Shown here one piece after another: positions 1-64,000 of a stretch of DNA of 64,000 bases. Within the stretch, counting starts at the first letter, position 1. Every line of letters starts with the position of its first letter. The notes below the pieces were generated by a model. It saw nothing but the letters and a program-made list of their open reading frames with translations. It had not been told where the DNA came from and did not search any database. The position numbers were made by a program, and so were the translations under genes. Origin of the DNA: Lachnospiraceae bacterium (GTDB taxonomy: Bacteria; Bacillota; Clostridia; Lachnospirales; Lachnospiraceae); the NCBI GenBank assembly GCA_017624835.1, contig JAGAMG010000054.1, forward strand, positions 1 to 64,000, given 5' to 3'.

Positions 1-1403
1 TCTCGCTGACTTCTTTCTACATCCCGGTGGTAATTGCTGTTTACATCTCTATTCACAATTTCATCCGTATGTAAGCTACTGCGATTAAATACATTCAACT
101 CTGACTGAACCATTTCATTTACATTTGATTCCGTCAAATATTCCAAATGTACTCCGGAATTTTGCTGCACTTTTATCTGTTCATAGTACATCCCAAGATT
201 TCCAATACCATTGGGCTTGGCCATGGTAAGCATCTGTTCCTGTCGCTGAATAAAAGCCATCGTTTTTTCCAGAATGGTTTCTTTTAGTGTTTCCGCATCC
301 ACACTTCCAACACTTGTAAACCCGATATGGTTGCTAATGGCGTTATGAACATTTGTATTGTATGCTTGTTCATTTATATTCAGTGTATTTATATTCGTAT
401 TTTGAACATTGCTATTTTGAACATCCGCACCTTGGACATTTATGTTTTGAACATCTCCGTTTTGAACATTTGTGTTTTGAACATTTGTGTTTTGGACATT
501 CCTGTCTTGGACATTCGTATTTTGAACATTCGTGTTTTGGACATTCGTATTTTGGACATTCCTGTCTTGGACATTCGTATTTTGAACATTCCTGTCTTGA
601 ACATTCGTGCTTCGGACATTCGTATTTTGGACATTTATCTTTTGAACATTTCCATTTTGAACATTCGTGCTTTGTTCATTTATGTTTTGGACATTTCCAT
701 TTTGAACATTCGTGTTTTGGACATTCGTGTTTTGGACATTTCCATTTTGAACATTCGTGTTTTGAACATTCGTGTTTTGGACATTCGTGTTTTGGACATT
801 TCCATTTTGAACATTCGTGCTTTGTGCATACATATTATGTACATTTAGGTCTTGCACATTTATATGTTGCATATTTATATTTTGCACACTCCTATTTTGC
901 ACTCTGGTATCTACTACCTTAGTTGCATATGCACTACTGCTCCATATATTTTCAATCTTCCGAAACAAAACTTCCTGTTCCCTTGATACTACCGGAAGAC
1001 GTTCTTTTAAAATCTCAAATTGCTCTACACCGCCCCGTTGAACCAATCGGTACATCTGCTGACTAAAATTCTTTACAATCTGCGCTTCTGCCTGAGGCAT
1101 TTCTTCCCTTACCAGTTTTTCAATCTGTTTTTCCACAGATGGATACAAATTCTGATATAATCTTTTTTCCAGCATCTGGGTAAGAAAAGTTAAATTCTGT
1201 CTATACAGATAATTTTCTTCTTTAATATTTTGAATATTATAGAGATTTGTAATAATATTTTGTGATGAGGGAACTGTTTCCTGCTCTGTTCCTTGCTCAT
1301 CCTCCAGATATATCATGGCGATGGGCTCATAGTCGTAACCAAACCCACTGTGTCTGGCTATTACTTTTTCTGCAAAATCTAAAAAATGATTTTGTGTCTG
1401 CAT
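1..1403 (-). CDS. Pentapeptide-repeat protein of the CIS cluster, C-terminus cut by window edge
   Basis: The reading frame opens at the ATG at 1403, with GGAG eight bases upstream, and runs without a stop to the window edge, giving at least 467 residues. About 160 N-terminal residues look helical and charged. Then about 35 tandem five-residue units of the type QNTNV or QNGNV follow (DNA about 391-915), and then at least 130 non-repetitive residues. The repeat is rich in Asn, Gln and Thr and lacks the central Leu/Phe of the classical pentapeptide-repeat family, so a flexible or beta-solenoid linker is only a guess. It is the next gene after the second tube gene, where related clusters often carry a LysM or baseplate adaptor. 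No LysM is visible in the part seen. Function unknown; the gene itself is secure. Confidence 0.8.
   Translation of the reverse strand, partial: MQTQNHFLDFAEKVIARHSGFGYDYEPIAMIYLEDEQGTEQETVPSSQNIITNLYNIQNIKEENYLYRQNLTFLTQMLEKRLYQNLYPSVEKQIEKLVREEMPQAEAQIVKNFSQQMYRLVQRGGVEQFEILKERLPVVSREQEVLFRKIENIWSSSAYATKVVDTRVQNRSVQNINMQHINVQDLNVHNMYAQSTNVQNGNVQNTNVQNTNVQNTNVQNGNVQNTNVQNTNVQNGNVQNINEQSTNVQNGNVQKINVQNTNVRSTNVQDRNVQNTNVQDRNVQNTNVQNTNVQNTNVQDRNVQNTNVQNTNVQNGDVQNINVQGADVQNSNVQNTNINTLNINEQAYNTNVHNAISNHIGFTSVGSVDAETLKETILEKTMAFIQRQEQMLTMAKPNGIGNLGMYYEQIKVQQNSGVHLEYLTESNVNEMVQSELNVFNRSSLHTDEIVNRDVNSNYHRDVERSQR
391..915 (-). repeat. 15-bp in-frame tandem repeat, about 35 units
   Basis: Units of the form acattcgtgttttgg (plus strand) follow each other in exact 15-base phase from about 391 to 915. 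Each encodes one pentapeptide on the minus strand. Several units are identical and groups of three to four recur in the same order around 691-825, which suggests recent expansion by slippage or unequal exchange. Confidence 0.9.
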
Positions 1404-1436
1404 TCTCTCATCTCCATGCTTCCGTCATCAAATGAC

Positions 1437-1865
1437 TTATTTTATCTCTTTCATATAACTGTACACAATTTCCAAACGGTTCACAATCACTTCCCCGTTT
1501 CCTGCGTTCAAATCTCCAAAGTCAATTTTTTTGATATAACACCCATCAAAACTATACGTGACCACAGGTTTTGAAGCATCATCTCCTAAAATCATAACTG
1601 TAACTCCCTTAAAAAGCATCCTTCCGGGAGTCAGTTGACTAAGTGCCTCATTCGATTTGGACATGCCATATTCCAATACCAATGTGCGTTCTCCGGTTAC
1701 TCCACCATTCATATAATGAACATGTTGATTTAAACCTCCTTCTCGTAAAGCCTCCATATTAACGCTCCGTTCAAAGCCGGACACTTTTGAAAAGGATAAC
1801 AGCACACCGTTTACTTCCACTCGGAAATTAAAATTTTTATATAGCAGATATCTATCCTCCGCCAT
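1437..1865 (-). CDS. CIS inner tube protein 2 (T4 gp19-like)
   Basis: This is a small tail-tube protein of the phage T4 gp19-like family. It would form hexameric rings in the inner tube, probably at the baseplate end (Pvc5/Afp5 role). The signature is an N-terminal strand pattern NFNFRVEVNG followed by FSKVSGFE, the usual start of this fold. I place the start at the ATG at 1865, because GGAGG lies seven bases before it and the protein then begins like other tube proteins (142 aa). An upstream in-frame ATG at 1889 overlaps the stop of the preceding -1 frame (TAATG) and could give 150 aa by translational coupling. The first tube gene lies at 2517-2957. Confidence 0.85.
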   Translation of the reverse strand: MAEDRYLLYKNFNFRVEVNGVLLSFSKVSGFERSVNMEALREGGLNQHVHYMNGGVTGERTLVLEYGMSKSNEALSQLTPGRMLFKGVTVMILGDDASKPVVTYSFDGCYIKKIDFGDLNAGNGEVIVNRLEIVYSYMKEIK

Positions 1866-1888
1866 CCTAAGCACCTCCGCATAGTTCA

Positions 1889-2080
1889 TTACACTTCAAA
1901 AATATTCTTGGGTTTGTTTGTCACTTTTTTGTGAATTTCCGAGATTTCTGCGCAGAATCTTCGTCTCGTCTGATGATCCATCTGCATCACCGATTCATAA
2001 CTCCAATGGAAATAGTACGCCACAAACGCAACTTCCTTATAGAGTTCATCCTCCGGATAGACGACTATTCCGCTCTCATA
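1889..2080 (-). CDS. DUF6760-like small protein in the -1 frame, probably made as a frameshift extension
   Basis: After the slippery heptamer at 2086-2080 the -1 frame is open for 63 codons and ends at TAA 1891-1889. It reads YESGIVVYPEDELY and continues with a segment containing VAYYFHWSYESV and RRRFCAEISEIH. This resembles the short DUF6760-type proteins found between tail-assembly and second-tube genes in other CIS clusters (recognised from memory, not searched). No ATG occurs at a suitable place: the first in-frame ATG is about halfway through, and GTG occurs only inside the conserved part. It is therefore most simply made by -1 frameshifting from the 122-residue gene, giving a fusion of about 181 residues. 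A non-AUG start is the alternative. Confidence 0.7.
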   Translation of the reverse strand, partial: YESGIVVYPEDELYKEVAFVAYYFHWSYESVMQMDHQTRRRFCAEISEIHKKVTNKPKNIFEV

Positions 2081-2433
2081 AAATTTATCGGTTTCTCAAA
2101 CTTCTCTCCACAATGAGGACATACACAGTTTTCCGTCAACACATCCATTGAATTAATGGTCTGGTACATATTCTGTAAAAATGCCAAATCTGCTGAAAAA
2201 AGTTTTTCAATGGTTGCAGGACGAATATTCTGTACTGTTCCAAGCTGTGTAATAACTCGGGATAATAAAATAATTGTTAAATATCCGGGATTACTTACCA
2301 CGCGAGGATCACGAAGGGGTAAAATTTCATCTGCAGCCGTTGCAAGACGCATGATACCTTTTTTATGTATTTCCCCATCATTATCCACATATCCTCTGGG
2401 AAGCTCAAATTCAAATTCTGTAATTAATTCCAT
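2065..2433 (-). CDS. CIS tail-assembly protein with CxxC motif (zero-frame product)
   Basis: This protein of 122 residues has the pattern of the tail-assembly proteins that follow tube genes in CIS clusters: an early acidic Phe-rich strand, LPLRDPRVVSNPGYLTIILLSRVI, written here only as a landmark around residues 38-60, then a helix with LFSADLAFLQNMYQTIN. It ends with a Cys pair, CVCPHCGEKF, which may bind zinc. The start has GGAGGAG seven bases upstream. It probably acts like phage tail chaperones in tube assembly (inference). Its last codons overlap the -1 frame of the DUF6760-like segment through AAATTTT at codons 117-118, four codons before the stop. Confidence 0.75.
   Translation of the reverse strand: MELITEFEFELPRGYVDNDGEIHKKGIMRLATAADEILPLRDPRVVSNPGYLTIILLSRVITQLGTVQNIRPATIEKLFSADLAFLQNMYQTINSMDVLTENCVCPHCGEKFEKPINFMRAE
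2080..2086 (-). other. Candidate -1 ribosomal frameshift slippery site
   Basis: On the minus strand the bases read A AAT TTT with AAT and TTT as zero-frame codons, the canonical X XXY YYZ arrangement. Both tRNAs can re-pair after a one-base backward slip. The zero-frame stop TAG is at 2067-2065, while the -1 frame stays open to 1889. Confidence 0.65.
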
Positions 2434-2470
2434 GTTATTGCTCCTCCGATATTGTATCTAAAAGTAGATT

Positions 2471-2499
2471 CCAGACTTCCCGTAATCCGGGAAGTCTGG
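2471..2499 (-). terminator. Hairpin after tube 1 gene (partial terminator or mRNA 3' stabiliser)
   Basis: A perfect 12-bp stem (CCAGACTTCCCG with its complement) and a five-base loop lie just after the tube 1 stop at 2517. There is only a short, interrupted T stretch downstream on the minus strand, so it may reduce rather than stop transcription. This would help make sheath and tube in excess of downstream parts. Confidence 0.6.
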
Positions 2500-2516
2500 T
2501 ATTCTCCTTATAGCTC

Positions 2517-2957
2517 TTAGCTTTCTCTTATCATAGATTCATATACAAGTTCTACACTCTCAAATGCAATTTCACTGGAGCTTGCATTGAAGTCAGGCGC
2601 TGTATATTTGCTGGGCCAAGCATTGGTTAATGTCCATACTGCAAGAGCAGTGGATCCGTCATCGTCAAACAATGTAATGGTTACACTCTTATTATGATCT
2701 TCACCAAGAGATGTTCCGGTGGAAATGGATGTTACCCAATCATAGAAGCTCATAGAGCTTGTCATGCCCCATTTCAATGTTACATTACCAAATTTTGTTA
2801 AACCATTCATCTTACGTGACCAGTTTACACCCTCGTCACCTGTACGATATTCAATTACATCAATACTTGCATCAAAGCCACTTACTTCTGAAAAGCTAGC
2901 CTCTGTAATTCCGTCAATTTCAACCTTATAGTTATATTTTTTAAATGGATATGCCAC
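2517..2957 (-). CDS. CIS inner tube protein 1 (T4 gp19-like)
   Basis: This 146-residue protein is the main tube subunit by family (phage T4 gp19-like) and by place directly after the sheath. Visible marks are YNYKVEIDG, the SEVSGFDAS turn and a C-terminal ESVELVYESM strand. The start is GTG at 2957 with AGGAGG about nine bases upstream; no ATG fits. It shares fold and N-terminal pattern with the second tube protein but little else, as in other CIS with two tube types. A strong hairpin follows the stop. Confidence 0.92.
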   Translation of the reverse strand: MAYPFKKYNYKVEIDGITEASFSEVSGFDASIDVIEYRTGDEGVNWSRKMNGLTKFGNVTLKWGMTSSMSFYDWVTSISTGTSLGEDHNKSVTITLFDDDGSTALAVWTLTNAWPSKYTAPDFNASSSEIAFESVELVYESMIRES

Positions 2958-2992
2958 GATTAGTTCCTCCTTTAGCTTTCTTTCGTGTTATC

Positions 2993-4705
2993 TTATGATT
3001 CTTCCATAAACTGAGTAATTCTAAAGATTACAAATTCTGCAGGTCTGCTGGGTGCTACACCAATTTCACAAATAAGACGTCCGTTCAGAATATCACTCTG
3101 AGACATTGTGTCACGACCAATATTTACAAAGAACGCCTGATCTTCTGTTGAACCAACCAAAGCACCATTTCTCCACATATCGCGAAGGAACGCACGAATG
3201 GTTCTGCCAACTCTTGCCCACAGCATCTCATCGTTGGGCTCGAATACTGCCCAGTTCGTCTGAGACTTAATGCTCTCCTCAAGATAGATAAAGAGACGAC
3301 GAACGTTGACATATTTCCACAGGCTGTTGCTGGAACAGGTTCTTGCACCCCATACACGAATTCCCTGTCCGGGAAGTGTACGAATCAGGTTTACACCTGC
3401 AGGATTCAAAATATCCTGCTCTGCCTTATTGTACAGACAGGAAAGTCCGATACAATTATAAACCACTTCGTTAGCAGGTGCTTTGTGAACACCACGTTCA
3501 ACATCACTTCTTGCATAAATACCGCAGACTGCTCCTGAAGGTGGAATATATGCAGGCTTCTTATTTAATGCATCATAAACCTGAATCCAAGGATGATACA
3601 TTGCAGCATAGTCAGAGTCAATTTTTTCTCTGTGACTTAATACATCATTGGGCTTTGTCAAATCTCTGGGTACATCCAGCACTGCAAAGCTTGCACCGGT
3701 ATTTGCACAATGTGCAACCAATGCCAACTGCACTGCAGGACTTGTAACACCGGGAATTGCCATAATGCTTACATTGTTGATTTCCTTAAATGCTGCCAAA
3801 CCGGTTCTCTTACCGGGGCCACCATCAACACCCATAAATACATCGTCTGTAACAGCCTTTGTACCGCTGGTACCGCCTGCAAGGAATACAACAGCCTTGT
3901 CTGCATTAGCCGCACCAAATACTGTCAAAGGATTAACTCCATCTGCCACATTGTCAGCTGCTACATTTACCAGCTCAGACTTTGCCATGCTCTTTGCAAT
4001 ATAAGATGCTGCACTGATATTTAAGGATACTCCTTCATAAATTTCAACCTGATCTCTGTAGGATACTTCAATATTCATTTCGCATACAGATAAGGTCTTC
4101 TTGGGAACTGCTCCCTTATCAACCAAATCCTCTTTCACAGGAGTAGCAAGTGTAATAGTATTACCCTGTGCCATGGCGATTTTGTTATATCCAATTACTT
4201 TATCGTTGTTACGAATTACAATGGTGTCACCTTCAGCAAAAAGGGAACCATTTGCCACAGTATAAACTTTACCTGTAGCATCTTCTCCAGTTGCTTCCAG
4301 AACAGCTGTCTTACCTTTATTTGCTGCAACTGCTGTAATTTTAATTTCATTACCCCACTTACCGGGATTTTTTGCTGCAATGGTTACACCATTTGCAGAA
4401 ACTGCTGCTGCAGCTGCATCTGCTGCTACTGTACGCATTACATAACAACGAGTACCGCCGTTTGCAAAAAACTGCTCAACTGCATATGCAAGATAACGAT
4501 ATTCGCCATATCCTGCTTCGGGTAAATAACCACCGAATTTACGGGTAAAATCTGCAAAACTGCTTACAAATTCAGGGGTACCAATCACATTACCCTTTTC
4601 AGCCATACCAATAAATCCTGCGGTACTGGTACTTACACCCTCCATGGGTCTCATACCGGACTCAAATTCCTCTACATATACTCCTGGTGATAAATATTCT
4701 GCCAT
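2993..4705 (-). CDS. CIS/phage tail sheath protein
   Basis: This 570-residue contractile sheath subunit would surround the tube and drive injection on contraction. The N-terminus MAEYLSPGVYVEE and the block TAGFIGMAEKG are typical of phage tail sheath proteins. The C-terminal domain has RTLPGQGIRVWGARTC and ends with a polymerisation arm region near ISQFME-like residues (ITQFMEES). An Ala-, Thr- and Val-rich region at about 100-260 probably forms the variable outer domain. Only one sheath gene is present here, while Pvc/Afp-type clusters have two or three. The best Shine-Dalgarno sequence lies 37 bases upstream (see separate entry), with only a weak AAGAGA close to the ATG. Confidence 0.96.
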   Translation of the reverse strand: MAEYLSPGVYVEEFESGMRPMEGVSTSTAGFIGMAEKGNVIGTPEFVSSFADFTRKFGGYLPEAGYGEYRYLAYAVEQFFANGGTRCYVMRTVAADAAAAAVSANGVTIAAKNPGKWGNEIKITAVAANKGKTAVLEATGEDATGKVYTVANGSLFAEGDTIVIRNNDKVIGYNKIAMAQGNTITLATPVKEDLVDKGAVPKKTLSVCEMNIEVSYRDQVEIYEGVSLNISAASYIAKSMAKSELVNVAADNVADGVNPLTVFGAANADKAVVFLAGGTSGTKAVTDDVFMGVDGGPGKRTGLAAFKEINNVSIMAIPGVTSPAVQLALVAHCANTGASFAVLDVPRDLTKPNDVLSHREKIDSDYAAMYHPWIQVYDALNKKPAYIPPSGAVCGIYARSDVERGVHKAPANEVVYNCIGLSCLYNKAEQDILNPAGVNLIRTLPGQGIRVWGARTCSSNSLWKYVNVRRLFIYLEESIKSQTNWAVFEPNDEMLWARVGRTIRAFLRDMWRNGALVGSTEDQAFFVNIGRDTMSQSDILNGRLICEIGVAPSRPAEFVIFRITQFMEES

Positions 4706-4752
4706 AGTTTTCTCTTAGGTTCCAAGCTTACGCTAAACCTTTCCTCCTTTTC
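4706..4752 (-). promoter_or_regulatory. Sheath gene leader with distant Shine-Dalgarno and small hairpin
   Basis: A strong GGAGG (minus strand, 4747-4743) is 37 bases before the sheath ATG. Between them lies a short inverted repeat, AGGTT (4740-4736) with AACCT (4721-4717). Folding would bring the GGAGG closer to the start. In-frame TAA lies between, so no longer protein is possible. Confidence 0.35.
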
Positions 4753-4770
4753 TTTGTATTTTTCACTATG

Positions 4771-5163
4771 TCAAGGTACCATAACGGTTGTTGCCGGACC
4801 GGGTGACACAACCTGTATCACTCCTGCCCAGTTACACATGCATTTACATGTGTTATTAACTGCCGGTTTTCCTCCTACAAGCACAGTTGGAGAACCTGGC
4901 GCCCATGGTGCCGTAATGACCGGCACACATGGCATGGGAGTTAAAACTCCCGCTGCTGCAGATGTTGCAGCTGCCACTTGCGGATTTGCCATGGAGCTAC
5001 ACATTCCAAATGGCATAATGTTTGTCATCGGAATATTATCCATAATGCAGGCCGCTGGCATATTTTTACATAAAGTTTTGCTTGTCGGTAAGACATTCAG
5101 GACAGAAGGCGTCATTCCAAAACTGCACATCAGCTGTGCCCCCGACGTTACAATAATTGACAC
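4771..5163 (-). CDS. DUF4280 PAAR-like spike tip protein
   Basis: The protein matches the DUF4280 PAAR-like family: VTSGAQLMCSFG at the start, a central AAGVLTPMPCVPVI region, and the end PTVLVGGKPAVNNTCKCMC with a final GVIQVVSPG strand. These small beta proteins cap the spike of contractile systems or link effectors to it. I choose GTG at 5163 (130 aa), because GGAGG lies six bases before it. The TTG at 5169 would sit directly on the Shine-Dalgarno sequence. It follows the Ig-like gene, whose stop is at 5166, and precedes the sheath gene. The several Cys residues are usual for the family and may bind metal at the tip (inference). Confidence 0.85.
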   Translation of the reverse strand: MSIIVTSGAQLMCSFGMTPSVLNVLPTSKTLCKNMPAACIMDNIPMTNIMPFGMCSSMANPQVAAATSAAAGVLTPMPCVPVITAPWAPGSPTVLVGGKPAVNNTCKCMCNWAGVIQVVSPGPATTVMVP

Positions 5164-5165
5164 AT

Positions 5166-5882
5166 TCAACCTCCTCTCCCTTTTGATAATAATCTATGAT
5201 GAAATATCATCACATTCTGAATTAAATCTTCTTCCCCGTAATCAACGGGAATTGCATAGGCACCTTTTTCGTCTGTCACGGATCTGTAAATCCGCTCCAA
5301 GGGTATTCCTGCCTTCAGCTTTTTAGGTGGTTCTCCCAGAAATTCTACCCGGTATTCATTTATCCCGCGTCTTTCTGCAAGAATAAAAGCAACTGTTTCT
5401 TTACCATCCTCTAATATATATGGCTTACCAAGTAATTTTTCCTGAGTAAAGCCTTGCAATATCAACCAATCACCTGCTGCTTTTCTGTATTCCTTCAAAG
5501 TCAGACCGGTAGGCTTACTTCTCTTTGCATATACTTCAGCCGGTAATTGCGTCCCCTTACTTTTTAAAACTCCTCCCAATACTCCATAAGTGTATGGTAA
5601 ATTTTTACCTACTTTTCCATACATACGAATTTCTGCAATGGGTTCATCCGGGTTCAAAAGTTTTTTTTGTATCAAGGCGCTACAGGGATAATAATCTGTT
5701 CCCTCTATACAAACTCGCGTTTCCTCCTCCTGGGGTTCCAAAAAAACAAATAGTCCCTCTTCCTTTTCAATTGGGTGTACCACCCGTTCTCCAATGGAAA
5801 ATACAAATTTCTTTCTCCGTATATCCATTCCGGAAAAATCATCCACCAGCCGAAGGACAAATGCAATCTTCATTTTAATCAT
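5166..5882 (-). CDS. Ig-like protein next to Pvc16 (unknown function)
   Basis: This gene encodes 238 residues. The N-terminal 75 residues, with LRLVDDFSGMDIRRKKF and EGLFVFLEP, have the look of carboxypeptidase-regulatory-like or Ig-type beta domains that in other CIS clusters are attached to or sit beside Pvc16/DUF4255 proteins. The rest (about 85-238) is not recognised. It has GGGAGG six bases before the ATG and ends three bases before the DUF4280 start. It may be an accessory of the cap or of the spike; that is inferred only from position. Confidence 0.6.
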   Translation of the reverse strand: MIKMKIAFVLRLVDDFSGMDIRRKKFVFSIGERVVHPIEKEEGLFVFLEPQEEETRVCIEGTDYYPCSALIQKKLLNPDEPIAEIRMYGKVGKNLPYTYGVLGGVLKSKGTQLPAEVYAKRSKPTGLTLKEYRKAAGDWLILQGFTQEKLLGKPYILEDGKETVAFILAERRGINEYRVEFLGEPPKKLKAGIPLERIYRSVTDEKGAYAIPVDYGEEDLIQNVMIFHHRLLSKGRGG

Positions 5883-5896
5883 AGCATTCCTCCCAT

Positions 5897-6466
5897 TTAA
5901 CCACTGCCTTTTTGAAATGTATCAAATTCAGCTGATACCACACGCTTAAACGTACGAACTCTTCTGGATGATAAAAGTACAGGTGACACACTAAAGTAAA
6001 CTGCTAATTGGTAGGGCATAGAAAGCACCGACCATACTTTAGTTTTCTCTTCAAAACTGAGTGGCAACAAGGTAATGGAACCTCTGCTCTCCTCCTCATC
6101 CTCTGCCGGAAAAAGGATGGCATTATCCATCAATACCTGTATTGCTCTACCCAAAATTCTCTGCTCATTTTCTGCATTGGCCATTAATTGGGATTTTGAA
6201 TTGATATACAATGCAAAAAACAGATTTAATGGCTTGGGCGGATACTGTGCCTGATTACCTCTCATACGAATCAAATCCATCTGCTGATACTCCCTTAATT
6301 CCTGAATATCATAGAGATATAATCCTAATTGAAAATCTGCATTTTTATCAGTAGGTGCTGCCAGCGCAATGGATTCCGGGGATTGAATCAGCTCCGGACA
6401 AATATTATCACGCAAAACCTTCAGCACCTCATTGCTGACATCCGAGATTATTGAAAAATCTGCCAT
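5897..6466 (-). CDS. Pvc16-type (DUF4255) tail cap/terminator protein
   Basis: This 189-residue protein is the Pvc16 N-terminal (DUF4255) family, which ends tube and sheath growth at the distal end in CIS particles. Marks are FSIISDVSNEVLKVLRDN at the start, the strand LGLYLYDIQELREYQ, the PLNLFFALYI block and the late LAVYFSVSPVLLSS-RR segment. Length agrees with a stand-alone DUF4255 domain. It has GGAGG six bases before the ATG and lies 14 bases after the MORN gene. Confidence 0.88.
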   Translation of the reverse strand: MADFSIISDVSNEVLKVLRDNICPELIQSPESIALAAPTDKNADFQLGLYLYDIQELREYQQMDLIRMRGNQAQYPPKPLNLFFALYINSKSQLMANAENEQRILGRAIQVLMDNAILFPAEDEEESRGSITLLPLSFEEKTKVWSVLSMPYQLAVYFSVSPVLLSSRRVRTFKRVVSAEFDTFQKGSG

Positions 6467-6480
6467 ATTTCGCCTCCTCT

Positions 6481-8088
6481 CTAATAGTTTTCGTATGTTA
6501 CAAACATTAACTCATTGGGATTATACATTTCATAACATAAGCGATACCTTACACCATCAAGTTCATATACCTCTTCATAGATGGCCTCTGCCAAATTAAT
6601 TCCGCTTACCGCAATATGGGTGCGATTCATGGAAGTTAATTCATAATTAATATTGCTGAAGGCTGTGGGATTCATAAGACGTATTCTGTCAATCGCCACA
6701 CATTCCTGAAGTGCTGCGGCTCCATTTTCAGGAGTCATGCTTTCCTCCTCCAGGAATCCTGTAGTTACAGCTTCACGGTAACTGGAAACACCGGTTACAT
6801 TTATGGCACTAAAGTCTGCCTTGCTTTCCTCCTGCCATTCATCCGTTGGCAGATATATGTAAACATTATAGTCATTTACTACCGGAAGATTTGCCATTTC
6901 TGAGGTTGCAACCTCTTCCTCTAAGCGACTTGCATCTGTTTCAGGAAGTGTTTCTCCATCTTCCCCGGAAAGATACCAATTATCAACATTAACTTTATCC
7001 TGGGTTGCTGCCTGTACTTCTAACAAGCAATCCGCTTTTAGAATTACCTGTGCCCGTTCATACAAAAAACTAACTTCTCCATCCGTATAATAGATGATGG
7101 GCTTCTCATCAAACATCTCCGTGGTTTCCTTGATATTACAACCCAATAATGCTTCATAATGAATATCATCTCGTGCAAAATTCCCTTTAAACACCAGTTT
7201 CCCGGTAGAAGAATATAAACTTCCTACCCCTTGTGCTCTTCCCATGTAATATTCCCCTTCATACTTTTTAATTCCACTGCTGTAAAAGCTGGTTCCCTGT
7301 CCATGGTAAGTACCACTTTGAAATTCCCCTTCGTATATCATAACGCCTTTTTCGTTATAACAAATGCCCTTACCATTGAAAGCACCATTCTCGAATTCTC
7401 CGTCATACTCTATATTTCCATCCGTATAATATAGAACTCCCTTACCGGAAAAATTGTTTTCCTTAAATTCACCGGTATATCTTGGCTTCCCACTAGGATA
7501 GTACAGAGTACCGTTTCCTTCCAGATTATTATTACTAAATTGACCGGTATAGATTAAAACGCCATCCTGATTCCATAAGGTTCCCATGCCGGTACATACA
7601 CCGGCTACAATATCTCCGGTATAAACCACTTCTCCGTTTGCAGCTCTGATATTGGCCTTACCGGTATATTCCCCCAAATCCATATCATCATAATCGTAAT
7701 AAACCGATGTAATCAGATTTTCTACCACCATGGTATCTACCACAGGAGGTGCTATCCAGTTAAAATAGATAAAAACAAATGCACAAGCTCCTAGAATTAT
7801 AATGTATACCAGCGCTTTGGAAATCCAAAAGCGACCTACGGAAAAATAGTCCTCCGGGGATTTGGGCTCTCCGGACATAATCTTCCGAATTTTTGTATTA
7901 ATGGGAGCTACAAGTTTTGCAGTTATCAGATTTGCGTTAAATATCTGCTGTACTCTTCGAACCCCTCGTCGGAAAGGGTTCATAACTGCCGTTCGTAATC
8001 TTACAAATGCTTTTCCCAAAAGGTTAAAGGCATAAGAACCCTGCATTCCCTGAATTATTCTTTTAAAGAAATCTAATAGATTTCCCAT
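6481..8088 (-). CDS. Membrane-anchored MORN-repeat protein
   Basis: The protein has 535 residues. A basic N-terminal part of about 90 residues precedes one membrane helix at about 92-110. After it come about seven MORN-like units at about 145-315, such as YTGQFSNNNLEGNGTLYY, GEFENGAFNGKG and GEFQSGTYHGQG. A C-terminal domain of about 200 residues is not recognised. MORN repeats form beta sheets that bind lipids or proteins. The positive N-terminus suggests that it is cytoplasmic and the repeats lie outside. Its place between the receptor and the cap gene argues for a role in attaching the injection machine to the membrane (inference). Confidence 0.85.
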   Translation of the reverse strand: MGNLLDFFKRIIQGMQGSYAFNLLGKAFVRLRTAVMNPFRRGVRRVQQIFNANLITAKLVAPINTKIRKIMSGEPKSPEDYFSVGRFWISKALVYIIILGACAFVFIYFNWIAPPVVDTMVVENLITSVYYDYDDMDLGEYTGKANIRAANGEVVYTGDIVAGVCTGMGTLWNQDGVLIYTGQFSNNNLEGNGTLYYPSGKPRYTGEFKENNFSGKGVLYYTDGNIEYDGEFENGAFNGKGICYNEKGVMIYEGEFQSGTYHGQGTSFYSSGIKKYEGEYYMGRAQGVGSLYSSTGKLVFKGNFARDDIHYEALLGCNIKETTEMFDEKPIIYYTDGEVSFLYERAQVILKADCLLEVQAATQDKVNVDNWYLSGEDGETLPETDASRLEEEVATSEMANLPVVNDYNVYIYLPTDEWQEESKADFSAINVTGVSSYREAVTTGFLEEESMTPENGAAALQECVAIDRIRLMNPTAFSNINYELTSMNRTHIAVSGINLAEAIYEEVYELDGVRYRLCYEMYNPNELMFVTYENY

Positions 8089-8116
8089 TCTGCTGACTCC
8101 TCCAACCGGTTACCTT

Positions 8117-10786
8117 TTATTCATTCTGCAAAACCTCACAGCGGAAAATATAATATTTCGCTACCATATCCTGCTTGTTTTCTCTTACAACCATTGCAAA
8201 CATATTCTTTGCTTCGTAATAAAATCCTTTGTCAAACAAATCCATTGCCTTATCAAACGCATGTTGAGTCTGTTTTAGTAATCTTCTCTGCTCTTCAGGA
8301 CTATTATCATAGATATCGTATAAACCAATCTCCAGATTTTCTGTTTCCATCCGTCCAATGTATCGATTTGCAAAAGCATTCTGATTTACTACTTCATCGT
8401 AGGCTGTTTCTGTTACCAGGAACCTGCTTCCCATATTACCCAGGAATTCTTCATTAGAAAGAATTTCTTCAAATTCCGGTGCCAATATAACAGGAACATA
8501 ACGTTCTTTATCGCCACAGATTCCAAAGTAAACTTCTGTCAGGTCAAGCATAATTCCTACCGTCAACTGTTCCTCCGGATCAGAAAGCTTATTTTCTGCA
8601 TCAATTCTTGCCAGAATGGAAAGAGCTGTCACAATTGCAGAATCCACACCCTTCTTACAAATCAACATCATACTGTGCATATTTGCATCATCCACAACAG
8701 AAACAATTTCATTACGCTGCGAAAAATAATTTACGGTGGTAAAGAAACGATTCATGATATTCTCTTTCTTATCCATGGAAATACCTTCCGTAGGCTCCAA
8801 GCGAATATTCATTATTGCGAAATCGCCCTTTATACTGCTTCCTACCGTCAAATCACCCAGATTGTCTTTTCCTAACAATTCCATGATACTGGGTGGTACA
8901 AAACGATAATAAATTTTACTCATACGCTCAAGATTCAAAATCTGCATATCTATATCATCAGCCATTTTATTGAATACTCTTGCGATTCCGGTAAGTTCAT
9001 CCTCCGATGTACTGTTGATTCGAATGCTTCGATCCCCATCGGCAAACATCTGCATTTCCCGTTTCATTTCTCCCAAAGGGAATAAAATGCGGTAGAACAA
9101 TACGATAAGCACTACCATTACAATAATAAGGAATGCCACACACACAATCACAAAGTCCTTAATAAAAGTAGCGGTATAGGCTTCAATATTAGGGGTATAA
9201 ACACCGGTCTCCAATAGGTAGACCGTCTCACCGGAAAGACCGCCGATTGGTGTTACACAAATCAATCTCTCACCTAGCGCATCTCTGATAGTTCCTGTAA
9301 CCGCTTCACCCGTCAGCGCCGCACGACGGTACATGCTTTCCGCATTGTGGTTCATCAAAATATCATAAGAATAAAAACAAGGCTGATAACGATCCACTCC
9401 AATATATAAATTACCATTTTCATAATAAAGCGCTCTGGTATACAAATCACGGGTATTCATCTGCTGACTGAGATACTCATAGGCTTCACCCGAATAGTCA
9501 TAAGGATATTCAATCTCATTAAAGGATTCTTGACCAAAAAGCGCTGCCAGCATATTACCTTCATCTATGGTCTGCTTTTCAAAGTTTTGCAAAATTGCAT
9601 CCGCATAGTACTGAAAGGAAATGAAGCCAAACAATGCCATTGTTACCACCAGCATGGGAATGGTTGCACTGATTAAACGCTCCATAATGGTGTGACCACC
9701 ACGAATACTGGAAACAAATATGGTAATCAGGAAAAACGCCACTAATAACAGGATTATATATGTCACCCAAATCTTAAAAAACTCACATACTATAAAAACT
9801 GTATTATATCGAAATTCATCCACCACATAAGCAGTGCCGTTTTCCGCCAGCAACATGCTAAACATACCTGTCTGCGGATTTTTCACCAATGCCGTGTATT
9901 CGTTGAGATTCGCCATACAGATAGTAACAATATTTCTGGGAGTATAGATACTGGAACCTCCAAAGGGGCTGTTTCCACTCCATATTGTTTCTTCTGAACC
10001 ATCCGTCAGATTAAGCTTTATAATATCTCCTGTTTCATGTTCTCCAAGATAGATGTAACCACTTTCTGCATGGGCAATATAGCTTGGATACATTAATGTA
10101 GTTACGTCTCTGGCCGGATATACTTCCTGTACCTTTTCTTCACTGGCACAATAGATTTTTCCGGAATCCGAAATGTATACCAGATTCCTGCTATTACCTA
10201 TGGCCTTATAAATTCCCTCACCGGACTTCATGGGATATGTTCTGGTATTCTTCAAGGATAAGGTTTCTTCCAAAATAGCACCATATTCATGAATTTCCCA
10301 TATTGCCTTTGTTTCATAAGGATCCGTTCCGATTAAGGTAACGGTATCTCCCGAACTATTTATCCATCCATACTCATAGTTATCCTGATTGGTAATATCA
10401 AAGGTCTTTTCTTCCTTTACAAAGCTTTTTTCAAAGTTCAAAACAACCAGTTCCTGTCCCAGCAATGTACCATCATAACTGTCTGTTCTGTCCCGAAGCA
10501 CATAAACATATATTCCGCCGGCCGCAATTCCCCTTACACGGTAATTGCAATCCTTTTGTCTTGTCTGAAACTGATAGGATTTTTCAATTTTTCCTGCCTG
10601 ATCAATTCTCGCAATTACAGTATTGTCATCCTCATTCCAGCCAACAATGCTCTTCGCTTCATCCGTGTTGCAAAAAGCAAGGAGAGAATCTACCGGCATT
10701 GAACTTCTTTGAATACTTTGATATCCAGCTATAATACCGGCAATGATTATCATAGCTAGCATTATTCTCTTTAAAATCTTACTCAT
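8117..10786 (-). CDS. Four-TM sensory protein with HAMP and degenerate class III cyclase domain
   Basis: The protein has 889 residues. TM helices are at about 7-22, 339-359, 370-392 and 541-566. The outer loop 25-335 has repeated beta strands like a propeller. A second outer domain spans 393-540. A HAMP domain follows at about 568-615 (GDRSIRINSTSEDELTGIA), and then a region of the adenylate/guanylate cyclase type that starts FVPPSIMELLGK, in the typical bacterial HAMP-cyclase order. The usual FSDIRGFT metal motif is replaced by IMNIRLEPTEG, so the first metal Asp is Asn and catalysis is unlikely. A TPR-like helical tail ends the protein. Probable envelope sensor for the injection cluster (inference). 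Confidence 0.8.
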   Translation of the reverse strand: MSKILKRIMLAMIIIAGIIAGYQSIQRSSMPVDSLLAFCNTDEAKSIVGWNEDDNTVIARIDQAGKIEKSYQFQTRQKDCNYRVRGIAAGGIYVYVLRDRTDSYDGTLLGQELVVLNFEKSFVKEEKTFDITNQDNYEYGWINSSGDTVTLIGTDPYETKAIWEIHEYGAILEETLSLKNTRTYPMKSGEGIYKAIGNSRNLVYISDSGKIYCASEEKVQEVYPARDVTTLMYPSYIAHAESGYIYLGEHETGDIIKLNLTDGSEETIWSGNSPFGGSSIYTPRNIVTICMANLNEYTALVKNPQTGMFSMLLAENGTAYVVDEFRYNTVFIVCEFFKIWVTYIILLLVAFFLITIFVSSIRGGHTIMERLISATIPMLVVTMALFGFISFQYYADAILQNFEKQTIDEGNMLAALFGQESFNEIEYPYDYSGEAYEYLSQQMNTRDLYTRALYYENGNLYIGVDRYQPCFYSYDILMNHNAESMYRRAALTGEAVTGTIRDALGERLICVTPIGGLSGETVYLLETGVYTPNIEAYTATFIKDFVIVCVAFLIIVMVVLIVLFYRILFPLGEMKREMQMFADGDRSIRINSTSEDELTGIARVFNKMADDIDMQILNLERMSKIYYRFVPPSIMELLGKDNLGDLTVGSSIKGDFAIMNIRLEPTEGISMDKKENIMNRFFTTVNYFSQRNEIVSVVDDANMHSMMLICKKGVDSAIVTALSILARIDAENKLSDPEEQLTVGIMLDLTEVYFGICGDKERYVPVILAPEFEEILSNEEFLGNMGSRFLVTETAYDEVVNQNAFANRYIGRMETENLEIGLYDIYDNSPEEQRRLLKQTQHAFDKAMDLFDKGFYYEAKNMFAMVVRENKQDMVAKYYIFRCEVLQNE

Positions 10787-10818
10787 ATGTATCCGTCCCT
10801 GTTTCCTTCCTGCCCGGT

Positions 10819-11709
10819 CTATTCTTCATCGCCCAAATATACATTTCCAATGTATTGGATTCCATAATAGCTGACATTATTTTCATATGCCTTACGAATT
10901 TTCCACCTGCTATGAATCTGCACCCCTGCATAGATGGCAGTGGCGATTACCAGAATAGTCAAAAACGTAGTCATTGAATTACGGAACAAAAAATTCTTCA
11001 CACGGTGGAATCTGCTTTTAATCCACCATACAAGACCTTTCATAACTACCGGCTTATCGGACATTCCTCTGATAAGAGAAATCATATGACCTAACGAAGA
11101 AAGTCCCCCATTGTTCATTTTTAAATAGAAAAGTCTCAAATCACTGGGATAATTTTCCGGAGTATCATGACTGGCCTTATAGTTCAATTCCAGCACACCG
11201 AATGCTGCCTTTGCTACACTTTTCAGATACTGTTCTTCATTAACATCCTGCTGCATCTGGTCAAAATCCAGAAAATAATTAAACTGGATGTTTCCCTCTC
11301 TGGTAATGTTAATATTTCGTTCATCCAAGAGAAGCATTCCCATATCAGACCCTGCACCACTCTCAGCACAAGCAGAAATCAAGTTCAATGCCACTCTCTT
11401 GCAATCCGAAAATTCCTCCAGATATACTCCACTCATCAGCGACAGCAGATTCTCATGATAATACCGAAATACTAAATTAAGGCAATCTCCGTAAGTGAAA
11501 GATCCTACAAAATCCCGGTTCGAAAAAAACATCCTCTCTGTATTCAGTTTTTCTGTAACAATTTTTCGAACTTTTTTATCCCGTATGGAAATCATCGTAT
11601 AGAATGAACCTGTATCCTTCAGAAGATCCGTACATACATAAATATCATTAACCGGATTCTTTAATACGGTTCTGACGATTTCCAACTCCATATTCAACGC
11701 TGGAAACAT
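10819..11709 (-). CDS. Single-TM protein with a possible kinase-like (EssB-type) domain
   Basis: The protein has 296 residues: a cytoplasmic domain of about 240, one membrane helix at about 245-265, and a short outer tail ending in GDEE. The segment LLLDERNINITREGNIQFNYFLDFDQ, seen around residues 125-150, recalls the catalytic-loop and DFD region of pseudokinases such as EssB of type VII secretion, but the catalytic Asp and Lys pattern is not convincing. It is closely spaced with neighbours on both sides. Likely part of the membrane assembly for the injection system; fold assignment is tentative. Confidence 0.55.
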   Translation of the reverse strand: MFPALNMELEIVRTVLKNPVNDIYVCTDLLKDTGSFYTMISIRDKKVRKIVTEKLNTERMFFSNRDFVGSFTYGDCLNLVFRYYHENLLSLMSGVYLEEFSDCKRVALNLISACAESGAGSDMGMLLLDERNINITREGNIQFNYFLDFDQMQQDVNEEQYLKSVAKAAFGVLELNYKASHDTPENYPSDLRLFYLKMNNGGLSSLGHMISLIRGMSDKPVVMKGLVWWIKSRFHRVKNFLFRNSMTTFLTILVIATAIYAGVQIHSRWKIRKAYENNVSYYGIQYIGNVYLGDEE

Positions 11710-11735
11710 CTTTTACCTACTTTATCTTCTATTTA

Positions 11736-13529
11736 TTATTCATCAATTTTCTTTTGTGAGACAATAATAAATGCATGTGTAAAGATATCAGGATTGCTCA
11801 ATGCAGCTACCTTAACCTCATATACACCCTCCTGTGCAGGAGCTGTATACACACCATTATTGTCAACCTTACCGCCTTCCGGATCCAGCAGAGTATAACT
11901 TAATGCTTCCTCCGGCATATTGATAAATACAGGATTAATATGCACGCTTCCTTTAGGAGGAAGTACAATGGTATCTGGTTGAATCATAATACAACCCTTC
12001 TGTTCCTTGATGTTGTATACTCTCTTCTCCAGATCCTCCGGTTTAAATGCATACCAGCGGATACGAAGTCCGATTTTTCCCATCTTCACCTTCGGTCGTA
12101 CCCCCACTACAAAGGTACCTCGTTCCGGAAGAATTTTAATTGCCTGGTCTATTTGAAATACTTTTTCTTCCGTCAATGTATTATCCGAAGCAAAAATGCT
12201 TCCGTCTCCAAGAATAATGGATTCCCTGTCGCTCTTTGTGGCAGCGTCTTTGCTGATATACTCCACACCCACTTCCACATACACCGGTCCATTTCCAAGA
12301 CCATGCATGATTTCATCGGAGAAATATACTTTTCCGATCTCTCCACCGGTTCCCAGAGACATTTCAAAAACTCCACTGGAATTTGTTCTCTTCTCATAAG
12401 AAACCGTGGTGCCATCTACGCTACGACTTGCTATGGGTTTAAAAATCTCTGCTGTATTCTCTGCCACAGGTGTAACAATATACTCATGCAGCTTTTCCAG
12501 ATTCATTAACTGCTGTGTATTGCATACATACTGACCAAAAGGAACGCGTTCAATACTATCAATTAAGGATGCATTTCCTGAGCGAATCAACTGAATTTTA
12601 GCAATCCAGAGTTTCTCGTCATATTTCCTGTCTAATTCTACATCCATGGCTCCTTTATAGCTGTTGCTGTTTACATAATCCAAAACAGTTCCCATTACCG
12701 GCGTTACTGTAAACACCATATTTTCAGCATTTTCCTTCTGACCGGCCTTTTGAAGTTCAATATTTTTGAACTCTATTTCTATTGCTTCACCACCATACAT
12801 ATAATCTTCCACCCGGAAGGTCTGTTCCAATACCAGAACATTTCCATATTCCTGACTGAGATTATCTGCCCTGATTTCCAACTCCTTGTCAACAATTCCT
12901 TCAGAAGTTACCTTACAGGAAAAGGTGCAAACACTTGGTACATGGCTACATTTCCGAATTTCGGTACGCCCCTTCATCAGCATATTAGGCACAATAAATG
13001 TGGGCATATATTGAGTGATACAAACATCTTCATCCTGATACAGTACTTGAGCAGAAATATAAGCGTCTTCTTCTTTTTCCACTTTTGTACAATCATTATA
13101 ATCCCGAAGAAAGAGCTTATATCCTTCTTTTAAGTGATTAAACTTTTTGCCATTACCATCCGCATCCGTTTCCATTACTGCATATACCGGATCTGTGGGT
13201 TCCTCCTCGTATGCAATTCCCAGGCACACAGAATCAGTCTTCAAAGTATTATAGCCTTCTATTGTGGAAAGCTTGATTACCTGGGTCTTTGGAACCACAA
13301 TCTCTCTTCCGCTGGCATCCAATGCCATTCCGGACTGTAACACAATCGAAGCGTCATCGGTTGCAACTACATCCATACCATAAACAACGCCAAACCCATG
13401 CAGGGTGCGATTAATCAGCCTACGCTTATCATTCATATAACCCTGTTCACTTTGAAAATCTTTGGAAGCTAACAGTTTTCCATAATAATAATTGTTGCGC
13501 TCAAAGGAATAATATTTCCGGTTAAACAT
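11736..13529 (-). CDS. Baseplate/fibre-like CIS protein with C-terminal Ig-like domain
   Basis: This 597-residue protein begins with a segment (YYYGKLLASKDFQSEQGYMN, then RLINRTLHGFGVVYGMDV) that I recognise from phage-tail-like and CIS structural genes of unknown role, often described only as hypothetical. The middle part is rich in beta strands. The last 100 residues, with PKGSVHINPVFINMP and VDNNGVYTAPAQEG, match a bacterial Ig-like domain. No signal peptide or TM is visible. The ATG is one base after the stop of the 1362-residue surface protein gene, which suggests coupled translation. It may connect the particle to the membrane or surface proteins (inference). Confidence 0.65.
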   Translation of the reverse strand: MFNRKYYSFERNNYYYGKLLASKDFQSEQGYMNDKRRLINRTLHGFGVVYGMDVVATDDASIVLQSGMALDASGREIVVPKTQVIKLSTIEGYNTLKTDSVCLGIAYEEEPTDPVYAVMETDADGNGKKFNHLKEGYKLFLRDYNDCTKVEKEEDAYISAQVLYQDEDVCITQYMPTFIVPNMLMKGRTEIRKCSHVPSVCTFSCKVTSEGIVDKELEIRADNLSQEYGNVLVLEQTFRVEDYMYGGEAIEIEFKNIELQKAGQKENAENMVFTVTPVMGTVLDYVNSNSYKGAMDVELDRKYDEKLWIAKIQLIRSGNASLIDSIERVPFGQYVCNTQQLMNLEKLHEYIVTPVAENTAEIFKPIASRSVDGTTVSYEKRTNSSGVFEMSLGTGGEIGKVYFSDEIMHGLGNGPVYVEVGVEYISKDAATKSDRESIILGDGSIFASDNTLTEEKVFQIDQAIKILPERGTFVVGVRPKVKMGKIGLRIRWYAFKPEDLEKRVYNIKEQKGCIMIQPDTIVLPPKGSVHINPVFINMPEEALSYTLLDPEGGKVDNNGVYTAPAQEGVYEVKVAALSNPDIFTHAFIIVSQKKIDE

Positions 13530-13530
13530 C

Positions 13531-16500
13531 CTACTCTTCGCCCTCTTTCTTCTTTTTAATTGCCATTCTAATTAATAAGCCTCCTGCACCCAAAAGTGCA
13601 ACTATCGTACCATATGCTATCAACATCTTTGAATTGTGCTTTGCATCCTGCTCCAATTCTACCGGTGCTGCAATAGAATAATTACCCAGATCCTTGGTCA
13701 TAACATAAGCCACACCGCCGGATCTTCTGGTATTGCATACCTTCATATAACCATCCTCCTGCACCTTCACAAGATGAATGATGGAGTTCTGATATTCTGC
13801 AGGGATGGGAATTCCAATTTCAATTTCTTCTTCCGGCTGTACCTCTTCATCTGCAGCAACCATCTGCACATTATAGCTTGCAATCACTCCATAAGAATCC
13901 GCCAGCACTGACTTTACCATCTGTTCCGTGGAATCCGATACCTGCATATTTTCCACCTTCAGCACTGCATCCTCCCGAAGAGAACCTTCCTCTCCCGACA
14001 CAACCACACCATAAATTGCATTTCGAAGTACTATATCTGTATAACTGGGACCCGATTCCGTATCAGAAAAGCTTCGCCTGCTCTGCAAACGTCCGCTTCC
14101 ATTTTCCGTTATCTGCTCCTCTTCTTCAGCCGAAGTCTCTATCACAACAGGTTCCCTCACCGTATATCCTACACTCAGGATTCTACTGTCACTCATATGC
14201 TTCTTTACAGCAATCACCTTAAAATTAGTTGCCCTGGTCACCTCAATAGGTCCTGTGTATACCTGCAATCCGTCCTTTTTATTGGGATCCGGCTCCACGC
14301 CATCGGTTCGATAATAAATTGTTGCGTCTTCCGTGGCTGTCTTGAATATAACCTGAGTTCCCATTTCCAGCTCACCACTTGCGTAATTTGCAGTTGGCGG
14401 TGCAACCTGATTGGAAAAATCATAGGTAAAAGTACTTACATCACTTTGCTGATACTCACTGTCTATTGCAATTGCCTTAATTGTCATAGCTTTATCAACC
14501 ACAATACTTTTCATATACAAATTACTTGCCGCAGTAGGTTCACTACCGTCCGTAGTATAGTAAATACTTCCGGTTTCAGCCTTCAGCTCCACTTCTCCTT
14601 CCTGCGTGAAAACTGCTTTGTCCGGAATGGATGCGGTAGGTGCTGCCAATTTATTCATAATGGTATATGTAAAGGTCGCAAAGGCTGTGGTTTTCTCACT
14701 ACCCTCAGCGATTGCCATAGCTGTAATTGTTACCTGGGAACCGGGTTCACCATCAATCACAATTGAAGTTCCCGAGAGACTGTCCTCGGTAGGTGCTGCT
14801 CCATCCATTGTGTAATATATCTGAGCATTTGACATATCCGTATGGAGATGAATTATTTCCCCGTTTTTTACCGTACTTCCGCTTTCCTTATCTGCGAAGA
14901 TACCACCTGCATAGGTACTAATGGCATAGCTGTATGTACATACGTCACTGCTGCTATATCCGGTCTTAGTTGCATATGCCCTGAGGATAATCATATCTCC
15001 CACTTTCCCGTTCAATACCACCTTATTTCCCACAAGTACCTTTTTGTTTTTGGCATCCTTGGGATCACTTCCATCCAGAGTATAATGAATGATAGCATCT
15101 TCCTCTGCACTGAGTGAGATAACAGTTCCCGATGCAACCACCGCACCGGTTCCCACTGAAGGCTTGGGCATCTCCAGCTTTTGAGCCAACTCATATCGGA
15201 AGGTAGCCACGATACTTTCCATGCTATCCTTAACTGCATAGGCTTTTACAGTGGTTTTTTTCGTTATCCGAATGGGATTGGTTTCATCAAACACTTTGCT
15301 GGACGCTGAGGGCGTATTGGGAACCTCATCCCCATGGGCTATTTCATAATAAATTACCGCCCCCTCCGATGCTGTTTTCAATACCACTTCTGTATTTTCT
15401 TCCACCACCCCCGATATCGGATTGGCATAGGGAGAAGAAACTGCACCCGGATACGCATATACCAATCTGGAAATATCGCTATCTGCCAGACCGGGCTTAT
15501 AGGCCACTGCTGTAATGGTAAAAAAGGAACTGTCAGTATTTCTCTCTACAATAATTCCTGCAATGTTGGAATACTTATATGTTTTCTCTCCCGGTTCCCC
15601 TGTATTGGTATCAAAAACCGGTTCACTTCCGTCCAGAGTATAATAAATCTCCACTCCTTCTGTCTCTGAATACAATTGGATTCTGCTTCCCACTTGAATT
15701 TCTGTGGGAGTGTCCGCATTGGTCTGAGGTACAGCCTGTACAACTTCTACGGCTGCCTGTCCATCCACCATGTAGGTATATCTTCCAACAAGGCTGTTCT
15801 GATAAACCTGATAATAATTATCATCTATCTTTGTATAGGTTACTGCCTGAGCCATAACCAAAAATGTCTTTCCATAATTGGCAAAGGTTTCATTTACAAC
15901 AATCTGCTCTGATTCATTGTATTCCTTTGTACCTTCTCCTGCCACAGGTCCATCTTCCGTGATTTTAATAACCGGAGCTTTTCCATTGGTGGTATAAAAG
16001 ATTTTACTGCCACTGGTGCTGCATGTCAGTCCTATAACATCCCCCATTTTAACCTTTGCCGGTTCAGAAGCAGATGTGGTTACGGTAGCCTGTGGCATTG
16101 CTGTCTGCTGTCCCATACCATAGGGATAATGTAACAATTGAAAATCTCCCTTTTCCTTTCCCTCTTCTACGGCAAGCACATGTATTGACATAAAATTGTT
16201 AACTCGTAGCTGTGCACTTGCGGTAATGGTTCCTGAAAATTTCTCCAGCCCTGCATTGGAGGATCGATACCAGATATTATTTATCTTAAGATATGCCTTA
16301 CCATCCAATTTTACATAATTACCATTCTCAGAACGCACATCCAGGTTCAGACTCTTTCTGTCTTCATAGCTTACCCGTGTCAATACGGGGGCTTCTTCTG
16401 CATCCACAGCATAGAAGATATCCGAAGCGCCTTGCGCACCTCCCACGGAAAGAGCAATCCCGTCTCCCACATCAACACCGCTTCCATTTTTAGGTGTGGA

Positions 16501-17619
16501 TGTAACAATTGCCGAGGAACCGGACATATATGTTATGGGATATTCCTCCGCATCACTGTCGGCATATGCGCCACTACTGTCCACACTGCGATTTCTGACA
16601 TAGAGATAATTCATTCCCTTGGGGGAAAAGGCTCTTGTATAATCCGTCCATGCCACCCGGGAAAAATCAGTAACAATCCCATCACTCAGGAAATATTGGG
16701 CTTTCGCCACATCACTCGGCAAACTATTGGTAAGGATAATACTTTCATCCTCCGGCACCCCACCGTTTAGAGAAAAACCACTCTCTGTCGTAACAGTAGG
16801 CGCGTTCATTTTTTCCACATAATTGAAATTATACTTATGGGTTGTATACAACATCAAATCCAAATCTTTTGCTGTTTTTTTTCCCTCACGTGCGGCTTGA
16901 AACCAATAATCAATATGAGTGACTGTTATCATCTCTATGGACTGAACGAAATTTCCATTTTGCCAAAGAGGAATGACATCCCCACCGGAATATTTTATCC
17001 AGCCCTCCGCACTTGCACACTCTTCTACCATCGGTACAAATTTTCTTCCGTTGTCCCCTTCAGTAGTTATTATCATATCATTAGACCATTTTCCGGATAA
17101 TCCGTTTTTATAATCTTTGTAATAATCAAATAAGGTTTGTCCCATCTCATTAACAGTTGTCTTCTCTGACACCCGATAATAAGTAGCTGTTTCTCTCGTG
17201 GGCCAGTTCATATACTCATACCACCATGTCTGACTAACATAATCTTTCCACGAATGATCCGTGCCAATTCCGGTATGACTGTTATGGGGCTCCACCGAAA
17301 TCTGGGGTTGAAATACCTGTTCTTTTGTGTTAATAACCTTTACCTCTACAGGAGCATTTACACTTGTACTATATTTTACATTTTCATCTCCAAATTGATT
17401 TCCTCCCACTGTAACAGTCTGAGAAATCACCAGATCAGTAGGGGAACCTATTCCATTCCAAAACCTATCATTATCCGAAGAAGAACCTGTTATAAATCCC
17501 GTCTGTAATGATACTGCCTGAACAACCATATCCGAAAAAGGAAGCAGGAATACTGCCAGTGCTATCATAACCAGACCGATAACCTTCTTTATCATTAAAC
17601 CTTTTCTTATCCCTTTCAT
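13531..17619 (-). CDS. Large surface protein with chitobiase-type C-terminal (CHB_HEX_C_1) repeats
   Basis: The protein has 1362 residues. It has an N-terminal signal or anchor (IGLVMIALAVFLLPF), an unknown domain of about 300 residues, then about eight CHB_HEX_C_1-like Ig modules, each with a core such as IYYTLDGSEP, IHYTLDGSDP or IYYTMDGAAP. A conserved end domain follows (EIEIGIPIPAEYQNS), then a C-terminal TM helix and a KKKK tail. This topology places most of the chain outside and leaves it held in the membrane. The end domain is shared with the upstream 2148-residue protein, so the two are paralogues. GAGGAGCAGG stands before the ATG. It may act as an adhesin stalk or docking frame at the surface. 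Confidence 0.85.
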   Translation of the reverse strand: MKGIRKGLMIKKVIGLVMIALAVFLLPFSDMVVQAVSLQTGFITGSSSDNDRFWNGIGSPTDLVISQTVTVGGNQFGDENVKYSTSVNAPVEVKVINTKEQVFQPQISVEPHNSHTGIGTDHSWKDYVSQTWWYEYMNWPTRETATYYRVSEKTTVNEMGQTLFDYYKDYKNGLSGKWSNDMIITTEGDNGRKFVPMVEECASAEGWIKYSGGDVIPLWQNGNFVQSIEMITVTHIDYWFQAAREGKKTAKDLDLMLYTTHKYNFNYVEKMNAPTVTTESGFSLNGGVPEDESIILTNSLPSDVAKAQYFLSDGIVTDFSRVAWTDYTRAFSPKGMNYLYVRNRSVDSSGAYADSDAEEYPITYMSGSSAIVTSTPKNGSGVDVGDGIALSVGGAQGASDIFYAVDAEEAPVLTRVSYEDRKSLNLDVRSENGNYVKLDGKAYLKINNIWYRSSNAGLEKFSGTITASAQLRVNNFMSIHVLAVEEGKEKGDFQLLHYPYGMGQQTAMPQATVTTSASEPAKVKMGDVIGLTCSTSGSKIFYTTNGKAPVIKITEDGPVAGEGTKEYNESEQIVVNETFANYGKTFLVMAQAVTYTKIDDNYYQVYQNSLVGRYTYMVDGQAAVEVVQAVPQTNADTPTEIQVGSRIQLYSETEGVEIYYTLDGSEPVFDTNTGEPGEKTYKYSNIAGIIVERNTDSSFFTITAVAYKPGLADSDISRLVYAYPGAVSSPYANPISGVVEENTEVVLKTASEGAVIYYEIAHGDEVPNTPSASSKVFDETNPIRITKKTTVKAYAVKDSMESIVATFRYELAQKLEMPKPSVGTGAVVASGTVISLSAEEDAIIHYTLDGSDPKDAKNKKVLVGNKVVLNGKVGDMIILRAYATKTGYSSSDVCTYSYAISTYAGGIFADKESGSTVKNGEIIHLHTDMSNAQIYYTMDGAAPTEDSLSGTSIVIDGEPGSQVTITAMAIAEGSEKTTAFATFTYTIMNKLAAPTASIPDKAVFTQEGEVELKAETGSIYYTTDGSEPTAASNLYMKSIVVDKAMTIKAIAIDSEYQQSDVSTFTYDFSNQVAPPTANYASGELEMGTQVIFKTATEDATIYYRTDGVEPDPNKKDGLQVYTGPIEVTRATNFKVIAVKKHMSDSRILSVGYTVREPVVIETSAEEEEQITENGSGRLQSRRSFSDTESGPSYTDIVLRNAIYGVVVSGEEGSLREDAVLKVENMQVSDSTEQMVKSVLADSYGVIASYNVQMVAADEEVQPEEEIEIGIPIPAEYQNSIIHLVKVQEDGYMKVCNTRRSGGVAYVMTKDLGNYSIAAPVELEQDAKHNSKMLIAYGTIVALLGAGGLLIRMAIKKKKEGEE

Positions 17620-17679
17620 TTTCCTGCTCCTCTTCTCTCCTTGGTATGTTTACTCTAACATACCGTTTCAAAATCCACA

Positions 17680-20600
17680 TCACTCGTTTGGGTAGTCTTT
17701 TCTGTTTCGACAGATTTTTTTGATTTTTTCAATACAGAAATAAACCATTCCGCCAGCTAAGGTCAGTCCTGAAATCACCTCCAAAATCAGCAGATAAGAA
17801 ATGCTATCTGTTGATTTTTCAAGGTTTTCCGGTCCTACTACCGCGTATTTACTGATGGAGCCTGTCTTGGCATAAAGCATTCCATCCGCCCTTTTTGTAT
17901 TCAACGGTTTCAGCTTTTTATCGGAAACTTCAACAATTGTAAGGGTTGCATTCTCGTATCCTTCCGGAATAGGAAGTCCTACTTCAACCTCTCCCTCCAC
18001 TCTTGCATAGGAGGAGTCCGCCTCCAGCCACATATAATAGGAAGATAGAATGGTATAATCTTCTCCAAACAATTCCTTGGCTGCTTTTACAGCTTCCCGT
18101 TCAATATCATTTTCTTTCGTCTGTAACACCGTTGATTTTGCCACATTTTTTTCTGTAAAGCTTACGGAAGTCCGATGAACTTCATCCTTGATGGTACGAC
18201 TTCCCTTGGGTGTTTCTTCCTGTTGATTATTTCTTACCAAGCCTTCTGTATCCGTATCCTGAAGCCCCTCTTCTGCAAGCTTCGCAGCCTCTGCTTCCTT
18301 CATCTGTACAGCCGGTATTGTTTCCACTGTATAATTCCAGGTTGCAACATTGGATAATTGCAAATCTTCCCTATATGCCACAGCCTTAATGGTTACACTT
18401 CGGTTTATTTCAATTCCACCCGCATATACCATCAAATCCTCCAGATTATCCAATGCCGGCTCCGTTCCATCCACCGAATAGTATATGCTGGCATTCTTTG
18501 TTTCGGATTCCAGCACAACCTTGGTACCGGGCTCCAATACCTTTGATGCATCCTTATTGGCTGTAGGCATCTCAGCTTTTTCCGCCGCAGTATATTGGAA
18601 GGAAACCACATCACTGACTTCGCCTTCCTCAGAGATGGCAATCGCCTTTAATGTAGTCGTTCTATTAATGAGTATAGGCTCCGCATACATATTCGAGCTC
18701 TTGGTAGGCTCTGTACCATCCGTTGTATAATACACCTTATGTACTCCGGAGCTTAGTGCAACCCTGGTAGCAACTGTCAATGTCCCCTCTGAAGGAGATG
18801 CTATGGGTGCAGATGGCTTTTCTTTAATTTTGTAAATAAAAGTAGAAACAATTCCGGGAACATCATTTACAATAGCTACTGCCTTTACGGTAAAGGAGCT
18901 GCCCGGAGTGCCGTTAATCTCTACGGTTGTACCCTTTATACCACCTTCTGCCGGCGAAGAACCATCCGTTGTATAGTAAATTTCCGCATCCGTCACATCA
19001 CTCATCAGATTTACTTTAGTACCATAGGATACTCGGCTTCCACTCTCCAGACTTGCAGTCAATCCGCCACTGGTCTGACTGAACTGATAGGTAAAGGTTC
19101 CCACTTCACTCCGGGATTGGTCCGGTGCCACCGCATATGCCTTTATGGTTATCTGTCCACCCGGTTCTCCATTCAAGAGCAAAGATTTTCCTGACATAAC
19201 AGCAGCATTAGCACCATCCGTAGGATCACTTCCGTCCATAGTGTAGTAGACCGTCGCTCCCTCCAAAACCTGAAATTCTAACGTGGTACCCCTGCTGACC
19301 ACCGAACCACTATCTATAGAAGGTTGTGGTATATCAAGCTGTGCAAGGGGATCAAAGATAAAGGTTACCACCGAGCTTTTTACGCCATCCTTTACAGCCA
19401 TTGCCTTTATTTTCGTTCTCTGGGTAATTACAAAAGGATACTCATCACTAAATACTGCTCCTGACAGGCTGGGTTCTTCAGGTTCTTCATCCCCATAACC
19501 CACCGCGTAATAAATGGTTGCACCTTCTGTCAGATTTTTCAGGAATACCGCTGTATTCAATTCTACCTTTCCCGATTCCACATTTGCATAGGGCTCCAAT
19601 ACGGAATTAGGATATGCATAAGTAAAGCGCACTTCCGGACTTTTCGCCAATCCGGACTTTACTGCAACCGCAGTAATGGTAAAGAAACCACTTCCATCTG
19701 CCGGCATCACAATACCCACATTGGAATCATATAAAAGGGTGGTTTCATTTGCTGATGTATAAACACCTTCCGTTTCCTCCTTAAGTAAGGGAACACTTCC
19801 ATCCGTGGTATAGTAAATAGAAGCTTCTCTTGTGGCAGAAGAAAGAATAATCTTATTACCCGGAATCACAACCGTAGGAAGCTCCTGCGTAGTTCCCGGT
19901 GTTGCAGTAGGTGCGCTTGTAGTTTCCTGTCCCGCAATAGTATAGACAAAGGTAAGAATATCACTATCAAGCATTCCCTCTTTCTTTGCCTGAACTCTCA
20001 CTACAAAATTAGTATTATATTCACCTTCCACAGGAATTCCTTCACTTGGTATCGGAGTAGAAGGACTTGCTGAACCTGAACCGATTGCATAGAACAGCTC
20101 TGCCTCCGGCGTAATCGAAAAGAAGGAAATCGTACTTCCTGATGTAATCGCAGCAATTTCTGCCTCTTCATTACCCGGTAAATATCTGGTTTCCAAGGTT
20201 GCCTCAGGTTTTGCTACCTGTTGCATTTCTTCCACCTTAAAAAGATACTCTACCACCGGGCTGATTTCATAGCCATCCGCAACCGCTACGGCAGAAAGAT
20301 ATTTTAATTGTGTCTCCTTCTTATCATGTCTCAGCATAATGGCTTCCGTATATTTTTCAAGCTCGGTACATGTGGTTCGATACCATCTTTCTCCCACTTC
20401 AATGTACTTGTAGCCGTCACTACTAACTTCCCCATCTGATGAAACATCTGAGGGAATAACTGCTACTCGCTCTATTTTGATTGCCCGGGAGGTATCTGAC
20501 AATAAATACAGAATTTCTGCTCCGTCCGTTCTGGTACTCAAGGTTACCGTACTTCCGGAACCCATGGTAATAGCTGCCACTTCACCATCACTGCTCAATC

Positions 20601-23600
20601 CGGTATTAGGTATCACACGGGGACTTGCACAAACACCTGCGTAGGTATATGAAAAGGTTGATACCTTACTATATTTTCCATTTCCATAGTTAATTCTTGC
20701 ATAAATGGTATTTCCCACAGCCTGACTCATTTTAATCCCGCCGGTATTATAATTTTGCCAATTAAAGGAAGTCTCTGACTCATCGGCTACCATGCATTGA
20801 ATGGTAGCACCCTGCGGTGCACCGCTTAACAATGCAATATCACCATCCACTATTTCTCCACCCAAAAGAACCTGACCGTTGGAGGTTATTGTGGAAGACA
20901 GCTTATTTCCCGGAGTTACTGAAAATGGACCATAGCAATAAATTGCTGTATCATAATTTTTTCTTCCAATTTCCACATACATATACACAGCTCCGGTATT
21001 TGCCAGATTATCCGGTATTACAGCAGAATCTACATAGCCCACTACACCATCCATAAATGTAGGATTACTGCCTATGTACTTCTGTTCTCCGTCCCATTCC
21101 CCACTGGCAGGCGCCAGATTGGTATATACATAACGGAAACTATAATTTTCTTCATTTCCTGCATCCTGTGTAGGCACTATTTTCATATCCGTCCCTGCTT
21201 CATAAGTACCATTCACGGTCAAATCCACATATTGATTTAACACACCATCCGTATCATAGTAGTTATAAGCAGTAATTTCAGGTTTCGGAAGTGCCTGTCT
21301 TTCTGTTTCCTCAACCGTTCTTGTTTCCTGAGTGGGATATATATGCCCATCAATTATGGGAGTAATCTGATAATTGGCAGTTGCATCCTCAAAGGGAAGG
21401 GTTACCTTTCCATCCGAAGAAAGCGGCAATGTGGCTGAAGTCCCATCAGGAATACTGCCCACTGAATTAACATTATAATAAATCTTTGCATCGGATGCTC
21501 CCGCAGCCGATGCCATGTGTAGCTGCACCTCATCTCGCAACGGGTTCAAAAGTCTTACAACAGATATATCCTCATCCTTAATAATATATGGATTATCCGT
21601 TACAGGATTTGCATATGGATATACCCATTCTGCATCCTCAAGCTCCACCGCCGGAGAAACATAGTGATAATACCCATTGGACATATATCCATTTATAAAA
21701 CGATAATAACCACTGTCTCCCAACTCAATTGCTGAAGAATGAGTGGTCACATAAATGCTTGTTTCTAAAGTATCTGCCATACTCTTTCTGACATTATATG
21801 CCATGGCATACTCCATATCAGGAGTAAGACTCCAACCACTGTCAGAATAGGCTACATTCACCCTATTATTGGAAGTTACAGTTTGGTCACATTGAAAACT
21901 GCCAACTTTTACCAGCCAGGACAAATCGAAGCATTCCTGTTTTGTTCCATCTGAAGCATACTTTGTATAGGACGCCCATTCTCCCTGGGAAGGAATGGAA
22001 GTGGTAGCCCGGGTAGCCGAACCGGTGGGCAGACCGCTTCCCTCCCCATCATAGGTGGCATCTCCTAACAGATATAAGGAAGAAGCATTTGCAGTTCCTT
22101 CTGCACGACCAACCACACCGCCTGCTCGCAGCTGTTCCCTGGTTGTATTTTGTGATGTGGCGCTAATCTGCATATTCTGCTTACACTCAGTAATACTACC
22201 CTTACTGGTGCCTGCAAAAATACCTGCATTCAAATGATTTCCTGCATAGGTATCAGGAGCCTGCAAATTTTCTGTATGCCCCGAATAATCAACCTCTCCG
22301 TACGGTTCCAAATCCGGTATTGCAGTAATATCAGCAACATATTTATAAAAGTTTACATTCTCATACACCATTTCCAGCTTGGACGGTTCCACAGTTACCT
22401 TAGCTGTTCGCTCCGTCTTACTTTGTCCTGCGCTCAGCTCCAATTTTGCCGTTCCGGTCAAAGTCATTCCTTCTCCTGTGGCAAGCTCCCGGCGTACAAA
22501 ATCCGTTCCATTCTCATTCTTCCATGCTATACTTTGGGGTGAAGTTCCAACTATAAATGTAATATCATCATCTGTAATAGTCAGTACCTTCCTATCTGCC
22601 GGAGCTGTAGAAAGATTGTTCTTTATCTCCAATTGATACTCCACCTCCGCAGGGGTATCTCTGGGTGTCAGGTAATTACTATACTTAGGAGTCAAGGTAA
22701 TCAGCAAATCACTGCCATTGGATGCTCCCGCAACAGTTGCCCCGGTGTCCACCATTTGCGAGTCTAAAGCGTCAAATTCCAATGTTTTCTCTTGATATAT
22801 GTCATTACCTGATACATCCTTGGTGGTTGCATACCAATAATTCACTTTAAAATTAGCTTCCACATTCGCCGTTACCGGATTATCTAATGTATAAACAAAA
22901 GTTTCTGTTGTACCGGCCGGTATTGTTGCACTGCCATTTCCTATATTTACCGCCGTGCCATCCGCCTTAGTACAGGTTGCCGAATAATTTTCTGTTGTTT
23001 CGATAACTACCCCTGTAATAGCCGCAGTAGTCTTATTCTCTATCTTTACCTCATAAGTAATCCTTCCGCCTTTTTCCACATATTTGGGTGCGGTTATGGT
23101 AACCTTATTTTTACCATCTGACTCCGCTTCTGTTTGCACTGCCTCACTATTATATACAGAAACTTTTTCTGCTGTTTCCGTATATGATGAAATGCTTGCA
23201 GAAGCATCTTGTTCAAAATCTTTTATCTCTTTCTGATAGTAAAAATATTTATTCCTGCTTCCCTCCTGTGTGGTCTTTGTAGACACCAACTCTGTCTGCT
23301 GTTCCACATTCAGGGAACCACCCTTGATATACACCTGAGAAATAGACGCATTTTCAGTCAGGGTTCCACACAAAACACCAAATTGATCCGTTCCTGTCGC
23401 TTCCAAATCATAGGTGGATGTTTTGATAACATTTTCCTGTACAGGGACTCTGCAGTATTCCACACCTGCAACGTTAATCAGATCTCCTCCCGATACATTA
23501 TCCAACTTCTGTGCATATAGCTTTGCCTGTGTATCACTGCTATGCTTCGAAATTTCACCGGTTCCGCTATAAGGTGCCGTGGCTACATTTCCATTTACCG

Positions 23601-24126
23601 CTATGTTTTCACCTAGAATGGTATTGGCTTTTTCTACCTTAGAAGAACGACTATAATCTACATCCCCCTGAATATCCACAACCAGATTTTCCACAGTGCC
23701 GGATATGGTGCCAAACAAAACACCATGACTTATCTCACCGGCTTCCCCATTGGCAGGCAGTGTAACGGATGCAATGGTAATTACATGACCCTGACCGTCC
23801 AATCGACCTGCAAAATTTCCTCTTGCCACATTGGAAATAGTATTTACAGAAATATCTCCGGCAAGGGCGAATTTCTTTCCTCTGGTTTCGGTATCTGTAG
23901 CCTCTCCCAGAGCCTTCAATTGCTCCTCTGTGGTAATCTGATATACATCACCCACCTGATCCAGTGAAATACTATTGCCCCCCAGATCTACATCCGCAGC
24001 CCTGGCCCTGCCTCCAACATTCCAAATAAGCAGCACCGCTGCCACCATCAGACACAGCACCCCTGCAATTCCATACTTTATACCATTCTTTTTTTTCAGA
24101 CTCTTCATTTGTCTTTTGAGCTTCAT
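17680..24126 (-). CDS. Giant surface protein: beta-helix-like N-terminus plus CHB_HEX_C_1 repeats
   Basis: This gene encodes about 2148 residues from the ATG at 24126, which has GGAGG nine bases upstream. The TTG at 24153 is less likely. A basic N-terminus and TM helix are followed by an Ala cleavage-like ARAAD. Next is a surface-protein beta-helix start (ITTEEQLKAL, then RLDGQGHVITI), a long mid region with conserved-repeat-type segments, and about eight Ig modules with cores such as IYYTTDGSVP and VYYTMDGSDP. The end domain contains EVEVGLPIPEGYEN, a C-terminal TM and a basic tail. It is the largest protein of the window, and its C-terminal third is a paralogue of the next gene. Envelope or cell-contact role inferred. 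Confidence 0.85.
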   Translation of the reverse strand: MKLKRQMKSLKKKNGIKYGIAGVLCLMVAAVLLIWNVGGRARAADVDLGGNSISLDQVGDVYQITTEEQLKALGEATDTETRGKKFALAGDISVNTISNVARGNFAGRLDGQGHVITIASVTLPANGEAGEISHGVLFGTISGTVENLVVDIQGDVDYSRSSKVEKANTILGENIAVNGNVATAPYSGTGEISKHSSDTQAKLYAQKLDNVSGGDLINVAGVEYCRVPVQENVIKTSTYDLEATGTDQFGVLCGTLTENASISQVYIKGGSLNVEQQTELVSTKTTQEGSRNKYFYYQKEIKDFEQDASASISSYTETAEKVSVYNSEAVQTEAESDGKNKVTITAPKYVEKGGRITYEVKIENKTTAAITGVVIETTENYSATCTKADGTAVNIGNGSATIPAGTTETFVYTLDNPVTANVEANFKVNYWYATTKDVSGNDIYQEKTLEFDALDSQMVDTGATVAGASNGSDLLITLTPKYSNYLTPRDTPAEVEYQLEIKNNLSTAPADRKVLTITDDDITFIVGTSPQSIAWKNENGTDFVRRELATGEGMTLTGTAKLELSAGQSKTERTAKVTVEPSKLEMVYENVNFYKYVADITAIPDLEPYGEVDYSGHTENLQAPDTYAGNHLNAGIFAGTSKGSITECKQNMQISATSQNTTREQLRAGGVVGRAEGTANASSLYLLGDATYDGEGSGLPTGSATRATTSIPSQGEWASYTKYASDGTKQECFDLSWLVKVGSFQCDQTVTSNNRVNVAYSDSGWSLTPDMEYAMAYNVRKSMADTLETSIYVTTHSSAIELGDSGYYRFINGYMSNGYYHYVSPAVELEDAEWVYPYANPVTDNPYIIKDEDISVVRLLNPLRDEVQLHMASAAGASDAKIYYNVNSVGSIPDGTSATLPLSSDGKVTLPFEDATANYQITPIIDGHIYPTQETRTVEETERQALPKPEITAYNYYDTDGVLNQYVDLTVNGTYEAGTDMKIVPTQDAGNEENYSFRYVYTNLAPASGEWDGEQKYIGSNPTFMDGVVGYVDSAVIPDNLANTGAVYMYVEIGRKNYDTAIYCYGPFSVTPGNKLSSTITSNGQVLLGGEIVDGDIALLSGAPQGATIQCMVADESETSFNWQNYNTGGIKMSQAVGNTIYARINYGNGKYSKVSTFSYTYAGVCASPRVIPNTGLSSDGEVAAITMGSGSTVTLSTRTDGAEILYLLSDTSRAIKIERVAVIPSDVSSDGEVSSDGYKYIEVGERWYRTTCTELEKYTEAIMLRHDKKETQLKYLSAVAVADGYEISPVVEYLFKVEEMQQVAKPEATLETRYLPGNEEAEIAAITSGSTISFFSITPEAELFYAIGSGSASPSTPIPSEGIPVEGEYNTNFVVRVQAKKEGMLDSDILTFVYTIAGQETTSAPTATPGTTQELPTVVIPGNKIILSSATREASIYYTTDGSVPLLKEETEGVYTSANETTLLYDSNVGIVMPADGSGFFTITAVAVKSGLAKSPEVRFTYAYPNSVLEPYANVESGKVELNTAVFLKNLTEGATIYYAVGYGDEEPEEPSLSGAVFSDEYPFVITQRTKIKAMAVKDGVKSSVVTFIFDPLAQLDIPQPSIDSGSVVSRGTTLEFQVLEGATVYYTMDGSDPTDGANAAVMSGKSLLLNGEPGGQITIKAYAVAPDQSRSEVGTFTYQFSQTSGGLTASLESGSRVSYGTKVNLMSDVTDAEIYYTTDGSSPAEGGIKGTTVEINGTPGSSFTVKAVAIVNDVPGIVSTFIYKIKEKPSAPIASPSEGTLTVATRVALSSGVHKVYYTTDGTEPTKSSNMYAEPILINRTTTLKAIAISEEGEVSDVVSFQYTAAEKAEMPTANKDASKVLEPGTKVVLESETKNASIYYSVDGTEPALDNLEDLMVYAGGIEINRSVTIKAVAYREDLQLSNVATWNYTVETIPAVQMKEAEAAKLAEEGLQDTDTEGLVRNNQQEETPKGSRTIKDEVHRTSVSFTEKNVAKSTVLQTKENDIEREAVKAAKELFGEDYTILSSYYMWLEADSSYARVEGEVEVGLPIPEGYENATLTIVEVSDKKLKPLNTKRADGMLYAKTGSISKYAVVGPENLEKSTDSISYLLILEVISGLTLAGGMVYFCIEKIKKICRNRKDYPNE

Positions 24127-24178
24127 CAGCTTTCGCCTCCGTTGTATTTCCAATTGATATCACTTTATCTTACTAACT

Positions 24179-26017
24179 TTATAAAAAGGCATCAAACAGT
24201 TCCTTCTGAGAAGGTCCCAGTACTTTGCCCTGCTTTCCATATTCATTACTAATGCCGCTTAATATATGCTTCATCCGAACCTGACTTCCCTCTGCTCTCG
24301 CCATCAGTGCACTGTGAAGTGCTGCGTTTTTGATGGATGCACCTGATAATTCAAAAGCCTGTGCCAGCATCAGCGTATCCACTTCATCTGATATGGGGGT
24401 TGCTGTGGGGAAAATGGTATCCCACAGTTCCTTTCGCAGCTTTTCATCCGGCATGGGAAAATGCACCATGTATGAAATTCTTCGACGAAATGCTTCATCA
24501 AAATTCTGCAATAAATTAGTCGCCAGAATGGAAACACCTGCATATTGTTCAATTCTCTGTAACAAATAAGCCGTCTCCGCATTTGAATAACGGTCCTGAG
24601 CATCGGATACATCACTTCTTTTTGCAAAAATTGCATCTGCCTCATCAAAAAGCAAAATACAATCACATTTATCCGCCTCATCAAAAATGCGCCCAATATT
24701 CTTTTGGGTTTCTCCAATATACTTACTAATCAATTGGGATAAATCCACTCGGTAGAGAGGCATCCCCAATTCATTTGCCAGCACCTGCGCCGCCATGGTC
24801 TTACCGGTACCCGGTGCTCCATAGAACAACACGGACATCCCGTTTCCATAGGAAAATTTATCCCCAAATCCCCATTGTCCCATTACCTCTTCCCGCGCTG
24901 CAATCATACTGCTAATCTGGCGAAGCTGGTCATACTGAGCCTTGGGAAGCTTTAATTCTGCAAAGGTTCTGGTAGCCGGCAAAAAATTCAGGCTGGTGGA
25001 CACAGAAGGAGTCAATACCTGCTCCAACTGAGACGTACCTGCATCCAATTCCGCCCGAACATTTCTTATGTAACGCCAGAAGGCTCCTATGGGAAGCTGG
25101 CGTCCTATTAACTGCTGCATCTGACACTTCTCTGGCAGATGGCTTACCCATTCTCCCAAAAGTGCCTCTGCCATCTGCTGTTTACAAGCCTTATCCGGCC
25201 GTGGAATCTGCCGGATATAAACTACTGCCGAAGGATGCTCCTCCAGCATTCTTTTGTTATCCTTAATTACACCGTAAAAGGAAAAGCATTCTGACAATTC
25301 CTGCAAAAGCTTACTGCGCACTTCTTTTCCCAGTCTCACACAGAGAAAAGCACCGAACAATCCGGCACAAAGCACACAGGCATTCATTTCCCGTTCCGTG
25401 CCACGAAAAGCATCTCCATCCAGCAGCAATAATGCCATCCCCTGTCGGGCGCTTATCTGCTCCATACAAAACTGTCTGCCGCTGCCTTCTTCCCCCTCTA
25501 CACATAAAATTGCAGACTCCTCCGTCCGCCCTTTCCTATCCATAAGTATTTCACTTTCTAATAGCAGTTGTTCCATTCCCCAGGCTTTTTTTTCTTTTGT
25601 GAGAATAAGCTCTGCTCCGGTAGGCAAAATAGGATTTTGTCCCTCCAGCCATCCCAAAAGAACAGGAGACAGTATTATCCTTCCTTCCGATTCATAAATC
25701 CATGCAGGAAGCCCGTTGATACTATATAGCTCCTGTCGGAAAATCCCACAATAGAGCTGCTGAAATTCTGCTATATCAATACGTTTCCCCCTTGTTTCAC
25801 TTTCCCACATTACACACAGAAGCATCTGCCATACCGGGGGCAACTCCAAATAAAGCACTGCCTCAAACCAAGGTAGAAACTCTCCGCTTTGAGCAATCTC
25901 CCTATGGCATTCCTCCAAAACAGCCAAAAGCCGCTCCCGGTTTTCCGCCGTTTGCTCTTCCTGAAATGCTCTTCCTGATTTTTTCAATTTCAAATTCCAT
26001 GCCTCTGTGTGTTCCAT
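24179..26017 (-). CDS. CIS AAA+ ATPase (Pvc15-type), copy 2
   Basis: The protein has 612 residues. The C-terminal AAA+ domain has Walker A GAPGTGKT at about 400-407, Walker B CILLFDEADAIF, a sensor-1 block SILATNLLQNFDEAF and arginine residues RRR just after. The N-terminal half has a decayed P-loop, GEEGSGR, at about 175. Pvc15-type ATPases are found in nearly all extracellular CIS clusters and are thought to help cargo loading or assembly. AAAGGA lies eight bases before the ATG. A second such ATPase is encoded at 28545-30728. Confidence 0.9.
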   Translation of the reverse strand: MEHTEAWNLKLKKSGRAFQEEQTAENRERLLAVLEECHREIAQSGEFLPWFEAVLYLELPPVWQMLLCVMWESETRGKRIDIAEFQQLYCGIFRQELYSINGLPAWIYESEGRIILSPVLLGWLEGQNPILPTGAELILTKEKKAWGMEQLLLESEILMDRKGRTEESAILCVEGEEGSGRQFCMEQISARQGMALLLLDGDAFRGTEREMNACVLCAGLFGAFLCVRLGKEVRSKLLQELSECFSFYGVIKDNKRMLEEHPSAVVYIRQIPRPDKACKQQMAEALLGEWVSHLPEKCQMQQLIGRQLPIGAFWRYIRNVRAELDAGTSQLEQVLTPSVSTSLNFLPATRTFAELKLPKAQYDQLRQISSMIAAREEVMGQWGFGDKFSYGNGMSVLFYGAPGTGKTMAAQVLANELGMPLYRVDLSQLISKYIGETQKNIGRIFDEADKCDCILLFDEADAIFAKRSDVSDAQDRYSNAETAYLLQRIEQYAGVSILATNLLQNFDEAFRRRISYMVHFPMPDEKLRKELWDTIFPTATPISDEVDTLMLAQAFELSGASIKNAALHSALMARAEGSQVRMKHILSGISNEYGKQGKVLGPSQKELFDAFL

Positions 26018-26020
26018 TCT

Positions 26021-26560
26021 TTAAATTCCTTTTCGCTTTCTACAATCTTCATTGGCCTGCATCAATTTATCTTTTACCATATCGTATCCAACACCCATTT
26101 CCAATATGGTATCTGCAACCAATCCCCCGTCGAAATTTTCTCCATCCGCACCGGTTATGGTTGCCCTGTATTGCACCATAGGTGCTTCCTCACCATCCAC
26201 TTCACCAAAGAAGTAATGCCCCACTCTCACAGTCCTGTTTAATTCATTTAATAAAAGAATTACCTCCATGGTACTCAGCGCTGAGATATCCGTTTTAATC
26301 TGTGTATAAAAGAGGAGATATTTTGCCAGACGCTTCTCAGTATCATCCAGATCCAATAAATAAGCAGATGCCACATGCATCTTCTCCGGAACCACCTCAT
26401 CTCCCTCCATGATATCTTCCACACTGGGAAGGCAAATCAATAAGGTAGACTCTTCAAAAATTTGATTTTTGGGTATTACCTCGGATGCAATTTCCACATC
26501 ATTTAAAAAGTCTCTCAAATATTCTAATTCTTCTAATTTTTCCTGTTCACTAAAGCCCAT
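26021..26560 (-). CDS. Putative YbjN/secretion-chaperone-like protein
   Basis: The product has about 179 residues if translation begins at the ATG at 26560, which I prefer because the longer frame from 26608 overlaps the end of the preceding gene. AAGGAGAGG lies about 15 bases before it, somewhat far. The C-terminal part (VILLLNELNRTVRVGHYFF, then VQYRATITG and VADTILEMG) has the strand and helix order of YbjN or type III secretion chaperone-like folds, but this is a weak match by eye. It lies between the possible cargo gene and an ATPase, a good place for a cargo chaperone (inference). Confidence 0.6.
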   Translation of the reverse strand: MGFSEQEKLEELEYLRDFLNDVEIASEVIPKNQIFEESTLLICLPSVEDIMEGDEVVPEKMHVASAYLLDLDDTEKRLAKYLLFYTQIKTDISALSTMEVILLLNELNRTVRVGHYFFGEVDGEEAPMVQYRATITGADGENFDGGLVADTILEMGVGYDMVKDKLMQANEDCRKRKGI

Positions 26561-26582
26561 AATATTATTTTCCCTCTCCTTT

Positions 26583-28541
26583 TTATTCCTGTCCGAATGA
26601 TTCTGCAATTCTCTCTTTCAGCTCTGTTCTGGACTTGGATGCAATCAAATCGGACATGGTAACATCCAAACCTCTTCTCAATATAGCATGTAAATGTTTT
26701 ACATTTCTTCCTTGCCGTATCAGGTCTTTTCGTCCGTTTCCGTCCTTTAAATTTTGAAGTTCCGTTTTAGACTTAAATTTAGATCCGCTCCAAACATTTT
26801 GCGATGAACTGATTTCCGTCATCCGATCCATAAGAGAAATTGCCATATCTGTACGAGTAGTATCTTTATTATCCTGTGTTCCGGTCAATTTTCGCGCTCC
26901 GTTATACACCTTCGAAACTGCATCCCTGGTTGTATCATAAGCCCCAAGTGCCAATCCGACAGCCTTGCCGGCCGTAACTAATGCCACCCCACCGGGAGCT
27001 CCTGCCACACTCAGTATCGCAAGCTCTCCTGCAAGTTTCAAACCATTACCTATAATACCAGCGCTTCCGGTACCTATATCCTCTAAAGTATGGTATAATG
27101 CTTTCCTCATCTTTTTATGAGACTTATCTGCTTCTCTGTACTGTTCCATCATTTCCAATGCTTCCAACTGACGTTTCTTAGATTTATTCTCTTTATTCAC
27201 TTTCCCATCAGTACCTACAGTCTCAATCGCACTAATTCTGTTACCCAAACCATACTGGAGATTTCGATAAGCACTATCATTTCTGGAACGAAGCTTCGTA
27301 GCCTTCGTCATTTTACCGGTAGTTCCCGGCGTTCCCTTCGTTACAGCCTCTTTTCCAAGCGATTCCATCAAACTCCTGCGCTTTTTATCCACTGTTTTGG
27401 CTTCCGTAGAAAAAAAACCTATTTTTCCTATATCATATGCCTCTGCTGCTTCTTTATCCGTTGCTGAATATTTATCCCTTTTTGCCTGAATTCTCTTAAA
27501 TATTGCATTTCGTTCTCTTCTCATAAATTCAACATGCACCGAAGTTGCAACCATATCTATCAGATCAAATATAAAATTAGTACCACCAAAGATAAGTCCG
27601 GTAATACTTCCATAAAGCGGAATCTCACTTCCCCATGCGCCGCCTATCCCAATAAAACCCTCCAAAATGTCTACGCCTTCACGCAAATACTTTCTAATCA
27701 GCTTAAATCGTTCCTGATTATCCCGATTTACGGAATCTCCCGCATCATGATTTTTCTTAAATTCTTTATAGATACCGATTCCATGATTAATTAATTTTAG
27801 AAAGGCTCCAAAGCCTCCCAGCACTGCACCTATAACTCCACCGGCTTCACCGGCACCTTCTTCATCATGTATATCCTTTGCAACCTTATCAATATCGGAA
27901 AGATCTATGGAATCACCAACTATATCATTCCCCGTACCCGCTGCATCCGTGACACTGGTCAGTTTACCTATTGTTCCCGTTATATGACTCTTAAAATTCA
28001 AAAAATAGTCTTTTACTGCTTCCTTTACATTATGAGGTGAACTCGCAATTTTTTCCTTAGCAACTTCTTTTCTGGTAATTTCTCCATTACCAACATCATA
28101 TTTTCCTTCATCATCTGCCGGGTTAATATCACCCGGCAAAGTAGCATTTTTCGCAATTAAAGTCTCTAATGGCGTATTTCTTTGCTTATCAATAGCATTT
28201 ACATATTTCTCGGTCTTATCATTCTTTCTTTTCGTATTTTCCTGCTCTGTTATACTGCTATTTGCAGTTTCCAATGCATTATCCAACTCCGCTTTTGCAC
28301 TTTTTGCGTCTGCTTCATTACCGGCCTGGGACTCCCATAGTGCCTTTTCTTTCACAATTTGATTATACTGCTCCCTTGTAAGCTTGGTATTCTGAGCTCT
28401 TTGTGTTAACGCCTGAATTTGGGTTAAAGCCTCTTTTTTCGAAGCACTATCATCCTTGTTCTGTTTCTTGGAAGAAGTTTTATTATCCTTTTTCTTACCA
28501 CCAATATGAAATGTATCTTTTAAAAAATTTCCTAATGCCAT
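26583..28541 (-). CDS. Large protein with disordered basic N-terminus and glycine-rich hydrophobic segments; possible CIS cargo
   Basis: This 652-residue protein is not recognised. Residues 1-50 are Lys- and Ser-rich and look unstructured. Residues about 50-130 are helical and charged. Three Gly-rich hydrophobic stretches follow: GGVIGAVLGGFGAFLKL, then a region with FIGIGGAWGSEI and LIFGGTNFIFDLIDM, and later LAILSVAGAPGGVALVTAG. This combination of an unfolded basic head and amphipathic or membrane-active segments is seen in several loaded CIS effectors and in pore-forming toxins. It has AAGGAG before the ATG and is flanked by the two Pvc15-type ATPases and the chaperone-like gene. A structural role (for example tape measure) is the main alternative. 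Confidence 0.6.
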   Translation of the reverse strand: MALGNFLKDTFHIGGKKKDNKTSSKKQNKDDSASKKEALTQIQALTQRAQNTKLTREQYNQIVKEKALWESQAGNEADAKSAKAELDNALETANSSITEQENTKRKNDKTEKYVNAIDKQRNTPLETLIAKNATLPGDINPADDEGKYDVGNGEITRKEVAKEKIASSPHNVKEAVKDYFLNFKSHITGTIGKLTSVTDAAGTGNDIVGDSIDLSDIDKVAKDIHDEEGAGEAGGVIGAVLGGFGAFLKLINHGIGIYKEFKKNHDAGDSVNRDNQERFKLIRKYLREGVDILEGFIGIGGAWGSEIPLYGSITGLIFGGTNFIFDLIDMVATSVHVEFMRRERNAIFKRIQAKRDKYSATDKEAAEAYDIGKIGFFSTEAKTVDKKRRSLMESLGKEAVTKGTPGTTGKMTKATKLRSRNDSAYRNLQYGLGNRISAIETVGTDGKVNKENKSKKRQLEALEMMEQYREADKSHKKMRKALYHTLEDIGTGSAGIIGNGLKLAGELAILSVAGAPGGVALVTAGKAVGLALGAYDTTRDAVSKVYNGARKLTGTQDNKDTTRTDMAISLMDRMTEISSSQNVWSGSKFKSKTELQNLKDGNGRKDLIRQGRNVKHLHAILRRGLDVTMSDLIASKSRTELKERIAESFGQE

Positions 28542-28544
28542 ACC

Positions 28545-30728
28545 TTAGTTCTCCTTTTCTTCCATCAAATAGTAATATGGTCCAAAATCACTGGCTATTA
28601 ATTTTTTACCATTCTTTGCCATCTCTCGTTTTACCGATATCAATATATGTTTCATATTAAGTTCCGTCTGTTCACCGGCTGCCAGAAAGGCGGCTGCCAC
28701 CGCAACATTTTTAATCTGACTTCCTGAAAAATGAAATTCCTCTGCTAAATAATCCACATCCAGTTCTTCCTTAGGCAAATTAGCAGGAAATACCTTCTGC
28801 CAGATTTCTTTTCTTCGAGGGGTATCCGTAAACGGAAATTCAATAATAAAGCGGAATCTTCTCAAAAAAGCATTGTCAAAATTCTGTAGCAGATTAGTCG
28901 CCAATATAATAATACCTTCGTATTCTTCTATCTTCTGTAGCAGATAGGCTGTACTCGCATTTGAATATTTATCATTGGTATCCTTTTGCTCTGTTCGCTT
29001 TCCAAACAGTACATCGGCTTCATCAAAAAACAAAATACTCTGACTCCTTTTTGCCTGTTCAAATATATTACCAAGCTTCTTTTCTGATTCTCCTACATAC
29101 TTGGACATAACCCCCGCCATATCCACCTTGTACAACTCCAAATTTAATTCGTTGGCAATCACCTGTGCTCCCATGGTCTTTCCGGTTCCGGGTGGTCCAT
29201 AAAAAATCATGGATACTCCTCTGCCATAGGCAAGCTTTTCTTCAAATCCCCATCTGTGATAAACCTGATGATGCAGCAGCACCTGATTGCAGGCATCCTT
29301 CAGCATGGTTTTCTGAGGTGCGGGCAGTACCAAATCCTCCCATTTGTACTGTGCACGAATACGCACCGCATCCTTTCCCAGCCTGTGGTCAATCTGATTC
29401 CTGCAAGCCTCCAAAAGCCAGGAAATCCGGGGTTGTCCATCCTCCATCTGCAAACGGTCACGATACTCTGCCACACAGCTTTTGATACACCCCGCCGATA
29501 ACACATATTTATCTGCAAGAAATTCTATGTTTAAATCCACAGGAATTTCCTCCGCAGATAAAAATTGTTTCCAAAGAATCATTCTATCATCCGTCGTGGT
29601 TTCCGGGATGGTAAGCTTACGAATGCTTCTGTCACCTTCCTGTATCTTCCGATCCCATTCATATTGGGAGGTTAATATCAAAATTCCATTCCAGGAATGC
29701 ATTCCCCTGAGAATATTCTCCACTTTTTCACAGCTTACCTTTTCACATTCCCTGTCCGCTTCCAAATCATAGATACAAATTGCCGCATTCCCCTGCAGCA
29801 CAGCTTCTCTCATAACACGTCGCAGTATTTTCCGAAGCATTTCTTCCTCCTCCGGAAGTCTGCGACTGTCAACTAATAACAGCAGTTGCTTGTGTCGTTC
29901 ACAGAATTTCGCCGCCTGTAGCTTTTTTCCTGCACCATGCTCACCGCACAAAAAGAAGGTCTCATCACCGGTTCCTCTTTCATATAATCGGTCTAAACCA
30001 TCCGCTATTTTCTTATGTATGGAAAGAGTCTGGTTTTTTCCATGCTTGTATCCATATTGCAGGATTCCCGTGAGTGCTTCATCCACGCTCTCAAAATCCT
30101 GCAAATACGACACAATTCGATAATCAAGCTTTAAATCACTTTCAAACAGACTGTCCCTGCTATTAAACACACCATTGCTGATTTCATCCATGCCATTAAA
30201 CAAAAGTGCAAGCACATTCCACCGATGCAGGCATTGCTGCTGAAGCCTTCTCCTCTCTGCTTCCACTTGGGTATACAACCGGATTCCAAGACTGAGAGTT
30301 GGCATTCTCACTCCGGTTTTTTCGCTAAGAGAAGCAAGCAACATCTCAAGATTATGGTCTAACTCCCCGGTCAGTGCCAAAATTACCAAAAATGCTTCAA
30401 ATTCATCCAATCCCCAAACATGAAATAAGTATTCCAGAGCAATCATTCTTCCGCTTCGAAGGGTTCTTATTCCACATTCCCTAATATCCTTTATCTCCTC
30501 CAAAAATACCTTTTGGATGTTTTCCCCGTCAGCAGCGCCCTTTCTTTCTCCTGCAAGCTTCAGCAGTTCCTCACGGTATACCACTACACCGCCGCTATTT
30601 GGCATAAGTCCGCTGTCCGCCGCCTCTACATATCGCTCCACATAATCAGCCAGCATTCTGCGAATACAGTCCAATAATTCCTGATAATATTCCTGCTCAT
30701 TACGAAATATTTTTCTTACTTTCTTCAT
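28545..30728 (-). CDS. CIS AAA+ ATPase (Pvc15-type), copy 1
   Basis: The protein has 727 residues. The C-terminal AAA+ domain has Walker A GPPGTGKT, Walker B SILFFDEADVLFG, sensor 1 IILATNLLQNF and RRFRF arginines. The N-terminal half carries a decayed P-loop, GEHGAGKK, at about 260. The catalytic halves of this gene and the 612-residue gene are clearly similar, while their N-terminal halves are not, which fits two ATPases with different partners. The start overlaps the stop of the upstream gene (ATGA). Confidence 0.9.
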   Translation of the reverse strand: MKKVRKIFRNEQEYYQELLDCIRRMLADYVERYVEAADSGLMPNSGGVVVYREELLKLAGERKGAADGENIQKVFLEEIKDIRECGIRTLRSGRMIALEYLFHVWGLDEFEAFLVILALTGELDHNLEMLLASLSEKTGVRMPTLSLGIRLYTQVEAERRRLQQQCLHRWNVLALLFNGMDEISNGVFNSRDSLFESDLKLDYRIVSYLQDFESVDEALTGILQYGYKHGKNQTLSIHKKIADGLDRLYERGTGDETFFLCGEHGAGKKLQAAKFCERHKQLLLLVDSRRLPEEEEMLRKILRRVMREAVLQGNAAICIYDLEADRECEKVSCEKVENILRGMHSWNGILILTSQYEWDRKIQEGDRSIRKLTIPETTTDDRMILWKQFLSAEEIPVDLNIEFLADKYVLSAGCIKSCVAEYRDRLQMEDGQPRISWLLEACRNQIDHRLGKDAVRIRAQYKWEDLVLPAPQKTMLKDACNQVLLHHQVYHRWGFEEKLAYGRGVSMIFYGPPGTGKTMGAQVIANELNLELYKVDMAGVMSKYVGESEKKLGNIFEQAKRSQSILFFDEADVLFGKRTEQKDTNDKYSNASTAYLLQKIEEYEGIIILATNLLQNFDNAFLRRFRFIIEFPFTDTPRRKEIWQKVFPANLPKEELDVDYLAEEFHFSGSQIKNVAVAAAFLAAGEQTELNMKHILISVKREMAKNGKKLIASDFGPYYYLMEEKEN

Positions 30729-31585
30729 GAATCCTCATCCTCCGGGTTATCTTCCGCATCACCATGCTCCGAAGTTTCCTTCATCGCCTTTTTCTTTTCT
30801 CTGTAATATGCCTCTATATCCTTCTTTTGCACATCATAGGCATAATTTAATCGCCTTAAAAAGCCCTTGCCCATGGCATCTTTTCTTATCAGAATAGCTT
30901 CCAGCAGGTTTTCCATCGTCAAATTCTGTACTGCATCCCCGCGAAGATTTCTGATTTGAGTTTCCTGTTCCATGGACTGCTTTTCCTCTGTTGTCCCTTT
31001 TTCAGAAGCCATTTCCATGCGAATTTCCCTGATTTCTTCCTGAATTTGCTTCCGTTCTCTTTTAATCGCTTCCAGTTCTTCTTTTTCCTCATTCTTAGTA
31101 AGAAAAGGCATGGTCTTTAATACAGCTTCCATATTGGAATGCTTTAAATAAGTTCCAATGCTACGCTGACTCCATGGCTTATTTTCTCTCTTTTCTATTA
31201 GAACAACTGCCATTTCCTTCCGCTTTGACACATAGGCTCTATTTACATTTTCGCCCTTTCTCTGTGCCCTTTTTCGATAGTCCTGTAATTCCTTCTGGTA
31301 ATGGCTTGCCACCGTATCATATCTGGAGGTCTTCATATTTGCAAATAAGAATACTGTTTCGCGATTGGGATTATATCCCAATTGAATGGTACCAAACATA
31401 TTATCCTGTTTCATAAGCCTGTCACAGTTAAAAAACTGACCTGACACATTCTCTTCATAGTACCCTTCTATCTTTTTGTGTTCCGCGAAATAGTCCACCT
31501 GCACATGACTGGCCGTAGTAAGGCGATCCATCGTCTCACGAAAATGCTCTACTCTTTTCTCTTCTCTGCTGCTTTCTAATTCCAC
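30725..31585 (-). CDS. Coiled-coil protein, first gene after the regulator (unknown)
   Basis: The product has about 286 residues from GTG at 31585, which has AGGAGG seven bases upstream. An ATG 24 bases earlier lacks such a site. The N-terminal 150 residues are a mixed fold with GTIQLGYNPNRETVFLF. Residues about 160-215 are strongly charged and would form a coiled coil. The C-terminus is acidic (DAEDNPEDEDS). No family is recognised. Its last bases overlap the next start, so it belongs to the same operon. Confidence 0.65.
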   Translation of the reverse strand: MELESSREEKRVEHFRETMDRLTTASHVQVDYFAEHKKIEGYYEENVSGQFFNCDRLMKQDNMFGTIQLGYNPNRETVFLFANMKTSRYDTVASHYQKELQDYRKRAQRKGENVNRAYVSKRKEMAVVLIEKRENKPWSQRSIGTYLKHSNMEAVLKTMPFLTKNEEKEELEAIKRERKQIQEEIREIRMEMASEKGTTEEKQSMEQETQIRNLRGDAVQNLTMENLLEAILIRKDAMGKGFLRRLNYAYDVQKKDIEAYYREKKKAMKETSEHGDAEDNPEDEDS

Positions 31586-31635
31586 GAAACCACCTCCTAG
31601 CCTACGCATACTACTCTAATTCTATTTTGACACAA

Positions 31636-31681
31636 AAGAGTAGGAATTACACTACCCAAATGGGCAGTCCTTCCTACTCTT
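31636..31681 (-). terminator. Hairpin at the end of the regulator gene, before the CIS operon
   Basis: An 11-base inverted repeat (AAGAGTAGGAA and its complement, 31671-31681 and 31636-31646) encloses a smaller palindrome around CCCATTTGGG. It is followed on the minus strand by TTTTGTGT. It includes part of the regulator stop codon. It could end most regulator transcripts or serve as a regulated attenuator or operator for the operon that starts 50 bases later. Confidence 0.6.
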
Positions 31682-34082
31682 AAACCAAATTGTATTCTTT
31701 TATTTTATTAATCGCTTGTCCACGGCTCTTTACATCCAGCTTCTGAAATACATTCTTCAAATGATATTTAATGGTATTTTCCGACACAAAAAGCTTTTTG
31801 GCAATCTCTGCATTTTTATCTCCATTTGCCAAAAGCTTCATAATCTCTTTTTCATGAGAAGTAAATTCACTAATATCAATTGCCATCTGTTGTTTCATAT
31901 ATTGAGGATACTGGAGCATATGTGCCCTGACGGCAGATAATACTTCCTTAAAATATGAGTTATCCATCCACTTACTATCTTTCTGTGCAAGCTCCTGCAA
32001 TAGCCCATACAAAATAGCGCCTTCCTCTGCAAACACTCTGATAAAATGAACTTTTTCTCCATATTCCAAGGCAGGAACCAACTCCTCCTTCCATCGCTCA
32101 CTTTCTTCTTTTTGATAAATTACGGCTTTCAATATCCTTACCTTCATTTCCAGATAACGCATACCATAATTCTCAGAAAATTCCTGCAAGGTCTGTAAAA
32201 TCAGCATGGCCAGAACATAGTTTTCCATCCAAATATACACTTTGGCTTTAATCAGATATTGATAATAATGTATGGTAAAAAAACGCCCCTTTTCATCCGG
32301 AGCCTGTCGTTGCAACCACTCCATGATTTTTTCTTTTTCATTTTTAACCAGATAAAAATATACCTGATGCGCTGCCAGATTATCTGCAAAAAGAGTTCCC
32401 TGTTCCTCCGATATATCTATCTTTTGGGTAACAAACTCTTCCATATTATCCAATTGATTCTTTGCAAGCAGCAAATCAGCCATAGCAACTGTACAAACCT
32501 GTTGCATTCTCTGATTTCTTGTTGTACCGGCTTCCCAAAGAGTACGTGACAACAAATTCAGTGCCTGATCCAATTTGTTTTGTTCATATAATATTTCCGC
32601 TTCCGCGAAACCATACATTTGATTAAATACATTGTCCAGAACCCCCTCGGTCAACCGGCGAAGCTCACTAAATATATTGCCCGTTTTTTCATTTGCCCAA
32701 ACATCACAATAATCCTTTTCCCCATGAAGAACAGAAAGATACTCTGCTTTAAATCTTTCGCTGTCCCTTGTTACCGCCTTATAATTCTTGACTTTCACCA
32801 GAAGTTCCTGCAGTTCTTCCATATTAACCGCACCCATGCGCGCCAGGCGCAGATACATCAATTCCCCTTCCAGCATCTCCTTTTCACCGGGATTGGCCAT
32901 CTGCATAATATACTTTTCAAACATCTCTTCATATTTTGCAGACTTCATCATATTCCCATTAATCGTTTCCAGAGTAGCCTTACTTATCATAAGCATTGGA
33001 TGCTTCATCAGACAGAACAGGGATATGTTCTGCAAATACTCTTCCAACTCCAAAAAATCATTAAAATTTCTATTATTATACAGAAGCTTCTCCAAATATT
33101 CTGCCATTTGCTCTTCCGACTCTAAAATATAGGCATATCGCAGGGCTTCCTTCCATTTTTTCCGTTCTCCTGCATAGGCCAAGGCCTTTCTGTACATATT
33201 GCGGATTTCTTCCATGGTCAAATACTTATGCCTTGCACGATTTAGAAATCGGGCAAAAAGGGAATCAAACCTCCATCCTTCTTTGCCGGCTACCAGAATA
33301 CTTCCCATTTCTAGCAATTGTTGCAAAAATTCCCTGCCCTGTTTTACCTGCATGTCCAACATAGCTGCTACTACGGTTTCATCAAAGCAATCCAAGCAGG
33401 ATATATACAGGAGCTGCTCCTGTTCTTTTACCTTCAGCTTATGAAAAAGCATCACATCTATATATGCATATACATCTTCAAAGCAACGTTCCCGCATAAG
33501 CTTAGAATATTTTTCTCCGGAATCAGTCAGTAAATTTCCCAACAAATAGATACAAAGTGGCATATTATTAAAATCCTGTTCTATTTGCCGCAATGTCTCT
33601 TGACTGATTTTTATTCCTTTCTTATGAAAATACTCACCGATTTCTTTATTTGCAGGCTTTAACGCATCTATTCCATAGGTATTGATTTTATAAAACAAGG
33701 TATGAGGCAGCATTTCTTGTGGAAATGGTACTTCTGAAGAAATCAGGATGCTATCTCCTTTTTTCTTTTCCGTCGCCAATCTTTTAACCACTTCAAAGTC
33801 ACCGTCACGAATCACTTTTTCCAAATGCGGAATAATGATTACCCGTTCCTCTGCCTGAGGCAAATCCTTTATCTGCTGCTCAAGAGAATATTCCTCTGCT
33901 TTTTCCAGCCAATAGATATTCCCTGCATTTTTGTAATAGAAATCTACCAAAAAAGCATACTTTCCCCATCCCATGGGGGCACAAATTAAAAGAATATCAC
34001 ATTCCTTCAAATCCGACAGAATACGATGTTCCAAATTCTGATTTTTAATACGAATCTCTTCTGTATCTTTTGGCTTATTCAT
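31680..34082 (-). CDS. MalT/LuxR-family transcription regulator, probable CIS activator
   Basis: The protein has 800 residues. The N-terminal NTPase part has a P-loop-like APMGWGKYAFL, where the usual Thr/Ser after Lys is Tyr, so nucleotide binding may be altered. A TPR-rich middle follows, and a C-terminal LuxR helix-turn-helix with SHEKEIMKLLANGDKNAEIA and VSENTIKYHLKNVF. The domain order is that of MalT-like STAND activators, which bind a ligand, oligomerise and activate transcription. Its own promoter (34129-34157) and AGGAAGG ribosome site are clear. It is the first gene of the cluster and directly precedes the CIS operon, so local control is likely (inference). Confidence 0.9.
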   Translation of the reverse strand: MNKPKDTEEIRIKNQNLEHRILSDLKECDILLICAPMGWGKYAFLVDFYYKNAGNIYWLEKAEEYSLEQQIKDLPQAEERVIIIPHLEKVIRDGDFEVVKRLATEKKKGDSILISSEVPFPQEMLPHTLFYKINTYGIDALKPANKEIGEYFHKKGIKISQETLRQIEQDFNNMPLCIYLLGNLLTDSGEKYSKLMRERCFEDVYAYIDVMLFHKLKVKEQEQLLYISCLDCFDETVVAAMLDMQVKQGREFLQQLLEMGSILVAGKEGWRFDSLFARFLNRARHKYLTMEEIRNMYRKALAYAGERKKWKEALRYAYILESEEQMAEYLEKLLYNNRNFNDFLELEEYLQNISLFCLMKHPMLMISKATLETINGNMMKSAKYEEMFEKYIMQMANPGEKEMLEGELMYLRLARMGAVNMEELQELLVKVKNYKAVTRDSERFKAEYLSVLHGEKDYCDVWANEKTGNIFSELRRLTEGVLDNVFNQMYGFAEAEILYEQNKLDQALNLLSRTLWEAGTTRNQRMQQVCTVAMADLLLAKNQLDNMEEFVTQKIDISEEQGTLFADNLAAHQVYFYLVKNEKEKIMEWLQRQAPDEKGRFFTIHYYQYLIKAKVYIWMENYVLAMLILQTLQEFSENYGMRYLEMKVRILKAVIYQKEESERWKEELVPALEYGEKVHFIRVFAEEGAILYGLLQELAQKDSKWMDNSYFKEVLSAVRAHMLQYPQYMKQQMAIDISEFTSHEKEIMKLLANGDKNAEIAKKLFVSENTIKYHLKNVFQKLDVKSRGQAINKIKEYNLV

Positions 34083-34128
34083 GCTTTTTCCTTCCTATCA
34101 CATGCACATAGAACAAAATTCACTAATA

Positions 34129-34157
34129 ATTTTAATATATTCTTTTTTTCATTTCAA
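34129..34157 (-). promoter_or_regulatory. Promoter of the regulator gene
   Basis: On the minus strand TTGAAA (34157-34152), a 17-base spacer and TAAAAT (34134-34129) form a good sigma-A-type promoter about 50 bases before the start codon. Confidence 0.6.
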
Positions 34158-34184
34158 GTGTTTGTGCTCATTTCATATAATACA

Positions 34185-34225
34185 ATTAAGCCCCAAATTC
34201 TTCCAATCAGAATACGGGGCTTAAT
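34185..34225 (-). terminator. Terminator after the hydrogenase gene
   Basis: A perfect 10-bp inverted repeat (ATTAAGCCCC and its complement, 34216-34225 and 34185-34194) lies shortly after the hydrogenase stop. The T-rich run afterwards is moderate. Confidence 0.65.
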
Positions 34226-34242
34226 TTATTCATACATCTATT

Positions 34243-35985
34243 TTAGAAATAGTTATGAGTCTCAAAATAAAGTTCATTTACATGGTCGGAATGCAACAGC
34301 TTGTGGGACTTATGTCCAAGGGGCTTACCAAGGAATTCGGTATATGCCTGCTGCACATCGGGATTCTCATGGGAGAAACGGATTTCTCTGTTCTGATCCA
34401 ATGCATACAGCTTGCTGCCACGCTCTGCTGCCAATTCACAGCCGTCATGAATAGGCTGACCACCGCCGCCTACACAGCCACCGGGACATGCCATTACTTC
34501 CACAAAATCATATTGCACATTTCCGGCAATAATATCCTCCATCAAGGCTTCCGCATTGGCTAATCCATGTACGGTGCAGGTATGTAATACGGTGCCACCG
34601 ATTTCAAAATCTGCTTCCCTGCGTCCCTTTTCACCACGAACGGTCTTAAATGCGTCCGCATCCGGATTATGTCCTTCCACCACTGCATAAGCAGTACGAA
34701 GAGCAGCCTCCATAACGCCACCGGTTACACCAAAGATAACTGCCGCTCCGGTACTTCCGCCTAAAGGAGAATCGAACTGCTCTTCCTTTAAGAAGCGGGG
34801 ATTAATATGCTCTGCGCGAATCATGCGGACAAACTCTCTGGTAGTCAATACAATATCCACATCCTGTCCTGCTCCCGCATCCTTCATATAGGAAAGAGAA
34901 GCCTCTCTCTTTTTGGATACACAGGGCATAATGGAAATACAACAGATATTATTAGGGTCAATGCCCTTCTTCTCTGCAAAGTAGGTCTTAGTCATGGCAC
35001 CAAACATCTGCTGAGGAGATTTGGCAGTGGAAAGGTTTCTCAAATACTTAGGATATTTCTTGGATACAAAGCTTACCCAGCCGGGACAGCAGGAGGTAAA
35101 CATGGGCCAAGCATATTTGTTGGAATGCTCCAAGCGCTCCAACAGTTCACTTCCCTCTTCCATTATGGTAAGGTCTGCTGCAAAATTGGTATCAAATACA
35201 TAATCAAAGCCGATTCTCTTTAAAGCAGCTACCATATGTCCTTCAGTAGCTTCCTCGGGCTTTAAGCCAAGCTCCTCACCCCATGCCGCACGAACCGCCG
35301 GTGCTACCTGTACCACGGTAATCTTTTCCGGGTCTGCCAGGGCAGCAAATGCCTTTGGAATATCATCACGCTCTCTGAGGGCTCCGGTAGGGCAATGCGT
35401 AATACACTGACCACAAAGAGTACAATCAGAACAATCTATGGTCTTATTATCTGCCACATCCACTGTGGTACGGGAACCGGTATTCTGTACATCCCATACA
35501 TGCATTGCCTGTACCTTATCACAAATTTGTACACAACGCATACACTTAATACATTTTCTGGAATCACGGATTAAAGGGAAATTGTGATCCCAGGGTGTCT
35601 CAGGAACATCCTCCTTGTAGGGGATTTCCAAAATACCTAGGTCATTGGATATTTTCTGTAAATTACAGTTACCGCTTCGTACACAGGTTGCACAATGGCA
35701 ATCATGCTGGGATAAAATCAACTCCACATTGGTACGTCTCACCTGACGCACCTTGGGGGAATTGGTGTAAATTACCATTCCTTCCTCCACGGGGCTGTTG
35801 CAGGCGGTAATTAATTTGCTTTTGCCCTGCATTTCTACTACGCAGACCTTGCAGGCACTGATTTCATTAATACCCTCCAGGAAACATAAATGAGGGATTT
35901 CGATGCCGATTTGCATTGCGGCTTTCATTACTGTGGTGCCCTCGGGAACAGAGAGGGCAATTCCGTCTATTGTAAGGTTAATCAT
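34243..35985 (-). CDS. hydA: [FeFe]-hydrogenase with N-terminal ferredoxin-like clusters
   Basis: This 580-residue enzyme makes or oxidises H2 in the cytoplasm. All three H-cluster motifs are present: TSCCPGW, MPCVSKKRE and MACPGGCVGGGGQP. The N-terminus has a [2Fe-2S] domain (CKVCVVEM), the HxxxCxxC-type segment HDCHCATCVRSGNC and two [4Fe-4S] motifs (CIKCMRCVQICD, CTLCGQCITHCP). This is the build of the larger catalytic subunits (HydA/HymC) of NAD(P)H-linked hydrogenases. AAAGGAG stands before the ATG. It is the second gene of an operon with the flavoprotein at 36224-38074, the likely electron partner. Confidence 0.95.
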   Translation of the reverse strand: MINLTIDGIALSVPEGTTVMKAAMQIGIEIPHLCFLEGINEISACKVCVVEMQGKSKLITACNSPVEEGMVIYTNSPKVRQVRRTNVELILSQHDCHCATCVRSGNCNLQKISNDLGILEIPYKEDVPETPWDHNFPLIRDSRKCIKCMRCVQICDKVQAMHVWDVQNTGSRTTVDVADNKTIDCSDCTLCGQCITHCPTGALRERDDIPKAFAALADPEKITVVQVAPAVRAAWGEELGLKPEEATEGHMVAALKRIGFDYVFDTNFAADLTIMEEGSELLERLEHSNKYAWPMFTSCCPGWVSFVSKKYPKYLRNLSTAKSPQQMFGAMTKTYFAEKKGIDPNNICCISIMPCVSKKREASLSYMKDAGAGQDVDIVLTTREFVRMIRAEHINPRFLKEEQFDSPLGGSTGAAVIFGVTGGVMEAALRTAYAVVEGHNPDADAFKTVRGEKGRREADFEIGGTVLHTCTVHGLANAEALMEDIIAGNVQYDFVEVMACPGGCVGGGGQPIHDGCELAAERGSKLYALDQNREIRFSHENPDVQQAYTEFLGKPLGHKSHKLLHSDHVNELYFETHNYF

Positions 35986-36087
35986 TTTGTTGCTCCTTTC
36001 GCAACCATTGCTCTATTGCGACGCAACCTTCGCTTCGCTGGGTTGCTGGTTGAGTTTTTGAGTTTGTTTGTTGAATGGTTTAGTAAA

Positions 36088-36231
36088 TATGGTAATCTTT
36101 GTGTTTCACACAAAGCTCCATTCGCTACGGGCTTTCAGCCCTACACTCATGGAGTTGCGTTCGTCAAATTCACGATTTCTCGTGCAAGCACGGAACTCGT
36201 GAGCTTGACTCACTATTACCATATTACCAGA
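36088..36231. repeat. Palindrome-rich element between the two hydrogenase genes
   Basis: The spacer between the two genes is about 240 bases. Near its ends are AATATGGTAAT (about 36086) and its complement ATTACCATATT (about 36212), the latter overlapping the upstream gene stop region. Inside are at least three further palindromes: CTTTGTGTTTCACACAAAG, a GGGCTTTCAGCCC hairpin bounded by CTCCAT/ATGGAG, and a CACGA/TCGTG pair. It looks like a small inserted element or a large RNA structure; no protein gene is present. Confidence 0.5.
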
Positions 36232-38074
36232 TGGCCGCACGACCACCTTTCAAGCTTCCGTAACCATACTTGTCACAGCGTAGGCAACGGCTTGCTTCCT
36301 GGCAGGCTTCCTGCTTGGTCATGCCACATTCAAAGGCATCAAAATTCTTTCTGCGGATATCCGCCTCATCCTCGCTAAGCTGAATACGTCCGCAGGGTTC
36401 CTTGTCCTCATAGGACACAGGAGGAATCTCCACATCACAGGGAATCACATGATGGAAGCCTAAGTATTCATCAATATTTGCAGCCGCTACCTTTCCTGCT
36501 GCAATCGCACGGATAACAGTAGCGGGTCCGGTTACACAGTCACCACCGGCAAATACACCATGCACATCCTTAACCTCACTGTCACTCATGGCAGTGATGG
36601 TACCACGCTTTACAGAAACACCCGCCTCCTCAAAATGACGGGTTTCAATACCCTGTCCGATAGCCACAACCACAATATCACAGGGAATGCGCATTAAAGG
36701 TACATCTGCCTGAATGGGACGGGCTCTTCCCCATGCATCAATGGGACCGATAATCTGGGGTTCTACCCATAATGCCACTACATTTCCATTCTCATCCGCT
36801 TCAATCTTGTGAGGAGCCTTTAAGCTGTATAATTCAGCCCCCTCAGCAATTGCTCCCTCTACTTCCTCAGGAAGAGCAGTCATATCCTCCTGTCTTCTTC
36901 GATAAGCAATACCAACCTTTTTTGCACCCAGACGAATAGCAGAACGGGTACAATCCATTGCAACGTTTCCACCACCAACTACTACTACAGTCTTGTCCTT
37001 AAAATCAGGCATCTTATCTTCACCGATATTACGAAGCATTTCCACCGCGGACATAACGCCATTGGAATCCTCTCCCTCAATACCGATTTTCTTATCAGTA
37101 TGGGCACCGATTGCAATATAAACTGCATCGTAATCCTTCTTCAACTGTTCAAAGGAAACCTCCCCCTCTGCATTACCAACTCTGGTATTCAGCTTCACTT
37201 CTACTCCGGTAGAAAGGATGGTATCAATATCCTCCTGCAAACGCTCCCTGGGGAAACGATAATTGGGAATACCATAACGAAGCATACCGCCCAGCTTACT
37301 CTTTTCCTCAAATACCACCGCATGATGTCCCATCAATTCCAAATAATAGGCTGCGGAAAGTCCACCGGGGCCACCGCCGATGATAGCAATTTTCTTACCG
37401 GTACTCTCTGCTTTTTCAGGGGTAGGTACCGTATTTGCACGGGCATTATCCACTGCCATACGCTTTAAGCCCCTGATATTAATAGCACTGTCAATCATAT
37501 TACGACGACATCTCGCCTCACAGGGATGCTCACAGATTAATGCACAGGCTGTAGGGAAGGGATTATCCTTACGAATCAGCTTTACTGCATCCTCATAGCG
37601 TTCTTCCTTTACAAGAGCAATATAACCGGGAATATCCACTCCTGCAGGGCAAAGTGCCACACAGGGAACGGGCTGGCTAATATGATAAGAGCACTTCCCA
37701 TGCTCTATATGATGTATGTAATCCTCTCTAAATCCTTCCAGACCTGCCAGCACCATATGTGCAGCCTCATATCCGATTGCGCAATCCGCAGAGTCAGCAA
37801 TATTGGCAGCAGTCTCCTGAATCAAATCCAGAGTCTTAAGGGTAGCTCTGCCCTCCAATACATCCTCCATCAAATGCTGTAGCTGTCCCAAGCCCACACG
37901 GCAGGGCACACATTTTCCACAGGTCTGGGCATGGCATAATTTCAAAAATGATAATTGCAAATCCACCGGACAAAGTCCCGGAGGGCTGGCAATAATATGA
38001 CGTTCCAAATCCTTATACAGACGCTCTACCGTAAGCTGCGCCTTATTGGGTGTTGCAATCTTCAATCGGCTCAT
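36224..38074 (-). CDS. NuoF-type iron-sulfur plus GltD-like flavoprotein, hydrogenase electron partner
   Basis: The protein has 616 residues. The first 110 residues are the C-terminal [4Fe-4S] domain of NuoF/HydB (TCGKCVPCRVGLGQL), but the FMN/NADH-binding part is absent. Then comes a GltD-type portion: an iron-sulfur helical domain (CVALCPAGVDIPGYI, CEHPCEARCRR), an FAD Rossmann motif GGGPGGLSAAYYL, and an NAD(P) motif VVGGGNVAMDCTRSA. It ends with a Cys pair (RCLRCDKYG). It probably moves electrons between NAD(P)H and the hydrogenase. It has a clear promoter and GAGGAG site. Confidence 0.88.
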   Translation of the reverse strand: MSRLKIATPNKAQLTVERLYKDLERHIIASPPGLCPVDLQLSFLKLCHAQTCGKCVPCRVGLGQLQHLMEDVLEGRATLKTLDLIQETAANIADSADCAIGYEAAHMVLAGLEGFREDYIHHIEHGKCSYHISQPVPCVALCPAGVDIPGYIALVKEERYEDAVKLIRKDNPFPTACALICEHPCEARCRRNMIDSAINIRGLKRMAVDNARANTVPTPEKAESTGKKIAIIGGGPGGLSAAYYLELMGHHAVVFEEKSKLGGMLRYGIPNYRFPRERLQEDIDTILSTGVEVKLNTRVGNAEGEVSFEQLKKDYDAVYIAIGAHTDKKIGIEGEDSNGVMSAVEMLRNIGEDKMPDFKDKTVVVVGGGNVAMDCTRSAIRLGAKKVGIAYRRRQEDMTALPEEVEGAIAEGAELYSLKAPHKIEADENGNVVALWVEPQIIGPIDAWGRARPIQADVPLMRIPCDIVVVAIGQGIETRHFEEAGVSVKRGTITAMSDSEVKDVHGVFAGGDCVTGPATVIRAIAAGKVAAANIDEYLGFHHVIPCDVEIPPVSYEDKEPCGRIQLSEDEADIRRKNFDAFECGMTKQEACQEASRCLRCDKYGYGSLKGGRAAIW

Positions 38075-38108
38075 ACTATATTCTTCTCCTCTTCTATATG
38101 AAAAGAAA

Positions 38109-38180
38109 CATGTAATTTTCTTACATGCTTCTTTCCTTTATCAGTGAACTTATTCTACCTTAATTGACAAAAAGTATCAA
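38109..38180 (-). promoter_or_regulatory. Hydrogenase operon promoter and leader hairpin
   Basis: On the minus strand TTGATA (38180-38175), a 17-base spacer and TAGAAT (38157-38152) form a strong sigma-A-type promoter. In the leader, CATGTAA and TTACATG form a small hairpin at about 38109-38127. Confidence 0.65.
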
Positions 38181-38271
38181 TAGTTTTGCCAAAAGTTAAA
38201 TTTTTATCTATCTTTTCTCGTTAATTTTCTAACGATTTGCGAATGTGGGCTCTGAGTTGTTATAGCACAAT

Positions 38272-38303
38272 AAAACCCCCGGATAGGGAGTATCCGAGGG
38301 TTT
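38272..38303 (-). terminator. Terminator of the GH43 gene
   Basis: The minus strand shows AAACCCTCGGATA, a five-base loop and TATCCGGGGGTTTT, about 20 bases after the GH43 stop. One mismatch lies in the stem and a T run ends it. Confidence 0.85.
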
Positions 38304-38325
38304 AGGAGAGAATATATAAAGACTT

Positions 38326-39870
38326 TTAGTCGTTATATCTGAAATAATCAAAATCTGCCGGCTTTCTGCTGCCACATCCGCCATTGTTGGCATAAATACC
38401 AACCAAAGTGCCGGTATGTCTCTTGGGGTCATCCGGTACCCCTTCATCGCAAAGATAAATGCAGTTTTCCAAAACACCAACCGGCATCCATTCCTTGCCA
38501 TCATAACTGTAATAAAAGGTTCTGGTCAGCTTATCCACAATCACCTTCAAATAAACAGGTGCTTCCTTGATATTCTCAACCTCTGCAATCAATTCCTCTC
38601 CGTGATTACGGTTGATAACCAACTGAATCTTTCTGCCTTCCTCATAGCAGACTGCACATCTTGCATAGGTGGCGGTGCTGTAATAACAGGTAAGTCCTGC
38701 CTGTTCCCCATCCCGGTTGGGATAAAACTCCACCTTTGTTTCCGCTTCATAGGAAAGCTCCTGCTCTCTGCGAAGTAAAGTATTCTTAGCTCTGATTTCA
38801 TCCAGCTGCCCGTCCCTTGTCCAGATACGGAAGTAACCGGGTCTTTCAGTTAAGGACCAGGAGCTATTATCAGGATTACGAACAAACTCCCACTCCAGAT
38901 TTAATTTATCCGAATCAAAATCATCAAAAAGATTTCTCTCAAATACACATTCCGGCAAGTCCGGAGCTTCCTGAGTCACACTGGGACCATTTCCATTGTT
39001 TACAGTAAACCAGCCATCCTCCGTCCACTGAACAGGGTCAAGTGCGGATTCCCTTCCAACTGTAGTATACTTACCACCGTTAGGTCTTCCACAGAGATAA
39101 TAACACCACCACTGTCCATTCTGATCCTGCACCAGCTTACCATGTCCGGCACGCTGAATAGGCGCTTCCGGGTCAAGCTGACGCATTACCGGATTGTAGG
39201 GTGAGTTTTCATATTCACCATACATTTCGGTACTTCTTCCTACATTAATGCCATGACCATAACCGGTACCGCCTTCTGCCACAATGGCATAATAATAACC
39301 GTCCTTCTTCATCATGTGAGGACCCTCGGAGCAACGCTCACCGGTTCCCTCCCATGCCTGACGGGAAGGACCTGCCACCGCTAATCCATCCTCACTTAAA
39401 GGAACGGTATTGGCAGCCTTGGCAATAATCATATATTTGCTGCCATCATCATCCACAAACAAAGATGGATCAATAGCATCCACCTCCAGACACACCGGCT
39501 TGCTGTAAGGTCCCTCCGGTTTGTCGGATACCATAACCAACTGACGGCGCAACACATTCTTACCACGCTTTCCGTCACCGTTTAAGCGTAGGGTTGCATA
39601 TACATAAAATTTACCGTCCACATATTCAATATCGGGAGCCCAGATACCATGGGAATCCTTGATATCACTGATGTCAAACCACTCAGAATTGCTGATTGCA
39701 TGACCAATAATATGCCAATGCACCATATCCTTGGAATGGGAAATAGGAATCGCAGGAAAATACTGAAAACTGGAATTTACCATATAATAATCGTCGCCCA
39801 CTCGAATTACGGAAGGGTCGGGAAAAAATCCTCTTTGCACCGGATTGTGATATACTCTTTTTTCACTCAT
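38326..39870 (-). CDS. Glycoside hydrolase family 43 (xylosidase/arabinosidase-like)
   Basis: The product has 514 residues from the ATG at 39870, which has AGGAGG nine bases upstream. A 13-residue longer frame has none. The five-bladed propeller start reads NPVQRGFFPDPSVIRVGDDYY, where the Asp of FPDPS is the usual catalytic base. The later DSHGIWAPDIEY and DAIDPSLFVDDDG are typical of the family, and SEGPHMMKKDGYYY supplies the catalytic Glu region. The C-terminal 190 residues form the beta-sandwich that occurs in beta-xylosidase types. No signal peptide, so it probably cleaves short xylo- or arabino-oligosaccharides in the cytoplasm. No transporter gene is beside it. Confidence 0.92.
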   Translation of the reverse strand: MSEKRVYHNPVQRGFFPDPSVIRVGDDYYMVNSSFQYFPAIPISHSKDMVHWHIIGHAISNSEWFDISDIKDSHGIWAPDIEYVDGKFYVYATLRLNGDGKRGKNVLRRQLVMVSDKPEGPYSKPVCLEVDAIDPSLFVDDDGSKYMIIAKAANTVPLSEDGLAVAGPSRQAWEGTGERCSEGPHMMKKDGYYYAIVAEGGTGYGHGINVGRSTEMYGEYENSPYNPVMRQLDPEAPIQRAGHGKLVQDQNGQWWCYYLCGRPNGGKYTTVGRESALDPVQWTEDGWFTVNNGNGPSVTQEAPDLPECVFERNLFDDFDSDKLNLEWEFVRNPDNSSWSLTERPGYFRIWTRDGQLDEIRAKNTLLRREQELSYEAETKVEFYPNRDGEQAGLTCYYSTATYARCAVCYEEGRKIQLVINRNHGEELIAEVENIKEAPVYLKVIVDKLTRTFYYSYDGKEWMPVGVLENCIYLCDEGVPDDPKRHTGTLVGIYANNGGCGSRKPADFDYFRYND

Positions 39871-39938
39871 TACAAATATCCTCCTGCTCTTTGCATTCCT
39901 CACAGCCATTTATAGATGTTTCCTTTAAAAAATAAAAT

Positions 39939-39977
39939 TGAGGAAACCACTTTATTTATATCTTAATGGTTTCCTCA
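39939..39977 (-). terminator. Terminator after the LiaF-like gene
   Basis: A perfect 11-bp inverted repeat (TGAGGAAACCA and TGGTTTCCTCA) with a 17-base A/T-rich loop lies between the LiaF-like stop and the GH43 start. Confidence 0.7.
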
Positions 39978-40034
39978 CTCTATGTCGCGCCAAAACACTA
40001 TGGTTTTATGCCAAATATTGCAATTCAATATAAC

Positions 40035-40745
40035 TTAAATATATCGGATTTCAATCGCTCCAAAAGAAACACTTCCTGCCACAATGAGAGTATTCTGTCC
40101 GTCAGGACTATGATATCCCTTCTCTTCAATTCCTCCCAAGGTTGCCTTTGCCTGTTGTACCACGTTCCAGTTGCCGGGTACATAGAGTACCGTTTGTCCA
40201 AAGGAACAATCCACATTTACCACTGCCTGACCTTCCTTTAAGCAGGCATTGTTTAAGTAAATTTCCAAACTGCCAAAATTACACTGCGCGTTGACATTTT
40301 TCAGATTATTGCTTGTAACATATCTTACTGCTTCTCCAAAGGTTACCTGAAAGTAAACATGCTCTCCATCCATGCTCTGCTCCTTGGTTTCCTCATTAAT
40401 GGCCTTATGCTCCATATTCATATGCTTTTTCCACTTTTTTTTGGGAAATAACATATCCAGACCAATGGTTCCAAGAAATGCCGCTCCCAATACCGGCATC
40501 GGTGTAATGGCTTCAAGCCCTAAAAGTTTATCATGTACAATAATTAGAAAGGCCAGTGCAAACAAAATCATTCCAAAGCTTCTGTCCACAATTCCTTCCA
40601 CCAAAAAACCGATTAATCCTATGGTGATTAAAATAGTCCAAAAATTCAAGCCTCCAAAATACCCCAGTTTACCAACCAACAGTGCCACTGCACCTATTAA
40701 AAATAAAACACCCCAAAAAACCTTTTTTCCATTCTTCATATCCAT
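40035..40745 (-). CDS. LiaF-like membrane protein (cell-envelope stress type)
   Basis: The protein has 236 residues with about four hydrophobic helices in the first 100 (for example WGVLFLIGAVALLVGKLG and MILFALAFLIIV). A soluble C-terminal beta domain follows, with VTFGEAVRYV, NAQCNFGSLEIYL, VDCSFGQTVLYVP and SVSFGAIEIRYI, the repeating FG-x strand pattern of the LiaF/DUF2154 domain. LiaF proteins sense or repress envelope-stress signalling. It forms a pair with the LytTR gene 50 bases upstream. ATG codons at 40745 and 40739 are both possible. Confidence 0.82.
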   Translation of the reverse strand: MDMKNGKKVFWGVLFLIGAVALLVGKLGYFGGLNFWTILITIGLIGFLVEGIVDRSFGMILFALAFLIIVHDKLLGLEAITPMPVLGAAFLGTIGLDMLFPKKKWKKHMNMEHKAINEETKEQSMDGEHVYFQVTFGEAVRYVTSNNLKNVNAQCNFGSLEIYLNNACLKEGQAVVNVDCSFGQTVLYVPGNWNVVQQAKATLGGIEEKGYHSPDGQNTLIVAGSVSFGAIEIRYI

Positions 40746-40795
40746 TTTCCTCTTGTATCATACTTTCTTGTTTGTTGTTTCTTTCGTTTACTGTT

Positions 40796-41260
40796 TTACC
40801 GTTTCCCAAGTCTCCTGCTATGCAGACGCTCCGTCAATGCCTTGTAATAGCTTCGGGACACCAATGCCCTCTTATTACTTCCTGTAAATTCCACCACACT
40901 TGAAGCTGTGAGATTTCGGGTAATGGAATAAATATAATCCAGATTTACAATAGTTGACTTAGATATCCTCATAAAACCACCCGGAAGCAGTTCCTCCAAT
41001 TCATAGAGCTTATAAGGTGTCTCAAAAATATCCTGTGCCGTATGTGCATGAATTACCTTTCCTTCTGTCTCAAAGAAATAAATTTCTTTCACCGGTACAT
41101 AATACTCTGTTTCACCCCGATAAAGACATAAGGTCTTCTCCCCACCGCTTAGCTGTGTTATGTAGTTTTGAAGGTTGACTACAGATTCGTCCAATTGGGA
41201 GCATCTAATCACAATTTCCGCTTCCTCAAGACCCGATTCGATTTCAATCTTCACTCTCAT
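40796..41260 (-). CDS. LytTR-domain transcription regulator
   Basis: This 154-residue protein has a short N-terminal part and a C-terminal LytTR DNA-binding domain: YYVPVKEIYFFETEGKVI, then LPGGFMRISKSTIVNLDYI and RALVSRSYYKALTERL. There is no receiver domain, as in the small LytTR proteins that commonly control a membrane-protein partner gene. AAAGGT lies nine bases before the ATG. It probably regulates itself and the LiaF-like gene after it. Confidence 0.9.
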   Translation of the reverse strand: MRVKIEIESGLEEAEIVIRCSQLDESVVNLQNYITQLSGGEKTLCLYRGETEYYVPVKEIYFFETEGKVIHAHTAQDIFETPYKLYELEELLPGGFMRISKSTIVNLDYIYSITRNLTASSVVEFTGSNKRALVSRSYYKALTERLHSRRLGKR

Positions 41261-41380
41261 GAAAATCTTACCTTTCTTTTTTCTTCAGCATGCTTGATAG
41301 GTTTAGTATAACAATTTCCATCAAACTGTAAATAGCTTCTGCGCAACAGGTAAATTTCCAAACCCAAGAGGTAAATTTTG

Positions 41381-41566
41381 TTATCCCAAAATGGAATACT
41401 GCATCCACTCATAAAGAAGTCTGCTGCCTTCTACAATCTCCGGCGGAAGCAGCGCTCTGGCAACCAGCTTTAATTCCTGTGCAGCCTCCCCTGCTTCTTC
41501 ATCCACTCTCCGAAGATGTGCATAATCACCATCAATACTTTCTACTATATACTCAAATCGATTCAT
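41381..41566 (-). CDS. Small DUF3006-like protein
   Basis: The product is 61 residues: YIVESIDGDYAHL, then a variable part, then ALLPPEIVEGSRLLY. The pattern of a strand with IDGDYA followed by LP and EG is like the DUF3006 family, which has no known function. AAGGAG stands 12 bases before the ATG, and the start is 16 bases after the GtrII-like stop, so it is probably in that operon. Confidence 0.7.
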   Translation of the reverse strand: MNRFEYIVESIDGDYAHLRRVDEEAGEAAQELKLVARALLPPEIVEGSRLLYEWMQYSILG

Positions 41567-41582
41567 GTTCTCTAACCTCTCC

Positions 41583-43241
41583 TTAGATATTTACCAAAAT
41601 ATAACCGTCCTGCTGGGTAATGGAGCCTGCCTGGGGCCACTTGGGCATTGTAGTGCCAATCTCCCGTGCTTTTTCCAAAACCGCTTTATCCGTAATGGTT
41701 GTAAAGGAATGTCCGTGCATTTTTAAGAATTTAATCATTTCCCCATTGGTACCGTCAAAGGCATCAAAGCCCCATTGAATAAAGGGATAAATCGCCTCTC
41801 CGATATAGCAATAACCATAGGGCGTATAATATTTTTCCTTAAGATAGGGGTCTATTTTATCCGTAATGGAAACAATGTATCGATATTGCCAGGAGCCATA
41901 GCCTACACAGTACCGTTCCATAATGGGCTGGGGAATTTCATAATAACCGGTAAATACCACCGGTTGCTGTGTACCATATTCCCGCTCCACATCCTGCGCA
42001 ATCCCCAATAGCACCTCCTTGGTATCTTCATATTTTAAATAATCCACATAAAAATTTTCATTCAAGCCTGCTGCCTGATTATAAATTAAGATTACTGCAA
42101 ACAGAGTAGCCACATAACGAATCACGGGGATTTTCTCGTATTTCGTCACAGCCAGATACAAAAGCAACACCCCCGTTGCCGTAAAAAATGGCATAAATTG
42201 ACAGGAACGATAATAGGATACCTGTCCTTCCATCAGTGTCAGCAAAAAAGGAGTAATCAACATTCCTACCCAAAGCACAGGTAACCAGAAATTTTTCTTT
42301 TTAATACTTTTTACAATGGAACAAATTCCCAGCACTTTCACTGAAAGTACATAACCTGCAGTGGGCAGATATACAATAGCGTTTACAAAATATACCACCC
42401 AATAGCGCTTTACCAGCATCTTGATATAATCCGGACCATCCTCCCGCAAGAGCACATCAAATATCTCCAGTAAATTGCGCTGTGCCATTTCCCCCAAAAC
42501 ATCCTGCAAACCAAAGATAACAGTAAGTACTTCTATAATTAACGTCCGAAGCAAAATAATTCCCACTGATAAAATTGCACCTATGGAGAGATTTTTTGCA
42601 ACATGCACCAAAGTCAGCTTGTCTACATCTGCCACACCGCGCAGGAAAATTACCATAATAATTCCCAGGATATACAAAATCAACAGGGATTCATAACAAC
42701 CAGCTGCAATCCATGCCAGAAGCATACTTCCCACAAAGGGCAGAAGCTTTTTCTTTCCGACCGCTTCCATTCCATCCATAAACAGCCACAGGGACAATGT
42801 CAGCAAAATATATCCAAAATCCACACCATTGTGATAATAATAAATATACAATTCACTGATAATGGGATTGGATACATATACACAGGCAAAAATGGTTGCC
42901 GCCACAACACCAATGCGTTCTCCAAAAATGCGACGCAATAACACAACAAACAGAGTGGCTCCGATACACAAAAGAATCACTCCGATTAGTTCCATCATAA
43001 AAGGTGCATATTCTGCCATATGAAACAGCTTATTTAAAAGATAGACGGTCCATCTTCCCATTACCACCTCAAGACCATCCCCTATATATAGCTTTACCGC
43101 CGTATCATCAATTCCGATAATGGGGGTAACTATCTCAAAGCCATAGCCGCAAGCTGCAGTAATGGATAGTGCAATTACATACAGCCTCTGACTAAGAATC
43201 CATTTTAATTCTTCTACTATTTTTTTCATGCAATTCACCAT
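41583..43241 (-). CDS. GtrII-like polytopic membrane glucosyltransferase
   Basis: This 552-residue membrane protein has about ten to twelve hydrophobic helices. The first loop holds IIGIDDTAVKLYIGDG, with an Asp-Asp pair typical of GT-C-type enzymes, and VVMGRWTVYLLNKLF, a pattern known from GtrII-type (Glucos_trans_II) proteins. Such enzymes move a sugar from a lipid carrier to an outer polymer. The C-terminal 130 residues form an outer domain. It is 17 bases after the unknown 250-residue gene. ATG at 43241 has AGGATG close by; ATG at 43229 is an alternative. Confidence 0.82.
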   Translation of the reverse strand: MVNCMKKIVEELKWILSQRLYVIALSITAACGYGFEIVTPIIGIDDTAVKLYIGDGLEVVMGRWTVYLLNKLFHMAEYAPFMMELIGVILLCIGATLFVVLLRRIFGERIGVVAATIFACVYVSNPIISELYIYYYHNGVDFGYILLTLSLWLFMDGMEAVGKKKLLPFVGSMLLAWIAAGCYESLLILYILGIIMVIFLRGVADVDKLTLVHVAKNLSIGAILSVGIILLRTLIIEVLTVIFGLQDVLGEMAQRNLLEIFDVLLREDGPDYIKMLVKRYWVVYFVNAIVYLPTAGYVLSVKVLGICSIVKSIKKKNFWLPVLWVGMLITPFLLTLMEGQVSYYRSCQFMPFFTATGVLLLYLAVTKYEKIPVIRYVATLFAVILIYNQAAGLNENFYVDYLKYEDTKEVLLGIAQDVEREYGTQQPVVFTGYYEIPQPIMERYCVGYGSWQYRYIVSITDKIDPYLKEKYYTPYGYCYIGEAIYPFIQWGFDAFDGTNGEMIKFLKMHGHSFTTITDKAVLEKAREIGTTMPKWPQAGSITQQDGYILVNI

Positions 43242-43258
43242 TTCATCCTGTTATCAGA

Positions 43259-44011
43259 TTATTTCCAATCCTCCACTCCCATGGCAAACAATGCAGGAAG
43301 AAACATAAAATTTTCTCCCTTGCCCTGAGGCATGTGAATAAAATGGGATTCCGGGTCTACTGCAATCCAATCCTTAATTACTTCCGACTCTTTATCCGGG
43401 CAATTTCTCACATTAACAAAGGTCTTGGGCTCTTCAAAATAAGAAAATAAAATATTTTCGTGAAGCGCAATGGACTGATAACGGTCACCGGGAAGCAAAC
43501 CTTCATCCACAATCGCCTTGTGATGATATATATAGCTAAACAGCTTCTCATCCCTAAGGAATGCAATTCTTCCCCTACGAAGCTCCGGCACAGCTGCCCT
43601 TGCCCATCCTTCCACGCTTTCCGGTGTATTATGATAATAAATATGGTACATATGTACCCAGAGTCTGTCCTGCTTCTGTCCCGGCCATACACATAAATAG
43701 GGGGCTAAGGATGCCAAGAATTCTGTAGGATGAACTGTGGTTGCCTGAATGTCCTCACCGGATTCCTCCATACCTGCTACACCTTCTTCTGCCAAGGTGT
43801 TTGGTTCTGTTACCTCCAGTTGCTCCCCCAATGCTTCATAATATAGAAAAAGCATTTTTTCATGCCTATATAATGCAGCCGTTAATACTCTGCCTTCCTT
43901 TTGCAAGGTTAAAATATTTTGTTTACAGGTACAAATTGCTTCCTGTAATTGTTCTTCCGTATAGTCCTTGTTTAATTGTGCACGATAATGCAATCTGTAT
44001 ATTTTTTCCAT
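43259..44011 (-). CDS. Conserved-looking protein of unknown function, operon partner of GtrII-like gene
   Basis: The protein has 250 residues with no TM segment or signal. The N-terminal 60 residues could be an alpha-beta barrel-like dimer domain. An acidic linker at about 70-95 precedes a second domain with LAPYLCVWPGQ, HMYHIYYHNTPESV and YSYIYHHKAIV-like His/Tyr-rich stretches. No family recognised. GGAG stands six bases before the ATG. Confidence 0.7.
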   Translation of the reverse strand: MEKIYRLHYRAQLNKDYTEEQLQEAICTCKQNILTLQKEGRVLTAALYRHEKMLFLYYEALGEQLEVTEPNTLAEEGVAGMEESGEDIQATTVHPTEFLASLAPYLCVWPGQKQDRLWVHMYHIYYHNTPESVEGWARAAVPELRRGRIAFLRDEKLFSYIYHHKAIVDEGLLPGDRYQSIALHENILFSYFEEPKTFVNVRNCPDKESEVIKDWIAVDPESHFIHMPQGKGENFMFLPALFAMGVEDWK

Positions 44012-44097
44012 GGTTTTCTCCGTAAATTTTTTTTTAAATTAACAGTTATATCATACACTAATTTTTTCACAGCAACAATACAATTTATTAGTTTTAC

Positions 44098-44126
44098 TTT
44101 TCATAAACCGACTATTATGGTATAAT
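44098..44126 (+). promoter_or_regulatory. Promoter of the chemotaxis receptor gene
   Basis: TTTTCA (44098-44103), 17 bases and TATAAT (44121-44126) preceded by TGg make an extended -10 promoter. AAGGAG follows just before the ATG at 44180. Confidence 0.7.
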
Positions 44127-44179
44127 TATGCAAAAATATTTATTTTTAATTCTTTATATTATCACTAAGGAGAAAAATT

Positions 44180-45862
44180 ATGATAAAGAAACTAAAAAAT
44201 CTTAAGGTTGATCAAAAACTAAAACAGGCGTTTAAAACAATATTAATTGCCTTCATCATTGCAGTCATACTTGCCCTTGCAGGAATTGCCATGATTAACG
44301 CAAACTTAAATCGTTTTTACAATGAATCTTATAAAAATACACAGCTTCAGTTGGAAATCCGCAGAGATATTCAATTGGTTGGCAAAAATGTACTTTGGGC
44401 AATTACCGCCACTGACGGTACACAGTTGGACAAGATTTCCACTGCTGAAACCTATGCTCAGCGTGTAGAAGAAAATATTCAGACTCTGTCAACCAGCTTT
44501 AGCGATAAAGACAAAATTGCAACCCTGCAATCCGCATTAACCACCTTGAAGAACGAAAGAGCTGCCATTACAAGTCTACTGTATTCCGGCAATCAAGCAA
44601 AGGCTTTAACATTATTTAATGGCACCTACAATGATGCTACTGAAAACATGCAAAACATTTTAATTGAAATCGGTGATTCTGCCAACGCACAGGCAGCAAC
44701 CGCATATTCCCGTGCAAGTTCACTGGTATCCATGATTAATGTAATTTTAGTAGTGGTAGCAATCGGAAGTATTATTTTATGCATTAAACTTGCAAAAGAG
44801 CTTACTCAGCTGCTTCTTACACCAATCAAGGAATTACAGGGAGCCGCTCAAAAATTAAAAGCCGGTGAGCTTGACATTCAAATTGTTTACAACAGCACCG
44901 ACGAATTGGGTGATTTAGCACAGAACTTCAGGGAAGCATGTGCAGAAATGCGTACTGTTATTTTTGACATGGGTGAAATGTTAGGCAAAATGGCTGATGG
45001 CAATTTCAATTTTGATACCAATACTGCTGAAAGCTATATCGGAGATTTTGAATCCTTATTATCCAATATCCGCAGAACCAACGATGCATTAAGCACCACC
45101 CTGACAAAGATTAACCAAACCTCCGGTCAGGTTATGGTAGGTGCAGGACAATTGGCAAGCAGCGCACAGTCTCTTGCAGAAGGTGCTACCGAACAGTCCG
45201 GTGCCGTGGAAGAATTAATGGCAACCATAACCAAGGTTTCCTCCCTTGCTGAGGACAGTGCAGAAGGTGCCATTACTGCTGCTAACAGCGCAAAAGCTTC
45301 TGCTGAAAATGCAGCAAAGAGCCGCGAAGAAATCAATAAATTAACCGGTGCCATGGAAAGAATTAATGAAACCTCTCGCGAAATTGAGAATATTATCGGT
45401 GCCATTGAAGAAATTGCAGAACAGACTAATCTGCTGGCATTAAATGCTTCTATCGAAGCAGCAAGAGCCGGTGAAGCAGGAAGAGGCTTTGCAGTAGTTG
45501 CTGACCAAATCGGTAAGCTGGCTGCCGACAGTGCCCAGTCCGCTATTACTACCAGAGAATTAATCAGCAAGTCCTTAACCGAAATCGAAAACGGAAATCA
45601 GATTGTTGACAAAACCGTAGTAGCCATCGGTTCTGTTTTGGAAAGCATGGAAGGCTTTGCTAATATGGCATCCGCTTCCGCAGATTCCTCCAAGACCCAG
45701 TCCGCTATGCTGAAACAGGTAGAACAGGGAATTGAGCAGATTTCCTCCGTTGTAGAAAACAATTCTGCTTCTGCAGAAGAAAACTCCGCTATCAGTCAGG
45801 AGCTTTCTGCACAGGCACAGACCTTAGAGCAGATGGTTGCAGAATTTGAGCCTCGCAGTTAA
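44180..45862 (+). CDS. Methyl-accepting chemotaxis protein
   Basis: The protein has 560 residues with TM helices at about 20-43 and 185-207. The extracellular four-helix-type ligand domain lies between (family often with a conserved [12 protein letters not shown]-like helix). A HAMP domain follows ([15 protein letters not shown]), and then a long cytoplasmic coiled coil with the signalling tip [20 protein letters not shown] and [15 protein letters not shown]. It would pass ligand signals to CheA/CheW. No such partner gene is in this window, so it is an orphan receptor. Confidence 0.97.
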
Positions 45863-45877
45863 TTATCTTTAAAAAAT

Positions 45878-45937
45878 TAGGAGCAGCTGCTCCGGTAGCA
45901 AATAAAGTCTACCGAAGCAACTGCTCTTTTTTTCCTC
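45878..45937 (+). terminator. Terminator of the chemotaxis receptor gene
   Basis: A stem that pairs AGGAGCAG..CGGTAG with CTACCG..CTGCTC, with small bulges, is followed by a run of seven T. Confidence 0.8.
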
Positions 45938-45943
45938 CACATT

Positions 45944-46129
45944 TTATCTTCGAAAATCGCTCTGCTCCGCAGAGCCCGCGCTATCGCGCTTAAAGATTTT
46001 CTCGATATTAAACTCGGAAAGCTCCCGCTTCGCGTGAGCCGCGCTACGCGCTCAGTTTTCATACTTTTATCTTCGAAAAACCATCTGCTTCGCAGATAAC
46101 GCGCTAATGCGCTTACGTTTTTCTCGATA
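45944..46129. repeat. Three cloverleaf-like palindromic repeats
   Basis: Two copies of about 64 bases (45944-46007 and 46067-46129) begin TTATCTTCGAAAA and end TTTTCTCGATA. Each has an outer stem and two inner hairpins: TCTGCTxCGCAGA and a GCGC pair. A third, diverged unit with the same plan (CTCGG..GCGTGAGC..CGCGCTACGCGC) fills the gap. They are REP-like mobile palindromes or structured RNA units. A related unit occurs at about 63285-63335. Confidence 0.7.
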
Positions 46130-46192
46130 AGACCCCGGGTAAAAACAAATGCCGCCCCTTTTAGGGACGGCGCTTGTTTTTCTTCCGGGGTC

Positions 46193-46194
<2 letters not shown>
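46129..46194 (-). terminator. groEL terminator
   Basis: A long hairpin starts in the groEL stop codon. AAGACCCCGG pairs with CCGGGGTCTT, AAAAACAA with TTGTTTTT, and GCCGTCCCT with AGGGGCGGC. It abuts the cloverleaf repeat. Confidence 0.85.
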
Positions 46195-47827
<1,633 letters not shown>

Positions 47828-47838
47828 CTAAAATAATA

Positions 47839-48123
47839 TTATTCAATAATTGCCAGTATATCATTCTGCTTCACGATAATGTATTCCTCATCATCCAACT
47901 TTACTTCTGTTCCGGAATATTTGGAATAGATAACATTGTCACCAACCTTAACTTCCATCTTGATTTCCTTGCCGTCTACCACGCCGCCGGGGCCCACTGC
48001 AACAACCTCTGCCTGCTGTGGTTTCTCCTTATTCTGTCCGGGAAGAACGATACCGGATTTGGTAGTCTCCTCTGCAACCAACTGCTTTAATACAACTCTG
48101 TCCCCTAAAGGTGTTAATTTCAT
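47839..48123 (-). CDS. groES: Co-chaperonin GroES (Hsp10)
   Basis: The product is 94 residues from the ATG at 48123, with AGGAGG eight bases upstream and the typical start MKLTPLGDRVVLK. The mobile loop AEETTKSGIVLPG and the end EYIIVKQNDILAI are standard. It caps the GroEL ring. It is the first gene of the groES-groEL operon, and the CIRCE palindrome lies 39 bases before the start codon. Confidence 0.98.
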   Translation of the reverse strand: MKLTPLGDRVVLKQLVAEETTKSGIVLPGQNKEKPQQAEVVAVGPGGVVDGKEIKMEVKVGDNVIYSKYSGTEVKLDDEEYIIVKQNDILAIIE

Positions 48124-48162
48124 AGTATATGCCTCCTTTAATATTTGCTTCTTTTTCATTTG

Positions 48163-48189
48163 TTAGCACTCTTTACATTTGAGTGCTAA
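48163..48189 (-). promoter_or_regulatory. CIRCE operator (HrcA binding site)
   Basis: TTAGCACTC-N9-GAGTGCTAA is a perfect match to the CIRCE consensus. HrcA bound here represses groES-groEL in the absence of heat or folding stress. Confidence 0.97.
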
Positions 48190-48358
48190 TCACTAAAACA
48201 TATATTAGTTTTATATGCAGGTCTTTGCAAACGCATGCACAGTTATTCAAGTTTTCTTTTCTCTTGTTTTCTTTTGTTTTCTTGTATTTGCTCTTGTTTT
48301 CTTATGCATGTGTTGTAATTGAGATTTAATATTTACTTTATAAATTCTTCCCTATCTC

Positions 48359-48700
48359 CCCAACTCAATTACATTTTTCCTAATTTAGTTGGGACTTCCT
48401 CTTTCCTCTTTACCAACTTTTCTTCGCTTTTTCTAATTTAGTGGGGATTCCCTCTTTACTCTTTACCAACTTTTCTTCTCTTTTTCTAATTTAGTGGGGA
48501 TTCCCTCTTTATTCTTTACCAACTTTTCTTCTCTTTTCCTAATTTAGTTGGAACTTCCTCTTTCCTCTTTACCAACTTTTCTTCGCTTTTCCTAATTTAG
48601 CGGGGATTCCTTCTTTATTCTTTACCAATTTTTCTGCACTTTTACTAATTTAGTGGGGATTCCCTCTTTACTCTTTACCAATCCAATCACACTATCCTGA
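48359..48700. repeat. 53-bp tandem repeat, about six and a half units
   Basis: The landmark (A/C)CCAA starts at 48359, 48412, 48465, 48518, 48571, 48624 and 48677, so the period is exactly 53 bases. Units carry CTAATTTAGTGGGGATTCC or GTTGGGA variants and CTCTTTA(C/T)TCTTT. It lies in a gene-free stretch between the groES promoter and the MATE gene. The bases between 48190 and 48359 are a T/C-rich tract with no gene seen. Confidence 0.85.
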
Positions 48701-48810
48701 CTTTGGTTGGGATTGTACGAAACTTTACAAGACTTTCTAAGCAATTTCATTCTTCCACAACCTCTGCGCTGCTCATTCTTGCTCGCCCCAGCTCTCTTTC
48801 AGTTCCTCTT

Positions 48811-48950
48811 AACTTATCTCAGCTTATTTCAGCTTATCTCAACTTATCTCAGCCTATCTCAGCTTTTCTCAGCCTATTTCAGCTCTTCTCAGCCTATCTC
48901 AACCTATCTCAACCTATTTCAGCCCCTCTCAACTTATCTCAGTTCATTTC
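48811..48950. repeat. 10-bp tandem repeat, about 14 units, overlapping the MATE gene end
   Basis: Exact 10-base phasing of AGCCTATCTC-like units (variants AACTTATCTC, AGCTTATTTC) covers 48811-48950. The last two units contain the MATE stop codon at 48936-48934. Two more decayed units may precede 48811. On the minus strand it is a purine-rich GAGATAGGCT series. Confidence 0.85.
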
Positions 48951-50334
48951 CCTCCGCTCCGGCACTCTCAAGTTTCCGCAGCACCAGAAAAGCCATGATT
49001 AAAGCGGTGGCAGCCGTACAGATATTACTAATCATCATCATCACGCCCACTGCCTCACTTCCCAGCTCCGTAAAGTTCTGCAATGCCCACAGCACAGGAA
49101 TCCGATAAATAAAAATTCGCATAAAATTAATAATTAGTGTTCGCTTGGTATAACCAAGCCCAAACAGCAGTGCCATCACAGAAGCATTGATAGCCAGCGG
49201 AACTGCGCTACCTGAGGAATCATACACAAAAATATGCATAATCATTTGCTGAAATTCTTCATTAAAACCGCCCTGCGACTTAGCAAACAAAGCACTGATT
49301 TGCTCCAGAAAAGTAAAACTTATCAGCATTCCTGTTAAGCCAATTCCCACATTAATCATCATGGTTTTCCAGAAAGCTTCCTTTACTCTTTTAAGCTTCC
49401 CGGCTCCAAGATTCTGACTGATAATGCTGGCAGCACCATCCTGCATACCAATCTGCCAGGAGGTAGTAAGTCCAGATATATTATTACTGATTCCCAATGC
49501 CCCCACCGTCAATGCACCATAAAAACCACTCATGGAATTTACTACCACTTTTCCAAAAGCAAATGCAACCTTTTCAATAGAAACCGGATACGCCACATTT
49601 ATAATAGGAAGTACAACCTCTTTCTTCATTGACATCTGCTTCCTGTCAATACTAAACGCAGTATCCTTTTCCCGCAAATTATAAAATCCTGCGATGGTAA
49701 TAACCGCCTGAGAAATTACAGTTGCCACACCAATCATCACAATTCCCATATTGAAGCCATAAACAAACAAAGCAGTAAGACCCAGCTTTAAAATAGTCAT
49801 ACTTAAATTCAACTTAAGAATACGCTTGGAATGTCCTCTGGAGCGTTCTACGGAAATATAAACAGTATTAAAAAAGGTAAGCACCAATGCCCCCAGCTCC
49901 ACCGCAAAATATTGCTGTCCTTCTATTAAAAGATTTTCCGGTGTATTTGCCAACATCAAAATTTGTTTGCTGAAAGGTATCATCAAAAGTACAAGGACAC
50001 ATAAACCACCACAAATGGCGAACAAGGAATTTACCCGCTTCTTTACCATTTCATAATCACCGGCCCCATAGGCTTCACTGATTTTCATACTGCCCCCGGC
50101 TGCCAGTCCGGTACCGATGGCACTAATCATTTGCTGAATTTGAGCCAGATAGGCTACTGTAGAAACACTTTCTGCACTGATATGACTTGCCATCAGGGCA
50201 TCCAATATTTTAAACATGGACGACAAGCCCTGATGCATGGCAAGGGGCATTCCCACAGCCAACAGCAGCTTCCACATATTTCCATTTAATGCTCTTTCCC
50301 GAAAATCCGCATCCTTACTACTTATCTTTTGCAT
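48934..50334 (-). CDS. MATE-family multidrug/cation antiporter
   Basis: The 466-residue protein has 12 predicted TM helices and the MATE plan of two six-helix halves: WKLLLAVGMPLAMHQGLSS at the start, AIGTGLAAGGSMKISEAYGAG in the first half, and a matching MQDGAASIISQNLGAGKL in the second half. It would export drugs or metabolites with Na+ or H+ exchange. GGAG stands before the ATG. The last codons lie in the 10-bp repeat array, so the C-terminal residues (EGNELR) may be recent additions. Confidence 0.93.
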   Translation of the reverse strand: MQKISSKDADFRERALNGNMWKLLLAVGMPLAMHQGLSSMFKILDALMASHISAESVSTVAYLAQIQQMISAIGTGLAAGGSMKISEAYGAGDYEMVKKRVNSLFAICGGLCVLVLLMIPFSKQILMLANTPENLLIEGQQYFAVELGALVLTFFNTVYISVERSRGHSKRILKLNLSMTILKLGLTALFVYGFNMGIVMIGVATVISQAVITIAGFYNLREKDTAFSIDRKQMSMKKEVVLPIINVAYPVSIEKVAFAFGKVVVNSMSGFYGALTVGALGISNNISGLTTSWQIGMQDGAASIISQNLGAGKLKRVKEAFWKTMMINVGIGLTGMLISFTFLEQISALFAKSQGGFNEEFQQMIMHIFVYDSSGSAVPLAINASVMALLFGLGYTKRTLIINFMRIFIYRIPVLWALQNFTELGSEAVGVMMMISNICTAATALIMAFLVLRKLESAGAEGNELR

Positions 50335-50545
50335 GCTTATTACTCCAATCTTTTTTCTTACTTATCTATCTTATAGCAATTCTACAGTATTATCCACCTG
50401 CATTTTGCCAATCTCGCCTCGCAAATACTGACTTTTTGCTGTATCAACCATTAAATCCAACAAGAATCCAACAAAATCTTCAAACTTAATGAGCCATATT
50501 TTCAAAAAATCGTCCATTAATGTTCAATTACAAATTATAAAATAA

Positions 50546-50583
50546 ATAGGAGGACTTTCCCAATTAAGAGAAATTCCTCCTAC
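50546..50583 (-). terminator. Probable terminator after the DUF1905/C39-like gene
   Basis: TAGGAGGA and TCCTCCTA pair with an additional TTTC/GAAA match inside. The rest of the 315-base spacer up to the MATE start (50335-50649) is AT-rich with no gene seen. Confidence 0.55.
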
Positions 50584-50649
50584 TAAAATTAACTTCTTTT
50601 ACTTTTTGCTCTCACTCAAAACACAATAAACAAGTTTCCCGCAAACTAC

Positions 50650-51318
50650 TTAGCACTTAATCTCCAAATAACCAAGAAGCTTGCTCATGTCATACTCTTC
50701 CATCACACCAAGATTGGAGTCATAGAACTTTCCATCAAAATGAACAAGATAATGGCAGAAACGTCCCATCTTCTCCATCATAATACAACACTTAGGAAGC
50801 ACTGCATCCTTACCTTCAGTATATACAATGATATCATTGTGGTCAATACCATAATAATTCAATGCAGAAATCACACGTCCCATGGTAGCCTGCCACTCTC
50901 TGCAGTCCATAACACTGATTACCTCAGCAATGGTAACTCCTGCCAGCATAGCCACACATGCCTGACCGCAAAGTCCGTCCTCAGGCTGGATAATAACCTT
51001 CATATCCTCAATCTTACGGATAGGATTCTCAAAGCTGTAGGGACTGTTCTGATCCATACGAATCAGGGAGCCGGTTACATGTAATAAAATCTTATGAGGT
51101 ACACCAAGCTCTACCTTTACAGCATCTTCATCCTCAATGTGAATCTCATAATTACCTTTTTCCTTAGGAAGAAGCTCACATTCAATAATTGCATTATCCA
51201 ATACCAGGTCACCCTGAATTACATCTCTCTGCTTACAAACCTCCCATACATTAAAGGGAATCTGAATCATATATCCTTTTTCTTTTTTCTCTACAACTGA
51301 TTCAAAAAAATATCTCAT
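50650..51318 (-). CDS. DUF1905-like domain fused to a C39-type cysteine peptidase-like domain
   Basis: The product has 222 residues from the ATG at 51318, which has GGAGG four bases upstream; a 30-residue longer frame lacks such a site. The first 100 residues resemble DUF1905 (GYMIQIPFNVWEVCKQRDV). The C-terminal part has DGLCGQACVAMLAGV and later CHYLVHFDGKFYDSNLG, the order of the Cys and His-Asp active sites in papain-like C39 peptidases and related bacteriocin-processing domains. No TM or signal, so it is a cytoplasmic protein. Substrate unknown. Confidence 0.72.
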   Translation of the reverse strand: MRYFFESVVEKKEKGYMIQIPFNVWEVCKQRDVIQGDLVLDNAIIECELLPKEKGNYEIHIEDEDAVKVELGVPHKILLHVTGSLIRMDQNSPYSFENPIRKIEDMKVIIQPEDGLCGQACVAMLAGVTIAEVISVMDCREWQATMGRVISALNYYGIDHNDIIVYTEGKDAVLPKCCIMMEKMGRFCHYLVHFDGKFYDSNLGVMEEYDMSKLLGYLEIKC

Positions 51319-51487
51319 TATTCCTCCATTCCGACATTCATTATGCCAACCGAAATAGTATACACTCTTCTCTAGCTTTGATTTTATCAAATATATCTGT
51401 TCTTGCAAACACTTTTGGCAAAAGTACTAAAAAAAAAACATACTGACAAAAAAATATCAAACATTTTGCCCAAAATTCTCTCTTCGA

Positions 51488-52345
51488 TTATGCCTTCTTT
51501 TTCGCCTGGGAAGGGGAAATACCATAACGTTTCTTAAACAACTTACTAAAATGGTAGGCATCATCATATCCTACCGACGCAGCCACCTCCTGAATACTAC
51601 CACCATCTCCATTTTCCAGTATTTCCTTTGCCTTCTCCAAACGGATATTGATTAAATGACGGATAGGAGTATCTCCGGTTTCACTTTTAAATATCCTTGA
51701 GATATAAAATGGACTGAGGTACATATTTTCCGCAATCTGATCCAGGGAAATTTTTTCAGCATAATGGTCTTCGAAAAAGCTCAGCATCTGCTCCACCACA
51801 TATTTACGATTGGCAGATTCAAAGGAATAGCCTCGGGGTTGAATCATCGGCTCACACTGCTCCCTGACTACCAGTAAAATCATCTGCATTAAATATGCCT
51901 TAAGCATAAAATATTTTCCCTGCCTGTATACAGCATTTTCAGCTTCCATAGAAGAACATATTTTGAACAACTTTTGGCGTAATTCCCCTGTGGTATGAAT
52001 GATATGTCCCCCATCGGACACCGGAAGAAAATTGGTAGGAAAACCATCTAATTGTATGTCCGTAAATCCCACAAAAAATTCTGTAGTGGGTTGCTCTCCT
52101 TCCGGAGAATCAATTGCCTGATGATGCACACCCGGATTAATAATCAGGAGATCTCCCTCCGTTACTTCATAGACCTTGCCCTCTATATGATATCTTCCTG
52201 CTCCGGAAAGCACAAATGCAATCTCCGGGAAATCATGACAATGATACTTGTCCCCGCTATTCATCCGGGTTCCCTTCCAGGTAAACAAAAAAGTGGGATT
52301 CAAATCTTCAATTTTCAAATCCGCCCTTGTCACATCCCTTTCCAT
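51488..52345 (-). CDS. AraC-family transcription regulator with cupin sensor domain
   Basis: The protein has 285 residues. The N-terminal cupin has HCHDFPEIAFVLSGAGRYHI and GDLLIINPGVHHQ. Two helix-turn-helix motifs at the C-terminus read ISLDQIAENMYLSPFYISRI and IQEVAASVGYDDAYHFSKLF, with final KKRYGISPSQ. Such proteins usually sense a sugar and activate nearby genes. It is divergent from the ABC exporter operon with a 214-base spacer, so it may regulate it. AGGAGG lies nine bases before the ATG. Confidence 0.94.
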   Translation of the reverse strand: MERDVTRADLKIEDLNPTFLFTWKGTRMNSGDKYHCHDFPEIAFVLSGAGRYHIEGKVYEVTEGDLLIINPGVHHQAIDSPEGEQPTTEFFVGFTDIQLDGFPTNFLPVSDGGHIIHTTGELRQKLFKICSSMEAENAVYRQGKYFMLKAYLMQMILLVVREQCEPMIQPRGYSFESANRKYVVEQMLSFFEDHYAEKISLDQIAENMYLSPFYISRIFKSETGDTPIRHLINIRLEKAKEILENGDGGSIQEVAASVGYDDAYHFSKLFKKRYGISPSQAKKKA

Positions 52346-52559
52346 GATTTCTGCCCTCCTGTTTCATATAAGGTCTATTTTACCTTTTTCCCTATAAAAT
52401 GTAAAATGTATTTTTGTTTATCATGCCCTCTATTTTGACAACATTCCACATCTTTGTTGCAAGATACTCCATTTCTTTTTATACCCCATTTCGTAAAATG
52501 GGGGTAAATACAACGATGCAGAAAGCGACCTGCATACACATCCTACAGGAGGTATTTTT

Positions 52560-54356
52560 ATGACTGCAATAAAATGGTTTTTATCCTTTTTGAAAAAGTA
52601 TAGCGGCTTAATGATATTGGGACTTTTTCTTACTACCATTATTGCCGCTCTATCCATCGTCAATCCCTACCTATCCGGCATTATAGTAGACCATGTCATT
52701 ATCGCCGGTAATTACGACCTATTACCTATCTTGGTTGGGTGCCTATTGGGCGTTACCTTAGTTACAGGAGTCCTACGTTTCCTGTATCAGGTTGTTTTTG
52801 AGACAGCCTCACAGGGTGTTCTTTATAACATGCGCGACAAGGTATACCGTAAGCTTCTTCAGGAGGACTTCGCCTTCTATAATAAGAAGAGAACCGGTGA
52901 CCTGATGAGCCGGCAAACAGGTGATATGGATGCCATCCGACATTTTGTGGCTTATGTCATTTATGCGGTTTATCAAAACATCCTGTTGTTTCTTTTTGCA
53001 CTAATGATGATTTTTACAGTAAATACCAAGCTGGCACTTTGCATGCTGGCTGTACTGCCCTTTACCGCCCTTGCGGCTTATAAACAATCCAAGGAAGTAA
53101 AACCAGCCTTCCGTCGCAACCGGGAATGCTTTTCCTCCCTGAATGCCTTTGTACAGGAAAATGTCAGCGGCAACCGTGTGGTAAAGGCATTTGCCAAGGA
53201 AGATTATGAAATCGAAAAATTTCAGAAGGAAAATGACAAATTTAAAAGTGCACAGATTAACGCCTCACGGGTGTGGATGAAATATGTGCCAATTTTTGAA
53301 ATCTTATCCTACTCCCTTACCATTGTACTGATGATTTACGGTGGATATATGGTAGTACAGGAGCAAATCACTCTGGGTGACCTGGTAAAAGTAAATGGCT
53401 ACCTCTGGATGCTGAATGTTCCTCTTCGTATGGCAGGCTGGTGGATTAATGATATCCAGAACTTTATTGCTTCCATAGAAAAAATATATGCCACCTACAG
53501 CGAAGAGCCCCATGTGAAAACTCCTGTTTGTAAAGACAACAACGGAAATACCATTCCTTATCCCCGCACCCCCATCCGCGGCGATATAGAATTTCGCAAG
53601 GTGTCCTACCGAGCCGATGATGAGGATATTGTGATGGATATTAACTTTAGCGTAAAGGCAGGACAGACGGTAGGTATTATCGGCTCCACCGGTGCAGGCA
53701 AGTCCACTCTGATGAATCTGCTCTGTCGCTTCTACGACACCACCTCCGGAGAGGTATTGGTAGATGGTAAAAATGTAAAGGAAATGGATCTCTACAACCT
53801 TCGCGACCATATTGGAATGGCCATGCAGGATGTATTCCTCTTTTCGGATACCATTGAAGGAAACATTGCCTATGGCAGACCAAACTGTACCTTTGAGGAG
53901 GTTAAAAAAGCTGCCATTATGGCAGATGCCAACCACTTTATCAGTGCCTTACCGGAAGGCTATGACACCATCGTGGGCGAACGTGGTGTGGGACTTTCCG
54001 GTGGACAGAAACAACGCATTTCCCTGGCAAGAGCGCTGTTGAAGAATCCTTCCATATTGATTTTAGACGATACCACCTCGGCGGTAGATATGGAAACCGA
54101 AAGCTATATCCAGACACAGCTAAAAAATATAAAGAAGGACTGTACGGTATTTATTATTGCCTATCGTATTTCTTCTATAAAAGATGCGGATTTAATATTG
54201 GTAATGGACAACGGGCGTATTATTGAGCATGGTACCCATGACTCGCTGCTTTCCCGGAATGGCTATTATGCCCATGCTTTCCGCAACCAATATGGCGAGA
54301 TCCCCTATGATTTATTAGAAGAAGAAAAGAACAATGCACAGAAGGGAGGCAGATAA
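52560..54356 (+). CDS. ABC exporter half-transporter, subunit 1 with degenerate catalytic site
   Basis: This 598-residue protein has a six-helix type I exporter domain and a C-terminal ATPase domain. Walker A is GSTGAGKST and the signature LSGGQKQRISLARALL is intact. Walker B is LILDDTTSAVD, with Asp in place of the catalytic Glu, and the H-loop His is Tyr (FIIAYRISS). This is the usual pattern of the degenerate partner in heterodimeric exporters. AGGAGG stands seven bases before the ATG. The stop is two bases before subunit 2. Exported substrate unknown; drugs or peptides are common. Confidence 0.95.
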   Translation: MTAIKWFLSFLKKYSGLMILGLFLTTIIAALSIVNPYLSGIIVDHVIIAGNYDLLPILVGCLLGVTLVTGVLRFLYQVVFETASQGVLYNMRDKVYRKLLQEDFAFYNKKRTGDLMSRQTGDMDAIRHFVAYVIYAVYQNILLFLFALMMIFTVNTKLALCMLAVLPFTALAAYKQSKEVKPAFRRNRECFSSLNAFVQENVSGNRVVKAFAKEDYEIEKFQKENDKFKSAQINASRVWMKYVPIFEILSYSLTIVLMIYGGYMVVQEQITLGDLVKVNGYLWMLNVPLRMAGWWINDIQNFIASIEKIYATYSEEPHVKTPVCKDNNGNTIPYPRTPIRGDIEFRKVSYRADDEDIVMDINFSVKAGQTVGIIGSTGAGKSTLMNLLCRFYDTTSGEVLVDGKNVKEMDLYNLRDHIGMAMQDVFLFSDTIEGNIAYGRPNCTFEEVKKAAIMADANHFISALPEGYDTIVGERGVGLSGGQKQRISLARALLKNPSILILDDTTSAVDMETESYIQTQLKNIKKDCTVFIIAYRISSIKDADLILVMDNGRIIEHGTHDSLLSRNGYYAHAFRNQYGEIPYDLLEEEKNNAQKGGR

Positions 54357-54358
54357 TT

Positions 54359-56143
54359 ATGGCACGTAACCGATATGATATGGATGAAGTTCTGGAGGAC
54401 AGCTTTGACCTCAATCAATTAAAGCGTCTTGCCAAATATATCTCCCCTTATAAAAAGAAAATGGTGGGAATCATTTTCCTAATGCTCAGTGCTTCCGCAC
54501 TTACTATGCTGATTCCTATCTTTTTCCAGCGGATTATGGACTACTACATTCCGGGCAAAAATATGAAAATGATTGTAACCATGGGACTTATGACTCTGGC
54601 TGTTGCAGCTTACTCCGCAGTCAGCCTTGGGCTGAAAATCAAAACCATGAGCGTAATTGGTCAAAACATTATCCATGCCATCCGCAATGATATTTTCTGT
54701 CATTTGCAGGAGCTTCCCTTCTCCTATTACGATGACAGACCTCACGGCAAAATTCAGGTGCGCGTGGTTAACTATGTAAACAGCATCAGTGATTTGCTAA
54801 GCAACGGTATTGTAAATACCATAACTGACCTTTGTAACCTGTTTTTCATTATTATCTGTATGCTTTATTATGATGTACGCCTGACACTGCTTTGCCTCTG
54901 CGGTCTGCCTCTTCTTGCTCTGGTTATTGTTTTCATCAAGAAAAAGCAAAGACGCGCCTGGCAGGTACAATCCAACAAGCAAAGCAACCTGAATGCCTAC
55001 ATTGCAGAAAGCATTAACGGCATCTGGGTTACCCAATCCTTTGTACGTGAAGAGGAGAATACTGGTATTTTTAATCATTTAAGCAGAAACTACCGCCAAT
55101 CCTGGATGCGCGCTGTAATGTTTAACTTTACCATGGGACCCAGCGTTGATATGATTTCTGCCATTACTACTGCTTTTATCTACATTTTAGGAATCCGCTG
55201 GATACTTGCACCGGATACTACCCTCACAGTAGGTGTATTGATTGCTTTTACGGCTTATATCAGTCGTTTCTGGGCACCCATCAATACCCTGGCAAACTTT
55301 TACAACTCTCTGCTCACCGCCATCTCCTACCTGGAGCGTATTTTCGAAACCATTGATGAGCCTGTCAATGTAAAAGATGCCAAGGATGCCACTATAATGC
55401 CACCTATTGAGGGCAAGGTAGAATTCAAGGATGTATCCTTCAGCTATGAAGAGGGACAAAAGATATTGAACAAAATTAACTTTACCGCCCAGAAAGGGGA
55501 GACCTATGCCATTGTAGGTCCTACAGGCGCCGGAAAATCCACCATTGTAAACCTAATCAGCCGTTTCTACAATGTAGATTCTGGACAGATTCTGATTGAT
55601 GGGGTGGACATTTCCAAGGTAACCATCCGATCCCTTCGCACCCAGATGGGCGTTATGATGCAGGACAGCTTTATCTTCGCCGGAACTATTATGGACAATA
55701 TCCGCTATGGAAACCTAAGCGCCACCGATGAACAGGTGGTGGAAGCAGCAAAAACCGTCTGTGCCCATGATTTCATTTCCCAGATGGAAAACGGCTACTA
55801 TACAGAGGTCAACGAGCGAGGGAGCCGTCTCTCAGCAGGTCAGCGCCAGCTCATATCCTTTGCAAGAGCACTGCTTGCTGACCCCAAGATACTGATATTG
55901 GACGAAGCAACCTCCAGCATCGACACCGAGACGGAAACCCTCCTCCAGAAAGGACTTAACCGCCTTTTAGAAGACCGCACCTCCTTCATCATTGCCCACC
56001 GCCTATCCACCATCAAAAATGCTGACTGCATTATGTATGTGGATAAGGGAGATATCTTAGAACGCGGAAATCACGAGGAACTATTAGCAAAGAAGGGAGA
56101 ATACTACCACCTCTATATGTCACAGTTCGATTTCCTGAAATAA
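54359..56143 (+). CDS. ABC exporter half-transporter, subunit 2 with intact Walker B
   Basis: This 594-residue protein has the same layout as subunit 1. The ATPase domain has Walker A GPTGAGKST, Walker B LILDEATSSID with the catalytic Glu, and H-loop His (FIIAHRLST). Its signature is LSAGQRQLISFARALL, with Ala for the first Gly. In the dimer this altered signature faces the degenerate Walker B of subunit 1, so one site is complete and one weak, as in BmrCD or TM287/288-type exporters. GGGAGG precedes the ATG. A terminator follows the stop. Confidence 0.95.
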   Translation: MARNRYDMDEVLEDSFDLNQLKRLAKYISPYKKKMVGIIFLMLSASALTMLIPIFFQRIMDYYIPGKNMKMIVTMGLMTLAVAAYSAVSLGLKIKTMSVIGQNIIHAIRNDIFCHLQELPFSYYDDRPHGKIQVRVVNYVNSISDLLSNGIVNTITDLCNLFFIIICMLYYDVRLTLLCLCGLPLLALVIVFIKKKQRRAWQVQSNKQSNLNAYIAESINGIWVTQSFVREEENTGIFNHLSRNYRQSWMRAVMFNFTMGPSVDMISAITTAFIYILGIRWILAPDTTLTVGVLIAFTAYISRFWAPINTLANFYNSLLTAISYLERIFETIDEPVNVKDAKDATIMPPIEGKVEFKDVSFSYEEGQKILNKINFTAQKGETYAIVGPTGAGKSTIVNLISRFYNVDSGQILIDGVDISKVTIRSLRTQMGVMMQDSFIFAGTIMDNIRYGNLSATDEQVVEAAKTVCAHDFISQMENGYYTEVNERGSRLSAGQRQLISFARALLADPKILILDEATSSIDTETETLLQKGLNRLLEDRTSFIIAHRLSTIKNADCIMYVDKGDILERGNHEELLAKKGEYYHLYMSQFDFLK

Positions 56144-56150
56144 GCAACAC

Positions 56151-56178
56151 AAGAGGATGCGCCTAGACGCATCCTCTT
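56151..56178. terminator. Hairpin between ABC operon and convergent MATE gene
   Basis: A perfect 11-bp stem (AAGAGGATGCG and its complement) with a six-base loop stands between the two convergent stops and can serve both directions. Confidence 0.75.
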
Positions 56179-56195
56179 GACAATTCCCTTCCTTT

Positions 56196-57653
56196 TTATT
56201 CACATGTTTTTTCTTCCCCCTTAAGTAACCTCCATGCAGTACAGAAGAACAACGTAACTGTAGCACACACTGCCAGGAAATCTGACACCGGCTCTGCCAG
56301 AAATACCGCAAACACCTTATCCTCTAAAAATGCCGGCAAAATGTAAATCATGGGAATCAACAAAATTATCTTACGAAGTACAGCCAAAAACAGGGAATGA
56401 ACTGCCTTTCCCAATGCCACAAAGGTCTGCTGACAGGCAATCTGTGCACCAAAAAGACAAATTGCTCCCATATAAATACGCATTGCCCAGCCCGCATATT
56501 GTATCAAAGTTTCATCCGTAGTAAAAATACCCGCAAGAGTCTTTGGCATCAGCATGGCTGCTCCCCACATCAGCGTAGCATATCCCAGACAGCATGCCAA
56601 TGTAAGCAGAAACGCCTTTCTGACTCTGTCCATATTTTTTGCACCAAAATTAAAACTTACAATGGGCTGCATTCCCTGACAAAGTCCGCTTAGCGGCATC
56701 ATTGCCACCTGCATAACGCTGGACAGAATCGTCATTGCTCCCACTGCAATATCTCCTCCATACTTCTGTAAAGAGGTGTTAAAGCAAACAGACAGCAGAC
56801 TCTCCGTGGACTGCATAATAAAGGGAGATGCTCCCAATGCAAGCACCGGTCCCATCACACTTAAGCTGCAATGCAGATTTTCTTTTCGAATGCGCAGTAT
56901 AGTCTGTTTCCCGCTCAAAAAGCGTAATACCCAGATTGCAGACACTGCCTGTGACAGCACTGTAGCAACCGCTGCTCCCTGTACTCCCATATGAAATCCA
57001 AAGATAAATATGGGATCCAGCACCAGATTTAAGCCGGCGCCAATCATAACTGTTTTCATTCCCACATTAGAAAAGCCCTGAGAAGTAATAAACGCATTTA
57101 ATCCCGTAGTAATCTGCACAAAAATGGTTCCCAGCACATATATCCGCATATAGGGAAGAGCATAAATAATGGTCTCCTCACTTGCGCCAAAGGCATATAA
57201 AACAGGCTCTGCAAAAATGGAAAAGAACAGGGTTAAAATCACTGCCAACACACAAAGCGTACAAACACAATTGCCCAATATCTTTTCTGCTGTCTCATTA
57301 TCTCCCTTGCCCATGGCAATGGATGCTCTGGGTGCACCACCAAAGCCCACCAATGCTGCAAACGCAGCAATCAACATAATCACCGGAAAAGTAATGCCTA
57401 AACCGGTTAATGCCATGGAGCCCTCCTCCGGAATATGCCCTATGTAAATACGATCCACCATATTATATAGAAGATTTACAATCTGTGCTGCTATGGCAGG
57501 CATGGCAAGAGAAAACAAGAGCTTTCCCACAGGCATTACCGCCAGCTTATTTTGCTGTTCCGTTTCTGTGCCATCCATTTCCCTAACATTCATTTCTTTT
57601 CCATCTACTTCTTTTCCATCTACTTCTTTTCCATTCATTTCTTTACCACTCAT
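56196..57653 (-). CDS. MATE-family efflux protein with N-terminal pentapeptide repeat
   Basis: The 485-residue protein has 12 TM helices of the MATE family: VGKLLFSLAMPAIAAQIVNLLYN at the start of the fold (given as a landmark near residues 42-64), GRASIAMGKGD-like motif (APRASIAMGKGDNE) and GLCQGMQPIVSFNFGAKN in the second half. The first 30 residues are unusual: tandem GKEMN and GKEVD units, coded by 15-base repeats at about 57590-57653. Normal family members start close to the first helix. AAAGG stands seven bases before the ATG, so the repeat is inside the coding region if this start is correct. Confidence 0.92.
   Translation of the reverse strand: MSGKEMNGKEVDGKEVDGKEMNVREMDGTETEQQNKLAVMPVGKLLFSLAMPAIAAQIVNLLYNMVDRIYIGHIPEEGSMALTGLGITFPVIMLIAAFAALVGFGGAPRASIAMGKGDNETAEKILGNCVCTLCVLAVILTLFFSIFAEPVLYAFGASEETIIYALPYMRIYVLGTIFVQITTGLNAFITSQGFSNVGMKTVMIGAGLNLVLDPIFIFGFHMGVQGAAVATVLSQAVSAIWVLRFLSGKQTILRIRKENLHCSLSVMGPVLALGASPFIMQSTESLLSVCFNTSLQKYGGDIAVGAMTILSSVMQVAMMPLSGLCQGMQPIVSFNFGAKNMDRVRKAFLLTLACCLGYATLMWGAAMLMPKTLAGIFTTDETLIQYAGWAMRIYMGAICLFGAQIACQQTFVALGKAVHSLFLAVLRKIILLIPMIYILPAFLEDKVFAVFLAEPVSDFLAVCATVTLFFCTAWRLLKGEEKTCE
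57587..57653 (-). repeat. 15-bp tandem repeat coding the MATE N-terminus
   Basis: Four to five units related to CATTTCTTTTCCATC / TACTTCTTTTCCATC (plus strand) encode GKEMN, GKEVD, GKEVD, GKEMN and a decayed VREMD. Confidence 0.8.
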
Positions 57654-57712
57654 TTTTACGCCTTTCTGAATCTTTACTTACACACAGTCCCCACCTATAA
57701 GTAAATATCATA

Positions 57713-57735
57713 CGGGATGCCTTATCAGCATCCCG
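57713..57735 (-). terminator. Hairpin after mgtE
   Basis: CGGGATGC and GCATCCCG pair with a seven-base loop six bases after the mgtE stop. A T run lies on the plus-strand side and an AT-rich run on the other. Confidence 0.65.
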
Positions 57736-57740
57736 CTTTT

Positions 57741-59090
57741 TTATATCCCAAGTATCATACTTGCAAATCTAAAATACAATAATAATGACACCGCATCCAA
57801 TATGGTAGTAATAAAGGGACTTGCCATAACCGCCGGGTCAAAGCCCAGACGCTTTGCTCCCACCGGCAAAATGCATCCCACAAGCATTGCCACCAACACT
57901 ACCGCAACCAAGGTCAGACTTACCACCATTGCCACTGCCAAGCCCAAATGGTCAAATAACAAAAGCTTTGCAAAATTTGCTGCTGACAGACAAACGCCGC
58001 ACAAAAAGGCAACTCTGATTTCCTTCCAGACAACCTTGGGTACATCCCTATACTCTATTTCTCCCAAGGACAAGCCACGAATTACTGTTACACTTGCCTG
58101 CCCACCGGCATTACCACCGGTACCCATCAGCATGGGAATAAAAGCTATCAACGCCGCATGTACACTCAAAGCCTCCTCAAAGGAAGTAATAATGGCCCCG
58201 GTAAATGCTGCTGATACCATCAGCAATAAAAGCCAGGGGATTCTCTTTTGAAAAGTTTCCCACACACCGGTACGCATATAGGGCTTATCGCTGGGCACGA
58301 TAGCCGCCATCTTTTCCATATCCTCGGTATTTTCCTCTTCCACGATATCCACAATATCGTCCACCGTAATAATACCTACCAGACGATTCTCATTATCCAC
58401 TACGGGCATTGCCGTAAAGTCATACTTTTTAAACTGCCCGGCAACCTCTTCCTGATCCATAAGGGTGTTGATAGAGATTACATTTTCATGCATAATATCC
58501 CCAATAATATCATCATCCTCACTAAGCAGAAGATATCTCAGTGCTACGGTTCCCAATAACTTCCTTTGGGCATCCAACACATAGCAGATGTTAATGGTCT
58601 CACTGTCCACCCCCACCTTGCGAATGCGCTCAATTGCCTGACTTACCGTCAGATGCTCCTTTAAATCCACATACTCCACCGTCATAATACTTCCCGCAGA
58701 ATCCTCCGGGTAACGAAGCAAATGATTGATATCCCTGCGGGTTTCAGGATTGGCATTGGCAAGGAGCTTTTTTACCACATTTGCAGGCATTTCCTCCAAC
58801 AAATCCACCGCATCATCCGCCATCAGATTATCAATAATCGTTGCCGCTTCCTTATCGGACAGGGAGGTTATAATCAGCTGCTGATTCTCCACATCCAAAT
58901 AGGAAAAGACATCCGCTGCCAAATCCTTGGAAAGTATGCGAAATACCTTCAGCATATCCTCCTGGGGAAGCTCCTCCATCATAGCTGCAATGTCCGCCTC
59001 ATTAAACTCAGTAAGATATTGGCGGAGTCTGGTGTACTGCTTACTTTGCAGGAGTTTCAGTAATTCTTCCAATTCCATAATCTGTTCCAT
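57741..59090 (-). CDS. mgtE: Magnesium transporter MgtE
   Basis: The 449-residue protein has all three MgtE parts. The N-terminal helical domain has YLTEFNEADIAAMMEELP and ADDAVDLLEEMP. Two CBS domains (about 135-255) include TAMPVVDNENRLVGIITVDD. Five C-terminal TM helices include the pore signature AFIPMLMGTGGNAGGQ. It is a Mg2+-gated channel in the membrane, closed when cytosolic Mg2+ is high. AAAGGAG stands seven bases before the ATG. A short leader ORF overlaps the start. Confidence 0.97.
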   Translation of the reverse strand: MEQIMELEELLKLLQSKQYTRLRQYLTEFNEADIAAMMEELPQEDMLKVFRILSKDLAADVFSYLDVENQQLIITSLSDKEAATIIDNLMADDAVDLLEEMPANVVKKLLANANPETRRDINHLLRYPEDSAGSIMTVEYVDLKEHLTVSQAIERIRKVGVDSETINICYVLDAQRKLLGTVALRYLLLSEDDDIIGDIMHENVISINTLMDQEEVAGQFKKYDFTAMPVVDNENRLVGIITVDDIVDIVEEENTEDMEKMAAIVPSDKPYMRTGVWETFQKRIPWLLLLMVSAAFTGAIITSFEEALSVHAALIAFIPMLMGTGGNAGGQASVTVIRGLSLGEIEYRDVPKVVWKEIRVAFLCGVCLSAANFAKLLLFDHLGLAVAMVVSLTLVAVVLVAMLVGCILPVGAKRLGFDPAVMASPFITTILDAVSLLLYFRFASMILGI

Positions 59091-59188
59091 CGCATTTCTC
59101 CTTTGATGATTTCTTTATGCTGTTTTCTCATATACATACAACTTCGCCCGGGTCCGGGATTGTCAGTACTACACTTACTACTCTTCAT
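59057..59188 (-). CDS. Possible 43-residue leader peptide before mgtE
   Basis: ATG at 59188, with AAAGGTGGTGG seven bases before it, opens 43 codons that end at TGA 59059-59057, inside mgtE in another frame. The peptide has CSTDNPGPGRSC near its start and a Trp-rich end. The rest of the 140-base mgtE leader has no other feature seen. Translation might control mgtE, because Asp/Pro-containing leader peptides sense Mg2+ in some bacteria. Chance ORF is quite possible. Confidence 0.35.
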   Translation of the reverse strand: MKSSKCSTDNPGPGRSCMYMRKQHKEIIKGEMRWNRLWNWKNY

Positions 59189-59230
59189 AAAAAAACCACC
59201 ACCTTTCATCATGCCGGAACAGAATCCGTT

Positions 59231-59875
59231 TTATTCCTTATTAATATAGTACAGCTCCTGTATTTTTTCAAGCTTTACCTTTCCACAGGTAGCCTCCACC
59301 ATTGCCTTACTTAATTCCTCTTCCATTTGCATGGGAATTACAAGCCGCAAGGTTACCACATCCGTATAGCTGCTGTCAGTCGGTGTAATTCCCCGCTGCC
59401 CCAACAAATACTGAATTTTGCCAATTCCATTATAATCCGTCACAACCTCTAATTCACAGCCATAGCACATGCTTCCAATCACAGAATTTTCAAGCCCTAC
59501 CTTTACAGCCTGAGTATAGGCACGCACCAAGCCTCCCGTGCCCAAAAGCACACCACCGAAATACCGAGTCACCACCACTGCAATATTCCGAACACCTTCC
59601 CCCAACAGCACCTCCAGCATGGGTCTTCCCGCGGTTCCGCTGGGCTCCCCATCATCACTGCAACGGGTAAGCTCCCCCCTGCTTCCAATCACAAAAGCAG
59701 AGCAATTGTGTCTGGCATCCCAATACTTTTTCTTCATTTCCTCAATAAAGGCTACCGCTTCCTCTTCTGTTTCACACTTTCTGACAGTCGCAATGAAGCG
59801 GGATTTTTTTTCTACGATTTCGCCCTCGCCGCCTTCCAGCAGCACTCTATAGGAATCCAACTTATTTTCACTCAT
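59231..59875 (-). CDS. YigZ/IMPACT-family protein (UPF0029)
   Basis: The product has 214 residues from the ATG at 59875; a TTG at 59893 is less likely. The N-terminal UPF0029 domain has EIVEKKSRFIATV, WDARHNCSAFVIG, SDDGEPSGTAGRPML and VVVTRYFGGVLLGTGGLVRAY, all hallmarks of YigZ/YvyE proteins. A C-terminal DUF1949-type domain follows. The family may act in translation or stress control; its precise role is unclear. Confidence 0.95.
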   Translation of the reverse strand: MSENKLDSYRVLLEGGEGEIVEKKSRFIATVRKCETEEEAVAFIEEMKKKYWDARHNCSAFVIGSRGELTRCSDDGEPSGTAGRPMLEVLLGEGVRNIAVVVTRYFGGVLLGTGGLVRAYTQAVKVGLENSVIGSMCYGCELEVVTDYNGIGKIQYLLGQRGITPTDSSYTDVVTLRLVIPMQMEEELSKAMVEATCGKVKLEKIQELYYINKE

Positions 59876-60020
59876 ATCCTTATCCCATCTCAATCATTTC
59901 TAACCTTGAATTAACGCCATTTTTCCTCAAAATAATCCCTCTACAGTTTAGCATAAATCCTTAAAAATGTGAAACAATTCTTAATAGTACAAAGAAAACC
60001 TTTATTTACCTATTTTTTTT

Positions 60021-60029
60021 TGGTATAAT
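60021..60029 (+). promoter_or_regulatory. Extended -10 promoter of the penicillin-binding protein gene
   Basis: TGgTATAAT about 39 bases before the start codon forms an extended -10 element. No good -35 is seen at the expected distance. Confidence 0.55.
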
Positions 60030-60067
60030 AGGTGCGTCTGAAACACAGACAGAAAGGTGAAAGCTTT

Positions 60068-62776
60068 ATGAATTATGGAAAAAAAGGTGTCCGCGCTAAG
60101 CAAAAGGCACTGAATTCTAAATCTATGAAGTGGGGACGAAAAATTGCCCTGACCATCGTAAGGGTATTTTTTATAGCAATTTTAGGACTTGGTATCTGCG
60201 GTGTTGCAGCAGGTTTGGGTGCCTACAAGGGTATCCTTGCCACCACTCCTCAGATTCGTTTAACGGATGTAGTGGCATCCGGTCAGGCAACCATTGTTTA
60301 TGACCGTGAAGGGAATGAAATCGACCAATATGTCAGCACCAACTCCAACCGTATTGAGGTGGATATGGATCAGATTCCCGAAAATCTGGCACATGCCTTT
60401 GTTGCCATTGAGGATGAACGTTTCTACCAGCACAACGGTATTGACTTTAAAGGTATTCTCCGTGCAGGATTTACCTTTATTACCTCCGGTGGTGAAGAAG
60501 CTCAGGGTGCAAGTACCATTACCCAGCAGTTATTAAAAAATACCATCTTTACGGAATGGACCTCCGAGGGTGACAATGTTATCAAAAAGGTAAAACGTAA
60601 GGTGCAGGAGCAGTATCTGGCATTGGAAATTACCAAACGCTTTACCAAGGATGAGGTACTTTTGCGCTACATGAATGCCATCAATCTGGGACAGAATACC
60701 CTAGGTGTGGAATCCGCTTCCCTGCGTTATTTCGGTAAGCACTGCAGTGAGCTGAATCTGTCAGAATGTGCGGTTATTGCCTGTATTACCCAGAACCCTT
60801 CCAAATACAATCCGCTCCGCCATCCGGAGGAGAACGTAAAACGTCGTGAAAAATGCTTGAACAACATGCTAAGGCTGGAATTTATTACCCAAGCAGAGTA
60901 TGATGAAGCAATGGCTGATACGGAAGCAGTATACGAGCGTATCGGTTTATACGACACCGATTATCAAGTTGGTAATACCACCTCCGGCTCCTATTTCTCC
61001 GATGCTGTTTATGAGCAGGTTATGGCGGATTTGGTAAATAAAGCCGGTTACTCCGAATCACTGGCTGAAACCCTTATGACCTCCGGTGGTTTGCGTATTG
61101 AATCCACCATGGATCCTACCATTCAGAAAATTATGGACGAGGAATTTGCCAACCCGGATAATTTCCCGGAAAACGTAAAATGGTATTTAAATTATGCCCT
61201 TACCATCAAGGATAAGGACGGGGAAAAACATAATTTCAGTAAGGAAAACATGATGACCTGGTTTAAGGCAAATCAGGACTCCAAGTTTAATCTGATTTTC
61301 TCCTCCCAGGATGCAGCAAACGAAGCCATTGTGGTTTATCGTACCACAATGCTACAGGAGTTGGGCGTAGCAGATAATGCGGATAATTATGAAGAAAGTA
61401 TCTCCATGACTGCCCAGCCTCAGGCAGCAATGGTAATTGAAGAACAGGATACTGGCTATGTGGTAGCCATGGTAGGCGGTAGAGGTGCCAAGGAAGGACG
61501 AAGAACCTTAAACCGTGCAACCTCCTCCAACCGTTCCCCCGGCTCCACCTTCAAGGTACTTGCTTCCTTTGCCCCTGCATTGGACAGTGCCGGCAAGACT
61601 CTGGCAACGGTTTATAACGATGCTCCCTTTAATTACGATGATGGTCGTCCGGTAAGCAACTGGTACGATACCGGTTATCGAGGAATCAACTCCATCCGTA
61701 AAGCAATCGAGCAATCCTATAATATTATCGCAGTAAAGAACCAGACAGTTATTACGCCCCAGCTTGGATATGATTATTTATTGAACTTTGGATTTACTAC
61801 CCTTACAGATGGTGTAGAAATTAATGGAAAGATGTTTACTGATGTGCGCCAGCCCATTGCATTGGGTGGTTTAACCTACGGTGCTTCTCCTTACGAGTTA
61901 AACGCCGCCTACGCCGCCATTGCAAATAAGGGACTGTATATAAAGCCAAAGCTGTATACTAAGGTTACTGATGCTGATGGAAATGTTATTTTGGACAATA
62001 CTACTGCTGAAACCCGCCAGGTTATCAAGGAAACCACAGCATTCCTCTTAACAGATGCCATGGTGGATGTTGTTACTATGGGAACCGGTACCAGATGTAA
62101 TTTCCGCAGCGGTATGGCAATCGCAGGAAAAACAGGTACCTCCTCCAATTATTGGGATTTATGGTTTTCCGGGTACACCCCCTATTATACAGCTACCACC
62201 TGGAGCGGTTACGATAACAATGTAAGCATGAGCTCTAAGAGCAACAATAATGAACAGGCCATTTCCAAAACCCTATGGCATGTTATTATGGAACGTGTTC
62301 ACGAAAACCTGCCCAACAAGCAGTTTAGTGTTCCGGAAGGCATTGTACAGGCAACGGTTTGCTCCCGTTCCGGTAAATTACCCATTCCTGGATTATGTGA
62401 TGCACATCTTTTCACCGAGTACTTTGCAGACGGTACTGTACCTACGGATAGCTGTGATGTTCATTACCAGGGTTATGTTTGTCCTTATGACAATCTTCCT
62501 GCAAGCCCGGAATGTCCATTCTGTTATGAAGGAATTGCAGAGTTCCAGTTAACCGAGGATCCTGCTTTGGTTAGCGGCTCTACTACCATCATCGACAACC
62601 CAGATGGTACACAGACTATCATCGTTCCCAATACTAGAACACAATGTCAGCATGATGCAGCCTTCTTTGCAAATCCTGATTATGAATCTGTTCTAAACAC
62701 TCAGATTTGGGAAATGGAACAGTTAGGCATCCACATTCATTACGATGAGGATGACGATGAGGATGACGAAGACTAG
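60068..62776 (+). CDS. Class A penicillin-binding protein (PBP1a-like)
   Basis: This product of about 902 residues from ATG 60068 (AGAAAGGTGA upstream; GTG at 60032 is unlikely) builds and cross-links peptidoglycan. It has a cytoplasmic basic start and one TM helix (about 24-48). The GT51 glycosyltransferase domain has EDERFYQHNGID and GASTITQQLLKN. The transpeptidase domain has SxxK in SPGSTFKVL, SxN in QSYNIIAVKN and KTG in IAGKTGTSSNYWD. A Cys-containing tail and a strongly acidic end (EDDDEDDED) follow. It stands alone between two terminators. Confidence 0.96.
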   Translation: MNYGKKGVRAKQKALNSKSMKWGRKIALTIVRVFFIAILGLGICGVAAGLGAYKGILATTPQIRLTDVVASGQATIVYDREGNEIDQYVSTNSNRIEVDMDQIPENLAHAFVAIEDERFYQHNGIDFKGILRAGFTFITSGGEEAQGASTITQQLLKNTIFTEWTSEGDNVIKKVKRKVQEQYLALEITKRFTKDEVLLRYMNAINLGQNTLGVESASLRYFGKHCSELNLSECAVIACITQNPSKYNPLRHPEENVKRREKCLNNMLRLEFITQAEYDEAMADTEAVYERIGLYDTDYQVGNTTSGSYFSDAVYEQVMADLVNKAGYSESLAETLMTSGGLRIESTMDPTIQKIMDEEFANPDNFPENVKWYLNYALTIKDKDGEKHNFSKENMMTWFKANQDSKFNLIFSSQDAANEAIVVYRTTMLQELGVADNADNYEESISMTAQPQAAMVIEEQDTGYVVAMVGGRGAKEGRRTLNRATSSNRSPGSTFKVLASFAPALDSAGKTLATVYNDAPFNYDDGRPVSNWYDTGYRGINSIRKAIEQSYNIIAVKNQTVITPQLGYDYLLNFGFTTLTDGVEINGKMFTDVRQPIALGGLTYGASPYELNAAYAAIANKGLYIKPKLYTKVTDADGNVILDNTTAETRQVIKETTAFLLTDAMVDVVTMGTGTRCNFRSGMAIAGKTGTSSNYWDLWFSGYTPYYTATTWSGYDNNVSMSSKSNNNEQAISKTLWHVIMERVHENLPNKQFSVPEGIVQATVCSRSGKLPIPGLCDAHLFTEYFADGTVPTDSCDVHYQGYVCPYDNLPASPECPFCYEGIAEFQLTEDPALVSGSTTIIDNPDGTQTIIVPNTRTQCQHDAAFFANPDYESVLNTQIWEMEQLGIHIHYDEDDDEDDED

Positions 62777-62782
62777 TAGAAA

Positions 62783-62824
62783 AAAGAGCTTTTCAAGTAA
62801 ATCACAACACTTGAAAAGCTCTTT
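62783..62824. terminator. Bidirectional terminator
   Basis: A perfect 16-bp stem (AAAGAGCTTTTCAAGT and its complement) with a ten-base loop stands between two convergent genes, with A/T runs on both sides. Confidence 0.95.
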
Positions 62825-62837
62825 CATTTCTTATTTA

Positions 62838-63116
62838 TTATATTCCTTTTATCTCTTTAATTCTCTCCTGCAAAGCCTCCACTCCGGTCTGTGCATTCCG
62901 AATAGCACGGCACTGCTTCTCAAAGGGTTCCTCAGGCATGTCTCCGTACAATTCCAGGTATTTCTTACCTATCTCCATATAATTCTTTTTGATAACCTCC
63001 TCGCAGGTAGAAATCTGACTTCTCAGATTCGCAATCTCAGCCACTTCCTTTGCCTTATCTGCTGCTTCTTTACCCTTTATGATTATGGTATCACCAATTT
63101 TTTCAATAAAATCCAT
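62838..63116 (-). CDS. Small coiled-coil protein, unknown function
   Basis: The product has 92 residues from the ATG at 63116, with AAGGAG nine bases upstream. The longer frame from 63137 starts before this site. It is nearly all helical and charged: MDFIEKIGDTIIIKGKEA, then EIANLRSQISTCEEVIKKNY and YGDMPEEPF. Clostridial genomes have many such short proteins, sometimes followed by a zinc ribbon, which is absent here. Function unknown. Confidence 0.75.
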   Translation of the reverse strand: MDFIEKIGDTIIIKGKEAADKAKEVAEIANLRSQISTCEEVIKKNYMEIGKKYLELYGDMPEEPFEKQCRAIRNAQTGVEALQERIKEIKGI

Positions 63117-63223
63117 CGTACACATCTCCTTTTCCATTACTTTTTTTGATAATTTTATTGCTTATCCCCTCATTTTTTATAAGAATAGTATATTATTTTC
63201 ACACTTTCAAAGCAAGCATTTCA

Positions 63224-63252
63224 TTGCATATTTTAGAAATTTGTGCTATACT
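63224..63252 (+). promoter_or_regulatory. Promoter of the 95-residue protein gene
   Basis: TTGCAT, 17 bases, TGcTATACT gives an extended -10 promoter. The leader of about 120 bases contains a palindromic unit. Confidence 0.7.
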
Positions 63253-63284
63253 AGGTGCTAAAGAAAAAACAAGCACCGGTACAA

Positions 63285-63335
63285 GCAAACAGTCTGCGAA
63301 GCAGACGATAAAGCATATAGTGCGAGTTTGCGAGT
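63285..63335 (+). repeat. Cloverleaf-like palindromic unit in a 5' leader
   Basis: GCAAAC and GTTTGC form an outer stem. Inside are TCTGCGAAGCAGA, the same inner palindrome as in the repeat at 46067-46129, and a short GC/GC pair around ATATAGT. Confidence 0.55.
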
Positions 63336-63378
63336 TTACATCATTACGATAAATATCATATCACGGGGGAAATTCCTT

Positions 63379-63666
63379 ATGCAATCATTGTATACTACAT
63401 TAAAAGTAAATAATGAAATAGAATTGTGCGAAGTAGCCGATATGGAATGCAAAATGTTAATAGAGCGTGAGTTTTTATGGAATCACATTTCCTATTATAT
63501 TCGTTGGCCCAAGCCATCATTATTTGGTCACAAGCGCAACACCTGTATCATTTGTGTACATGGTGATGCCAGTGAATTTGCAGAAGAAATTGTTCGGGCT
63601 ATTTGTGACGAAAGCGGATACAAGGTACGTTTCCTTTTCAAAAAATCACAGAATACATACCTGTAA
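63379..63666 (+). CDS. Small protein of unknown function
   Basis: The product has 95 residues from the ATG at 63379, with GGGGGA nine bases upstream. It has no TM segment or signal. Features are EIELCEVADMECKMLIEREF, a Trp/Tyr-rich HISYYIRWPKPS, two Cys in NTCIICVHGD, and a basic end. No family is recognised. It has its own promoter and terminator. Confidence 0.72.
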   Translation: MQSLYTTLKVNNEIELCEVADMECKMLIEREFLWNHISYYIRWPKPSLFGHKRNTCIICVHGDASEFAEEIVRAICDESGYKVRFLFKKSQNTYL

Positions 63667-63691
63667 TTTTACTTTTAAAAAAGCAAATAAA

Positions 63692-63729
63692 TTAGGAGGT
63701 CGGTAACGATTTACCAGCCTCCCTTTTAT
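63692..63729. terminator. Terminator after the 95-residue protein gene, bidirectional
   Basis: GGAGGTCGGTAA and TTACCAGCCTCC pair with few bulges, flanked by AAATAAA on one side and TTTTATTT on the other. Confidence 0.8.
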
Positions 63730-63757
63730 TTGCCTTTTATGATATTGTCAAAACATT

Positions 63758-63976
63758 TTAATCAAAATCAAACTTGGTATAGCGTTTTGCCATAGCACCA
63801 TAACGGAATCTTACCATCTCGTTTTTCTCAAGTACATCCTTTTCATTTCCTCTGTACTGGCAACGAATGCAGTAAAATTCATCCGTTTCCTTCTGATAGA
63901 ACATATCAATATCCAAATCCCTCATAAAACAGGAAGGACATCTATAATTTAATTTGCCTTTTCCAGCTTGAGCCAT
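63758..63976 (-). CDS. Small zinc-ribbon protein
   Basis: This 72-residue protein has two Cys pairs, CPSC and CIRC, 20 or so residues apart, the usual zinc-ribbon arrangement (YRCPSCFMRD, then EFYCIRCQYRG). The C-terminus is rich in Arg, Lys and Tyr. AAGGAGG stands nine bases before the ATG. It may bind nucleic acid or a protein partner; no specific family is recognised. Confidence 0.8.
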   Translation of the reverse strand: MAQAGKGKLNYRCPSCFMRDLDIDMFYQKETDEFYCIRCQYRGNEKDVLEKNEMVRFRYGAMAKRYTKFDFD

Positions 63977-64000
63977 GTTGCAATTACCTCCTTATCTTTA

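Follow-up and report, generated by a model that had tools for sequence, protein, structure and literature searches.

The genome of a Lachnospiraceae bacterium encodes a contractile injection system (CIS) together with conserved membrane proteins built from dead signaling enzymes, an association that suggests docking to, and triggering from, the cell's own envelope. We consider it probable, if far from assured, that the CIS stays in the producer, where it would dock on the inner face of the cytoplasmic membrane and fire from there.

Gene content of the CIS cluster

The window, meaning the whole stretch of 64,000 nt that was analyzed (JAGAMG010000054.1), is the start of contig C49 and contains most of a headless CIS, the remainder of which lies on contig C36. 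The end of C36 and the first bases of the window are identical over 141 bases, and the cluster continues across this overlap; the C36 part encodes a Cis7-like tube protein, hub, spike, gp25, two large baseplate proteins, and a Tail_P2_I protein. Within the window, 20 cluster genes run on the minus strand from 34082 to 1 with 19 gaps of -26 to 175 bp, the upstream limit of the run being a MalT/LuxR-type regulator gene, beyond which lies an [FeFe] hydrogenase. A Pfam scan of 30 cluster proteins (window and C36) supports a sheath, two gp19 tubes, a DUF4280/PAAR tip, a Pvc16_N cap, and two AAA ATPases, while transmembrane (TM) segments were assigned by Kyte-Doolittle hydropathy, on which all TM counts rest. 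By Pfam, hydropathy, and gap lengths, the parts named in an earlier sequence-only reading are all present and closely packed on the minus strand. Its placement of the cluster in the PVC/Afp lineage (an eCIS-type gene cluster) also holds: core families are present without head genes, and the PDB matches of the sheath include Pvc and Afp. No lysin, holin, or head family was matched at E 0.01 among the 30 proteins. The genes of the window are:

1..1403, minus strand: repetitive protein in tape-measure position, N-terminal part (remainder on C36 via the 141-base overlap)
1437..1889, minus strand: inner tube 2 (PF06841, E 4.7e-19)
2065..2433, minus strand: conserved small protein of tail-assembly type, 122 aa (weak, sub-cut-off Gp41_Mu match, E 0.041; tblastn matches in 102 of 108 contigs)
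2517..2957, minus strand: inner tube 1, Cis1 (PF06841, E 8.1e-43)
2993..4705, minus strand: sheath, Cis2 (PF04984, PF17482; best PDB match 9EZM, E 6.6e-117)
4771..5169, minus strand: PAAR-like spike tip, DUF4280 (PF14107, E 1.8e-34)
5166..5882, minus strand: conserved CIS-cluster protein between cap and PAAR, 238 aa (72 ORF matches in 71 contigs)
5897..6466, minus strand: Cis16/Pvc16 cap, tail terminator (PF14065, E 2.2e-26)
6481..8088, minus strand: MORN-TM protein, 535 aa (Pfam MORN, 6.7e-19; hydropathy; alignment of 25)
8117..10786, minus strand: receptor, 889 aa (beta-propeller 28-317, class III pseudo-cyclase 625-829)
10819..11709, minus strand: pseudokinase-TM protein, 296 aa (kinase fold, one TM by hydropathy, short tail)
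11736..13529, minus strand: Cis13/Cis19-like baseplate-periphery protein, 597 aa (Ig-like C-terminal region 510-597)
13531..17619, minus strand: giant surface protein A, 1362 aa (Fn3_assoc/CHB_HEX_C_1 repeats by Pfam; hydropathy)
17680..24153, minus strand: giant surface protein B, 2157 aa (Fn3_assoc/CHB_HEX_C_1 repeats by Pfam; hydropathy)
24179..26017, minus strand: AAA ATPase 1, Pvc15 type (PF00004, E 7e-28)
26021..26608, minus strand: protein without assigned function, 195 aa
26583..28541, minus strand: family-less protein between the two ATPases, 652 aa
28545..30728, minus strand: AAA ATPase 2, Pvc15 type, WHD and AAA (PF22977, PF00004)
30725..31609, minus strand: protein without assigned function, 294 aa (sub-threshold Pfam matches to RuvX, E 0.016, and Amidase_3, E 0.042)
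31680..34082, minus strand: MalT/LuxR-type regulator, TPR_MalT and GerE (Pfam, E 2.4e-18 and 5.7e-18)

Membrane proteins built from dead signaling enzymes

The receptor is ordered as a beta-propeller, two TM segments, an extracellular region, a further TM segment, a HAMP domain, a pseudo-cyclase, and a helical, TPR-like C-terminus; hydropathy gives four TM segments in all, and the HAMP domain is supported by Pfam. This architecture lends weight to the earlier suggestion that the CIS has its own sensor. The fold is that of a class III nucleotidyl cyclase in degenerate form. Among 64 copies in CIS genomes, none has the first metal-binding Asp, even when searched within one column of its alignment position; among relatives from CIS-free genomes, 9 of 10 have it. 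The full catalytic set (two metal Asp, transition-state Asn, and Arg/Lys) is present in 0 of 64 and 7 of 10 copies, respectively, although columns beyond the first Asp are less surely aligned in diverged copies. The loss of the first Asp from 64 of 64 CIS copies points to a sensor made of dead enzymes.

The neighboring gene (10819-11709) was considered as an active Ser/Thr kinase, and this candidate was rejected: the kinase fold is present, but an alignment of 24 sequences, read by eye, has DFG in none, the catalytic-loop (HRD) Asp in 5, and the Lys of the VAIK position in 4, with the two residues never in the same protein. The part behind its TM segment is variously short, a MORN array, or a LysM domain (locus L130 and distant relatives). 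The MORN-TM protein itself consists of an 88-aa N-terminal part, a TM segment at 89-107, MORN repeats, and a C-terminal domain, and in four genomes (one cut by a contig end) the pseudokinase and MORN parts are encoded in one frame.

Distribution across Clostridia

The membrane genes might not have been conserved with the CIS genes, which the sequence-only reading had named as grounds for abandoning its claim; across Clostridia this was not found, and receptor, MORN-TM, and pseudokinase-TM proteins accompany this CIS. Of 138 genus genomes, 28 carry a CIS sheath, and the 16 that encode the pseudokinase-TM protein all belong to these (co-occurrence 9e-14 on the assumption of independent genomes, which does not hold). 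In 79 loci the available DNA extends 9.4 kb or more beyond the sheath on its upstream side; the MORN-TM gene is retained in 59 of them and the receptor in 57. Two MORN-containing loci (L137, L176) show no receptor in the DNA available. In some loci the membrane block has been relocated behind the baseplate genes instead of lying upstream of the sheath; its genes are retained in both arrangements, and when gene order changes the pseudokinase and MORN genes travel with those of the cap and periphery protein. At the level of the class (391 genomes), 8 genomes have a sheath match at E <1e-120, and precisely these 8 also give the strongest receptor matches (E 1.7e-46 or below, against 1.7e-44 for the next one). 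The other 16 of the 24 genomes with any sheath match (weaker, at E 5e-72 to 4e-13) yield no match to the receptor at E 1e-20.

The association is not universal. In the genus, a CIS lineage represented by 11 genomes has no receptor, MORN, or pseudokinase, which means that the core particle can do without them; as this lineage is one clade, the correlation amounts to one event or few. Among the 391 class genomes, 10 without a CIS encode receptor relatives (7 of these retaining the full catalytic set), and 3 CIS-free Clostridia genomes encode LysM-type pseudokinases; the modules are thus not CIS-specific. Giants A and B have one hydrophobic segment at each end. In 11 of the 11 clade loci with DNA long enough to include it (4 more stop short), the 3' part of giant A adjoins the periphery gene; it is in no other contig of 115, which limits it to the clade of the window, and 42 of the 79 loci carry a TolC-like protein instead. 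The flanks compared in relatives extend at most into giant A. Given this and the 11-genome lineage, the proposal that five membrane or surface proteins form one conserved set was not supported.

The baseplate-periphery protein

The 597-aa gene at 11736-13529, not discussed in the earlier reading, lies directly before the pseudokinase gene. Its product matches NCBIfam CIS13_fam (NF053767) at E 1.7e-22, with 80 bits against a cut-off of 370, and residues 19-79 match the profile of Anabaena Cis19/All3314 (PDB 7b5h) at E 0.0034. The C-terminal region is present in 35 of 35 full-length copies from loci with MORN (35 of 36 when genome G162 is counted, which has receptor and MORN and is without both the pseudokinase and this region) and in 0 of 10 full-length copies from the block-less lineage. 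The protein is conserved to its C-terminus, with a mean column identity of 43% over 18 sequences. Fibre tips are usually variable. Together with the pseudokinase/MORN fusion, conservation of the C-terminus points to a fixed partner in the producer, and we propose that this protein may be the dock to a membrane complex.

Relation to described systems

The literature searched contains no description of a system with these proteins together, in line with the earlier reading. The closest PDB sheath is that of the T6SS-mode CIS of Halogeometricum borinquense (9EZM, PMC11566945), followed by Streptomyces coelicolor (8BKY, E 1.3e-103); the Baseplate_J protein matches S. coelicolor best (9GTP, 6.9e-26). 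The haloarchaeal CIS is likewise described with a conserved membrane gene in its cluster, linked to action from the cytoplasmic membrane, and its closest Cis11 relatives are reported from Bacillota (PMC11566945). Its putative anchor is one six-TM protein (Hbor_38620 family), whereas receptor, pseudokinase, and MORN proteins have other architectures; by hydropathy, six TM segments are seen in none of the 20 cluster proteins of the window. The hosts also differ, an S-layer archaeon in one case and a walled monoderm bacterium in the other. The Streptomyces CIS, also Gram-positive, is described as requiring for firing a bitopic membrane protein, CisA, predicted in the Discussion of that paper to contact baseplate Cis11 (PMC12237407). 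As described there, CisA has a long, largely unstructured cytoplasmic N-terminus, one TM segment, and an SBP-like outside domain, an architecture seen in none of the membrane proteins of the window.

The thylakoid-anchored CIS of Anabaena (PMC8894136, 7b5h) shares a short N-terminal stretch of its crown protein Cis19/All3314 with the periphery protein. Cis12 extensions and a Cis13 TM segment are described as tying the particle to a membrane of the producing cell, and the relevant passages describe no receptor complex (PMC8894136). TM pseudokinases are reported as membrane hubs of the T7SSb (EssB/YukC, PMC9600267) and of a Gram-positive T4SS (TraF, PMC13037476); like the protein of the window, these are described with a pseudokinase, one TM region, and a second domain behind it. 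The window protein has no sequence-family match to EssB/YukC (PF10140 gave no match at the pseudokinase gene in seven genomes, up to E 10) and has a different part behind the TM segment. The T6SS i-iii markers TssJLM and ClpV are absent by Pfam from the 30 proteins of the cluster.

A proposed mechanism and its alternatives

We infer a topology with propeller and MORN repeats outside and kinase and cyclase folds inside. Receptor, pseudokinase, and MORN-TM proteins would form one membrane complex, onto which the periphery protein would dock the baseplate, perhaps via its C-terminal region. An outside cue (wall damage, a ligand, or contact with a neighbor) could then shift the helices of the HAMP domain, a change that the two dead enzymes, cyclase and kinase, would relay by contact rather than by second messenger or phosphorylation. 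The baseplate would open and the sheath contract through the membrane. The target could be neighbors (T6SS mode) or the own cell (Streptomyces mode). T6SSs are stated to have been described previously in Gram-negative bacteria only (PMC11566945). That this is the first cell-attached T6SS-mode machine of Gram-positives, one that pierces the wall, is held by a membrane complex, cued through propeller and HAMP and relayed mechanically by dead enzymes, with TolC-like proteins or giants as lineage-specific parts for wall passage or contact, is a tentative extension that we regard as possible but doubtful.

One alternative is a sub-case of membrane gating with a different target: free cytoplasmic particles would be recruited by the membrane complex under stress and fired into the membrane of the same cell, leading to programmed death as in Streptomyces, the complex acting in the manner of CisA through a different, larger sensor. 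The S. coelicolor sheath and Baseplate_J matches, the requirement for a single-pass protein with an outside domain (PMC12237407), and a cluster with no recognized tail-fibre or lysis family besides the Cis13-like periphery protein all favor it. The nearest sheath is nevertheless that of the contact-dependent haloarchaeal system, and secreted, possibly wall-spanning partners (TolC-like, giants) have been retained that self-killing would not obviously need; we judge self-directed firing unlikely, though a serious contender. An ordinary extracellular CIS, whose released particles bind targets through the Cis13-like fibre while the membrane proteins only regulate, protect the producer, or retain particles at its surface, would suit the GerE-type regulator, a gene type adjoining 25.8% of eCIS loci according to PMC8213781, as well as the lineage retained without the membrane block. 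It would also suit putative cargo beside the ATPase in G162 and L121, which by eye resemble DUF4157 proteins. The fixed partner indicated by the fusion and the periphery C-terminus, and the joint movement of pseudokinase and MORN genes with cap and periphery genes, make it improbable.

If the CIS is docked at the producer's membrane as we propose, gut and rumen Clostridia would possess a CIS family with a conserved membrane sensor of its own, and monoderms thereby an attached or gated injection machine, and the open question of how a CIS is triggered from inside its own cell would become testable in isolates. The sensor would illustrate how enzymes can become scaffolds that pass on signals, here a CIS-recruited cyclase receptor beside a pseudokinase. 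With EssB/YukC and TraF, the TM pseudokinase would count as a hub that recurs in three unrelated kinds of Gram-positive machine for injection or secretion.

Regulator and accessory genes

The 294-aa protein has no relative among ORFs of 108 contigs, most of which end nearer the sheath than this gene. The MalT/LuxR-type gene is likely the regulator of the cluster. The 652-aa protein, with no family match and no relative in the contigs compared, is by position alone a candidate cargo.

Composition and relationships of the cluster

The minus-strand cluster comprises 20 genes, running from 34082 down to 1 with intergenic gaps of -26 to 175 bp, and it continues on a second contig of the same genome (C36):

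34082, minus strand: MalT/LuxR-type regulator, first gene of the run
Window cluster, minus strand: two Pvc15-type ATPases, with small genes around both
Window cluster, minus strand: two giant repeat proteins and the baseplate-periphery protein (11736-13529, 597 aa)
Window cluster, minus strand: kinase-like transmembrane (TM) protein, HAMP receptor and MORN-TM protein
Window cluster, minus strand: cap (Pvc16_N), conserved 238-aa protein and PAAR-type tip
Window cluster, minus strand: sheath, tube, conserved small protein and second tube
Position 1, minus strand: repetitive protein in the tape-measure position, last cluster gene, running off the contig
C36: Cis7-like tube protein, hub, spike, gp25, two large baseplate proteins and a Tail_P2_I protein

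The window corresponds to the first 64,000 bases of contig C49. The end of C36 is identical to the first 141 bases of the window. Based on this overlap and the gene inventory, the cluster is a headless contractile injection system (CIS) with all usual parts, divided between the window's contig (C49) and C36. The sheath, two tubes, PAAR-type tip, cap and two Pvc15-type ATPases named by the sequence-only reading are all present in the window cluster. A plasmid-borne system was rejected because the receptor has no match at E 1e-10 in a plasmid collection. We also rejected a prophage or phage tail, as no head or terminase family was found at E 0.01 in the 30 cluster proteins scanned with Pfam. No lysis family appeared among them at that threshold either; a sub-threshold Amidase_3 match (E 0.042) in gene 30725-31609 is the sole lysis hint in the cluster. 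In a phage collection 679 records match the sheath, none over more than 80% of its length, and the pseudokinase (the kinase-like TM protein) has no match there at E 1e-3.

The best PDB match of the sheath is that of Halogeometricum borinquense (9EZM, E 6.6e-117), followed by that of Streptomyces coelicolor (E 1.3e-103); Pvc, Afp, Anabaena and other sheaths match at E 2e-49 and weaker. A relative is encoded in 209 of the 234 pattern stretches searched. Among the best 80 of these 209, titles name Clostridia or unresolved bacteria, and the closest is Lachnoclostridium sp. An196 (90%). Cultured carriers include this strain, Anaeromassilibacillus sp. An200, Pseudoflavonifractor phocaeensis and Cellulosilyticum ruminicola.

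From the sheath gene to 30725 the largest gap is at most 65 bp. The 70-bp gap that follows the regulator gene holds a terminator-like site. In the gap after tube 1, a 12-pair hairpin carrying a weak T tail (2471-2499) is possibly a partial terminator or mRNA end, which would raise sheath and tube relative to later genes. Promoter counts match chance expectation, as do terminator counts in 1-18000; terminator counts in 17500-36400 are somewhat above shuffles (22 vs 14.2, sd 4.6).

Conservation of the membrane genes with the injection system

We searched 138 genomes of the genus and 391 of the class for the sheath and its membrane neighbors. Within the genus, the sheath occurs in 28 genomes and the pseudokinase-TM gene in 16, every one of them a sheath carrier (chance overlap 9e-14, assuming independent genomes), while the periphery protein is found in 29, comprising 27 of the 28 sheath carriers and two others. 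Some sheath match is present in 24 class genomes: the eight that reach E <1e-120 also give the eight best receptor matches, and the remaining 16, whose sheath match is weaker, lack any receptor match at E 1e-20. Receptor matches occur in 19 class genomes, of which 8 have a window-type sheath, 10 have no sheath and 1 (G456) has CIS genes with no sheath in the draft. Pseudokinase matches in the class number 10, consisting of 5 strong ones, all with a sheath, 3 weaker ones whose ends look LysM-like by eye, from genomes lacking any Pfam sheath, and 2 marginal ones.

The 115 sheath contigs compared for gene neighborhood comprise the window, 80 named loci, 28 contigs of the 27 remaining sheath genomes in the genus, and 6 class contigs (those at E <1e-120 of the 22 non-genus genomes with a sheath match). 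Removal of 4 duplicates left 111, of which 79, the window locus included, reach at least 9.4 kb upstream of the sheath. The MORN-TM gene lies within 26 kb in 59/79 loci. A cyclase-domain profile places the receptor in 57/79, namely 56 of the 59 MORN-bearing loci and L121; a whole-receptor profile gives 59/79, counting two HAMP-only matches (G073, L132). The three MORN-bearing loci lacking the cyclase domain are G047, which stops at a contig edge, and L137 and L176, neither of which is at an edge. The pseudokinase is present in at least 35/79 loci, a lower bound because the stored DNA of most named loci covers only 10 kb upstream, and MORN is present on all 38 contigs that carry it.

Of the 20 loci without MORN, 11 form a single lineage that lacks the membrane block. 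L132 (Clostridium asparagiforme) and L169 have sheath and tube genes related to those of the window CIS, with 0 or 1 baseplate gene recognised within 10 kb behind the sheath, and the contigs of G106 end 5.3 kb behind it; these three genomes have no pseudokinase, and receptor matches at HAMP level only. The membrane genes do occur in several others: a divergent receptor adjoins the CIS of L121, the genome of L130 encodes a receptor beyond the stored DNA, the 20 kb adjoining the G162 locus contain both receptor and MORN, and the genomes of L135 and L171 encode receptor and pseudokinase beyond the stored stretch. The genome of L162 has neither receptor nor pseudokinase.

Members of the window's clade and most named loci carry the membrane block upstream of the sheath. 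In seven genomes (G046, G048, G049, G050, G109, G122, G125), the periphery, pseudokinase, MORN, cap, 238-aa and PAAR genes are instead grouped behind the baseplate genes, and in G046, G047, G048 and G049 the pseudokinase, TM segment and MORN array form one frame, cut by the contig end in G047. A chance neighborhood or hitch-hiking membrane genes were rejected on the grounds of co-occurrence, movement as a block and gene fusion. The association of membrane genes with the CIS is borne out for pseudokinase (confined to sheath genomes in the genus), MORN and receptor. That all five membrane proteins form a single conserved set is not supported; giant A is confined to the window's clade, where a giant-A-type gene adjoins the periphery gene in 11/11 related loci with stored DNA extending that far (among them the near-copies L104 and L105), and it is absent from all other contigs compared within their stored flanks, beyond which giant B lies.

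Sensor modules and their relatives

An active signaling enzyme was rejected for the receptor on the catalytic residues of its cyclase domain, scored at four positions in 64 copies from CIS genomes vs 10 from CIS-free relatives after removal of 3 identical domains. Of the 64, 58 are on contigs whose stored DNA includes the sheath; L225, L226 and L231 come from other parts of CIS genomes. The related proteins (L233-L236, L239-L244) are membrane proteins that combine HAMP, a cyclase domain and a TPR-like C-terminus; all four residues are kept in 7/10, and seven of the proteins belong to one genus with genomes of only 0.8-1.2 Mb.

The pseudokinase is likewise unlikely to be an active signaling enzyme. 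Its fold search against viral proteins returns mostly kinases, and membership of EssB/YukC was rejected as PF10140 misses the gene. Pseudokinase-TM proteins with LysM-like ends (by eye) occur in Clostridia without any Pfam sheath (L189 and L204, in G148:C395 and G186:C2; L190, in G152:C46). In G148 and G186 they adjoin a propeller-like protein of 384-387 aa with two TM segments, and the two resemble a form of this sensor pair that occurs without a CIS. A pseudokinase-like protein with a Pfam LysM domain (L130:8580-9728) adjoins a CIS sheath gene on the opposite strand.

A putative dock for the baseplate

The periphery gene precedes the pseudokinase gene. The N-terminus of its product matches the Cis13 family model below cut-off, and residues 19-79 match Cis19, described in PMC8894136 as the crown of the Anabaena CIS. 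The middle region is also found in the lineage without the block. The C-terminal region (510-597) is present in 35/35 full-length copies from MORN-bearing loci vs 0/10 in that lineage, leaving out copies <450 aa (those cut at the end of a contig or stretch, and that of G004 with 404 aa). L121, counted as MORN-less, has this region plus its divergent receptor; G162 carries receptor and MORN but lacks this region, which makes the count 35/36. Conservation extends to the end of the protein (mean column identity 43%). We read the C-terminal region as a likely dock, with the caveat that the pattern stems from few evolutionary events.

According to the Discussion of PMC12237407, membrane binding has to precede firing in all CIS studied earlier. 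Apart from the Cis13-like periphery protein with its conserved end, the cluster has no recognised tail-fibre family, while a complex of sensor and dead enzymes is retained alongside the CIS. In the best-supported reading, the baseplate would dock on this complex, which would gate firing through conformational change. EssB/YukC and TraF are described in PMC9600267 and PMC13037476 as TM pseudokinases acting as hubs of Gram-positive secretion machines. The tube could target a neighbor (haloarchaeal mode) or the producing cell, killing it (Streptomyces mode); sequence does not separate the two. We found no description of a CIS with such a membrane set in the one open-access library searched, and no paper there combining contractile injection with MORN and HAMP, or with a pseudokinase; its combination with Lachnospiraceae leads to a single paper, on cockroach gut genomes. 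The CIS itself is of a known kind; the membrane-sensor module is the new part.

Lineage-specific parts

We rejected the idea that the particle is shorter where the lineage lacks the block, as the spacing there from sheath start to Cis7-like start (3.6-4.1 kb) falls within the 2.8-9.4 kb of others; MORN-bearing G046-G049 have 2.8-3.0 kb. In place of giant A, 42/79 loci encode a secreted protein resembling TolC (one member matches Pfam OEP at E 1e-7). It is built into CIS clusters of monoderm bacteria between the MORN-TM and cap genes, for instance at L056:6879-8927. A second secreted protein lies between MORN and cap in 36/79. Our guess is that the giants and both secreted proteins may form a passage across the cell wall or a surface for contact on it. 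In loci of the G122 type (L045:1441-6161), a Cache-MFS fusion (1004 aa) and a HAMP-SpoIIE protein adjoin the pseudo-cyclase gene of the block, and G456 (L237) has the same pair. Proteins adjoining the ATPase in G162 (L220/L218) and at L121:6977-8602 resemble, by eye, what we take to be DUF4157 cargo. G162 also carries a second CIS cluster (L238).
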